Shown one piece after another: positions 1 through 64,000 of a stretch of DNA of 64,000 nt (position 1 is its first letter; each line of letters begins with the position of its first letter). Origin of the DNA: Pocillopora verrucosa (taxonomy: Eukaryota > Cnidaria > Anthozoa > Scleractinia > Pocilloporidae); NCBI RefSeq assembly GCF_036669915.1, contig NC_089312.1, positions 28,228,172 to 28,292,171 of the forward strand. Direction: 5' to 3'. The notes below the pieces were generated by a model that was given only the letters and a program-made list of their open reading frames with translations, had not been told where the DNA came from and made no database searches. The position numbers and the translations under genes are program-made.

Positions 1-307
1 TATAAACTCCTGCGTCTATAGAAAGGTTTTGGTATCAAATTCTTCCAATAATATTTAGATAAAAAACATACAAGGTTGCCAGAAATGTGTTTTCGAAATA
101 CCCATGGAAATTGATCTGATCAAAATCATTAACCTGGCAAGAGACCAAAACGTCAGCGATGAAGCTTTTGCCTGAAACTTCGAGGACGAAACTGAGCTTT
201 CCCAAAATCACTATGCAATTCATTTTTATCAAAGTTTATCTTTTAAATATTCCAACTATGAAATGTTTGTGAAAATAATTAAGAGAGATGAAAAGTTTTG
301 AGCTCGG

Positions 308-437
308 TAAAGAAATAGAGAAAGGTGTTTTTATTTTTTTTCGTATTGTCATGAGCGTGGGACAAAGAAAAAATTTTGAGTCCCCATGAGGAATCGAACC
401 TCAGACCTTCGGATTCCGCGCTCCAATGCTCTACCAC
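308..437 (-). repeat. tRNA-derived SINE-like copy 1
   Basis: Read on the minus strand, this starts with a box-A-like GTGGTAGAGCA, passes through an anticodon-arm-like segment and a box-B-like GGTTCGATTCC, then a short tail (TTTTTTCTTTGTCCCACGC) and an A-rich stretch. The same unit recurs in the opposite orientation at 653-772 and as a deleted copy at 522-563. The 5' acceptor half of a tRNA is missing, so this is a tRNA-derived repeat and not a working tRNA gene. Confidence 0.6.
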
Positions 438-521
438 TTTTTTTGTTTAAACAAATAATATATATATATCCTAAGACCATTGAAAAAAGCTTAAATGAGA
501 ATTCATTGGTAGAATTGTTCA

Positions 522-563
522 GTGGTAGAGCATCAATTTTTTCTTTGTCCCACGGTCGTGACA
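522..563 (+). repeat. Internally deleted SINE-like copy
   Basis: GTGGTAGAGCATC is joined directly to the TTTTTTCTTTGTCCCACGG tail. The box-B portion seen in the copies at 308-437 and 653-772 is absent. It lies between the two inverted full copies. Confidence 0.5.
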
Positions 564-652
564 GCCGTGCTCAATACATACCATATCTCTTATTTCTATC
601 GACAAACATTACGCTATCGACATTTCTGATCCTAGCAGTATGCAGGACGCGT

Positions 653-772
653 GTGGTAGAGCATCGGAGCGCGGAATCCGAAGGTCTGAGGTTCGATCCC
701 TCATAGGGACTCAGAATTTTTTCTTTGTCCCACGCTCGCGACAAGACGAAAAAAAAAAACATCTTTCTCTAT
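653..772 (+). repeat. tRNA-derived SINE-like copy 2
   Basis: This is the same unit as 308-437 but on the plus strand: GTGGTAGAGCA, box-B-like GGTTCGATCCC, the CTTTGTCCCACGCTCG tail, an A-tract, then CTTTCTCTAT. Together with copy 1 it makes an inverted pair about 130 bp per arm, so the region could fold back on itself in a transcript. Confidence 0.6.
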
Positions 773-1770
773 CAAATGTTTATTTAAAAATAAATGAATC
801 ATTGAATAGAGACACTGGTACAAGCTTTGTATGCTCTTATCATTGAAAGAAAAACATTCTCCATAAAAGGAGTGCATGCTAGTAAAGTTTTCAAACAATC
901 TAGAAGTCATCGTAGTGAGATAAGATTTAATCAGGACAAGGGAGCCGAGAAAGCCAAGTGTTCTTGCCAAAAGGTAAGTCCTTATAAAAGCTTTTAGCCC
1001 GAATTTATTTGTATATCGTCCAACCTTACAACACTTCAAATCTAAGAGACCCTCGCGAATTTCGTGACTCCAAGGTTACGTGATTAGACACCTACATAAC
1101 CTTGATTAGACATTAAAATCATTAGCCATCATCGTAGACAAGGAATCAATATAACATTTTAAAAACAGCTAAATAACGGCACTGACAGAAAAAGGAATCG
1201 GGGTAACTTTTAGGACACGGCATATCATGGTGCGGTAAGTTAACATTGACACAACGGAAGTATAAGAGCGATCTTCGTGGGTGTTTTCTTTGGGCTCTTT
1301 CAAGCGGAAATTTGTCGGCAACCCATGATTGTTGCAACTCTAGACGAATGTATTTAAAAAATGTTTTTTCAGAATTAATTTATCTCGGCAGTGTAAGAAG
1401 ATGCAATTTTATACTAATTTATTATAATTAGGTCTCTTCATCTGAAAGTACAATTTTTTAAGGCGATGCGGCCTGGCCATGTGGAACGGACGTGTCTTGT
1501 TATTCAGACGCCTGAGTTCCGGCTTCACTCACTTCATACCTCACGCTGATTTATCTTTCAACACTTCAGTCTGCGAAGTGATTATTCGAACAGTCTTTTT
1601 TTCAGTTTCCTTTTTGAAATAAAATTACTTTTGTATTACCTCCACACATGATAGAGGCAGGCGAATACGCAACAGAGTTATGTAGACTTTACCTCTAAGC
1701 CATGTAGTTAGATAATTGCTGTTAAAATAAATCTATTTCTTTTTTACACAGGACATTTTGGACCGCAAAA
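773..1770. other. Upstream spacer of gene A
   Basis: No supported gene is seen here. A degenerate tRNA-like stretch lies near 1463-1530, with a box-A-like TGGCCATGTGG but only a weak box B. An acceptor (TTACACAG) ends at 1751, just before the start codon of gene A at 1771, so gene A probably has a non-coding leader exon somewhere in this spacer. Confidence 0.4.
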
Positions 1771-4700
1771 ATGAGCCATTTACCGACATGCATATTAGCT
1801 GTCACGGTGGTCCTTTTAATGGGTAGGCTTTTTTAGTTTTTTTAATTTTTTTTACATTAAATCTTCAGTTTTCATGTGCCGTGTTTATCAAAGATTTTCA
1901 TTAAATAAATACAGCAAAAATTTCAACCTGACCGTTTGTTTTTGTTATTTTTATGATCGTTCCTTGACAGGAGTGGATTTTATAAACGGTATGTATAATC
2001 AGAACCTCTTTTTAAATTGCAAATTCCTTTGGAGAAAATATGAAATTTGTTGGTCGCAGAAGAAGCGCAAAGCCTTTTAGAACATGGTTAAAAAATTTGT
2101 GTTTTTACAAATCTGGCTCCTTTGAATATTTGCTAGCTTGTTTGTTTGTTTGTTTCGGTATATTTTATGCTGGTCGAAGTTACTTGCTAAAATTTTTAGG
2201 TTTAAGTAAAACCTTGGTACATGCAGTTTTGAGATTGAATTTTGAAGACTCTTACAAAAGACAGTGATGGAACAGATCAGGTCGGCAATAATTCGCTTTT
2301 AAGTTATTGAGGTGAATGTATAAACGGCAAATATGTTATTATAACGTATTAGCTGATAAGGTCAGATAGATATGGTCATTGGATGAGATGTTTTATCTTT
2401 CTCTCATGCTAAAGTGAATTCACTTTATTTACACGTTAACTATCTTAGGAGTACGACCAGATTTTTAACATTTTTTCTGCTCTTTTACCTCAACATTTAG
2501 GGCAATATTCTGCAGTCAGTAAGTAAACCAAGACATTGTGATATTCAGAACATGTAGAATGTGGTATAGGTTACAAACAGAACTTAATCATCCTTGCAGA
2601 AAAAAAACTAGTAACTTCTCTGCGGTTATTTTCATAACTAACATATACGACGTTTAATCGAAAATTAATCGATCACGAAAACAGAAATCGATAAATTATC
2701 TTTTTTCGATGCAGTGGTTAGTTAAGCAAACTTCACTTGTTTTTAATGATCAAGTTCGAGTTTTGAATTTTTCTTTGGTTAAATAATTAAGGGTGCTTCA
2801 GGACCACTTAGTTTATTTCAAAATTAAAATTCTTTGATGGGCCGATACACTGACACTCTCTCGCTAGTTAGCTTGAATAAGTACTTCATATTCCAAATTG
2901 TTTCTAAGAGTCGAGGTCCGTTTTTTCAACAAAAGAGGGTATTATCATGAATAAGTGTAACACTATAGCTTCATGTTTATAACTCTAGATCTACGTGTAT
3001 GTAACTCAAAATAGAGTCGTGATCCACGTCGTGCACTACAATTAGCGTGACATTTTTGCGACGTTTAACAAAAATTGAATCGTTTTTTTCTTCTATCTAA
3101 TTTCAGCCATCCCAGGTCATAAAATCAAAATAGTAGGTTGTTATGTAGAGAACCCAGCCAAAAGGAATATCCCTGTTACACTGTTCAGTGACTCAAGTGC
3201 AAATTCAAAAACAAAGATTGATTACAAGAATTTCAAGGCGTACATTCTTAAAGCTATTCAGAGATGTGCAGCAGCGGCTAAACTAAAGAAATACGGATTT
3301 TTCGCTATGAACAACGTAGGTAAGTATAAGAAGTTACTTTTCCAATATGGTATGATCATTAATTGACTCAGTGTGATCAGATCACTGTAAATCACTTCGG
3401 CGGATCTGTACCATACCGGTCCTCAATAGTCTGTTATTACCTTCTACACTGAATGTGTTGACTTAGTAACCATGGCCACGACTCTACATTATAGATGATT
3501 AATTTTAAAGAAGGTGATTGCAGGTTGCTAACATGACATATACGTATCATCATAAGTGTACAGAATGAAAACAGCTAATGAAGTAGATGAATAAATAATT
3601 AGACGAATAAGGTTAAGAGGGATATTTGCTGTAATGCAACGAGAAAAGCAAAAATCACTGATTTTAATAAATGTTGATCTATTCATTAATTTACTCTCAC
3701 TTTTCTTTCCCATTGCTCTTTTGCAGGAGATTGTGTTTCCGGCAAAGTCTCCGCCACTTATGCCAGGAGCGGGTCTTCAGCGAATTGCAAAAATGCAGCG
3801 GGCGCAAAGTGCAACAACAAGGAAGACTGTGTGGGTGGTGATACTAAGGCTAATTATGTTTACAAGGTGGAAAGTAAGTTTGCAAGAAATTATAGCTCTA
3901 GGTATTTCTATTTACCTTCTCTTTTAATTTTGTTCGGTCGATGGGCTTCTTAAGTTGAATCTTGTTCATCTATAGGGCCAAGTGTAATAGTTAGGGATAA
4001 AAGAAATGCAATGGCCAATTATAATCACGATTAAAAAAAAAGCATCTTGAAGATAGTGGGATGGATAAGTTAAGGAACATTTAACTAAAGTCCAGTATGC
4101 TTTGGTTTATATGGCAATAGATGCGTATGACGCTAGAATTAGTGTAATGTATGAGCATAGAATGAATTAATTCAACATACCAAAATGTAACCAAATGAAG
4201 CCATAATCAGTATTCAAACTTACTTTCAGTGCTCCCAACCACGCCGACTACAAAACCGACAACAAAGAAGACGACGAAAGCAGGAACAGGTGCAACTGCA
4301 CAACCTAAGGCTGGATCCGCCGCCCAACTAAGCGCTTTGATTTGTAAGTAGAATCAAGGTCTTGAGGCGAAGCATTTGATTAGATCATGGGGAATATCAG
4401 GTGCCACTGAGATCCTCAATAGTCCCTCATTCTACTGCTCCCCTCGATCACGCGAACCTTTTTTCCTTCAACTGCATTCCTCAATTTTCAGTATTGTTAA
4501 TTTAGCTAGCTAGAGCTATGGACTGTAAGAGAAATATATGGAATTCAAATGGAGATAATGTAAAAGTTATTACAGACGATATGTATGACGTTACCTTCTC
4601 AATGTTCAGGTCAGAATTACGTGGTTGCCATCAAAGCTTCTGCTGCAGGTAGCCCAAGCAAACCAGCTATCCCCACCCCCTCTAAGAAACCCACTGTGGC

Positions 4701-5938
4701 GGGAAAATCTACAGGTCCAACGGTGGCAACACCTACTACATCTGCAAAGGCATCAGGTCAATCAGCCATTGAGGCCAAAGTAAGTACTTAAAATTAATTA
4801 TGTTTAGACATCGGCAAAGAAGGGTTAATCGACTTAAAAATCGCGAGATTATAGCAAACTTACCGATGCTGATTGAACGAACGCGGTTTCGGAACATTTT
4901 TGGCGTGGATTTAAAGAGCTGAATAATAATATTTTGAAACCCATTTTTGCAGGGACGAAATTTAAACAGAGCTTACATGGACAAAACTTAGAAAAAATAG
5001 TTTTTTCAGGAAAGAACAGAGTGAAAACGCCGAAGATGAGAGTGCTGGAATAGTTATCAAGGAACGAAACAAGAATCGTTACTGACATGGGACGAAAATT
5101 ACATACCACGTTGAAATTTAAACATAGGTGATTGGCATAACTCTACTCGCCGTATTTCTCTTTTCAGGTAAAAAACCTTTACCGTGGATATACTTGCCTC
5201 GTTTGCTTAAGGACGCTAAATACAAGGTATTCCAGCCTTACTTGATACATACAAGTCAATGAAAACTACGTTTTCCTGAAGGTTTTTGTTCTTTATATTA
5301 ATCTTTTTCTTTGTATTCACAACCAATTGTCACACTAGTTTTGTTCGTTCACTTTTCAGTTCATCAACAGTGTATCTTATGCTGCAATTCAGTTGCCAAG
5401 GACAACATTTGCAGAAACTTGTGGCAGGAATTGGTGCCAGTAACATCGTCAAAGCAGGTTAGAGTAAAATTTTACTACAATAACATTGAATCATTTGAAT
5501 GTTCTTTTTCGAATACAAATAACCTACTATTTTTGTTCAACTATTTGTTTGTCAGAATGCTACCCACCGCCCTGCACCACAGCAATGTCCCCTTGCCCTC
5601 TTCCCTGTGGAATGAACTCATGCCCCATGTCACCAGCCTCATCGTATCCATCAATTTGTCCAGCGACTTTACCAGCACCTGCTCCACTTCCAGCACCCCC
5701 ACTAGCCCCTCCACAGTGCCCGGCACCTTGCCCGACAAGGTGCGCTCCAGCATGCAATTCCCTCTGCTGCCGGTCCATGGTTCGACAAAAAAGCATAACA
5801 GGAGAAGCTGCCAAGAAATCGTCGACGAAGGAAGCTGACGATTTTGATGACGAAGATGACGACGCAGAGGACGATGAACAAGATGAAGATGATGATGTCG
5901 AAGAAAACGATGACTCTGACATTGATGAGACTAACTAA
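1771..5938 (+). CDS. Gene A: secreted WSC-like/SEA/minicollagen-CRD protein with acidic tail
   Basis: I place eight coding exons: 1771-1822, 3107-3319, 3727-3873, 4230-4343, 4610-4779, 5168-5226, 5360-5457 and 5556-5938. All have GT-AG borders and compatible phases, and they join to 411 codons plus stop. Exon 1 is a signal peptide (MSHLPTCILAVTVVLLM). Exons 2-3 form the WSC-like module (GCY, RC, GDC, DCVGG, NYVYK). Exon 4 and much of exon 5 are Thr/Pro/Lys-rich linker. Exons 5-7 carry a diverged SEA domain; the 59-nt middle exon is conserved. The last exon has a broken CRD (CPLPCGMNSCPM), a Pro/Ala stretch, one perfect CRD (CPAPCPTRCAPACNSLCC) and an Asp/Glu-rich tail encoded from 5834. A possible poly(A) signal lies at 6357-6362. 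The family assignment of the CRD is firm; a nematocyst role is inferred. Confidence 0.82.
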
Positions 5939-8900
5939 GACATGATCCATTTCTTAAATGCTGCGTTCTATTGTTTTATATCATTATTGATAATACAACT
6001 ATCCTCGTGCAGATACGCAATGAAGGATTTATGTGTCTTTAAGAACCGTGGAGTAAATTCCTTGAAAGAACGAAATGAAATCAAAGTAACTAAAGAAAAG
6101 TGCCCTCCAGCTAAGGAATGGAGGTTTATTTGTAAAGATTGGAAGAGACGTCTTATCCCATTCTGAAAATCTGATTTATTTCCCAATGCTCTTATTTTGA
6201 ATGCCAGGCGTCAAATCACCTTCAATACCAGCTTAAAGTTAAGTGTAACTATAAACTAACCTTTCTTGAATAATACGATGCATCGAGTTATCTAGTTGGT
6301 ATGTCTAGGGATATTGATTCAAAAGGCGGTGTTTTCCAAATCACAAGGAGATAATGAATAAATAAGTGTAAGATATTAACTAACTTTGATGGAAATTAGG
6401 TATAGGGAAGGAAAGATAACATTTTAATAAATTTTCTTGCAAAAGAATATGTTGCTGTTTTTAAATTCTTCAGAGAAAAAAATAAGAGGCAATGTTGTTT
6501 CTTATTTATGATTGCTTGAAAGCAAACACTTGCATTGAAATCGTACTCGAAATGCCGATTATATTATCTTCCATATTCGTGGCATCTTCCAAAACACATG
6601 TAACAACTTGTGCCATGCGGCAGAACATATATTTATCGTCCACGATACCAAAACGCCCCAGAGAGTAACAAGAGTACCTCAATAACCAATTGAAAAAGAG
6701 TAAATAGCCTTTCGTCGGAAAAATGGCGTCGGCTCCAAGTTCCTCTGGGACTAAAACTATCAGAGCGACCTGTGATAACCTTAATTTCAAATACTTCGAT
6801 AGAATTGCTCTTTCCTTGGTTTATGTTCACTGAAAAGATAAAGTGTATATTTCCATTAGGACGTGAGCCGGATGTGATGCACCAAATTGAGGTGAGATAT
6901 GTGGGACGAATTTGCGCAATCGTTTCAATATTGTGCGAAACTCCAAAGAGTACTCAATCTCCACAGTAGCGGCTCAAAGCAAGAATTATGAGCTTGTTTG
7001 TGAACAAATTAATTCGCCGATCCATGCACAGATGTGGAGGTGATCGAACTGTCGGGTGACTCGTAAATGACGTTGCAAATAGATGCGATTTTTTTAAGTA
7101 GCGCGCAGGTCGCTTAGGCCTCGCATGCATACATCAATTGAGCAAGAATTTATATGTCATAACGGACAGATTCAAATAAAAATTTTTTCTACAGTGTGTG
7201 CAATTCTTAAATACGCACGCACATCAAAACCACGACTCTTTATGAGCATTCAATGCTGTTGTGGAAGATGCCCATATGAAGGCGGCACTGTGCCTTTCTT
7301 CTTTCGCTATGTAATTGCACAACCATCCTGATTGGTGGGCGGCCCCGCAACTACTTCATGCTCATCTATATCACATGGCCCGTATGGCATGCATGTTCAC
7401 GAAATTATCAATCATAGTATTACTATTCATGGAACAGAACCTGAGGTTATCTATCAGTCGTTATCAAACCAAATAAAAGCTAGTGGGCAGAATTATTTCT
7501 TGCATGCGTTTTTACTTAAAAAAATGATTATACCCAACACGCCGAATCGCGCCTAATCGATAATTGAGACTACAACAGAATAGTATATGCAAGAATGTCA
7601 ATACTAATCGATAAAATCAGTCATAGACGAGTTCATACAACTTCTAATACAAGAAATTAAGGAAAATTGGATCTCAATGCAAGGGCCCAGGTAAAATATA
7701 TACTTTTGACCAGAATTCCGAATCGCTTTTTTTCGTGCAATTTGGAACAGCAAACATTGATTCCCTCCAGAAATCATCTTATCACCTGTTACAGTCTGAA
7801 ACTGCTTAATTCTAGAATCATTCTATCGTGCGTACCCAATCAGGAAATATACATTTTTTCCTTAAATCGACAAATTGAAACACAAAATTTCAGTAATTAC
7901 AGCTTTATAAAATTACCCGAAAGAAGTGCTTCTTCAGGTGAAGGTATTAAGTGTCTTGTAATAGCGCGTAGTTTGAAATGTTTGACTTCGTTATAATCTG
8001 CCTTTAGTTGAAAGGTCTGTCAGGTCTTTTTTTCGTTTTTCGTTTGTTTGTTCTTACCTGACTCACAGCCTCACTTTGCAGTTTAAAAGCATACTTAGTA
8101 ATTAATTACCACTAAGGCCCATTAATTGCCTCGTTATTGTTCTTTCCGTTCTTTATTATCTTAAAAAAGGCATTTCCTGATTTGTTTCGATGAGGCATTA
8201 AGAAAAAGCGGTCTAAAATTGGTTACTAGTAATTTTTAAAAGTTGCGTCTTAAGATTCGATCTGGGCAAACGTTTTACAGATACTAGTTTATCATAAGCG
8301 AAATGATTATCTTGAAAACTGGCTGCTTCGGTGCAATGAGAAATCTGATGCATTAAATCCACAAGAACTTTGGAAAATTTCAGCTATGACGGTAACTTCT
8401 ATAAGACCTGTCACTACCTGACTCGTTAAAAGCAATCTTTCGATTAACACGACGTTTATTTGAGCACTAACAGCTACAAATATTAGATCAGGTATTCCTA
8501 CAACTTCTCTCAATGTTGATATCTCAAGTATCTTCACCGTGGAAAATTATCAAATGTCGATGTAATTCCAATTTCTCACCTCATGGCATGGTTGCCACCA
8601 GGCTTCAAGTTTTCATGTGTTCTGTGCATGTCTCAGCGATACTTTGACACTGAAAAATATCTGCTCATTTTTAATATTTTCAGGGGAAAATCAAATGAAT
8701 GAACGAGGCGCAGAGAAAAATTATAGCGCTGAAAAATTATAAATACTTTTAAGAAGAGAGGCTCTTAGTTCTTGTAGAATACATTACGGCATGTGCAATA
8801 CCTGTTTTTTCGTAATCAGTATCGTCAATGTTTTTCTGAAATTGTTAATGACCAAGACTCCTATGCAATGTTACTCATTCAGAAATTGAACGTTATCGAA

Positions 8901-9832
8901 ATCATGAAAATCATTTCAACTTATGGAAATCTAAGAAGCAACGTGGACGGCATCCCCATTTGTGAAGTAATTTCTTGTACTTAACACCTGGTACCCTCAA
9001 AGTGATGTCAAAGATCACATTTTGCAAAGACCATAACACGTTGGATGAAAAAGGAAAAGTTAATTTCGTTTAGCCTGAACGGGGAAAAGGGCGAGAGGAC
9101 ACATTTATCATGGTAAGTACATACGTGATAAGTAATTCAAAAAGAAAAATATCACTGTTTTATAGCCTGATATCTCTTATTGCTATACTTTATATCGAGA
9201 TATTTGGCCTTTTTAATCCTTTTTAGAATGGTTGACACAACTAAAACTTGAACGCTAATCTCTTATTCGTAAGACGAACTCGATGAAGAGTAAAGCAAGT
9301 AATCTGTAAATACTTATTTTTAATCGAAAGTGTCCCTAAGATTCAAGATTAATTCCTGACAATTTTCTCCATTGCATAAATTCATACCCGCTTCTTTTAT
9401 GTCAGTAATGGAATTTGTGAATTCGTTCTTCTGTAAATTTTCTTAAACCCCTTTGCTTAAGATCAGCCATCCAGTTGATGGTATCAACTGCTAATGATAA
9501 CTGGAGAGGGCAAGTATTAGTTGTTAAAACTACTCCGCCCACCTCTAGTTTCGCTAATTTGACTGAAGAGGGCAATGTGACTATGTCAGGTCAGATCTGA
9601 CAATCATTATGGAAGCCCTCTTGGATCCTCTTTTCATAGCTGTCTTCTTAGTTAGATAAATATTTAATTTCTTCGTTCATTCCTTGAGTCGTTCAGATGA
9701 TTTAGAAAATTGACGAATTGATCATTATTGCTTACATCAATAACGTAAGTGACAATGTTTTAGGAAAGAAACAATAAAGAGCAGTTGGGATATTCATGAA
9801 TATTTATTTATATATATAAACTTCATCTTCTC
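5939..9832. other. Spacer between genes A and B
   Basis: After the 3' end of gene A I see no supported gene. Open frames of up to 109 codons occur on both strands, for example 7667-7996, but they show no recognisable domain, no paralogue in the window and no splice pattern like the neighbouring genes. The DNA is AT-rich and looks like ordinary spacer. Confidence 0.5.
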
Positions 9833-12800
9833 TTGACTCCAATATTCGTAAGACATATCCGTCAAATAAGTGTTCGCCATAAGTCATTTGCGTTTCTCTT
9901 AAAAATTTGTTTGCATATTTTTCTCTCCAAGACTATTCCAGGATTAAACCTCTATATCTGCTTCATCTGGATAGTTGTATTGATACACAAACAAGTGTCT
10001 GCAGGTAAGTATGTCTAACGATCTGCGTTCAGATATCGCAGTTATATTCCATTAAATCATTTGAACTGAATAATACGTCCTCCAATATTATAAGCATCTT
10101 TCCTAGGAGGAAAAGGATAGAAAGAGCGAGCACGATTATTTGATCGCGATTGTTTAAACTTGCAACACCTGCAGGAGAAGTTTGGAGAAGTTTTTAATCT
10201 CAAATTTTTATTAGACGAGAGGAGGATTGAAAACATTCCTAACATAACTGTGAGACCTGTAAGCGTTTCCCCGTGACCTGTTCAAGTTGTATCATAATTT
10301 TGCTACTAGCAATTATTGAATATTTCAGTTAATTCCGGGCTAATGAGCCACTCTTCATTCCAGTTTTCCATTTTGGGTCGTTGAGAAAGGCAAATTTTAA
10401 AAATAATGGCAATTCAGCTCTGTATTAAAGAGAAAAACCATTTTAAACGAAAAGCATGAGCAGGTAAGGCCGGTCTGCGCATCATTTAGGTCATTGCATT
10501 TCCATCAATGGACCAAACTAGAGTATTCAACCAGAGTTTACCGAGTATAAGTGGTTAATATTTTATTATTATAAAAATAAAATGTTTTTATTAGTAATAG
10601 GAAAGAAATCTTACTAGTTCGGAAACTGACGTAATAAACGACAAAGATTAGTTTACACACGCTCCAGGATTTGTTACGTCACCCCAACCTCTTCAGAACA
10701 TTAGATCGAACATTGTACGTTCTAACTCAATGCACAACTATAAGTTAGACTATGAAGTGCCGTTAATTGCATCTTTTTCAGGCATTTAACTATATCTTTC
10801 AGTGGACTGTCAGGAAGAATTTGAACGACTTGGGTGCCACGGTGCTTTCTTAGGGGCCTTGCGCCTCATACCGGAGGTTTTGTTCAACGACTCCAACTTG
10901 CAAAGCATAGATGAGTTAGTTTGCAAATGTGCAGAACAAACAAGGTTTAAGGGATATCGCGTTTTTGCGGTCCAAAAAGGAGGTGAATCAGAAATGATAA
11001 TTGATTAATAAATAAGTGTGACTCCACTAAAACCCAAATTTTCATTCATTTGTTTCTCCACTTTTTCATTACCGTCTATTTTGTTTTTTCCATGTTGTCG
11101 TTTTGTTGTTCTTGCTTTTTCGTTTGCCTGACCTTTTTTTTTTCTGTTCTATTCCTTGTTTCTTCGTATGTTAGACTTCAGTCATACAAGCTAAGATCCT
11201 GCTGTGAAAATAAGGCTGTAAGGAACCTCCCACCCCCTCTTACCTCCTCAGGTTTTCCTTTCTATGAATTGGCATCAAAACTAGGTTATGCATTTCAAAT
11301 ACGCTTCTCTTGTGCCGTGATGTCACCTGACGATCTTTGGTGAACTTCTTCAAAACCCTAGGATACTGCTGGTCAGGGAAAGAAGCTGAAACCTCATTTC
11401 CTCTGGCTGGACAAGCATTCGATTGCAAAACCTTTGATTCTAAATCATGTGGCAAAGATGACAAATATTGCGTCGGAGAAGAAAAATCAGTCTTCGTTTA
11501 TAGATTACTGGGTAAGAAAAAGCGCTTTTACCTGTAAGTAGTTACCTTTCAACGAATGCAGGACATTTTTTTTTGCGTGTATTTTATAACAAAAAAAATA
11601 AGGTTTGAAAACTTTAAAACTAATTTTTTATCTATGTCCTTTGCAGATAATCAAAACCATACTCTCACTCCACCGAAACGTATGTATTGTAGGAGGTATT
11701 CACCAGTGTTAAGGGACCAAATCTTATTTATCGCCTAGAGGGAGGGGAGGATGGGGGATTTGGAGGATTTTGAGGGGATTAAGGTACTTTGCAAATGTCA
11801 GTCGTGACAGGGCAATGGGATTTTCAGAAAAAGCAATCTAACGTGTTACTTACAGTTAGTTTTCAACGTAGTTTTAAGGGATACATATCATTAATTGCCG
11901 GGTCAATTTACAACACCAACCTGTCATTCCAAGGCCCGAGTAAAATTGAAAGAAGACTACTTGTAAAAGTCAATACCATATGAGCTTGAATAGCATACTA
12001 TGTTAACGAGCCACACTCAACCAGTTTGCTTTGCGTGCCCTTGTCATTGTTATTATCCGGGAACTCAATACTTTTTCTGACAAACCCACGAAACGGCAAT
12101 TATTACCACAATGGTAGGAGCTTTTGCTTTTTTGATAATAAGGGTATTATCGCTCAGTGCAAAACTAACCTGCTACTTTGGAAGAGGTATATTTACAAAG
12201 TTTTATGTCTGTGGAAGAGAAGAATTTGTATGACAAAACAGCACATTGCATCATGATACAATTACTATTCACGGCTGAAATATCAGACGCAGGAATTTTA
12301 TTCTTGAACATAAAAAAAGTGTGAAAGCGAGAGGTTTAAGAGGGAATCCATCCTTGATGCCTTACAAAGAGACGGACACCTTTGATTACTTTAATTTTTA
12401 TTCATATCATTCACCAGGCACAAAGAAAAGATTCGTAAAAGGAGAAGCGCTATGCCTCCAATAAACAAGTTGATCACCCTCCACGTTTAACAAAAACAGT
12501 GTTTCAAAATACACTTAAAGAATAGAGGATACCAATATAAGATTGGGTAAATTGTATCTCTGAAGTTGATTTCACTTAAAGAAAAAGGTCACTCATGAAC
12601 TTGCATGGGATCAGGCTTGCGATCGATTGTAGACGTTTCTCCATCTGACTGTCACCCAAGTGCAGAGAGGAGCTTTCTTTTTTACTTTCCTTCGAAATAC
12701 TGTGTAGCAGGGCATCTGCGAACTCTATGCTCGTTTTCTTGTCAAATCCTAAAGCTGTCTCGCGCTCATTTCATGCTTTTCAAAATTGACCTTGTAAGCC

Positions 12801-15657
12801 ATATGCTATAGCGGCTTTCCATTTCTGCAGGACGAACTCCTGATGGCTTCATTATCTAGAACACGGAATAAACCAAAAAAAAACATAGCAAATAGACGAT
12901 AGACACGGAAAGAAATTACCCCGCAATGCATTCTAGCTGAGCGTTGCTCTTTCATCAGTATTTGCAAAATTATCAAGCGTTTTTAATGATAAGGCCAAAA
13001 AAAGTATTGGCATGTTGGAACATAAAGTGGGAAAAGTCATGAAAGAAACTGCTTTTTCGAAAAAAAAAACGTGACTCAATTGGTGACCACTTTAGCAATA
13101 TAATTATATTAACCGCTTGTGATTAAATTCACAGCTTCATGTCCATCGCCGAAATCGGAGCATCACTACGATTTGGAATGTAAGTAAGATAAAACTGCTT
13201 ATCGCATTTTTTCAAAAGTATTCGTCAGTCAGTTTAATAGGAAAGGTCTAATGCTGAGGCCATACGATAAAATATTGGCAAAACCAGTTTTCTTTGGGCT
13301 GTTTTTAAAGCGTATTCTCGTGTGGAATGCTTGCCTTGCCAATTTCCTTTCCAAACCGAGGAAAAAAGTAACTTTCAAGCGACAACATAAAGCGTGCATC
13401 AAATTCTCTTGGGGAATCTTATTGTCGTCTTAGAAGGTGAGTTTTACTTCATGTTGTGCATCATATTTGCAGGCAAGGTGTATAACTTAACAGTACTGAT
13501 GACGAACACTTCCTTTGATGATTTCTTATGGTTTGCACATTCGCCCCAATTCATTGAGCTTAGAAGAGAGTTTGAACTTGGAGTAAGTATAAAGCTGATT
13601 CTGCCAGTTTTAAAAACCTTTGTTTGTTATCAGCTTTTGTAAACAGAAAGAAAACTCGAACAGGACCCTCCGCAACATACCATCCGAAGTTAAAAAAGAA
13701 TGTGTTACAACGCAACTCAATTTAGGAGTGAAACTGAAATCGTTTCAAATTGCTAATGTCTATGCGTCTAAAGGAATAGCACAATATCAACAAAACAAAT
13801 TTACCTATGTTCTTTCAATATCGCCATTTTTTCTTTTGATTGAAGCTTGCAATTTTAATTTCGGCCGAAATAACACTTTGGTTATAAAACTCGTTGTGCA
13901 AATACGCATCATAAAAATAGAAAGCTAACTTTACTACTGATACGAAACCCACTGGTGAAACGAATCATAAAATTTTACGCCCTGATCATCGCGACCAACA
14001 AAAGGGATCTTAAAACTTTATTACATGTAGACTTAATAGTTAGCACGCTGCTAGACTTTTCTGTATCGATAAGTACGGGTGGGCGTCCAACCCGGGTCAT
14101 TTTCCTGTGATCTTTGGCAAGACTCCACCCTTTCGATGCCTAACACTAACCAAGGGTAAAAACGAGTATCAGTAGGAAAGCTCTACGAATATCTGGGGCT
14201 TTTATCTTTATCGTTGGACTGGCAGGCATTCTGAGTCAGAGGTGTAGCTACACCCATGTTCGCTTCATGCTATTGTAGCTCGAATAACCCCTGGGAAAAC
14301 GACCAATCAGGCTGGTGAGACCAAGCCAGTATGCCACACTTTTTAAGTATGACGCTGCGAAAGGTAATGTCGAAGACCAGGAGCCTTTTAAGGTTTCTAA
14401 AATAATAAGTATTCAAAATATAAACTAATTCTCTAAAAATTACATTTCCAATGCAGGTTTTGCAAGCGTACGATGGATATGATCCTTTTCTCGGCGTTAC
14501 GACTTTGAGATTCAGGTAGCTCACTCATAGTAAATAGAGAAGAGGCCAGGATCATTGAGAGAGAGAAAAAATTCGATGGATCAAATTCTAAAAACTTGAG
14601 ATGTTTAAAAACACACGACTTGACGATGCAAAAATTCCATCACTATTAACAAAATATGTTTCAGTTTAAATCAGTTCATATGCTAATATTGTTTTGAGAT
14701 TAAGGTGTTACTTTTTTATCTTTAAACAGCGAAGCTCCGGGAGACAGCAACATTGTGGTGCACTTTGCTATCGAGTTTAAAGACAAGGGAGTCCACCTTC
14801 ATAACTTAACTGCGGCATTAGCATGTCAAACTTTGGGCAAGCACACTTTTCTCCCATCATTGGGTCAAGTTGGTGAGTTTGCAGAGCAAGAATGTTCTGG
14901 GTGACTTGTAATTTGTTTGAACAAACCTTTTTCATAGTTCCAGAAAGTTATAAGCCTCTATTCTGAAGTCATCTTTCCAAGTATTCTTACAGCAGGAGGT
15001 TTCTGATGCTAAGATCAGACCGTATTAAACTCGTCCACGCTTCCCAGCCCTTTATCCCCAGAAATTATTTTAATATTCTCCCTGATATTTTCTTCACACT
15101 CCCATGGTACTGAAAAGAAGATTATTTGTAAAGCTTATTAAGTTAGCGATCATTTCCTTTATCTCATGATCTGGACGTTAAGGGGTGACACTGCAAAGAA
15201 AAATCATATACTTGTAGCCCCCTGAGTTTAAAGTGTTTATTCATTTCCTTTTTAAAATAGTAATTAATTGAACAGTTGTGGTAAAATCCATTTCAAATTT
15301 ATCAAATACACTTATCGCTATCTTGGTTGTTTGTTAGCATGTTACAAGGCACCTCCCCCTCCAGTCTGCCCACTTCCATGTTTCTCTGCCTGTGCTCCAC
15401 ACTGTTACTCCAGCTGCTGCCAGCAGTACCACCCTTACTACTATGCTCCAACGCCGTCTCCTCCACATGATATTAATCCAGCTCCATGCCCAGAAGGCTG
15501 CCCCATTACATGTGCACCTTTCGGATGCACTACTCACTGCTGCAGCAATGGTCATAGTCTGCCGCATTATGTTTACGGGAAGCGTTACGAAGCTCCAAAG
15601 CCAGAGAAGCAATCGAAAATTGGCCACATCTTCCGTAAACATCATGGGAAGAATTAA
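9833..15657 (+). CDS. Gene B: secreted WSC-like/SEA/two-CRD protein
   Basis: The exons are 9833-10004 (start uncertain), 10803-10982, 11362-11511, 11647-11679, 13135-13179, 13473-13582, 14457-14515, 14730-14872 and 15338-15657, giving 403 codons plus stop if the ATG at 9833 is used. The hydrophobic segment (YICFIWIVVLIHKQVSA) aligns with the signal peptides of genes C and D, but the position of their ATG is not an ATG here. The WSC-like module keeps GCH, CKC, GYCWSG and YCVGEE. Two short linker exons follow. The SEA domain spans three exons. The last exon has CRD1 CPLPCFSACAPHCYSSCC and CRD2 CPEGCPITCAPFGCTTHCC, the second with a four-residue spacer, then a basic tail after GKR. A possible poly(A) signal lies at 15855-15860. 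The 3' half is closely paralogous to gene C. Confidence 0.78.
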
Positions 15658-17529
15658 AAGAAAAAAATCAGGAGCAAAAAGAATCAAAGAAACAAATTCC
15701 AGCGAGAAGAATTTTTGATTTTTTCCTGATTTCATATCATGTAAGGTCTACCAGGCAAGAACTACATTTCCCGAACTTGGGTTCAGATATTCATCTGAAG
15801 CGTCAAAGTTATTCCTATCAGGCCTGAAGCCATTGATTCTAATCATTATGTGATAATAAATAGCCAAATTTTGCCTGTCTTATCGAATGCAAAAATGTAA
15901 AAAAAATTTTGACAATTCCGAGATTCCGATTTACATTATATGGAAATTAAGTCAATGATGGCTATCTAAAGTATTTTAGATCAATAGCAAAGTATCTGAG
16001 ATCATTCTAATCAACATTTTCTGTTGGTATGAATTTGTTTACTTTTTATGGCTAGACCTACTACCTACACGGGTGTTCTAAAATGTTTACTAAACCTTCC
16101 CAATGAACTCAAGATCCATAACTCCGTTATATAAAATAAATTGGTTCAAGTACGATGTACTGTAAAGTAAATGATTTGAAGGTAGAATAAACAGTTGATC
16201 ACCCAATCTTGCGCGTGTTGTAAGTTTTGGAATTGATAAGAAGGGGAAGAGTGGGTCCGTTGATCGATCAACGGAAAACCGTCTTTTGCTTCCGGGCGTG
16301 GAGAAATATTGAAAGGTAGCCCTAACAAATGAAAATTTACACGGAGCCACTCAAGTTTCACCAGAATAGTTAATAGAGTACAGAGGACCGAATCCGCCGA
16401 AAATACCTTCGACAAGGAAGGTCATTATATACAATTGCTTTATATCCCTTTTGAGAAAGTGAAGGAGTAATTTGAGGTATCTCATTTTCATTTAAACAAA
16501 TACTTTTATCCCCAAACAATAAGTCGCTGTACAAGTATATTGCTTGAACGATAAAACGCAGTGATGCATCCTTTACTCCACTGATAAATCTTCATCAGCG
16601 ATACTTCGCTTTAGCGATTCATCGCGATAATGTAACGCGTTGAAGCGATTTTGTCGCTTGAACGATAAATCGCTGGAATGATATATGAAAGGTTCGACTT
16701 ATTGTTTTCGTGTGTTGATGAAACGCGCGATACATAGCCAATATTTCGGCGATATCTCGGAAGAACAAAACGCAATATTCGACTCTGATCGTTTGTATTA
16801 CTTTGGCACAGTACTGCATATATTACTTGATGTCACCTATAGTTAATTTTCAAGTACAGAAAGTCAAGGAAGGATTTTTACCAAAACTCTGGGGATGGGG
16901 GACAAAGTTTTTAGCGGAATGACTAATTTCTACCTCTTTCTCTTTGAACGTCTACTGCAGTTTCATTCAATGAAAGACAATTTCTGGTGAGGAGATGTGG
17001 GGCTTCAATGTCACTCCGAGATTCGCAGCTCGCGCCAGACTACAATCGAACGAGAAGCTTTATGGAAATGAGCATTTGTTTTTGGAGGGCGTGATTTTAA
17101 AATCTCTTTGATATATTTTTTTTAGGAACAAACCAATTATAAACATTTAAATTGTTTTTCACGGTGTTTCTTTATGATTTTTTAATAAGTCTTAATGCTA
17201 TGACGGTATTGTAAAGTAAATAACACTTAGGCTTGGCAAATTGGAAAAATAAAGCATGCTTCGTCTATCAAACGATAAACTTAATGAAAATAAAAAACTT
17301 CTGTACATTGGCTATTCAATAATTATAGATATTTAGTAATAAAAGCATTGCAGTTTTATAGCGGGATCAATCTCAATTCTGACGGGTCTTGATTTTTTCT
17401 TCCAGAAGAGATATCCAGACGTTAATTACCATAATTGACCGGTAATAGTTCTTGTATTTCACACCTCCTGTGCACCAAATAAATTAAGATACCAAATTTT
17501 TAAAAGCCCATAACAGGTAGGGTGTTAAC
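15658..17529. other. Spacer upstream of gene C, duplicated upstream of gene D
   Basis: The 3' flank of gene B (to about 15900) resembles the 3' flank of gene C. From about 15955 the sequence resembles 30810 onward, upstream of gene D. Near 16575-16740 there is a dense group of GCGAT/ATCGC words, some palindromic, with a related copy at about 31480-31660. Open frames here are not conserved between the copies, so I do not call any gene. Confidence 0.55.
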
Positions 17530-17593
17530 TTACAGCAATCAAGTCGGTCATTTAGGGGATTGGAAAATCTTCGAAAGAGCAATAGGAACATTG
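17530..17593 (+). other. Candidate 5' leader exon of gene C
   Basis: The paralogous spacers of genes C and D both keep a GTAAGTAAC donor after an ACATTG/GCATTG end (donor at 17594 here, 33004 in the other copy). An acceptor lies just upstream of each start codon (CTTAG before GCAAATACGAGG-ATG in C). This suggests a non-coding first exon spliced to the exon that holds the ATG. The 5' limit is a guess. Confidence 0.35.
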
Positions 17594-18314
17594 GTAAGTA
17601 ACAAGATTAAAAACTTATGAACAAGAAAACCATTTAAATTCCCGAAAACTTTAAATAATAATTCGCAAAGCTAGCTAGCCTAAGCTTTAACTGACTATTT
17701 TAAATTCAGACTCCGAACCGTGTTGTAGCCCGTAGCGGATCGACCAACGGAAAGAATGGCGATAGTTTCTCAACATTGTTGCTACAACGTTATTTTTACA
17801 GTGATGTTCATGATTCCTTTGCGAGAATTCAGAAATTTCGTGGTAACTACGTGCTTGATATTTGAATGAAGGGGCAAATATCCTCACTGAAACCGGTCGT
17901 TGAAGGTCAAAAATGTAAATCGAATTTGGTTTCGTGTACAATGCACTTAATCGATTAGATACTTTCGATAATTCAAGCTAGCACACGTGCATCTAAATTA
18001 TGAACTTTCACAGCTCTAACTGCCATTACATGATGATGATGTTATTGGTTACTCCATCAAAAGGCTGTTGCATTTTTTGACGAAAATGCTGTCCACTGTT
18101 ATTCAACGACTTTTACGACCACTACCTTTTGCTGGTCATTCGAGAATAAGGGAACTCTGTCTTCCTTTTCCTTTTTTAGAGCATTACATTTAATTTTCTT
18201 TTGTATCGAATAAAGCAAAACTTGAAGACCCAAGCTACGTATAGGCGTGTGTCTGTCACTAAGGGGAAATAAAAAATGCCCTCTTCATATTTCATTCCTT
18301 AGGCAAATACGAGG

Positions 18315-21300
18315 ATGAGCCTCAAACAGTTCCTTTATTCCATATGGATAGTCTTACTGATGCAGAGAAAGGTCTTCGGCGCTGCAGGTAACTGTAAGTA
18401 ATAAATACTTGCGCAAGCCTAAACTAATGATGCTACTGGAAGCTACTTGCTTTTTTCCCCGGAAGATTTGGCCTAAGAAGATGTTACGAATCTTAATGAT
18501 TAACTTAACAGATTGTGCGTATTTATTTCAGATTGTCCGGAATTTACCCGACTAGGTTGCTTTAAAGACTCGATGAATCCTCGCCCCCTACCGACAATTC
18601 TTATGACGGACCGCGACCCTGGCGTGAGGGTGTACAGCGGTGTTAAAATTGACTGGAAAGGGTGGAACGACTACATGACTGACCTAGCCTGCAGATGTGC
18701 TAAAAAGACAAAGGAGTCTGGATTTAAGGTCTTTGGACTACAATTTTTTGGTAAATGCGCGCTGTTGCAATCAAACTCTATGTACTTTTAGTCTGTAGTA
18801 AAACAGTGGACAGCGTCGAAGGCGGGCTTTGATTGGCTATTCACACTATTGATATCCTTTGCTATTCACCTCCGAGCAGCTTACAATTTGCACGCGGAAT
18901 AATATAAGGAATAAATAAATTAAAGGAATAAATAAGTTAAATAATCTTTTCTTGCTCAATTATCTTACTTAAAATAGCTAGCGGTGAGTTTTTACCTCGC
19001 CGCTCCGCATTTCGGTAAATGGCCCTTATCGGAGTTGAGCACGCCACCCAAACAATCCAGCGGTATTCTTGTGAGTAAACATCAAAGCGAGGCTATCGGG
19101 TCAACATCGATCAGATTTGTGTGAGAAAGTGAGGAAAACTTATGGAGTGTTCCACAAATCTTCCACAAGCGGCCTTTTTTTCCGCTGAGGAGAAAGAGCA
19201 GTTGATAATTGGTAATTGCCCACGGCATATTACTAAAGAAAGACTCTAAGAATGGTTGTCATTCCGCAAAGGGACGGCTAAAGATGGTAGTGCACGGTCT
19301 GAAGCAACGAAGGCTGAGTTATCTCAAAGGTACACAGATTGCAATATTTTTTGTCCCTTATAATTATTGCCATTGCTTGAAGGGAATATCGAAGCATAAG
19401 TTCTATATCGATTTGTTTTACTTGCTGCAGGGTCATCAGTTATATAAAAAATGGTTGGGAGAATAATTTTACGTAGAAGTGGCAACGCTTGGCGGCAAGT
19501 AAACCACTGGAGCAAACGGCAACCGTCAATTGTGATTTCCCTGGATCTGCACAATGGGTTTTGCTGGTTGACGCGAAGGACGATGTCCCTTCATTTAATA
19601 TTCAGAATATCGTGTCTTACTTTATTGAAAGAAAAGCTAAAGACAATGAATCCAACAAAGATTTCAAGAATGTCAGCAGCAAAGCTTTCGGTTTGTTTCG
19701 ACATGGTCATATCCAAAAACTGGAAATCGCACGGGACGGTGTTTTCAATGTTTATCGGTTCGGGGGCTGAACGCTGCTGCGATTTCTCTATTTTTGTTTT
19801 CTTTGTGTTCAACGTTGCTCGATCAGCGGGCTCTTTCCTCTTTGGTTTTTCAACAGTAAATATAAACTTTGTCGGTACGGAATCTGGCTTCAAGCGAATT
19901 CTTTGTCCTCCCATTGGTTTTATGAAGCAATTAGCTTCAAAATGCTGACTACAGACATAAGAGTTTTTGTTTACCGGAGTGTTCTCTCGACGCAGTTTCA
20001 CGAGCCATTGTGCCAGCAAATTCTTGTTTGACAGCGGCAGCGAATGCCATGATAAGTCCTTGCATTCCGCTTTGGAACTTCGGTTTTGACACCCAAAAGC
20101 TATGCAATGTTTCACCATGGATAAAGAAACTAAAAACTCGAGAAAATATTATGTAAATACCAAACTACTACTAATTTCCCTCTCTGCTTCCTTGTACTTT
20201 AGAGCGAGCTAGACCCGATAGCCTCGTTTTGGCGTAAGCTCATCCGGAGACCGCTGATTTCGCGTGCTCAACTCCGATAAGAGCTATTCCACCTCCTGTT
20301 CGGTGAAAAATTGTTCGTTATTATATGATAATTTTCTCAATGTTGAACTAAAAAAATCGGGTGGAGGGGAGTATTGACACTCCTTTCCCACTTTTGTTTT
20401 TGTTCTCTCAGGCCTTCGATAATTTTTTTTTTCAGTATGTTTGTTTGTTTTTTTTTTATAGTGGGGGGGGGGGGGGGTGTTGGGTAGGAACTTTCGTAGT
20501 TTCAAGAGTAGTGACGCATTATAAAATTTGTGGGATCAAAACATTTGAATTTTTTTAACATTTTTACGAGCTGCACACAACACGGATCTCCGTGATCATG
20601 CAAAACACAGTTAGAAAACAGGTCTTAGAGAGTGGTTTAAAGGAATACACTTAAGCTGTCTGGAGAAGCTCTGAAGGTTAGGGATATTTGACTTTGACGG
20701 GGAAATATAAACAATGCGAAAAACAAATGTGTGGAACCTATTCTGAACTTAGGTGAGTGTTGGTCGGGTGTTAATGCTGAAAACACTTATAAACAAGACG
20801 GACCCAGTCAAGAATGCTTAACAAATGACTTCCTCAAATGTGGACCAAAAGACAAGTACTGTGTCGGAAAACAAGACACTAACTTTGTGTACGCATTAAA
20901 CGGTGAGTGTTCTTAGCCTTGCATTAATACTGTGTCTGTTTTGGAGCATATAAATATGAACAATCTCGATGTAAGAAGTAGCAAGAAAGTACTGGTTCAA
21001 GTTGTGCCACTGGAAAAAGCGGGCAATTTTCCGCAAGTATCTTATTGATTTTGTCAGCCAAATTAAAGCTATTTCTGCGAGACCTGAAAGATGTGCACAA
21101 GTCCTCCAATCCCCAGCTCAATAAATATCACGAGGAAAACAAAAATTTCAAAAGTTGAAAATCAAGAGGAACGTTCGATTGTTTTCCGTTTTTGTCTTGG
21201 CTTAATTTTGTTTTATTTACCCGGTCTTACACACATTTGATAACCAAATTAAACGAAAAAGGTAAAGAGCTAACTATGTTCAAAACTGCAGCTTCAAGTC

Positions 21301-24300
21301 CAACGTCACAGCCGACTGACCAGCCAAAGACAAAACCGACGACCATTCCGAAGACCAAGCCGACGACGAGGCCGGAAACTGTGCTGAGTAAGAAACATTT
21401 GTACACGGATAGAGACCTTCCTTACATTTTCGAGATAGAACTTCCCTATCACATTTTGCCTAATAAGTCTTTCCATAATACTTATAAAAGAAACAACATG
21501 TCGCAAAGGAGGTTATTGCTCATCATGGTGGTAAGTTACAATTAACTATTTAATCATTTGTGCCAGGATGTAGTCACTTGAAATGTAGATCGCGACGTTT
21601 CGACTGCTTACTTCTAGTCTTCATCAGGCACGAGAGGGATATACGCTTAGCTTGTACCCAGACCTCCGCCGTTTCTTAGCACGCCAACAAGACTGGCCAC
21701 CACCCGCTTTGGAACGAACTAAAGGTTATTGATCGAGAATCTTACTGGTATACGCCAGAAGAAACAAGGAAGTTATCCACATAAGACTTCACCCTGTTAA
21801 CATCAACAGGGATAACGGAATCGAAATTCCTGAAGCATGGATACCAACGATCAAGAAACACAAAGGGAGACCAGTACGACAGCAAACCGCCGAAGGAACC
21901 TCTCGGAAAACCAGAACTCACCGGAACAATGGAGATCGAAATCCTGATTGTCACTGCCTTACAACATTGAAAATCGAGAGTTCAATTGTTTTCCATTTTT
22001 GTTTTTGTTTAGTTTTGTTACGTTTAACTAACTTTTACACACATTTGATAACCAAATTAGAGTAGAAGGTAAAGAGCTAACATTGTTCAAAACTGCAGCT
22101 TCAAGTCCAACGTCACAGCCAACTGGCCAGCCAAGGAAAAAACCGACGATCATTCCGAAGATCAAGCCGACGACGGGGCCGGAAAGTGTGCAGTGTAAGA
22201 AACATCTGTATTTGGATAGAGATCTTCCTTGTATTTTGAGATAAAAGTTCTCTATCTCATTTCAGAGAGAAGCTCTCTGTGTAACTTTCCTCCGAATAAC
22301 TGCGACAGGGCTTTTGCGAACACTCTGCTCGTTTTCTTGCCAAATCCTACTGCTACCTTTCGCTCATTCCTTGCTTTTAAAAACTGACTTAGTAAGCCAT
22401 ATGAATTGGCGGCTTTCCATTCCTGCAGGCAGAACTCTTGATGGCTTCATTATCGCTAAGGCGGAATGAAACGACAAAAATACGTTACAAATAGACGTTA
22501 GCCACTAAAAGAAACTAGATGAGGGTAAAAAAGCCGGTTTTTAATTTAATCGATTGATATCACACACGTGGTAAATTTTCCTTTTCTGCAATACATGAAA
22601 TCCTGAGAATGGCTACTACCCTCGCAATGCATCCTGGTTGAGCGTGGCTCTTTAATTAGTACTTGAAAACTCTCGGGCGTTTTCAATGGGAAAGCCAAAG
22701 TAATATTGGAATGTTAACATAATATAGGAATAGTTACGAAATAAACAGCTTTTTCAAAGGAAACAACAACAACTCAGCTGTGACCACTTTGTGCAATATA
22801 ATTATACTAACAGCTTGTGATTAAATTCACAGCTTTATTTCCATCGCCGAAATCGGAACATCACGACGATTTGGCATGTAAGTAAGATAAACCTACGAAT
22901 CAGATTCTTCAAAAGTTTTCGTTAGTTGTGTTTGATAGGAAAGGTCTAATGCTGAGCCCTTGGGTTGTTTTTAAAGCTTATTCTCATGTGGAGTGCTTGC
23001 GTTGCCTATTTCCTTTCCTTGCTGAGGAAAAAAGGCGTGCATCAAATTATATTGGGAAATCTTATTGTAGTCTTAGAAAGTGAGTTTGATTTCATGATGC
23101 GTATCATATTTGCAGGCAAGGTGTATAACTTAACAGTACTACTGTCGAACAATTCCTTTGATGATCATTTAAGGTTTGCACATTCGCCACAGTTCATTGA
23201 GCTCAGAAGAGAGTTTGAACTTGGAGTAAGTATGTAGCTGATTCTGCCAGTTCTTAAAACCTTTGGTTGTTATCAGCTTTTCTTTGGCAGCTAATAAACT
23301 TGAACAGAACTCTCCATAACATACCATCCGAAGTTCAAAAAATGTATCATAACGCAGCTCAATAAGTGGTGAAACTGAAATCAAAATTGCCAATGTATTT
23401 TTTTGCGGCCAGGGGAATAGCATAATATCAGCAAAACAAAGTATCTCTATTCCTTTTAATATCACCCTATTTTCTTTTGATTGAAGCTTGCAATTTCAAT
23501 TTTGGCCAAAAAAGACTGGTTATAAAACTCATTATGAAAATACGAATTGTGAAATAGAAAGCTAACTTTACTACTGTTACGAAATCCATTAGGAAAACGA
23601 AATGTAAAAATTTTACGCCCTGATCATAACCCTTGGAAGGGTGACCAAAGAAAGGGATCTTGAAACCCTGTTAAATGTTTGCATTACTTATTTAATAACT
23701 GCGTGGGAAATCCTAGGCTGAATAGTTAGCACGCAGCTGAACTTTTCTGTATCGATGAGTATGGGCTCACCTCCAACCCGGTTCATTTTGTTGTGATCTT
23801 TGGCATGACACTCTACTCTTTCAGTGCCTAACACTAACCAAGGGTAAAAATGAGTACCAATAGGAAAGCTTTACGAATTTCTGGGGCTTTATCTTTATGG
23901 TTAGACTAGCCGGCATTCTGATTTGGAGAAGTAGCTACACCCATGTTCGCTTCATGCTATTGTAGCTCGGATAACCCTCGGGGAAACGACCAATCAGGCT
24001 GGTCAGACAAAGCCAGTATACTACACTTTTTAAGTATAACGCTGCAAAATGTAATGTCGAAGACCAGAGTGTCCTTTTGAGAGAACAGAAGGACCCTTTT
24101 TAATTTCCTCATGTAATGAGTATTCAAAATATAAACTAATTCTCTGGTGCTTACATTTCCAATTAGGTTTTGCAAGCGTACGATGGATATAATCCTTTTC
24201 TCGGCGTTACGACTTTGAGATTCAGGTAGCGTACTCATAGTAAATTAAAAAAAGGCTAGGATAGTTGAGAGCGAGAAAAAAGTCGATGGATCAAATTCTA

Positions 24301-25418
24301 AAAACTTGAATTATTTAAAAACACACGTCTTGACGATGCAAAAATTCCATCACTATTAACAAAATATGCGTCAGTTTATATCAGTTCATATGCTTATATA
24401 GTTTTGAGATTAAGGTGTTACTTTTTTTATCTTTAACAGCAAAGTCACACTGTGGTGCACTTTGTGATCGAGTTTAAAGACAAAGGAGTCCATCTTCATA
24501 ACTTAACTGCGGCATTAGCTCGTGAAAATTTGGGCAAGCTCACTCTTCTCCCATCACTTGGTCAAGTTGGTGAGTTTGCAGAGAAAAAATGTTCTGCGTG
24601 CCTTGTTATTTGTTTGAAAAAACCTTCTTCAGCGTTCCAGAAAGTTATTAGCCCCTATTCTAAAGTCATCTATCCAAGTATACTTACTATGGGAGGTTTC
24701 TTATTCCGAGATCAGAACGTATTAAACTTGTCGACGCTTTCCAGCCTTATATCCCCAAACATTATTGCGCATATTCTTTATAATGTTATCTTTACACTCC
24801 CATGATACTGAAAGGAAGATTTTTGTAACAATCAAAAGCTTATCAAATTAGTGATCATTTACTTTCTTCTCGTGATCTGGATGTTAGTTTCAAGGGGTGA
24901 CACTGCAGAGAAAAATATGTCAGTAGCCCCTTAAGCTTAAATTTTTTTTTTATTTTTTTTATAGTAGTAAATGATTGAACAATTGTTGTAAAATTCATTT
25001 CAAATTTATCAAATGTACTAATCGCTATCTTGGTTATTTGTTAGCATGTTACAAGGGACCCTTCCCTCCAGTCTGCCCACTTCCATGTTTCTCTGCCTGT
25101 GCTCCGCGCTGCTACTTCAGCTGCTGCCAGCAGTACCACCTTAACTACTATGCTATCCTACCGCCTCCACATAATATTCATCGAGCCCCATGCCCAGAGG
25201 GCTGCCCTATCACATGTGCACCTTTCGGATGCACTACTCACTGCTGTCATAGTCTGCCGCATTATGAATACGGGAAACGTCACCAAGCTCCAAAGCTAGG
25301 GAGCAATCGAAAATTGGCCACATCTTCCATAGACATCATAAGAAGAATTAAAAGAAAAAAGAAAAAACCAGGAGCAAAAAGAATCAAAGAAACAAATTCC
25401 AGCGAGAAGAATTTTTGA
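18315..25418 (+). CDS. Gene C: secreted WSC-like/SEA/two-CRD protein (mosaic paralogue)
   Basis: The exons are 18315-18387 (or to 18393), 18532-18750, 20753-20902, 21292-21387, 22099-22194, 22833-22877, 23116-23225, 24167-24225, 24445-24569 and 25045-25418, about 448 codons plus stop. The signal peptide starts MSLKQFLYSIWIVLLM. The WSC-like module is complete (GCF, LACRC, GECWSG, YCVGK, NFVY). The Thr/Pro linker exon is present twice (21292-21387 and 22099-22194). The SEA domain spans three exons; the third stays in frame only if the acceptor at 24443-24444 is used. CRD1 is CPLPCFSACAPRCYFSCC and CRD2 is CPEGCPITCAPFGCTTHCC, followed by a long Lys/Arg-rich tail. The 5' half matches gene D and the 3' half matches gene B. 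A possible poly(A) signal lies at 25755-25760. Confidence 0.78.
19022..20285. mobile_element. DNA element with inverted ends carrying a THAP gene
   Basis: The ends share CTTATCGGAGTTGAGCACGC (19025-19044) in inverted form (20263-20282). Weaker similarity continues inward for about 90 bp, including CGAGGCTATCGGGTC near 19089 and its complement near 20211. The insert lies between exons 2 and 3 of gene C and is missing from the matching intron of gene D, where the flanking sequences run together near 34560-34580. I could not define a target-site duplication. It may be related to P-like elements because of the THAP domain; that is inference. Confidence 0.65.
19591..20118 (-). CDS. THAP-domain protein inside the inverted-end element
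   Basis: This is a 175-codon open frame starting MVKHCIAFGC. It shows the C2CH zinc-binding pattern of THAP DNA-binding domains: Cys5, Cys10, Cys56 and His59 (YVCSQHF), with Pro28, Trp38 and an AVPTIF-like SVPTKF at 80-85. After about residue 90 the sequence is Lys-rich and then unrecognised. No transposase core is seen, and the end after about residue 150 may be read-through of a lost or spliced exon. It lies antisense inside an intron of gene C, within a transposon-like insert, so it is either a non-autonomous transposon product or a gene fragment captured by one. Confidence 0.7.
   Translation of the reverse strand: MVKHCIAFGCQNRSSKAECKDLSWHSLPLSNKNLLAQWLVKLRRENTPVNKNSYVCSQHFEANCFIKPMGGQRIRLKPDSVPTKFIFTVEKPKRKEPADRATLNTKKTKIEKSQQRSAPEPINIENTVPCDFQFLDMTMSKQTESFAADILEIFVGFIVFSFSFNKVRHDILNIK
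21555..21960 (+). mobile_element. Retroelement fragment in gene C intron
   Basis: The insert begins with a foldback-like GACGTTTCGACTGC...CTTCATCAGGC signature, common at the ends of some Penelope-like elements. It continues into a frame reading ...IRLHPVNINRDNGIEIPEAW, similar to a repeat protein C-terminus often seen in coral genomes. It separates two copies of the same linker exon of gene C. The class assignment is from memory of such repeats and is tentative. Confidence 0.45.
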
Positions 25419-25545
25419 TTTTTTGCTAATTTCATATGATAAAAGGTCTACCAGGCAAATACTATATTTCCTGAACTGAGGTTCAGATAATTATCTGGAG
25501 CCTCAAAGTTATTCTTATCAGGCCTGAAACCATCGATTTTAATCA

Positions 25546-25740
25546 AATATATTAAAGTTCACACGGCAACCAGGTGGACAATCAGACATCAGACACCTTT
25601 TTTCTGACGAGGTGTAAATAGGCGTCACCCATGATGAAGGCACTAGACAGGAGTGTCGAAACGTTGGGTCTATGAATTGTAACTTCTTCAGTTACATTCA
25701 TTAAATCTGCAAACCAGAGTAGCATCAAACTGTGTCCGAC
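25546..25740. mobile_element. About 195-bp insertion behind gene C with 8-bp duplication
   Basis: TTTAATCA occurs at 25538-25545 and again at 25741-25748. The segment between them is missing from the otherwise similar 3' flank of gene B near 15840. It contains GATGAAGGCACTAGACAGG and GTGTCGAAACGTTGG, the foldback type also seen at 21600. It is therefore a short insertion made after the B/C duplication. Confidence 0.65.
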
Positions 25741-25860
25741 TTTAATCAGTATGTAATAAAAGAAAAAAGCCAAAATTTGATCAGAAGCAGACTTGCATAT
25801 CTGTCTTATCAAGTGCAAAAATGTAAAAAAGTATTGACAATTCCGAGATTCTAATTTGCA

Positions 25861-27150
25861 TTCTATGAAAGTTTAAGTGCCCATGACACGATTTTTTTCG
25901 CATTTTCTGGTTGATAGAATTAACCGACTTTAGCGCCTAGCGAGTTCTCATTAACCATTTGGCGGCCAAAAAGTGTCTCGATTAAGCGCGCGGCCAAACC
26001 GATTATATTTCATATCGCTGTGACGTAGAAAACTGAGAAGACACGTCGGCAACTATGATGGAGAAAAGAGAAATATAGGAGAAAGGACGAACGCATTGCG
26101 TGGTCAGAGCGCTTAATGATGTTCGTGACAAGAATTGTACTCATATGCCGGGTATTTCTGTACACTACTCTCCAAAAGATGTAGCTGTATGGCCAAAATG
26201 GAGGCGTTTCGATCATCAACATCAAGGAGATTTTACGGCCTTAAGCTCCGTACCGGCTTCGTAGACGGCTGTTACGAACACATACCATTAGTCAAATCAG
26301 GGGAACATAACTTATATGAATTCACCTTAAAAGAATGCTGATTAAAGGGCTGGTTCCCACACTGTACACGAACGTTCAACATTCTTTTCGACTGACATTT
26401 TGCAAGCGAAAAATGGTGAGTTCCTTGGTGTTGTTTATTTCACGCGCTTGAGATGTACTCATACTCCTAGTCTTTCCACATGACTGCATTTCCACTTTTC
26501 TTATCATATGAAAATCCTACCAATTGTAGCTTCCATCGTATTTTAAGAACAGAATTACATCATTTGTAATAAAGTTAAAGCCCTTTTAGTCCAGGACCAC
26601 ATATACATAATTCGAGTTTCGTGGGGATTTCTAGTCGAAAGCAAGCCACTGCGCTAGATATGTTCAGGGGACCTTAAATAACCAGAAGAGTCGTATTACC
26701 ACTTTTGCAACTTGTTCCAACGCCTTTTAGAGGATATTTTAGAAATTCCTTCGTAGACCCTGCATGAAAACGAGGCTACTACATAAAACATCCTATAACT
26801 TCTTTTATTATGGCAAAACAGCTCCAAATATATAAATCTATGTTCTCTTTGATATGTTTAGTAACTGTGAGTCACCACATCAGTCACGCGACTTAATGAG
26901 CATGGACGTAAGGATGGTTTATTAAAGAATCTTTCGAGCTTCCAAAAACCTCTAAATGCTATGCTATACCTCATAGACAGCGTAGAAAAATCTTTTAGCT
27001 CAAACTGTTCCTTTCCGATAAAATATGCTGGTCACGTGAATTACAAAAACATGAAGCCGAAGCTACGATATTTAGCTTTGCTTGTGTGTTCAATTATGAC
27101 AAAAAAAAAAACAAAAACAAAAAAAAAACACAATTATTCCTGACATAATT
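25861..27150. other. Spacer, no gene seen
   Basis: Open frames such as 26135-26341 are short and unrecognised. The GC-richer piece around 25930-26000 looks like repeat DNA by composition only. Long A-tracts lie near 27101-27130. Confidence 0.4.
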
Positions 27151-27151
27151 A

Positions 27152-27900
27152 TTAATCAGAGTCATATTCATCACCATCTTCTTCCTCATCACTCTCGTTA
27201 TCATCCCAAGAACCCTCGTCTTCATCATTACGCGCATTTTCACACGTTTTTCCACTATCTAAACACCCATTCTCATTCCAGCCCATTCTTTCTAAACTGG
27301 CAGCGTTTGTGGAGCGTCACTCCCTAGTACACTTGTACTTTAAAAGATGAGTAACAGCTTGAGGTAATGGAGGTGGTTTCTTCATCATGACAACCCAATG
27401 GTCTGTATCCCATGTCCGACCAAAATTCTCCGGGTTTGCTACAACATCGTTATTCCACAATAGAAATTGATAGTGGACTCTTAAGATTACTTGTTTAGGT
27501 GCAGCCTAGGTCGGTGGCAGCCACTCCGACTGGGCTTGTTTATTCTTAGAAAGCAACCATCTCAGTTCTGTCTCAGAACACATGTTTGTCTTGGGAAGAT
27601 TCGGCTGACATACAAATTTCATGATTAAAGGCATTATCTGAACTCTGGGAATCACATCCGCACCTCGATCCAAGCTCAGAAAGACCATTGATGATTTCAA
27701 CTTCCATGAAAGCTTTCCAGCGTGTAGCTTTCCTCTTTCCGAAAAACAGCCAGTGTTTTCTGCTTCACTAAAAGCTGAGAGAGTGGTTCGATGGTTCTTG
27801 CCTGAACCGGTGACAAGAAAGGTTGCTTTTGCGAATACTTGAATAATGCCTGGGAACCAAGATGAAAACTTCTGTGTCAAGAGAATATCGTAACTCTGGC
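27152..27900 (-). pseudogene. Decayed repeat-type ORF with acidic C-terminus
   Basis: Read on the minus strand, one frame gives a recognisable but broken protein: IPRVQIMPLIMKFVCQ, TELRWLLSKNKQAQSEWLPP, then stops, then ENFGRTWDTDHWVVMMKKPP, another stop, and an end rich in Asp/Glu (DDNESDEEEDGDEYDSD). This resembles a repeat-derived protein family found in many copies in cnidarian genomes. Internal stops near 27507 and 27323 show that it is dead. The function of the family is unknown to me. Confidence 0.55.
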
Positions 27901-29180
27901 TGTGACATCAACGGCGGTATGTTAAACAGTCTCCTTGTCTGTTCCCTCTTGGTTGCCCTCTCGGTTGCTTTGGAGGTAGGAAAATATTCTCTTGTTCCCA
28001 TGTGTTCTGACCTCCTACTACAACTACTCGTCTTACATTTTGTCAGCTAAGGTCGATGGTCTTTTGTGCTTGATAGTCTGCCTGCACTATCTTTGTCTTA
28101 GTGTGCTAAAGAAGTATCTTCATCGATCGGAACCTTTGCGATATGTATTAAAGCAGTGATTTGATTATACCCCAGATTCTTGCCTTTTCGCATCTTCCTC
28201 CGTGTATCTCCTTTTAGAGAAGAAGGCAGATCGTATCTGCCAAAAAACAACCAGATTTCTTTATTTTCGCAAAATGTCTCGAAAATGCGACTAACGAAGT
28301 GATTTAAGTGCTATATGCAACCAGTCTTTGATCCATTCGGGTTTGTCCATGCATTGAACCTCAGATATTGCATCTACCACAGTGACTCCTATTTCTACCG
28401 TCTTCTGTACTCTAGTTGGCAGCACTGTCGTTGTCTCCATCAAGATTCACAGGTAATTTCTTAAAAGTATTTCACAGAGCAGTCTTACATGAGAAGCGAA
28501 GTAATGTTCCATCAGCTACCAACATTGATCCTGGCAACGAGGAAAACTCGTAAGTACCGACAACTTCTTGGATGCCAATCTTCGGCCGACTCTTTCATAC
28601 GATTATCATTCTTGTGAACAGGTTCCTGTTCTTACGCAGCTCCACGACAATGTTTTTAACCCCCCAATTTGATGTTTCTGCTAGCAGTCTTCCAAGTGGA
28701 AAGCTTCTATTTCTTCATAAGGTCCCAGAGATTTACTTTCTCCCAGGGACGGGGGCAGAGGGGTAGGGAGGGGTCTGTAGAATTTTTGCTGTGTCACGAT
28801 AATTTACCTGATCCCTCATTGAGCTATGTGACATTCTTTAAGTTATCCCTTCCCCAACGGCGGTTAATTGGCAGTCAATTTTATACAGGCTCCTCTTCAT
28901 ACTCTGTTGGTAACAACAGATTTCCCCTCCGTTCCCCCTGAAAACCATGTGATTTCCCCCAAATCTTCCAGTTTAAGCTGAAACTTATATCTGTGCTTTT
29001 TATGAAGTATAGCAAAGTATTTTAGACATTTAGGAAAGTCAAAGTAAATTTTGATAGACCAGCCTCACTTCCATGCTCACATGAGTAATCTTGTGACTCA
29101 CAGTCACTAAATATGTGTTAAAGATATCAACCAGAATATATATCTATATCTTTGGTGCCATCTTGCCTATAATAAACGAA
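27901..29180. other. Spacer, no gene seen
   Basis: The open frames at 27862-28050, 28572-28766 and 28669-28941 overlap each other and have no recognisable domain. This may be further decayed sequence upstream of the relic at 27152-27900. Confidence 0.4.
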
Positions 29181-29185
29181 GTTAT

Positions 29186-29530
29186 AAATGAAGATTTTAG
29201 ATATATGAAAATTCATATATTTGCACTGCGGTGGAGAGATGAAATTAAGAGATCCTCGCAGCTAAGAACACTACTGAAACGAGTAGTTGTAAATAGGACC
29301 TGAAAAAATTCAGGCCCGTACCCGTACATATATCTAAAATCTTCATTCACTTGGATGTTTATTTGGACCCAATTCATTGCCCAGCTCCCAGTTGGCTTGT
29401 TAGCTCAATTGGTAGAGCGCTGCACCGGTATCGCAGAGGTCATGGGTTCAAATCCCATACGGGCCTGAATTTTTTCAGGTCCTATTTACAACTACTCGTT
29501 TCAGTAGTGTTCTTAGCTGCGAAGTTATAA
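29186..29530. repeat. Foldback repeat enclosing a tRNA-like sequence
   Basis: About 59 bp reading CAGCTAAGAACACTACTGAA...TCAGGCCC (29259-29316) returns as its reverse complement at 29462-29520. A tRNA-like sequence sits between the arms. A related copy with shorter contents is inserted near 31267-31430. Confidence 0.65.
29394..29466 (+). tRNA. tRNA-like sequence, Thr(GGT)-like, probably repeat-derived
   Basis: A full cloverleaf can be drawn. The acceptor GGCTTGT pairs with ACGGGCC using G-U pairs; the D arm is GCTC...GAGC; the anticodon arm is CTGCA/CGCAG with one mismatch and loop CCGGTAT; the T arm is ATGGG-TTCAAAT-CCCAT. The anticodon would be GGT. Position 33 is C instead of T, the anticodon stem has a mismatch, and the unit lies inside an inverted repeat, so I take it as the head of a SINE-like element and not a working tRNA gene. 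Confidence 0.4.
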
Positions 29531-31266
29531 ATGTTTTATGTAGCAGCCTCGTTTTCATTAAAATATTATTTTAAAAGCGTTGGAACAGATTGCAAAAGTG
29601 GCAACACGACTTTTCAGGTTATTTAGGGTCCGTTGAACATATCTTATGCAGTGGCTTGCTTTCAGAAAGAAATTCTCACGGAGTAAAAATGCAGCCAGAC
29701 TTTTTCCTGAGCTGTGCGAAAAATAGTGCGAAACCTTAGGCCGATACTGGCATAAACACAAGCTCGAAGGAGCCGTGTATTCTCTTAACACAGGTTTCCG
29801 AAAATCCATCCCACGTGCCATCAATTTCCCCCTGCCCTCAAGAAACTAAGATGGTAGCAACAGTAACATTGTCATCGTGATAACAACACTACAACGAGAT
29901 AAATAAAGAAAAACATATTTTATTGAATTAGATAGTGGTGAATCCAAGTGCTGTGTGGAAGTCGATACATACGAAATATTCATTCACAGTACTGATGTCA
30001 GTTATTTGCCATTGAGCGGAATAGGTTATATGGCAACACTGCACTTAAACTAAGGAAGTTTTTCTCTATTAAAATTCCTATTTGAGATTAACTTAAATCA
30101 GATGACTATAAACTCACTCGTCAGTTTTCCGTTTGCCCGGCTCGAAGACGATAGCCTCTGCCTTTGCAATCTCCGAGGAAAGTAGCAACTTGCAGTGAAA
30201 CTTCCCGGTAACTTCTCGGCAAAAATTCATCGTGCCTCGTGATACAGCTGATTCTTTCGTCAAAAGTTAGCTTTTGGTTTGCTATATGAAGGAATTACTC
30301 TACAGCATTGAAACTCCAGAACACTGACCATGGGGAACTTTCTCTGTACTTAGTGCGAAGGAATAAAATGTTATGATAACAGAAACGAACACAGCCACCC
30401 TTTCTTAATATTGATTTCACCATAGAAAACAAAACACAAATGCAACAAACTAAACATTAAGTAACGGGAGGTTTTTGTTTTAATCTTGACCTGAACACCG
30501 CGGGCAAGAATTGTCACTCTTAGTCGACATCTTCGTTTCATGCACGCAGTTCTCCTTCATAGGGCTAAACTGGTACAAAATTATAAGAAATGTGAGAGAT
30601 TTGTAAGTATCAACTGAGAGCTTTCACAATTTCCTACGTCATCACCCGTCAATTCGTTATCAGTCCACGAGACACTTTTAAGAAAAAACAAGTGCACTTT
30701 AGAGCCCAAAAGACCGAGTTTTGAGTTTTTTGAATTTTTTTCTAAAATCGGAATTGGTTTGTACGTATGATAAGCTAAATATTTACGCAAAAAAGTGTCA
30801 TGTAAGTCAATAAAGGCTATCTAAAGTATTTTAGATCAATAGCAAAATATCTAAGATCATTGTAATCAACATTTTCTATTGGTACGAATTTGTTTCCTTT
30901 AAATGACTAGACCTAATACCTACACGGGTGTAGGTAAAATAAAATGTTCACTCAAAAAAATGGTTCAAGAACAATGCACTGTGAAGTAAGTGATTTGAAG
31001 GTAGATTAAACAGTTGATCACCTCATTTTGCGCGTGTTCTAACTTTTGGAAGAGTGGTTCCGCTGATCGATCGACGGAGAAACGTCTTGCGCTTCCAGGC
31101 GTGGAGAAATATTGAAAGCCCTAAAACATGAAAATCTACACGGAGCCTCTCAAGAGTACAAAGGACTGAATCCAACCGAAAATACCTTCGACGAGGAAGA
31201 TCAATGAATTAAACTTTTTTGTATCCCTTTTGAGAGAGTGGAGAAGTAATTTTAAGTATCTTATTG
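29531..31266. other. Spacer, start of the gene D duplication at about 30810
   Basis: No supported gene is seen. From about 30810 the sequence parallels 15955 onward upstream of gene C, including the shared phrase CTACACGGGTGT near 16070 and 30920. Confidence 0.45.
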
Positions 31267-31430
31267 TCAATGATGATTTTAGATATATGAAATTCATACA
31301 TTTGCACAGCGATGAAGAAATGAAATCAAGAGTTCTCGCAGCTAAGAACACTACTGAAACGAGTAGTTGAAAATAGGACCTGAAAAAAAAATCAATGTTC
31401 GGGCCTGATTTTTTTCAGGCCCTATTTTCA
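31267..31430. repeat. Second copy of the foldback repeat, inserted upstream of gene D
   Basis: The sequence from GATGATTTTAGATATATG to TTTTTTTCAGGCCCTATTTT repeats the arms of the 29186-29530 element. The matching place upstream of gene C (about 16490) has no insert, so this copy arrived after the C/D duplication. Confidence 0.6.
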
Positions 31431-32145
31431 AATACTTCTCTCCCCAAACAATAAGTGGCTGTTAAAGTATATTGCTCGAACGATACAACGCAATGATGCA
31501 ACTTTTACTCTAAGATAAATCGCTACGAGCGATAGTTTGCTGTAGGGATTCATTGTGATAATGAACTGCGTTGAAGCGACTTTTCGCTGGAACGATATAT
31601 GAAAGGTTCGACTTATTGTTTTCACGTGTCGATGAAACGCGTGATGCATGGCCGATATTTCGGCGATATCTCGGAAAAACGTAATATTCGACTATGAACG
31701 TTTGTATTACTTTGGCAGAGTACTGCATATATATTACTTTATGTCAAGAGAGAGTCACCTAGAGTTAATTTCCAAGTATAGGAAGTCAAGGAAGGATTTT
31801 TGCTAAAATCCTGGGGATGGCAGACATTAAAGTTTTATGGAAATGGGCATTTTTCTCCAGAGGGCGCGATTTTAAACTCTCTATGATATGATTTTTCTAG
31901 GAACATTTTTCAATTGCATTCAAACAAATAAATGATAAACATCTATATTGTTTTTCGCGGTGTTCCTGTGTGAATTTTTAGTGAGTCCTGATGCTCTGAC
32001 AGTATTGTAATGTAAATAACACTCAGAGTTGGCAAATTGGAAAAATAAAGCATGCTATGTCTATCAAATGATAAATGTAACAAAACAAAAGAACTCCTGT
32101 CTATCGGCTATACAACCGTTTTAGATATTTATTAATAAAATTATT

Positions 32146-32757
32146 TTATCATATAAACTACGGTGTCATACAAGGATTTCCAGCCCTTGGAAGAGCCTAA
32201 AACACACGTGAAAAGATACGATATTTTTTATGTGTGTTTGATATCGCCAATCAGCTGCTGCCACGTCACTCGCCTTTCGAGCCACTCGGTTAGGTCGATG
32301 AATGAATGACAATGCCTTCACCATTCTCAATCCAAGGTCGCTTTTCTAGATTTTTTTCGGATTATGGCTTCTAAAAAGACCGATTTTGGCCGTATACCTA
32401 AAACATTTCATCTATTGGTAAGGACCAAGTCAATAACCGACAATTTTGTTCGTTGAAAATAACGCTTATTGTTTGTTTTTGTAATGATTCGACGCATGCT
32501 TTCATCTTGAGTGAGCCAAAGCTCTTTACGATTTTTATTCGGGGAATGTCAATCCTTTTATTTTCATTCATAAATAAAGTCGAATTTCTTGTCAGTAAAG
32601 GGCTATTGTGTTTATATAATAAACAAAATAACACATGGTTGCTTGTAGATATGGAATTTCTCTTCGAGTTCGAAGTCGATTGCTCACGAGTGAGGGCAGC
32701 GAACGAGTGAAACGTCGAGTTAAACACATATCTACGCGCGCCCATGTATTATTCTCC
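32146..32757. mobile_element. About 610-bp insertion in the gene D upstream copy
   Basis: The flanks align with 17345-17360 upstream of gene C, where this block is absent. The interior contains CACTCGTTCGCTGCCCTCAC and CGCGCGTAGATATGTG on the minus strand, words I associate with a high-copy coral repeat. Open frames inside (32398-32745 minus, 32453-32710 plus) are unrecognised. No clear terminal repeats were found. Confidence 0.5.
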
Positions 32758-32939
32758 ATGCAATTTAATAAAGGGTTCAACCTCAACTCCGACGGGTTCT
32801 GACTTTTCTTTCGCAAGAGATATTCAGACGGTAAACACCATAATCGACCGGTAACAATTCTTGTACTTCACACCTCCTGTGCCACCAAATAAAATAGGAT
32901 GCCAAATTTTTAAAAGCCCAGAACAGGTAGGGTGTTAAG

Positions 32940-33003
32940 TTACAACAATCAAGTCGGTTATAGAAAGCACTGGCAAATCTCCGAGAGAATAACAGGAGCA
33001 TTG
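32940..33003 (+). other. Candidate 5' leader exon of gene D
   Basis: This is the counterpart of 17530-17593: AACAGGAGCATTG followed by a GTAAGTAAC donor. The body of the block is moderately conserved while the neighbouring DNA differs by insertions. An acceptor-like TTTAAG precedes GCAAATTCGAGG and the ATG at 33761. The 5' limit is unknown. Confidence 0.35.
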
Positions 33004-33760
33004 GTAAGTAACAAGATTAAGATCAAATGAACTGGAAAACCATTTAAAATCCCATAAACATCAAGTATCGATTTGCAAAGCTAGCTACCTTAAACTTTTC
33101 TCCTAATCCGCTGACTGTTTTGAATTCAGACTCCGAACCACATTATAGCCTAAAGCGGATCGATCAACTAAAAGAATGGCGATAGTTTCTCAATAATGTC
33201 GCCGCAACGTTACTTTTGCAATGATGTTTATGAGTCCTTTGCGAGAATTCAGGAATGTCATGGTAACTACGTGTTTGATATTTGGATGAAGGAGTAAAGA
33301 TCCTTACTAAAATAGGTCGTTTAAAAGTTTGAAAGTCAAAAATGCTAATCGAATTTGGTTTTGTGTACAATGCACTTAATCGATTAGTCACTTTCGATAA
33401 TTCAAGCTAGCACGCATTCACCTACATCATTGACTTTCAACAGCTCCAACTGTCATTACGTGATGATGTTGTTGGTTACTCCATCAAAAAGCTGTTGCTT
33501 TTTTTTTAACGAAATTATTATCCGCTGTTATTCAACGGCTTTTACGACAACTAAAAGATCTAAAATATCTTTTGCTGGTCAGTAGAGAATAGGGGAACTC
33601 TTTCTTCTTTTTCCTTGTTTAGAGCATTAAATTTTATTGTGTATTGAGTAAATCAAAACTCGAAGACGCAAGTTACGTATGGGTATGTGTCTGTCACGAT
33701 GGCTTAAAGGAAATTAAAAAATGTCCTCATCACACTTCATTATTTAAGGCAAATTCGAGG

Positions 33761-36700
33761 ATGAGCCTCCAACAGCTCCTTTATTCCATATGGATAGTCT
33801 TACAGATGCAGAGAGAGATCTTTGGCGCTACAGGTAAATGTACGTCACAAATACTTGCGCAAGCCTAAACTAATGATGTTGTGGGAAAATATTTGCCTTT
33901 TTCCCAAGTCATCTCATTGTTAATTCTGTGTCGCAAGAATCACAGCTCGGTATAATAGGTATTTATAGCTCAATTCGATTCGATACAAGAGCGCGGAAGA
34001 TCTATGTTTAAAAGTCTTGGCTTAAGAAGATGTTACGAATTTTAATGATCAACGCAAAATATTGTGTGTATTCATTTCAGATTGTCCGGAATTCACCCGA
34101 CTAGGCTGCTTTAGAGACTCGATGAATCCTCGTCCCCTGCCGACAATACTTATGACCGACCGCGACCCTAGCATGAAGGAGTACAGCGGTGTTAGTATTG
34201 ACTGGGCAGAGTGGAACGACTACATGACTGACCTAGCCTGCAGATGTGCTAAAAAGACAAAGGAGTCGAGATTTAAGGTCTTTGGACTACAATTTTATGG
34301 TAAATGCGTGCTGTTGCAGTCAAACTCTATGTACTTTTAGTATATAGTAAAACAGTGGAAAGCGTTGAAGACGCGCCCTGATTGGCTACTCACACTACTG
34401 CTATCCTTTGCTATTTATTTCCGCGCAGCTCGTGCGGGATTTGCACGCAGAAATATTGTAATCGCTGCAGGAATAAATGAGTTAACATCACCTGTTCTTG
34501 TAAATTATTTTACTAACGATGGCTAGCGGTGCGTATTCATCTCGTCGCTCCACAGTTTGGAAAATTCCTCTTCCACTTCGGTGAATAACTGTTAGTTATG
34601 ATCTGATAATTTTCTCGGCAATGTTGAACTTGAAAAAATGGGTGGCGGGGAGCATTGACACTCCCTTCCCCCTTTTGTTTTTGTTTTTATAGTCCTTCTA
34701 CAATATTTTCCATTATGTTTGTTTGTATTTTTGCTAGTGCGTGTGTGTGCGTGTGTGTGGAGGTGGGGGGGGGGGGGCGTTGGGTAGAAACTTTCGTATT
34801 TTTTAGCGTAGTGACGCATTAAACGATTTGCGGCTTAAAGGGGATGAAAAAATTGGAATTTTTGAACTTGTTTACGAGCTGCACATAACATAGATTTCCG
34901 TGTTCATGCAAAACACAGTTAGAAAACAGATCTTAGAGAGTGATTCAAAGGAATACAATATAGCCGTCTGGAGCAGCTCTGAAGGTTAGGGATATCTGAC
35001 TTTGACTGAGAAAGATAAAAAATGCGAAAAAAACAAATATGGTGTACTTATTCTGAACTTAGGTGAGTGTTGGTCGGGCGTTAACGCTGAAAATACTTAT
35101 AGACAAGACGGACCCAGTCAAGAATGCTTAACGATTGACTTCCTCAAATGTGGACCACAAGACAAGTACTGTGTCGGAGAACAAAATACTAACTTTGTGT
35201 ACATGTTAAAAGGTGAGTGTTTTTTGGGGCAAGGCCTCTTTTGGACAATTTTGATATGGGAAGTCGCGAGAAAATACCGGTTTAAGTTGTACCACTAGAA
35301 AAAGCAGACAATTTTGGGCAATCATCTTATTGAATTTGTCAGCCAAAGCTATTTCTGCGAGGCCTTAAAGATTTGCACAAGTCCTCCAAACCCCAGCTCA
35401 ATCAATATCACAAGGGGAAACAAATTGATTGCCACGGCTTTACAACATTGGAAATCGAGAGGCGTTCGATTGTTTTCTTTTTTTGTTTTTGTTTAATTTT
35501 GTTCGTTACATCCACTTTATAACCAAATTAAAGTAAAAGGTAAAGAACTGACATTGTTTAAAACTGTAGCTTCAAGCCCAACGTCACAGCCGACTAACCA
35601 GCCAAGGACGAAACCGACGACCATTCCGACGACCACGCCTACGACGAGGCCGGAAGATTTGCGGTGTAAGAAACATTTGTATTTGGATAGAAACCTTCCT
35701 GGAATTTTATACTAAAACCCTTTCATCTAATTTACCTTGATTAGTCTTTCCATCTTCAGTGGCAAATGGTCGTAATACAATTTGAATTTATACAAATACG
35801 CCATCGGGTTAAGATGTAAGAATATGCAGTTGAGATCAGTAAACTTCTTGAATAAAATACAACGGTTGCACGGAAAGGCAATAGTGATATTTTGAAGTAA
35901 CAGAGGAAAACCAAAACAATACTACTGAAGTAATAAGAAAAATTAAATATGAACTAGGATCGAAAAAAAAAACTGAGATAAATCTAAGTAACAGTCTCCC
36001 ATAAATAGTCGTCCTCGCTTACCTTGATTGCAAGCGCTTGTAAATGCGAAGCCAACACAAGGTGTTCAAGGATACGTGAATAAATGCAGCGATTGGTCTC
36101 ACCAACTAGCAGACATGACCGTCAGCACAGGTGAATTGGTTGACGAAACGCAAACGTACACCATGCGGCACGTAATCTTTCACGCTAGACATGTTTCTAA
36201 CCTTAAAAGTAGAAAAGGTTCACTCAATATTTAAATTGATTTTTGTATCAAAGTTTGAATGGTTATCCCACTTAATTGGCAATCACAATTTTGCGACAAG
36301 CGTCTTTGTGAAGGTATACTGAATTAACCAACTTAACAAACGCCTGTTAATGCACGGCTAAGAAAAATGAGAACATTTGATTTGTTATTATTTGCAGGCA
36401 TCGTTTATAATTTGACACTGGAGTTGACAAACACTGCATATGATGATAGTTTAAGTACTTCACATGCCGCCGAGTTCATTGCACTTAGCGCAGATTTTGA
36501 AGTGGGAGTAAGTTGATTGACTGAGACTATATTTGTTTCCACAGAAATTCAATACACTCTTCTTTCTCCTTTGATTAATGTCTGATCATGACTTAAACTT
36601 GTCGTCTGCAGAGATGTTGATTGTACAGCTAACTATAACTGGACGTGCTCTTTTTCCAGATTTTGCAAGTGTACGAAGGATATACCTTCTTCGCTGGTGT

Positions 36701-37568
36701 CACAACTCTTCGATATAGGTATTGAAATCAAGCTAGTTTAAAAACTACGACATGTTAATTCACGTAAATATTTGCGCTGTAATGGCAATACCGATCATAG
36801 ACGTCTCCATATACGTCTCCATATCGCTTGGCAAGTTGGCCATTGTCTGAGATGTAACAGACTGACTTAGCACATAGCTGTACTCGAACCATTTCAATTT
36901 AGGCAACCGATAAAAGAATTATCTTAAGGAAACGTCTTTCGAATGCTTGACAAATAAGGACATTTCAACTTTTGAACTAATTCCACCTCATATTATGTTT
37001 TTGTTCCACCTGAAGTTCTGTTCAAACTCATACTCTCCACGAAGTAATTGATAGTTTTGGAAAAACTGTTTCTTTTAGAAGTGTCTCAGCTGTTGCTACT
37101 TTTCATTAAAACAGCCCAGCACCAGATGGTATGACTATCGTGCATTTTGTCCTTGAGTTCAACACCCTTGACGCTCATCTTTCAATCCTGACAAAAGCCC
37201 TAACCTTCGGGACCCTGGGGAAGTTTGTTTCACTTTCTGTTGCCACGAAATTGAGTCAGATTGGTGAGTCTTTTGGACATTTATTGAATTTTTTGGTGAT
37301 CTCGAATTATCCTACATTTACTTTCCACGAGACTAAAAAGTAACGGAAGATGATTCCATTCATCCTTTAAATTATCTTTTACAATCACTTACGCCTTGGC
37401 TAAATTGTCTTTGACAGAAGAGTCCTATTGATAAAAATTTTTCATCGCCCTTTCTCTTTTTCAGCATGCTACGAGGCACCAGCTCCATCAATCTGTCCAA
37501 TTCCGTGCCCATCACTGTGCGCTCCTTCTTGCTACACCAGCTGCTGTCAGAAGTACCAATACCCTTAA
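33761..37568 (+). CDS. Gene D: secreted WSC-like/SEA/single-CRD protein
   Basis: The exons are 33761-33833 (or to 33839), 34081-34299, 35063-35212, 35570-35665, 36398-36507, 36660-36718, 37115-37263 and 37465-37568, about 319 codons plus stop. The signal peptide begins MSLQQLLYSIWIVLQM. The WSC-like module (GCF, LACRC, GECWSG, YCVGEQ, NFVYML) is nearly identical to that of gene C. One Thr/Pro linker exon follows, then a complete SEA domain (YNLTLELTNTAYDDSL; LQVYEGYTFFAGVTTLRY; TIVHFVLEF). The last exon is short: one CRD (CPIPCPSLCAPSCYTSCC) and stop after QKYQYP, with no charged tail. It may be the least elaborated form of the family. A possible poly(A) signal lies at 37953-37958. Confidence 0.82.
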
Positions 37569-38141
37569 TGACCTCATTCCGTCGTTTAGTCCTCTTCTTC
37601 GTCAGTCAGCGAGATGCCTAGCTTGTTGTGTCACAAACTAAATCGTACCACGAAAATTAACTTTGACTAATTTATGAATGAAAAATTTACAGTGTTATGA
37701 TGTAAAGTTTTGATTTATTACTAAGCACCTAGCTTTCTTTTGAGAAATATGCTGTCTTGTAATGAGCTTAGGGAATGAATTACAGGAAAAACATACTTAT
37801 AACAAAGAGAGCTTGTGACACATTTTAAATATGCTCTATGTTACTGCTTGGTAAGAAAAAACTCTTACGACTCTCTTTGTCCCACCTTTGCGATTCAAAT
37901 TGCTCATTTTAAGGTGGAAAAATATTGAAAGCTTTTCCCCTTCTTCAATATCAATAAAAGCATTCGCAATTGATATCTACAGGAAGTCTTTTTTTGCGAG
38001 GAATTACTCGTTGTCAATGCTAGTATTGTCATTCGAATGAAGTAAGAGGTCAAAAGTTTGGGTCGGAAACTAACATTTTGGGGTATATTCATATTAATGA
38101 AAATCGTCAATCAAATCATATCATTTGAGATATTGTTTTAG
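37569..38141. other. Convergent 3' spacer between genes D and E
   Basis: The two gene sets meet tail to tail here. AATAAA for gene D is at 37953-37958; its reverse complement at 37711-37716 could serve gene E. The 3' ends of D and E may therefore overlap. Confidence 0.45.
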
Positions 38142-41100
38142 TCAACTTTTAGCCTTTTTTTTTAGTTGGTGAAGATCATGGCGTTGTATGTCTTCTTTAC
38201 GGATTATACTGGGTTTTTTCCTTCCAATAACTTTCCTTTTTAAGTACAATAGAGACTGATAAACTCTGGTATTACAACATTTGAAGGAGCATCTTGGAGC
38301 ACATGCAGATGGGCAAGGAGGAGGGCACTGATTCATGTGTACGGGCTGTGGAGCGTAGAGTGGCGCGGGATGATGCATAGGCTTCATAACACAGCAGGCG
38401 CGTGGACAAACTGCAGTACATGACATCTGACACTGCGGTGTGCAGACTAAGGGTATCAGCAGCTGTTCGTGGCAACCTTTAAGATAATATAAAGTCGTGT
38501 GTGTTTGTTTTTAATCTAAGGTCTTGCGTCCTCCTTTCGTATCTGTTTTAATTAGGCGAAATAGACGTAGATGGCCGAGTGTGAGAGGATTAACTTGAAC
38601 ATCTTCTGATTACTTTTTAAAAAGAAACAACAAGAAAATCAAGAGGGTTGAGAAAAGTATGACGATACAATATTTCATTATACATAACTTAGAAAATCAG
38701 TTTGTAGGTGCGACTCCTGTCAATTATTGAATATTTCTACCGTAGAGACTGTGAAGGCTTCACAGTCTATAGATTCTGGCTAATGTCATTTTGACCTTCG
38801 GCGTACTCCTGCTATGTTGTTGCTCGTTTTATGACTCAGATGGTTTTGCAGGCTTGGTTGAGGGGACTTTATATGGATACTTAGGTCCCGTTATGTATAG
38901 CGATGCGTAAGTATCTTTTGTGACTTGGTTGTAACTAATTAAAAAAAGTGATTTAAAAGACAGTATCTAAATATTCCCTTATGTTTAAATGTGCGGGGTG
39001 AAAATTATATTGATATTACACCAAAGGCCTTTACAAAGGTTTACACGTTTATTACCTAAACGCTTTTTCCTGTCTGCCAAGATTTTTGAAAGAACGAAAG
39101 CTACTTATTTCATAAAGCTTGGAGGGGGGGGGGGTTTATTTTACAGTCACGCTAGTCCTGATCTCAAGTCTTGTTACGTACAACTTATCTAGAATTTTAA
39201 GATTATTTTCATTTTATATGTACCTGTATTTCTTAGCAACGAGCCAGTAGTCTTTCTAGATATTGTGGGTGACGTCTGACTTGAAGGCAAAGAATTGGAA
39301 GGCGTGTTTCTCGCTCGGGTACCAGTAGTAGCTTTGGTGGCTGTTATGGAAAAAAGTAAGGGCCACTATATTAATGGGCAGAAATTTTGATTTTACACTA
39401 ACATTGGCTAATAATGTGTGAGTCAATCCGCTGAGAGAAACTACAAAAACTGTTCTTTTCAAGAGAGGGCCAGTCCATCTTTGATGATGAACTTTTCGTT
39501 TTGTAGCACCGATCCTAAGAATACTCCCTGGTAGAACATGGAGAAAAAGGCACTCTACCGGAAGAGTAGGAGACTGGAGTTCAGGTTCCTGTTTCTCAAA
39601 AGTCCCATATGTTAGCGGTCCCGAAAGATGGCTTTTTATCGCCGCCTTCACTGACTCTAGTCTTGAAATTCAAAACGCAAGAAATGTCGTACAAAGAAAT
39701 CGAATTCGCTAGTTTTGAGCCAAGATCAAGGTTCTAAAATATATGGTAAGTTTTTGGTTATTTCGAGAAAAGGACTCCTTCAGCCCAGTACTGTTATAAC
39801 CCCCAGTCCGCCACCACTTCTCTGCCATTAATTATCCCTGAAGATATGTGACGCTTCATCAGACTCACCTTTTGTTACCGAAATTGTACCCTTACTGTTT
39901 GGCAAGCGGCGTGATGTTAATTTTTTTGTCGTTGGATTTTTCAGTTTTGTTGTGGAGGAACTCGGCCAGTAGGTGCTTGTTCCAGTGGTGGGAACTGTGA
40001 TTCCTGAGACTGATAAGTTGTAGAAAGATACCGAATGAGATGCGAGTCACCAATGTAATGAATTTACAAACTCAACGTTTAAAAGCAGTGTAATTTGAAC
40101 ATATATCGAGCTCTTTCAGGGAGCAAGGGACGTTGAATAACCTTGAGGTGCTCCACGATTAGCAACTGGCTTAAATGAAAACGTGTGGTTCAATTTTCTC
40201 ATCTCAAACTTACTTTTAGGTCTATGTGTTGCTTGTGTTTTTAAGACCCTCTTCGGTGTAGAATTGTTTTTTTCTATCTTCTTGTAAGTGGCACTTTTTA
40301 CAGTGGCTGAGGTCCTTCGAATCGACGGCAGTTTGGTTGGTCTCGAAGGAAGGCCTGATTTGGATCGTCCTATTTCGTCGTAAGGAGAAAATTTTGCATG
40401 GTAATGAGATCATCTGCATGGAAAAAAAACTAATTTGTCTCCCCAGTTATTTGCTGTCAAATCACATAACATGCAATTTTTATTTGAAGTAAGTTGGACT
40501 TGCGGTAACTTTGAAAACTTACGGTTTGTACCCTGGCTTGTCCCTTTCTTTGAAGGTGTCCTTGGTTGTGAGGTATTCCTTGTCGGACGTGTTGGTTCAG
40601 GAGTTTTCTTTGGAGTAGAACATGATGAGGATTTGCTCGCTAGACAAATTAATTAAGTGGTTACTTTCGACAATAGAGTCACAGGAATAAAACGAAAATA
40701 TAACCGGGCTAAAATAGAAAACTTTGGCGGAAACAGCGACATAGGTTATTTTAGAAACGCTTGCTAAATCAGCACTGACATGAAGGTGAATCAATGAACT
40801 TTATTACTTGAATTATGCATTTTGTTTTCATTTTCTTAGTTGTTCTTTCTTACTTTTCCACCATAATTTTAAAAAGGTACATGGATATGTCTATACTAAC
40901 ACTTTCCTAACTGATAGACAAAGAGTGTATTCTCAGTTCCAGTGCACGGTTGTTCTCCACATGTTAGATCGCATGGTTCGTATTTTGTAGTAAAACATTG
41001 TCTGGTCGGCCCATCTCTGTTGTATGTTTCCAGACCACCGTCTCCAGAATAACACTCAGCTAGTCAGCAATGGAGGGAAAAACGAAAACGATTCGAATTT

Positions 41101-43793
41101 GCAACTTTTATTATATTTTTTAGGAGTACTATGCTTTAATTAGAATTTTCTTACGTTAGGTGGAGTTAGCATTAAATTGGCAAGCCAAATAAATGATACA
41201 CTTTCTTTCACTTCTGCTATAACTTACTAGGTTTGGAATGAGGCCGTGAATATTTACCATTATCTGACAAGTTTGGCTACTTTGCTTCAATTGTGCCTTC
41301 TTCACTTGGCAGTTTTAAATCATTCAAACTCATTCTATACGATTCTTTCCTAAAAACTGATATCATATTAATTTCTGTACTTTTGTAACTGAGTTTTATG
41401 AATTAAATTTATTTAAGGTTTAAAAAAAGTTTTCCATTCTCCAGAAATACTTCATCATCAAACATCGTTTTACTGTGGTGTGGATGAAGAGAAAAATAGG
41501 GAGAAAATCGATAGTAATGATTAGTAATGTCACTTAAAACAAGAGGTAACTGAATGAGTGTATTATTACCGAAATTCTCTATGCCAAACACTTGGTAACC
41601 CAATTTCTTGCTTTGTGATGCACAGCGTTGTATTAAATCATCAAGATAGAGTCGACTAAAATTCTTTCGAATATATTTTTTGCCACTGTAACGCGGAGAG
41701 GTCTCGTTACGATCCGTAAATAACAGTTCCGCAAGAGGTCTTACTTCTTGCCAGTTGTCCCTGTAACAACCCAACTTATTGTACTCAATACCTGCCGACA
41801 CATAAGAAAAAAATAATGATATGTTAATTTGATATGACATTTTGCATTCGCATGCTAACATTCCTCACGCTATCAGGCGGTGTGCGCACTCCGATTGCTT
41901 TGCATTGTGGTAGCTTCATTTTCAATATGGCGGTGAAAGCGGCAGAAATCGGCAGATTTTGACGTGTAAAAATATTTTTTAGTACGTATTTGTCGCGTAT
42001 TCTATGGTTCTCAAGGACAAACGCAATCACTGTTTTTTAGTATGTAATTTGAGACCAGTTTTCGAGAAGGTCAAATTTGATGTACGTCGTAGTTTGGAGC
42101 CTTTCAAAGATTTGGATGGCCGCTTTGATCCTTCTTCAACAGCTCTGACTAAACGCTCTCAAACGCTCTCCAAAGGTACATGTGTTTCGCGCATTTTAAG
42201 TGCTAGTGTTTGAGATCGATTATGACCAAGAAAAGGCCTATTGTTGCGTTACACAGCGTTACTATTGTATACTCAATTGTGTCGTAAATCTACTTTCCTA
42301 AGTAAAAGCAAATTAACTAATCGCGAGTGTTGTATGGTAAATCTACTATCTTGATCATTGAATGAAGGACAGTTGAATTAGAGCAATGAAAGAAGTCACT
42401 TGACCACTGAATAACTCTACAGTGCACGCGGCGACACGCCGGGTAAGCCGGAAAGCAAAATGCAGTCGATCGTGAAAAGGTGTTGATAGACTTGTGAGAC
42501 TCCTGCCATTCGCTTGCGCTTTTAAATCTTCTGACCTGAAAACTTAGCTGTTATTAAGATATCTTTCAATTACTTTCCCTTGCGATGTGATAATAAGGGT
42601 TAGTTTTAAGGTGTAATTTCCCTGTCTGTATGTTCTTGAGGTTTGGCAAGGCCAAATGAGATTGTTACAAAAGGTAATATTTTCATGTGTGCGCGCTATT
42701 TTCTTTGTTTTCAAGTATACTTTTTCTACCGCAGAAGATAACTCCAGAGATACGGTTTTCAAAACCTTATTTTAAGTATTCTCTATTCTTTTAAGCATAT
42801 TTGAAAATCTGTATGTTTTTTTATTAAAGGTTGAGCGTGACGAATTTGGTCTTGTAAGGCGTAACGCTACTCCTTTTGCGAATCCCATATTTACGCCTTT
42901 AAGTGTATGACATGAAAAATAATTCGTGTATAAGAAGGTAGCTGTCTCTTTGTTATGAGTTTGCATGTCAAGGGTTGATTCCCTATTAAATTACTCGCGA
43001 ATATGATATTATTCACACAGCCATCGGCTGTGAGTGTAACTGTTGCCAAATGAATAGATTCTTGGGCAAGGCTGCAGTTTCGATTCTTTCTGAATCTCTT
43101 CAGTTGCCTCCTAACAACGAATTTTTCACGGAGGAATAACAGAAGTCGCGCAGGCCTGCCAACACTTTTTAACTTTCGAAGGAATGGCAACAGGCAGTGA
43201 ATCCCCATTACATTCCACGTTTATTCGCACTATCTTGCTGCCACCAGAGATGTTCACTCGACCGCGACAGGATGTAAATGACTCACTTTTCGTTTTACAA
43301 CCATGATGCAACGTAATTAGAGTGCGCACACCGCCTGTCACGCTATTAATTGATGTTATTAATGCTAATACTTCTTCCAGGCGGAAGCCACTTTCCCTTC
43401 GTGTAACAGCACAGAATCCCGCAATCCCGTATCGATTTCAAGCATATTAAAAAAAAAAACAAAATATATATATATGTAAAGAATAGAAAGTTCTTATACT
43501 GGTTTTTTTAGGAAATATTTTAGCAGAGAAGTAAGGTTAGTAATTCAGTAGAATGCGATGGCTTCACTGGAAGCCAATCATATTGATAAATGTTAGCTTT
43601 TATTGGAAATCATAGCCAATACATATTGTGAAATGAAACCGATGTGTAGACAGAGAAGTGAAAGTATTGTGAAAAGGAAAAATCTGCTGCAGTTAAAAAA
43701 AAAAAAACGATATTTACCCTCGACATAAAAGGAGGTAATGACGCAAACAAGCTCTATAACCGCCCAATTAGGTGCCCAGTGGAAGCTGCTCAT
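38142..43793 (-). CDS. Gene E: secreted WSC-like/linker/two-CRD protein without SEA domain
   Basis: The exons, in transcript order, are 43793-43718, 41791-41570, 41059-40907, 40639-40523, 40369-40214, 40003-39869, 39340-39224 and 38476-38142, giving 436 codons plus stop in one frame. Exon 1 is a signal peptide (MSSFHWAPNWAVIELVCVI). Exons 2-3 are the WSC-like module (GCYRDN, RCASQ, AECYSG, LFVYQL). Four phase 1-1 exons follow, all Thr/Ser/Pro/Lys-rich and mucin-like, in the place where relatives have the SEA domain. The last exon has CRD1 CTPQCQMSCTAVCPRACC and CRD2 CPPPCPSACAPRCSFKCC and a Lys/Arg-rich tail. The donor after exon 3 reads G|GAAAGT instead of GTAAGT; the only nearby GT breaks the frame, so that junction is uncertain. 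Confidence 0.72.
41874..43337. mobile_element. 1464-bp DNA transposon with inverted ends and 9-bp target duplication
   Basis: The left end reads CAGGCGGTGTGCGCACTC and the right end is its exact reverse complement for 18 bp, with imperfect similarity for about 20 bp more. TCACGCTAT flanks both ends directly (41865-41873 and 43338-43346). The element lies in intron 1 of gene E. No transposase is recognisable; open frames at 42004-42213 and 43126-43341 (minus) are short. A 9-bp duplication would suit Mutator-like or Merlin-like elements, but the family is not decided. Confidence 0.8.
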
Positions 43794-45874
43794 TCCTTCA
43801 TACGACTGCCGGTAGGCTAGTATCCCTTCTAAACTTAAAAGCAAAAAGGTAAGCAAAATTCAAGATCCTGGTACCCATACTAGCTAAATGCTGAGTTTTT
43901 GAGGGATGAATATCGGCCATCATTCGAGTAAAAGCAACTGCAAATTTAGCAACGAGTCGTTTTTTTTTCTTTTGTAATCACTTAATTTTTTTCACGACAA
44001 AAGATAAAAGGTGACAACAATTACGTATTCTAGAAATTGCTTTTTTTTTAGTATAATAGACTCTTGCACATTATGTTTCATATTTAACCTGGTCATACAG
44101 TCAATATAACACCAACCTTCTAATAGTTTACACTGACGACTTTGTCTTCTCTTGATATGGCAGAATCATAACTATCAAATGATCAGTTTCTTAACCATGA
44201 ACACACTTCAGAGAAATGAGGCCTCATACGTCATATAGTATTTCCTTGAACAAAATGAAGTCAACCAGCATGGGATAGGCGTTCCCGCTGCCGAAAGGTA
44301 TTGATTACGTACCAAATGCTGGAGCGCAAAATTGTTTACTTAGGAAAGAGCGTTATCAAAAAGACAACTTCGTTGCTTCTGAGAACCTAAAATCTGTCTT
44401 ACTATAAAGATTTGTTCCATTTCATGACACACTCATTCACTTACTTCAAAACATCATCCTCCGTCACATGTGCAAGTCACGAAAGAATATGGCAACTGGC
44501 GGCAGTGAAATTATAGAATATATTTTATACCACGTATGATCGCGAATATATTCTCCGCATGTTTTCCGACGGAACCATTGATTTTCGGACTCGTGGTAAG
44601 AATTGTCCTCTGAGATGGGAAACATGACAAAAGCTGTTGTTTGATTTGGTCGCTGGAAGGCTAGCCGTGAAGCTCTGCGTGAACCTGGAGCTTACAGAAC
44701 GCGCACCACACATGTTGTCTCTTGTCAAACCAACCTAAATGTAAACGGCAGGTGCCGGAATTCCTAAGATCTCTCATGTGGAAACAAAAAAACATTTAGC
44801 AAGGGGTAAAAACATGCAACGAGAGTTCATGGAAGTCGATATTTTTTATGGGGGTTTTAATCGAAGTTGGTTGGAAAACTGTGTGTTAATGTCTGTTTGT
44901 GCAGTTGGAAGCTCTGGAATAGCGCAATAACGCATGTTGAATTAAGATATTGATTTGTAACTTGTTTCCGGACAGAACAAAGCATTTGTCTTTTCTGAGA
45001 TAAAGAATAGACATGATTGGTTGAATGGCCGCTCTTTTGCCATTTCATAAAAAATCAACTGGTTGTGCGCGAAAATCTAACTTTAATTTCAATTAAGATA
45101 TTTTGATCAAATTATCGCTTCCAAAGTGAATGTGAAATGAAGGGTAATGAAATGAATTAATTGCTTTAAACGCTCTGTTGAGTCTAAAGTTTATAACTGG
45201 TATATAATCGAGCAAATATTGTTCCGTGTCTGACGCCGACAAACTGATTTTCGAAATGCACTAGCTCCCAGGGTCTTTGGGTGCCGATAAATGGAGAGAT
45301 GTTATGTGGCTTATCTAGGGACATACCGCTAAACCAAGTCAGTATAAAATTAATCTTTCTAGCGCAGTATATTTCTGGCTAAAATGTTGAAACGCCTGGG
45401 CAGACTTAGAATTTTGTTTTCTCTCCTAATCTAAACAAGGAATATCAATGAACCTCGTTATTTCGGTTTACAATTTGTTACCTTGCAAACAAACAAAAGG
45501 AAAATTAAACAGTCAACCCGTTTCGAATAAAATTAGTCAGACCTGCGGTGCTCTCCTCATTAGACCTTGGTGAGGACCTCCTTCATGTCATTGCTAGCGG
45601 CTACCCCAAATAAACGATCACACTGCAAGACCAATATAACGTAGAAACTTCATGCCTATTTTATAATTTAACACCCTTTAACTCTAGGTGTTTGAAGCTT
45701 TCATTCCGCCTAAAATGTATATTTTAGGGTAACATTTCAACAAAAGTTATTGAAAGGAACTGGTTCTTGTTGCAATTCTACACTTAGTTAAGGCTCTAAT
45801 CAACTTCAAAAGGCGCAAAGAATAACGGTTATTTCTATGTTAGAGTTTTCAGGAAACCTTAACCTTTCTGTCAA
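43794..45874. other. Spacer between genes E and F
   Basis: No supported gene is seen. Short frames on the minus strand (44525-44728, 44857-45048) have no domain. Gene E transcription would start in this spacer and gene F would end in it. Confidence 0.45.
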
Positions 45875-48800
45875 TTAATTTGCCTGATTTTTGTTCAACT
45901 CCTTATGTTTCTTTTTATTTTTTGGATTATTTCTATAAAGAGTAGCCTCATATTTCCTCCTGTCCTTGTTATTCTGCACTTGATGTCGTTTCCTGTACAT
46001 GTCCTGTTGCCTCTGCGCACGGTAAATCGTATAACAACAAGCAGGAGTACAGGATGGTGCACAGATTGCTCCACACGGCGCAGTACATTGAGCCAGGGGG
46101 GAATAGGGTAAGTTTTTAGCGAACGCTTCAAAAGAATATCCGACTGATGCTACTGAGGTCGAGGTTATCGTCGTGCAGCAATTTGGTGTACAGGTTGGAC
46201 TACACGTCACATTGCACCCGGGGGAACAAAGCCAGGATGACACTTGTTTGTGATCGGGATCAGGGTTGTATGGGTTACCGTAAGAAGTTAAATGAAGAGG
46301 AGTTGGCCCAAAGACCTGTTCATAGCAACCTGCAAAATTAGTAATTGTGTATCAAAGGACCTACAGTTGCCATATTGAAACACCTTAATCGATTGATCAA
46401 TTCCTCTTGTAAGTCCCACATTGAAACCAATGCCTTCAAAACGATTTCAGTCAAACAGAATGTTGGCCAGGGATTTCATTGGCACACATTCCACAAACAA
46501 CTATTCCACGAAAAAAAAAGCTGTCTCGGTATTTCGGAGCGGACTTTCCTTAATGTAATGATGGTAATCCAGAGGTAAAATCATCAATTTATCATAAATC
46601 ATAATAGCTATATGGATATTATCACTTTTTACTAGCTAGCTTACTTTGGGTTTGTATTCATAAGGAGTGCCAAGAAATGAGATGTGACACAATACGAAGC
46701 TGTCTTACCACAGTCTCCTACTGCTGGGAACACTTTTAATCGGCCAAACTTCTGTGTGCTCATCTTTTTTACGAGAGCTTTCAAGTGCTTGGTTTTGTTT
46801 TTGAACTTGAGAAGTATCGTTGAAACTACTTTCATTTCAAAGCCAGAACTAAACGAAAGCAAAAAAGAAAACAAAAACGCCTAATAGTCAAGCAAACAAT
46901 AAGATTTCACATTTCTAAAACGATTGCGGAGGCTCATTAGTGGTGTCTAGATTAAGAACTGTAAATAAAAACTCCAGATTAAAATGTGTTTCCAGATCTA
47001 TCGTTTTATCAGGTTATTCGGACTCTCCAAAGTTTGTAAATATTCATAAACCCTGAAGAATTTATCACTGCTCGAAACTGTCGCTATCAAGTTTGCAGCT
47101 GATTTACCGGAATAGATGGTTCAGAGGAGATTCATAAGAAAATGATTGCAATGCCAATTCAGATTGACGCACAGAATAAGTTGTCATAAAATTCAGTTTA
47201 TCTGCGTGGAAATCCACAACACGAAGTCCTCGAATTCAATTGAGTCTGAGCCTTCTTGAGAAGTAGTTTGAAATTGCCAAAATCCGCACAGTAGTTCATT
47301 CGCTTACCTAAACCTGAGAACTTGCACCTCCTGAAATTGTTCGTCGCCGTCATACGCTTGTAGAATCTAAAAATTAGTTATAAGTCCACTTCGATGTTTG
47401 AAGTTAGTGAATTGTCTTTATACCATGTGAATTAGAAGAACTGACACTAACAAACAACTAACAAATTCTCTCACTGACTAGCTGACAGCCTGACAAGCCG
47501 ACTAAATCAACTACAGGCCGACTGACCGACTACCCGACAGACTGTCTGACTGATTAACTGGCTAACTGATGAGCGACGGACAGACTGATTGAATGATCGA
47601 CTGGCTGGCTGAGTGTCTGACTTCTTGACTGACTGACTGACCGACCAGACGACCAATCGAATGATTGACCGTTCTTCCGTGGTAATAAACTTACTCTGAC
47701 AAACTGATTAGCTAGTCTAATTGCTGTCTAAGTGCATATCATTAGCCAGTAGGAAAACTATCTCTCTTATGGTTGTCTGAGGCTGCTAAGTTATCGGATT
47801 AGCTTACTAACAAACGTTACACGAATTTTCGTCAGAGGTAATTTGGTATTTAGCATCGAACCAAAACAAGAGAAGGCAAGGTACTCAAATTTCCAAAAAC
47901 GATTGTAAACAAAAAGGAAAGATATGACACTACATTGACTGAAATTTAGAACAGATACATACCCCTAACTCAATATTTCGCCTGTAGTCCATAAATTCGA
48001 AAGACTGATAGTTCTCTAATTCGGCAGTGTACCTTACATCATCCAAAAGAATCGTCAGCCTGTAATAAGAGCCTGTCAGTTACATTAAAATATCTCAGTA
48101 AATTAAATTTAAATTTTCATTTTGTATAGACGAAAGCCACAATCAAACGTGTGTATACTTACAAAATAATATTAAAAATCTGTACTTAAAGAATACAGCC
48201 ATCCAACAGAATCAAAAGGCATTCTTCCATGAAAAGAAGGAAAATCACTAAATATGATTTCAGATAAGGCGCAGTTAAAATAAATAAAAACATGACTGAT
48301 AGTCTTCGCACTGCACATGATGTTAAGAGTAATGAAGTTCACAAAGTAACAAGACTGCGATTCGTCCAGCCAGTCTGATTTGATATCTCCGCACTGTCAC
48401 TATTTTGTTCTCTTTTCTAAATACATTTAACTAATAAATGCTAAATACGTACATTTAAGCTCCAGTATGCTTGACTTGTAGGACTTAGCAATTTTCAGAA
48501 CTTTTTTCCGCATCATTTTTTCACTGACAGCTTTTCGCCAGGATTTTTCCATGTTAGACTTGCGACGTTTACCGAATGCTTAAAAAAAGTGAGATCATTG
48601 TTATTAATATAAATATTGATGGAGGCTAACTAAGAAACATAATTCAATTCATTCAATTGGAAGACTCCAAATCTTGGTTGACGGTTCGTTACTTTTCAAT
48701 CTCGGCCGTGTAGTATTCTTGAGGAAAAACTCACTAATTTAATGTCTAGAAGGCCCAATTTCCAAGGTTTTCCCGCGTCCAGTGCAGCACTTCCTCGGGT

Positions 48801-50113
48801 TATCAAGCACGGACGTAGCAAGGATTTTTCAAAAGGGGGTCAAACCGTGACGATTGTCATGATAACCTCCACGCCGTGTTTTATTTAAAATGCGAGAAGA
48901 GGTGGGGGGGGGGGGGGGGGGGGGGGGCGGGCGGGGTACTGGCACCTAAGGCCCCAGCTACGCCCTTGTCGGGTCAGCATAACTTCTAAAAGCGTCTGGA
49001 AAGATTACATTAGTCAGGTCATGGAAATTTTTACTTATGTGGTTGCATTAAGAGATTTAGTCAGATTTAGTTAGGGCGTAGCAACTGAGCTAAACACTGT
49101 CTCGCCATGGGATCTGTCAAAAATTGTCGATGAGCGGTATCATTAGTTCCATACTGGGATTTCTCCCTCTAGCGAAGCCCAAAATCAAACAACTAAAAAA
49201 AATTATTATTTGTTTCTTGTTGGTGAAGCTCACCTGTCATTTTGAAAACAAAAATCGTTTTTTCCTCTCCAACACAAAGTTCTGATTTGTCCTGACAAAC
49301 GCCGAAGTTTTTAGTGGTGCATTGACTGCTTAAGAAAGACTCACTAAAGGTTGGTGCATGATCATCAGTCGAATAGCATTCTCCTAAGATAAGACAACAG
49401 AGATTTATAAGCATCTCGGGTAAAGAACACTTAACAGCATCAACATATTGAATTACAGTAGGGAATGGAACGATACTAGACTTAGATCAAATAGGACAGA
49501 CCACCGTCACAAAGCCCGCTAATGTGATAGAACTTCAGCTCATTTAGAGAAACTATAAAGTGATCTGAGAAAATTGGTTTAAGTTATCGAGTAAACACAG
49601 AAGAAATAATCTAAAACAAATTTGATCGAAGAAGTTAGCCTCGCGTTTCTTATGTTCTACCAAATCTGAGATGCTTACCATAATTCTGCAATCCAAACGC
49701 AACATATCCCTTCACCTTTGTTGCCTTTGCACATCTACACGCCAAATCTGGAAGGTAGTTGTTAAATTCTTGGAAAGCGTACTTAATACCACTCCAAAAC
49801 TTAGAAGACGTGTCACGGTCTGTAAAGAGTACATCAGACATAGGACGGCGCTCTCCAACCGTCTGTTTGTAGCACCCTATTCTTTCGAAAAGTATGTCGT
49901 CACATGTTTGAGCTGTCAAAAGAAAATCATATTCAGTCGATACAACATTCAGCGAGGAATGTTTATTTCAACGAACATAGCTTACGGTTAACGTTTGTTC
50001 TGACTCCATGGTAGTTCTGTTTTTTTACCTTGTGCTTGCAATGAGATTAAAGAAATCAAGTTGATTATAAAAACTATTCCAATGTTGAACAGCTTTTCAT
50101 GACCGGGCACCAT
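45875..50113 (-). CDS. Gene F: secreted WSC-like/SEA/two-CRD protein with basic linker
   Basis: The exons, in transcript order, are 50113-50029, 49912-49679, 49383-49234, 48578-48453, 48072-47963, 47366-47308, 46848-46709 and 46329-45875, giving 452 codons plus stop with all phases agreeing. The signal peptide is MVPGHEKLFNIGIVFIINLI. The WSC-like module shows GCYKQT, LACRC, GECYST, LCVGEE and IFVFKM. The linker exon is unusual, being rich in Lys/Arg (GKRRKS, MMRKKVLK) and not Thr/Pro. The SEA domain spans three exons (YYRLTILLDDVRY; LQAYDGDEQF; VVSTILLKF). The last exon has CRD1 CSPGCNVTCSPTCTPNCC and CRD2 CTAPCGAICAPSCTPACC, then a long basic tail. An acceptor (TTTCACAG) lies just before the ATG exon, so a leader exon is likely upstream. 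Confidence 0.83.
47473..47672. repeat. Degenerate GACT/CTGA tandem tract
   Basis: About 200 bp made of GACT, GACC, GACA and CTGA-type tetramers, partly interrupted, within the intron between SEA exons 1 and 2 of gene F. Unit spacing is mostly four bases. It is an old microsatellite. Confidence 0.7.
48903..48934 (+). repeat. Long G tract
   Basis: A run of G interrupted by a single T near its start, ending in GGGCGGGCGGGG, in an intron of gene F. Shorter G runs occur at about 20462-20477, 34765-34777 and 39122-39132. These could form quadruplexes or be assembly-sensitive homopolymers. Confidence 0.6.
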
Positions 50114-52187
50114 GCCTTGAAAGACCTGTGAAAGAAAGTTCTTCGCTTGAATTTGTTTGACATGGATATAACATAAAATTTATAAATTCGATGGAAATGA
50201 TGAGGAAGCGCCTCTTCTTCAGTTCCGACAGCATTTTGCAAACATTATTGAGGTTTTCTAATAAGCAGTCTTAATTAAATATATTGTCACAAGAGCTGAA
50301 GTTATTTCAATAACGAACAAGGAGAAAATAATAAAAACCCGTTATAAGCAAGGCTTAAGTTCTTACGCTTACGGCGTTAGTGATATGAAACATGCCAAAG
50401 AAATCTTCAAAAATCAGACCATAATATGATGTCCTCCTACAAACCTTAGCAGTAAAGAAAATTAAGCGACAATGATCAAGCTCCTGATGAGCTTTGTCGA
50501 GCCGGTGTTTCAAACTATCGATCAATTTGAACGAAGTCTCTGTTAATTAAGCGTAAGATTCTTAATCTTAGGTGTTCGTTTTGTACCATTGTCTTGGTTT
50601 TTATCGTTGACTGAACACTTAGTTTAAATTCCTAAATGTAGCCCACCCACTGACCCTACTCAATGAGTTTAAATTGATATGCACGTCATCAGACACTCAA
50701 CTCATCTTACCTTTAAATTGGACAAAATCTCAATATTTTTCTAGTACCGATATTTCATTTGTATTTTGCATCTCAACCCAGAGAGAGGAAGATAAATACA
50801 TTGGTACCATTACTTGATCTGGAAACATTGTTGATCTTATGTCGGCTATTTGATTGATATGAATTTTAATTCATGCTAATATTTCATATGACGAAAAAAG
50901 GGGAAAAATGTCAACCAGTTCTAAATTAGTAAACTATTCTCTTGTACATAATATGGCTACCAGTATGCTTTGAAATCCAAGCAAATTGAGAGGTAGATCA
51001 AGCGGTTGTATTTAAACTTAATAGGAAATGGGGAAGTTGCCAATTCGTAAAACAAGTTGCACGAACCACTATCTGAACTATTTTACGCAAGTTTTCACCT
51101 CTGGCGGAGAAATTTCTCGTCAAAAATAGGATCATTTTGTTTAGGTGGGTCTCCTTTGAGGTTCTCTATTGAGATATAAAAAACATTTTATTGACACCGG
51201 CACCTGCCGAAATATGCAAATTAATACTAACCTACAGCTCCACTGTGACTCAAAGCTGTGCACACAATGAAACCCACGGTATCTAATGCAATGATTGAAC
51301 CATTCTGGCAGTTGAAATCTGACTTTATTTCACTACTCAGTCTATACAATTCTACAATCGCTAAATTCCATTCTTGAGCTCTAAGGCTGGATAAAATCTG
51401 TACAGTTTGTACAGGATCATTGACGAGTGATGTCGACTCTGTTGAACAGTGATAGTGAACTTTTGGATTAGTAGATTTATTTTGGTCAAAACTACATCAA
51501 TAGACAACACTATTTAACAAGTATTCACCACCCGAGTCATAGTGACTGCGAAGGGAATCACTCGAAGGTCATTTTAATTTAGATATGACTCATCCTCATT
51601 CAGCTGTCGAGGAGAGCTTATTTCCACAACCATCATAATAGTTGTATTTTATATGATTTACAGGAGAAACCATATCTAAGAGATTAGTCTTCTTGAGTAG
51701 TCACTTAAGTCAGTTCCCACTAATCAATTTTTTGTGTCCATGCTAAGTTTAGTTTGTAATGAAACAAATAGTTAGTGTTAATTTTGGTTGATGAATCGAA
51801 CAGCGCATTCTGAACACAACGTTGACGACAAACTAATTGTTCTGTGGAAAACTATTTAAACGTTTCTATTTTCAATCAAGTTTTTTTGTTTTGTTCGACT
51901 CTTTCTTTAGTACCACAAAATTACTCCGGAACGTCCGTTAACAAATAGTTTAATCTGGTAACAAAAATGCCGTCTTAAGAGAGATCGTTAGCTTGTTTAG
52001 GCGAGAGAAAGTAAAATTGATATGTGGAAGGGACTCGTTACCTTAAGTCCTCTACAGATGGTGCTAACCTCCGAAAACTGGTCAGCTAGTAGAAGAGTGA
52101 CTGTAATAATTATTATCTACCTACGTTACGTCTGAACATGCCAGACAAAGACTTACTAATGTTTCTCCTCCTGGAGAGCCTCTTTCT
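50114..52187. other. Spacer between genes F and G
   Basis: No open frame or domain is recognised. It should contain the promoter and leader exon of gene F and the 3' end of gene G. Confidence 0.5.
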
Positions 52188-55100
52188 TTAAGGTTTTTTA
52201 ATATCTTCATTTCGCTTAGAGTTATAAAACTGGCAACAGATTGGTGAGCATATTGGTGCACAGCTTGGAGAGCACCTCGAAGAACATTGGGAACCGGGCC
52301 AGCTCAATGGCTGTGACATCGGATACGGAGCTCGTGGCGGGGGAATGGTGGCTTGGCCAGTTATTTGTATATTCCATTGTCGCTGCGGAGGTTGATAAAC
52401 TTGAGGGCTGGGCGCCATAATTGCAACAGGCTGTGGTGGCGGGGGAGGTGGAGGAGGCAAGGGTACAGGAGCGGGCTGATAAACTGGTTGAGGCGCGGCT
52501 GGGGCAGAAACGGACGGTTGACAACAAGAATGAAGACATGCGGGTGCACAAGTCGATGGACAGGAACTGGGACATTGGGTGATTGGAGTATCTGGATAAC
52601 AGCCTAAATTTGACGAGACATTTAACGTTATTTAAGATCTAAAACGGATCTATCCGATGCACTTTATATTAGGACCGGACGTGAATACCATTTTATACAT
52701 TTTCTCAGGCACAAACTCTCCGCTCCCTCTGAATCTTGTACTACCTTGAGGACCATTTCAAATTCTGGGCTTGTAACAAGATCTCTTTCATGTTTTATTT
52801 TTGCTATGGATCGAGAGGTCTGTTCAAAATAGTTCGATCATCATAAACCTTTCCAAATTAACTCAATGTGCACACTCCCTGAAGAGAATCATAGAATATA
52901 TTGTTGACAACAGACCGAGAAATAATTTAAGTTAGAATTTGCATTACCTGCTGCTGAAACATTTCCTGGTCCAAGACCATCCAGCAGTTTTCCAATGAAT
53001 TTTCCATTCGCTCTGAATCGTAGGAGAAAATAAGCCTTTACTCCACTTGGTTCCTCTGAAGAACTGTAAAAGACATTGATCGATAATCTTTCAGCTTTAG
53101 TTTGCAAATTTACACTTGTACAAGTCAGGGTTTAACGAGAGCAGGTTAATCAGTGCACTGACTTAATTTGAAGCTGCACTGAACTTCATATGATACATTT
53201 CTTACCTAAATTTGTTAAAAAAAGCCCCTCTAAAGTCTTTATTTTCGTCAAATGCTCTTAGCACCTGCGAGGCAACAAGAAAATTATTATTATCATCAAT
53301 TGAATAAAGACAATATAAGCATACACTAAAACAATATCACACGTTTGGCTGATATACAGGGATATATTTCAATAAACTATTGTAGAAGCAGTTGTATATA
53401 AAGACCATTTTTATCAGGCTTGCATTAGAGTGTGGGACAAGCGGCAGCTTGTGATCTTGATTAACGAGCTAGGCTATCGATCAAGAGGTCTGGGATAGAG
53501 CCAAATCGGGTCATTTCGTTCTATTTAGCAAGACAATTCACTCCCTAAGAGCTTCTCTTCATCCAGAGTATCATCGAGGAATAGCAGACCACTGGGAATC
53601 CTATCCACAGTGAAGAGAGAGGCAGGAAGCGGCAAGCAGGAGACCCTGCATTAGAAAAGCCTTTACTAGACTTCACATACCTTGAGTTCTGTTGCTCTTC
53701 TAGTCGCCTGGTAGTTAGCATTTGATGGAAAAAGGAAATCATTGTCCCATGGTAACCCAGTTTTTATTTCAACGATGAAGTTCTTGCCTAGAGAAAGGAT
53801 AGTACGGACAAAATAATCGACAGTTTAAAAAATTAAAACTTCGAGAGTCCTCAGGATAACAACTCTTAACTGGATTTGCTTATCACCAAGAGGCTTATAA
53901 ACTAATCTCTAATTGAATTTGAGCACTTAGGTAACGCAATGAAACGGTTAACTCATTCTTACAGGTGAGATTTCTTAATTCGTCGTCTTTGGGCAAAGCG
54001 GACTTGTTGCTTGGATCTCTGAAGGATGGTTTATCGGCCGGCTTAGCAATTGGAGCCATCAAAAGTTTAGAGGCAGATACAGGTCTTGACGGCGGTTTAG
54101 ATGGTGTCTTAGTATCGAAAATGCTTGCTGCTGCCAGCGAACCTTTAAAAAGAGGCCTGCCTATAAGTATGAATGATTTAAAGTAATAAGAGATCAGGCG
54201 GAAGAAAGAAGAGTAATGTTTTTTCGTCTCGAGCGTGAGACAAACTTAGACTTTTCTTACCTCTGTAGCCTGAATTAGAGTCACTTTTGACGATTCATTT
54301 AAATCGCCATGCCAGTGCAAGTTGGAATTTTCCTTCTATAACACGCTCATCGTGTACTAATGGCTTTAAAGAAACGATTGTCTAAACAAAAACGTTGTAT
54401 GGTGCTTGCCTGGCCTTCGCTGTTTTCTTTTTAATGTTTTGATTTGTTCTGTTTTGTTTCATATTCTATATTATGTTTTGTTCTTGTTTACGTTCTTGTG
54501 TTTATTTTGTTGTTTGTTTGTTTTGTTTTGTTCATTTTTACTTATTTTGTCACTTCAACTCGATCTGACCTTTTCCGATCTTTATAGGTTCATCCTGATG
54601 TTTCTGCGTTGGCTTCAACTGCATCGTGTTGTAATCGTCATCTGCAAGAGATTTAACAATACTGAGAAAAGTTAGATATAAAGGTGTCTAAATCTAATAC
54701 AATGTTGTGAATAAAGCATCCAAGGAAAGTGTAACATCACTGCAATTGCATAGCTTTTTGTAGTTTCGGAACTATTCAGAGCTAAAAAAAGTTTAAAAGA
54801 AATTGAATGTGACTAATATGCCCAGCTTATTAAAAACAGTTTGTGCACAAAAACTTGAAGCATCTTTATATCAGTATCAATTTATTGAAGAACTTCACTT
54901 ATATTTCGGTCTTTTTTTTTTCATATCATTATATATTATATTTTTGAGCCGCATATGTTGCTTGGTGAAATCTATGATCAACTTTAAGATCTCCCTCCAC
55001 AATTGAGGAAGAGCTACTTTCGTTCTGATGGTGCTGTGTTATGTCAATGCCACAAGTGGTATATCAGTTAGTTACGCGTTACATACCAGTTCCAATGACC

Positions 55101-58100
55101 GCATTATCGTGAGGCTTATTATCGCTACTGACTGAGTGTACAGGGTCCAACGGCTCGTCTACAAGAACAAACTCACCTTCACCACCTTTGGCAAAAGGTA
55201 AAAACTACTCACTATTCACTATAATTTCATAATCAATGCTCAATTTAAATTAACCTTCTTCGTTGCAGAATATGTAGATAAATTTTTGGTTGGCATAGAA
55301 ACGGCTTAGTGGAGAACAGATCCATTCATGCTTTAAAATTATCAGCCAGGCCATTACACGAAGTGGAAAAACATCTTCCGTGCGCTATCGATGGATGAAG
55401 TATCAGAGACTTGGAGACCTTGCATCTCCTGAATCAAGATCTGTATTCAGAGCAGAAGTTTCTGAGATTGTTCTCAGCAACCCTGTTGCGAAAGACCCTC
55501 TGAGATGACACGTGACCGATGCATAACGCCGTCTTTTTTTACTTGTTTTAAATCGATTTACCAGAGTAAATATACCACAACGTTCTTGTGTCCTTTTAAA
55601 AACCGTGTTAAGTGTCTGACGTTGACTGGATATTGCGCGGGCCAATTTCCAATTAGGACTGTGGAGTGTAGTCCGAAGCCTGTTTGTATATTCCCAGTCC
55701 CCTTCCTGTTCTCTAATTAACCTTCTTCCGAGGTAGTGAAATTTTTCATTCGAGGAAAACCAGAAAAGATGGTAACGTTTTCAAACTTGCTGCCTCTGAG
55801 CGAAGATTACAGGCGAAGACTAACAGGTTCATCGCTTGTCTCAAGATGAGACTGTACTTAAGATAATGTTATTTGCAGAGAACGCTGCTTCTTGGTTGAA
55901 CAGCCTTCAATTCATTTGATTTAGTCTCAATATCAGCCAAATAAATATTAACACGTCAACAACGTCCCATGCATCTATTTCGGCCGCTACATCCTGGATG
56001 GTTAGGAATAATTCATGTGTTCCAATCTCTCCCAAGTCACCGAGCTGAGTTCACGGAAAAGCAAAGCACAAAATGACAATGCCCGCTTGGCAAACAATGT
56101 TTGGGTGACTGACTCCATTTTGACCATCGATATCAAAATGAAGAACATGCGGTCTTGCTCAGCTCGGCACGCACCCTTCTTAAAGGTAGGGAATTTTAGA
56201 GAGGCCTGCCGCTTTTGAAGGGCTCGATTGATTCTTTACATTGAAGGTTAAATGGTAATTTCGAAAAAGTTTATGTACCCGAGTTTTTATAAAAAATGTT
56301 TCTCTATATTATGAACAGTGATCAAATAGTACTGATCAGTTTGATTCATGTTGCGATACTATAAAATATATGTTTTCAAATACACTTTTCTTATTAGGAG
56401 TTTCCTATAAAAGAGTGGCAATCATAGTTATTGTAGGCGTGTATGAGAATACTTTTAGTGCAAAGTAACTGAATAAGGTACCTACCGTAATTATCATCGT
56501 GTAGGTCTGAAAAAGTCTTCCCCACATCTATAAGACAGAAAGTGTTAGTCTCTGTGTTAACTGTGTATTACCACTATTGCCTAATTATGTATTTATCACT
56601 ACTTTTTAGTCATCGGTCTTCCTGAAGCTTGACTTTCTCCTCATCATACTTATCACATTCTTAAAGATATGAGGCTAAGTAGCTCTGACCAATCAGCACT
56701 CTTCCAATCTAAGCCAAACACTAGACAGGACTTGAAGAAATGAAAAATTAAAGTATCCGGTGTCCATGCCGGCAGGGAAATTTGGTTTAAAAATACAGGG
56801 TTATAAAAGACAGTGACCAAACAGATCACATCGAACAGATCACATCGAACAGATCAAAACGAACAGATCAAAATTGTACTTTTTTAATCAAACAGAGAGC
56901 AACCTATAGTGAAATCAATTACTGGTATAATCTCCCAGAAACTGATACGTTTACCTACCGGCGCAACTGAAATCTCCCTTCAAGTCATCAAAATTTATAT
57001 GTGCCTCTCTTGATGCATCAACCAGCCGTATCTGACCAATTTTGTTATTGAATTGGGCTACATTCCAGAACTTTCTTCGCATGCGATCACGGCAGTTGTC
57101 AGGAAAAGCTGTGCGTTGAACTTTCCCGTTCACCAGAAGTTCCACTCGTATTTTACCTGCGTCGCATCCACCACCAAGTAGAAAGTTTATATTGGAACCT
57201 TTGATACGAAAGCTTGGTGAAGTAAGAGTGCCGATGGGGTAATCACCCATCAGAAGTGGATTGGATTTGTTCGCAAATGTTGCTATCCACCATTCACCTT
57301 GCACGTTTGTCTTTATTCCCTGGTCTCGTATCCCGGGGTTATCCCTGTATGTTGGTTGGTTATCAAAGGCGTGTCCGGTTTTTTTCCAGGTAGATAATGC
57401 CTCAACCCCATTTTCAAAATCAAATCCTCCACAATCGCCTGAAAATCAAAAGATTTTATTTTGGTTTGCGCAGATTTGCGAGAAAATAGTTTTAAGTTCT
57501 CCTGAAATCGATTGATCGACATTTTAAAGAAATTATCTATCTAAAGCTTATTCCGTCACTGGGCTACAAAATCCAGCGGTGTAACCCAATTTCAGTGACA
57601 CACTTAAATCGACGCGGAGTTGTGGTACAAACTTTATGGGACACAGAGAGTTCAGAACGACAAGACGTAAACGTTACCAAATATCCCAATGTCATTTAGA
57701 AGGTGACTATGAAGCTTAAATTTTGCCAGTCATGCAACTGACTAAGCCCATAATCTAATTTTTCACTGCGCTTTACATTCGAGATTAACGACATGGCTGG
57801 ATACACTTTCCTCACCAGCATTGTTGTTGTTTTGTTTCTTGATGATGTTTGACGCAGGACCTCACTGTTGGCTTGGGAAATATGACCTAGACTTGAGTTT
57901 TATAAAGTTTTGGAGCAGACATTCCGCTAAGCATGATGATATAACTGTGACTTTAACATGAGATCAGCAGACCATCATCAAAGACATTACTGATTCGTTC
58001 TATTTCGTATTCCAATAGGTATTAGTTATCACCAAGAGAAAATATGTTCTATTATTTTCTTTTGTCCTCACCTTGTACGAAATCAACTATAAATACAGCC

Positions 58101-58149
58101 ACAAACAGCGTTACACAGTTGACTGAATTCCAAAGAATCGATCTGCAGG
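52188..58149 (-). CDS. Gene G: secreted CBM66-like/SEA/two-CRD protein
   Basis: The exons, in transcript order, are about 58149-58072 (signal-like: WNSVNCVTLFVAVFIVDFVQ; start codon not found), 57438-56959, 56527-56486, 55158-55087, 54641-54570, 54160-53963, 53787-53681, 53264-53206, 53063-52948 and 52603-52188. All placed phases agree; at least 520 codons. The 480-nt exon encodes a complete beta-sandwich-type domain (FDFENG, EWWIATF, GTLTSPSF, FLLGGGCD, INFDDL) resembling the C-terminal CBM66-like domain of GH32 enzymes, likely sugar-binding. Small acidic or Pro/Lys-rich linkers follow, then a SEA domain in three exons. The last exon has CRD1 CPSSCPSTCAPACLHSCC, a Pro-rich stretch with eight consecutive prolines counted across PPPPPPP-type runs, and CRD2 CSSRCSPSCAPICSPICC. 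The small linker exons are the least certain. Confidence 0.7.
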
Positions 58150-61100
58150 ACAAATGACAAAATGCACATATCAGTTTTCTAATAAATTAGGGAAGGTAAA
58201 TGCTCAGGTGATACGCTTTTCTGATTTTTTTTCCTGATCTTCTGACACTTTTTATCCTAAATCTCATATTTTTTAATTGGGTAAATCTGTTATCATTATA
58301 AGTAGCAACAGCTTTTATGATAATACTTACGAGCCACGCTGGGTTCTTAGTTAAAACTGAAAACCGTAAAACGCTTCCATATTTTATTAACAGATCCATC
58401 TCTTGTTTTAGTCCTATATATTCAGCCTATCTGCGTTTTTTACGGGTTAACAGTAACAGAATATCTCTACCCAAATCCTTTTCAGGAGAGTTTGTCTTGA
58501 GCAGACTCTCAGACCGAATTTCGTAACCCATATAGTTTAGTCTGGCCTTTTATTTTGACAAACCTGTCGATCCGATTTCGACCGCCCATCTGTTTATAAC
58601 ACAACAATTGACCCACCTTACGGCCATGTTACGCAGCGCCTAAACAAGTCACATCAGAAACTTCCTCAGATAAATTCTTCAGTAAGATGACGAGAGTGCT
58701 GAGACAAAAAATATCAGATTTTTTATCGGTGAAGCCGAGATGCAATTAGGTCCTATACTTTTCGTCACCGATTTTTGAGACGCAGAGGGAAGACACTTTG
58801 CCACCTGTTTTGTTTCATGGTGTTCCATTGTACCGATTTGTAGGGAAGACAGATCTACCAGTGACGCTTGTCACTATCCGAGTGTATGTTAGCAACCTGT
58901 CAAAATATTAGCTATCACACTGAAAAAAATCTACTAGATAAACAAATCACGGCGGATATCCAAAATTCAATGAAAAAACATTAAGAAACGAGCCAGCTCT
59001 CCGCAGCATGGGGTTAGGGCAAAGAGAATATAAAATCTTGGTTAGGGCGTAGCCTCTCAATTTCAATGATTGCTTTGTATCAGCAAAGCAAGTGACTTTT
59101 CCCCATGACTATCAACGACTCATGACCAGATTTCTTGAAACAAACTGAGATAAAAGGTACGGTTGATTTGCAACTGAATTTCGATCTTCTATTTACTATC
59201 TCTGAAAATTATAACGTGCTTGTTCTGTCAGGCTACCGAATAAAGCACAATTTTCCTTGAGTAAATTTTTTTCTTTTGATGGTTACAGTTTTGGGTGTTG
59301 TTTAGAATGCTGTCGTGACCTTCCCTAGGTCGTTTCGGTAATTGTATTAAAAAATCCTCATGAGGCGTAAAATCGACGAAGTCGATGAAAAGGAGATCGG
59401 ATATTCCGGTCAATGCACTACTCAGAAAAGTGAAAAAAAACCTGACTGTTGGAGTCTCAACCTTAGCGACATCCAATCTTTATCGACATTACTGTCTACA
59501 TGACTTAATTGATCGACGTTTTACTAGCAGGGCAAATTATTTCCAAAAATCTCTCTTTTCCTGGTATGTACAGTTATTGCTGTCTTCTCCAGATTAAGAA
59601 ACTTTGGTTCTCTTTCCAGTCCCTACTTTCCTTTTCTAACGCCTGCTGTGGAGCTTAAGTTATACTTCATGATTTAACTACGATTCCGGAGACAAACCTA
59701 TTGCCAGCACTAATTTGGATTCACCGACTGTCGTGGATACGAACGGCAAATTAAGTTTGAAAATAATTTGCTCTAGCTATATCAAACATTCTGAGTCACA
59801 CCCTTCTAGGGAGGTATTACCAAGATCTTGGCTGCTGGACCGCTGTAATCATTACAGTGCTTTTCTGGGAGTATTCAAGGATCGGAATTACATAGAATGG
59901 ATGAGTCATGTTAACCAGCTATTTTCAGTGTCCATCGTAATGCGTTAAAAATTTCTAATACTTATATCTCTAAATTCGAAAAGTGAGATATTCCGATTTA
60001 TAGAGCAGAACGGCTTCGTCCTTTTATTTGAAGGAAAAAAATCGTTATTCAGAGTAAACTCCAACCGAGAATTCAGTCGGGTTCCTCTCTCTAGATTCGC
60101 AATTAACAGCTTTTGTGGGGCAAGCAAGCGTCGACGTTTCTCTTAAATGCTGCCTCCCATCTTACAGTTTCGTCTTGCTTCCAGAATTATTCAACAGTAA
60201 ATCATTGCTCCTGAAATAATTGTTAATCCACCACGTTTTGATTGCATTTGCGTGAAGTACGTAACCAACTTTATTATCAACACTCCGTTACATGTCATTC
60301 CCATAAAATAAATCTTTCTTATTTCAAAACCAGGAAAAAATCAAAGTGCTCTGTGAGCAAACTCGTGAATTGACACATGATTTTTAAGATTATGTTTAAT
60401 GTTATCTGGTTTAGGGAATTTTGTGGTTGATTGTCATATCTAGAGTACGAGCAGTAGTTCAGTGTTCGCTAATGTAGCAAAGAAACAAAGTAACGTTGGG
60501 ATAAGAAGGCATTACAATTGAAATGATCATGCTATTGCATTTGACAAGGTGGATGATGTCATGTGTTTTAAACGTCTATCATTTTTGTTTCTGGTTCAAA
60601 AGAAAAGGTTGGAAGTAAATGAGGGTGAAAAGTGAAGTTTACTGTCTTTCGTTGTAAATATTAGAAAATCAAGGCAATACTGTCTTAATGAAAACATTAA
60701 CGATTCCCTCTTTATCAAATGAGACAAACGGGAACGAGTTTTGAGTGATATAACTAAGCCAAGCCTGCCACCGTCATTTTGGATCTCCGCCTGGGTAGAT
60801 TTGAGTCACGTGCTAGGCAACGTATAATCAATAACAAGATAGAATTTCATTTCAGGCCTATTTATCAATTTTGTGGTGTGTAACTTTCGCACTTTAGTAC
60901 GTTGTATGTATGTTGAATCTTCAAATTGTCTTGAAACTTAAAAGAAAATTGTTCTTTAAAAATTCACTGAAAATCGGTAGCTAAAATTGTTTGTTTAGGT
61001 GTTATTTGATTTTCGTGTCAACTTTTTATTTCGTCAGTCGCCGGCATCTCCTATTGCTTCACACAGGAAAAACACACGCAACGAAACGTAATGATCATTT

Positions 61101-61522
61101 TGTCCTCAATCTCACGCCATAACAGAAAAAGCTTTGGAACATCCGTAAACTCCGAGCGTTTCGCAGTAAGTGATATTTTCAATGAATCTTCGGATTGTTT
61201 TTAAGTTCAAGGATTGTAAATTACAATTTTATGATAAACGAAGGTTGTTCTGTCATTTCAGTGTGAATCCTTGCATGCCTGCCAGTCGCTGGCGCCGCTT
61301 GTTGAAACTAACACGAAAAAAAAAAAAACTATTTTAAGATTATCATTGGCTTCTTTTTCACCCCACCACTATTCTTAGCAACAAAGGTCGCCATTTCGTC
61401 TGTTTACTGCTCGCCAAAAACTATCAAATGCACTCAAAAGCCTAAAATCTAAAAAAAGTTTACAGGAATCGACCAATCGAACGAGCGAATGCCATTCCCC
61501 ACATCGTATCTATAACTCGCTC
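58150..61522. other. Spacer right of gene G
   Basis: The start of gene G should lie in its first few hundred bases. A candidate exon starting MDLLIKYGSVLRF (58399-58331, donor GTAAGT) exists but its phase does not fit the signal-like exon of gene G. No other gene is supported. Frames at 59228-59476 (minus) and 59715-59948 (plus) are unrecognised. Confidence 0.4.
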
Positions 61523-62382
61523 TTGCGCATGCGCGCAATTCACGAGTTAAAAAAACTATCAAGTATGCCTACGTCTAATGTGAATGGCGAATGGCAAGTG
61601 ATTAACTGGAGTAAGTCTGTGGCTGATGAACAGCAGCTCGAGGCTGAACTCAGATCTTTCAGCGAGGAAATAAGGGAAATGAACCACGCCAAATTAGAAG
61701 CGATCATTTGTCTAAATGAAGCGTGAATTAAATGTGGCGTGATTGTCGAATCGCGTCTACGATTGGAAACAGTGCAGGTATTCTAGGAGGTGTACTGACT
61801 ATTGGAGGAGGAACTGCGACGGGTTTTAGTGCGGGCGCTGATGGCAGGGATTTCGCTTGGAGTAGCTGCTGCTGGCACAGCGGCCGTGGAGGCTGTTGTC
61901 AACTCTAAACAAATGCGAAAAGCTGAAAAAGCTAAACCAAGATAAAGCACAAAGATAAAGCACACCTGCCTTTTCTCTTTCAGCTAGCTGTGGCTTTATT
62001 TGAGCAGAATCATATTGTCACTAAACGAGTTCAAAATGTCCTAGTAACCTTAGGAATAAATTCGGAAATTATTCTGAATATCCTTACAGAAGCAACAGCG
62101 AAAACCGTTTCCGAGATAGCTATCAAGGCCGGCGCTGCGACAACAGTCATAACTGCTGTAGAAACCGTAACCGGGGCGCTAGTCAACAACGCATCTAAAG
62201 TTGTGAAAGGAGCCTCAAAAGAAGGGGTAGCTGGTCTTAAAGCAGAAACCAACACCGTGTGAAAGATTGGAAGCGCCAGCTCGAAAGTGGCTTCGAAAGC
62301 TGCTGCAACTGTCATTATTGGAATCAGTTCAGTTTCTGTTGCTTTAGATGCCGTTGATTTAGCCTTCAATATCAGAGATTAG
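61523..62382 (+). pseudogene. ApoL-like (apolipoprotein L family) pseudogene
   Basis: Successive frames give pieces in the order expected for an ApoL-like protein: an N-terminal helical part (MPTSNVNGEWQVINWSKSV...), a glycine-rich hydrophobic hairpin (NSAGILGGVLTIGGGTATGF, then after a frame change MAGISLGVAAAGTAAVEAVV), NSKQMRKAEKA, and an alanine-rich helical C-terminus interrupted by a TGA near 62260 and resuming with KVASKAAATVIIGISSVSVA. There are at least two frameshifts (near 61730-61770 and 61840) and stops inside. The family forms membrane-associated helical proteins; this copy appears dead unless introns I cannot place bypass the breaks. Confidence 0.6.
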
Positions 62383-63482
62383 ATAAAAAAAGAAATGGCG
62401 TAAGGCAGCGCCCTACTTGAGGAAGAAAGCAAAGGATCTCGAATTCGAATATTCGCTGAATATTCGCCCGCCCATTCTGTGACAGATAAATGGTTTTGCC
62501 ATCATCATCATTCAGTAGGTGCATCATAATTAAGAATTTCAAAAACAGTGCAGTGTGTTTACGAACTAAATTTCATGAAAAAATAAGACCACCTATCTAA
62601 ATTTCGAAGAACGGCTGACCTCTTTGTGTAAAATTTTTGGATACTGCATTTGCTAAATAAAAGGGGAAGGAAGGACTAAAAGATTAACCTATTAAAATTG
62701 TAAATTTCATTAATTACCCAGACGTTATTCGGCTACAAGACGCACCCGTTTACAAATACGCACCCCTAGCTTAATGAAATTGATAATTTCAAGTTCCAAA
62801 CTGGAAAGTTTCACTTAAGTACTCGGTCATAATAAGACGCATCATTTGTTTCAGTGATTCACACGTGCACAGCGAGAGGAAATTTTGTCAATGGACTTAG
62901 AGTAAAGCGAAAAATCCGTTTTTATCTTGATAGCTCACACCTTCCGCGACGAAACTAAGCGAAAACATGACGCCGACGCGAGTTGATTTTACGTCGCCAC
63001 ACAATTAATTAATAGAATGTGAGGAAACATTTCTCGATCAGCACGCGTGTCAAAAAAACCTTAAATGAGATATTTACCACTTGGAACTAGAAAAAAGTAG
63101 GTCGGCGATCGACCAGTTGTTCTTTACAGAGAATAACAGTTTCTATATAGTCAGAAAACTTATTAAAAAACGTAGTCATGGGGATCCTGTGATCATCACA
63201 GTCAGAGTATGGTCGATATACTATAAACAACCAGAGGTCGTTGGAAGAAGCCAGCTGGACGGTCTACTATGTAAACTAGTAGTTGGTGGTGTGTGATTAC
63301 GATGGTGCAGCTTACTGCATACGCAAAGGGTAGGCGAAAAAATAAGGGCAGCTCTTTGTTCTTGAGAGAAAGAATGCACTAGGTTCAATGTTTCCACGTT
63401 GGTTTAGTATGTTATCTTTCAGTTCCCTAACCTTCGAAGTCTAAATAGACATCTCATTTAACTAATCCTCTTCCTCTTCTCT
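62383..63482. other. Spacer, no gene seen
   Basis: AT-rich, with one 71-codon open frame (63081-63296) that shows no domain. Confidence 0.45.
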
Positions 63483-64000
63483 CTAAATGTCGTTGTGTGG
63501 GGTGCTTGAAAGCCAATTGATATCTTCTTCAACTGCATTTGTGTTAGCAAGCTGCACATTGTAAGCATCCGCACCAAAGAAGTTGAAAGCTAAGTAGAAT
63601 TCAACTTTTCGATTGAGAAATCCCGATCCCATAAGAGGTGTTTCACAAAGATCAGCTCGAAAGGGAACATCCAGGTCTTCGTTAATCCTGATTGTTCCGA
63701 CTTTGTTCCCACACTCTACAATAAGACCACTAAGAGAGCGAAGCTGCTTAGTGTACCGATTGGCAATCGAGCGTTTCATTCTGACGTTATTTAGCTCGGG
63801 AATTTTTTCATCAAGGTACACCAAACTTCCCATTCCTCTTCCTCCATGTCCTAACCACACCACTGGTCTGTCGGGATGACGGCATCGTCCGACATCGGAA
63901 CGGTTGATCGCTTTTATCGCCGAGTTGAGGTCGTCCTTCGCGTTCCTCATTATCTCTCTGTAGCTATGGGAGCTTCCTTCAAGTAAGCGCAAACAAGCAA
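63483..64000 (-). CDS. Unrecognised protein, C-terminal part, cut by window edge
   Basis: An uninterrupted minus-strand frame runs from the window edge to a stop at 63483, about 172 codons. It has no ATG near its visible start, so its 5' part lies outside the window. Composition looks like real protein (RPVVWLGHGGRGMGSLVY, SGLIVECGNKVGTIRI, VEFYLAFNFFGADAYNVQ). There is no CRD, SEA or WSC-like motif, so it does not belong to the family to its left. I do not recognise the family. Confidence 0.5.
   Translation of the reverse strand, partial: ACLRLLEGSSHSYREIMRNAKDDLNSAIKAINRSDVGRCRHPDRPVVWLGHGGRGMGSLVYLDEKIPELNNVRMKRSIANRYTKQLRSLSGLIVECGNKVGTIRINEDLDVPFRADLCETPLMGSGFLNRKVEFYLAFNFFGADAYNVQLANTNAVEEDINWLSSTPHNDI

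Follow-up and report, generated by a model that had tools for sequence, protein, structure and literature searches.

Seven neighbouring collagen-less genes of a stony coral end in minicollagen-type CRDs and may encode nematocyst matrix proteins

What would a stony coral do with a run of neighbouring genes whose products end like minicollagens but hold no collagen? The window, that is, the whole 64-kb stretch of Pocillopora verrucosa DNA analysed here (64,000 nucleotides, GC 0.38, eukaryotic), contains one cluster of seven related, spliced genes, A-D on the + strand and E-G on the - strand. Open frames, splice signals, and paralogy guided the manual placement of exons, and database proteins match the hand models (A against P0051, D against P0001, F against P0054). 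The genes have intron phases in common and follow one plan: a signal exon (phase 1), a WSC-like domain on two exons (1, 1), Pro/Thr-rich linkers (1-1), a SEA domain, and a CRD exon. SEA occupies three exons, with phases 1 to 0, 0 to 2 (59 bases), and 2 to 1. The CRD exon comes next, with a phase-1 acceptor and the first residues (G/A)C[Y/H], or ECY in gene A. The features of all genes except C, which is treated separately below, are as follows.

1771..5938 (+): gene A, aligning along its length with P. damicornis LOC113678250 (P0051)
ATG 1771 to 1822 (+): A, signal exon, supported by the P. damicornis protein
3107-3319, 3727-3873 (+): A, WSC-like exons
4230-4343 (+): A, Pro/Thr-rich linker
4610-4779, 5168-5226, 5360-5457 (+): A, SEA exons, the second and third found by profile and the first via orthologue P0051
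5556-5938 (+): A, CRD exon, with a canonical CRD at 5717-5770, a degenerate Cys stretch, and an Asp/Glu-rich tail
10803..15657 (+): gene B; its second WSC-like exon and its SEA exons have a match in Stylophora P0016
10803-10982, 11362-11511 (+): B, WSC-like exons
13473-13582, 14457-14515, 14730-14872 (+): B, SEA exons
15338-15657 (+): B, CRD exon, CRDs at 15367-15420 and 15487-15543
33761..37568 (+): gene D, model with a full-length identity of 98% to P. damicornis LOC113678252
33761-33832 (+): D, signal exon, supported by the P. damicornis protein
34081-34299, 35063-35212 (+): D, WSC-like exons
about 35569-35667 (+): D, Pro/Thr-rich linker
36398-36507, 36660-36718, 37115-37263 (+): D, SEA exons
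37465-37568 (+): D, CRD exon, single CRD at 37494-37547
38142..41791 (-): gene E, no SEA exon
41791-41570, 41059-40904 (-): E, WSC-like exons
about 40639-40523, 40369-40214, 40009-39869, 39340-39224 (-): E, four hand-placed Pro/Thr- and Lys-rich linker exons
38476-38142 (-): E, CRD exon, CRDs at 38444-38391 and 38327-38274
45875..50113 (-): gene F, orthologues P0054, P0055, and P0050
50113-50029 (-): F, fair candidate for a signal exon
49906-49679, 49383-49234 (-): F, WSC-like exons
about 48546-48448 (-): F, linker
48072-47963, 47366-47308, 46848-46709 (-): F, SEA exons
46329-45875 (-): F, CRD exon, CRDs at 46228-46175 and 46087-46034
52188..57438 (-): gene G, with another N-terminal domain in place of the WSC-like one
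about 57438-56959 (-): G, N-terminal domain, 159 residues
near 54107-54039 (-): G, linker
53787-53681, 53264-53206, 53063-52948 (-): G, SEA exons
52603-52188 (-): G, CRD exon, CRDs at 52574-52521 and 52286-52233

Scanning the window with profiles built from these exons revealed no further copies. Upstream of B, positions 9005-9112 (+) match the first 36 residues of Stylophora P0016 (64%) and could be a further exon or a repeat. A MITE-like inverted repeat of about 120 bases (91% identity) lies at 315-437 and 653-772, and a 169-residue open frame without a Pfam match lies outside the cluster at 63483-63992 (-).

We examined the tails in all six frames with a loose pattern, C-x3-C-x2-4-C-x2-4-C-x2-4-CC. 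It matched 12 times, always in one of the seven last exons, and gave no match in 50 first-order Markov shuffles of the window. Ten of the 12 have the exact spacing C-x3-C-x3-C-x3-C-x3-CC, the second CRDs of B and C having four residues in the third gap. Two CRDs are present in B, C, E, F, and G and one in D; in A, the degenerate Cys stretch precedes the single canonical CRD. Pro occupies position 11 in 11 of 12 CRDs, and the consensus, CPxPCxSxCAPxCxxxCC, is close to the minicollagen CRD 1zpx. Runs of five or more Gly-X-Y triplets are absent from the six frames of the window and from 10 homologues. The first-pass annotation had described every gene as ending in one or two minicollagen-type CRDs and lacking Gly-X-Y repeats, and both statements hold. 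CRD matches occur in the last exons only, none at the N-terminal ends, whereas minicollagens have CRDs at both ends. No KR/RR propeptide site precedes the first domain in P0001, P0003, P0050, P0051, P0052, or P0053; the KR of P0051, P0052, and P0053 falls inside the WSC-like domain, and the start of P0052 differs.

A profile of 10 of the 12 CRDs (A2; it excludes the second CRD of B and that of C) was compared with the PDB. Up to E 10 it returned seven rows, led by minicollagen 1zpx (0.0066) and including five NOWA rows (0.035-0.84; structures 2hm3-2hm6, 2nx6, 2nx7); the sole non-CRD row was an unrelated peptide at E 5. The CRD exon of F alone gave four rows, all NOWA or minicollagen (E 0.48-2.5). 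That of G alone gave eight, in which five unrelated Pro-rich rows (0.004-0.5) outranked NOWA (0.62) and minicollagen (0.79). Resemblance of the tails to minicollagen and NOWA CRDs, as annotated earlier, is thus supported at the level of sequence. The CRD part of the predicted structure is of low confidence, with ten-residue pLDDT means of 33-51. According to PMC4863159, Val/Ile at position 4 and Pro at position 14 favour the C-CRD fold. Since Val/Ile4 occurs in 0 of 12 CRDs and Pro14 in 1 of 12 (E-1), we see no classical C-CRD and read the CRDs as N-CRD or NOWA-like.

We then assigned the domains upstream of the tails. With profiles from these exons, the full set of three SEA exons was recovered in B, C, D, F, and G, and in A exons two and three of the set; these positives are not independent, because the profiles were trained on the same exons. 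With Pfam SEA (PF01390, gathering cut-off 26.4 bits), D (29.9) and F (35.7) score above the cut-off and B (21.6) and C (23.3) below it, while P. damicornis P0018 passes at 26.8; neither G nor the A orthologues P0051 and P0053 have a match. A and G were assigned to the SEA group because of hhalign profile comparison, which gave probabilities of 99.4 for the A orthologues and 93.4 for the SEA piece of G alone. A VIA comparison of the predicted structure, which gives no E-values, identified a SEA fold, with a mucin-type SEA as best match. The exon-profile scan and Pfam found no SEA in E. Exon profiles, Pfam, hhalign, and P0051 together agree with the earlier count of six genes with a SEA-like domain (A, B, C, D, F, and G).

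Two features go beyond the first-pass annotation, the chimeric make-up of C and the WSC-like domain of A-F. The Pfam scores of this domain (PF01822, cut-off 27.8 bits) all lie below the cut-off: 17.8 for the A piece, 21.0 for B, 23.3 for C, 18.7 for D, and 23.7 (piece) or 16.1 (whole model) for E. F and G gave no Pfam WSC match, and in G the exon-profile scan found none either. VIA comparison of the predicted structure suggests that the head is of a sugar-binding type. The N-terminal domain of G has no Pfam or NCBIfam match, its best PDB sequence row is at E 0.055, and its pLDDT when predicted alone is 39; it may resemble a beta-sandwich found beside bacterial levanases. The N-terminal modules therefore do vary, as had been proposed, with WSC-like heads in A-F and a different domain in G. 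A signal-like first exon, earlier claimed for all seven genes, stands for A and D (P. damicornis proteins) and for C (a copy of the D exon); F has a fair candidate, and B, E, and G have weak ones. The start previously given for G is an open frame without ATG.

Gene C joins the head of one neighbour to the tail of another.

18315..25418 (+): gene C, chimera
18315-18387 (+): C, signal exon, a close copy of that of D
18532-18750, 20753-20902 (+): C, WSC-like exons, D-like
near 21291 and 22099 (+): C, Pro/Thr-rich linkers
23116-23225, 24167-24225, 24445-24569 (+): C, SEA exons, B-like, the last open only from a downstream acceptor
25045-25418 (+): C, CRD exon, CRDs at 25074-25127 and 25191-25247
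12663..15845 (+), copy 22263-25545: duplicated block, the SEA-CRD half of B, 79-80% DNA identity
15948..21476 (+), copy 30803-35753: duplicated block in pieces, the WSC half of C with its upstream flank, 74-84%

At the protein level, the WSC part of C resembles D at 86% and B at 41%, whereas its SEA and CRD exon resemble B at 86% and 73% and D at 51% and 59%. These values make C a chimera of head and tail, with the junction within or next to the linkers. The dN/dS values of the paralogues (WSC of C/D, 0.37; SEA of B/C, 0.43; CRD exon of B/C, 0.64) indicate that they are constrained and not hypervariable. By hand count, the third SEA exon of C (start ~24438-24450) is 13 bases shorter than the P. 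damicornis protein P0018 implies; since this exon is shortened and open only via a downstream acceptor, C may be impaired here. An intron of C also harbors what is probably a transposon (19025-20281; ORF 19591-20118, -); it has terminal inverted repeats of 20 bases and a THAP domain (58 bits) and is absent from the matching place of D. In P. damicornis, pdam_00016633 (P0018) has sequence from 19142-19692, within this THAP element, fused to gene C.

Three protein searches returned 57 proteins, 10 with CRDs and 47 without. The CRD-bearing homologues, which place cluster members in three coral genera, are P0001, P0002, P0018, P0051, and P0054 from P. damicornis, P0003 and P0055 from Stylophora, P0050 from Oculina, and also P0052 and P0053; among the 57, E and G have no protein of their own. 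The P. damicornis CRD proteins lie on contigs of equal size (221,492), and the Stylophora ones and P0016 on another (1,026,093), which suggests that the cluster is conserved. NCBI already lists predictions for the orthologous genes, under the names uncharacterised or SEA domain-containing protein. SEA+CRD relatives came from stony corals only, and sea-anemone relatives have WSC-like domains without CRDs. A search with the SEA+CRD part of P0050 retrieved only P0050 itself and P0054 among 169 candidates; it missed P0001 and P0003, among other known members, and another search missed P0018; absence outside corals is therefore weakly supported. For C014-E10, an Acropora unigene that has a SEA domain, PMC2629781 describes expression in scattered cells of the ectoderm.

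We hold, at roughly even confidence, that the cluster encodes a tandem family of secreted, collagen-less stony-coral matrix proteins linked through their CRDs into the nematocyst wall or tubule. Such a nematocyst role is plausible. During nematocyst maturation, intermolecular disulfides would link the CRD tail to minicollagens and to further CRD proteins. The head would thereby be fixed covalently to the wall or tubule, and a WSC-type head may bind capsule glycans there. In PMC4863159, GFP with two N-CRDs polymerises, whereas GFP with one does not and inhibits C-CRD polymers. On the strength of those experiments, members with two CRDs (B, C, E, F, and G) should bridge and one-CRD D should only cap. 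A bolder version, which we consider rather unlikely, would make the locus a recombining display cluster: the tail would be a covalent plug through which interchangeable sugar-binding heads are set into the wall or tubule of the cnidocyst, with D capping and two-CRD members bridging, and phase-compatible introns of neighbours would recombine into new head-tail pairs, as in gene C. Several observations count against a nematocyst location: orthologues of D, F, and A with a complete start lack a KR/RR site after the signal, no CRD is of the classical C type, the CRD fold is poorly predicted, and Pro-rich non-CRD rows rank above NOWA for the G exon. Nematocysts are pan-cnidarian, yet the SEA+CRD relatives are from stony corals, a weak objection given the members that the searches missed.

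The missing propeptide site and the restriction to stony corals would also fit the main rival, a disulfide-cross-linked extracellular coat outside the nematocyst, in skeletal organic matrix, mucus, or glycocalyx, which we regard as a tentative possibility. SEA is typical of mucins, the best fold match is mucin-type, and the linkers are Pro/Thr-rich; the tail of A, whose Asp/Glu-rich character recurs in three orthologue sequences, could bind calcium, and we know of no capsule protein with a tail like it. However, that tail belongs to one of seven genes, those of B, C, E, F, and G being basic, and the CRD profile ranks nematocyst proteins first among solved structures. A secreted family of recognition or immune lectins, diversified by module swapping and aggregating through its CRDs after release, would account for chimeric C, the tandem duplication, and the sugar-binding-type head, but only a single swap is observed and the paralogue dN/dS stays below 1, making this improbable. 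That the short Cys/Pro-rich ends are unrelated to minicollagen CRDs and converged on their pattern is very improbable. Six cysteines so arranged are easily reached, the best profile E-value is just 0.0066, and the single exons of G and F match weakly; against this stand the exact spacing, the near-invariant Pro11, the consensus near 1zpx, and the lone non-CRD row at E 5. If the proteins do reside in cnidocysts, the cross-linking tail of minicollagens would be a transferable anchor that fixes lectin-type and mucin-type modules to the stinging capsule of corals, and the reshuffling of these modules would be visible in adjacent genes. If they belong to skeleton or mucus, minicollagen CRDs would also occur outside stinging capsules; this would matter given the use of minicollagens as genes specific to the phylum and to cnidocytes.

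Finally, we compared the cluster with known systems. NOWA is collagen-less and carries about eight CRDs behind folded modules, its heads being SCP and C-type lectin. The cluster proteins share this arrangement, and their profile matches NOWA CRD structures, but they have WSC-like and SEA modules and one or two CRDs; no Pfam row for SCP or C-type lectin appeared in models B-G or in 9 homologues including the A orthologue P0051. With minicollagens they share the CRD cysteine spacing and conserved proline, and differ in lacking Gly-X-Y, an N-terminal CRD, and the KR/RR site and in adding WSC-like and SEA domains. Anthozoan multi-WSC proteins (Nematostella LOC5514576, P0004; Exaiptasia P0005) have the WSC-like domain, with 47-52% identity over 40% of the D query, but in tandem (four in P0004) and with no CRD. 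Hydra Cnidoin is likewise collagen-less and secreted, with minicollagen CRDs, and is disulfide-incorporated into the capsule wall; its CRDs flank a silk-like Gly/Gln-rich elastic block at both ends, and the available part of its description mentions neither SEA nor WSC (PMC4321713). No such block is present here: the G+Q share of 40-residue stretches in alignment A1 (five window models and two D orthologues) never exceeds 25%. The shell protein NSP4 (nematocyst-specific protein 4) also has a CRD without a known collagen domain and is set apart, in the partial description consulted, by a Cys/Pro-rich part at the 5' end and a remainder without known domains (PMC6134521). CRD proteins named for Nematostella in the accessible part of PMC12549020 are cnidocyte-specific, and minicollagen expression marks cnidocytes in the Stylophora pistillata single-cell atlas (PMC8162421). 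In the part of the open full-text literature covered, we found no description of SEA or WSC joined to minicollagen CRDs, and the one open-licence paper with both "minicollagen" and "SEA domain" applies them to different genes. The architecture, which the first-pass annotation did not recognise from earlier work, accordingly looks undescribed as a combination of domains, and its tail is of a known type. The concept of a CRD linker is less new than that annotation held, because Cnidoin (PMC4321713) and NOWA already carry CRDs on other modules.
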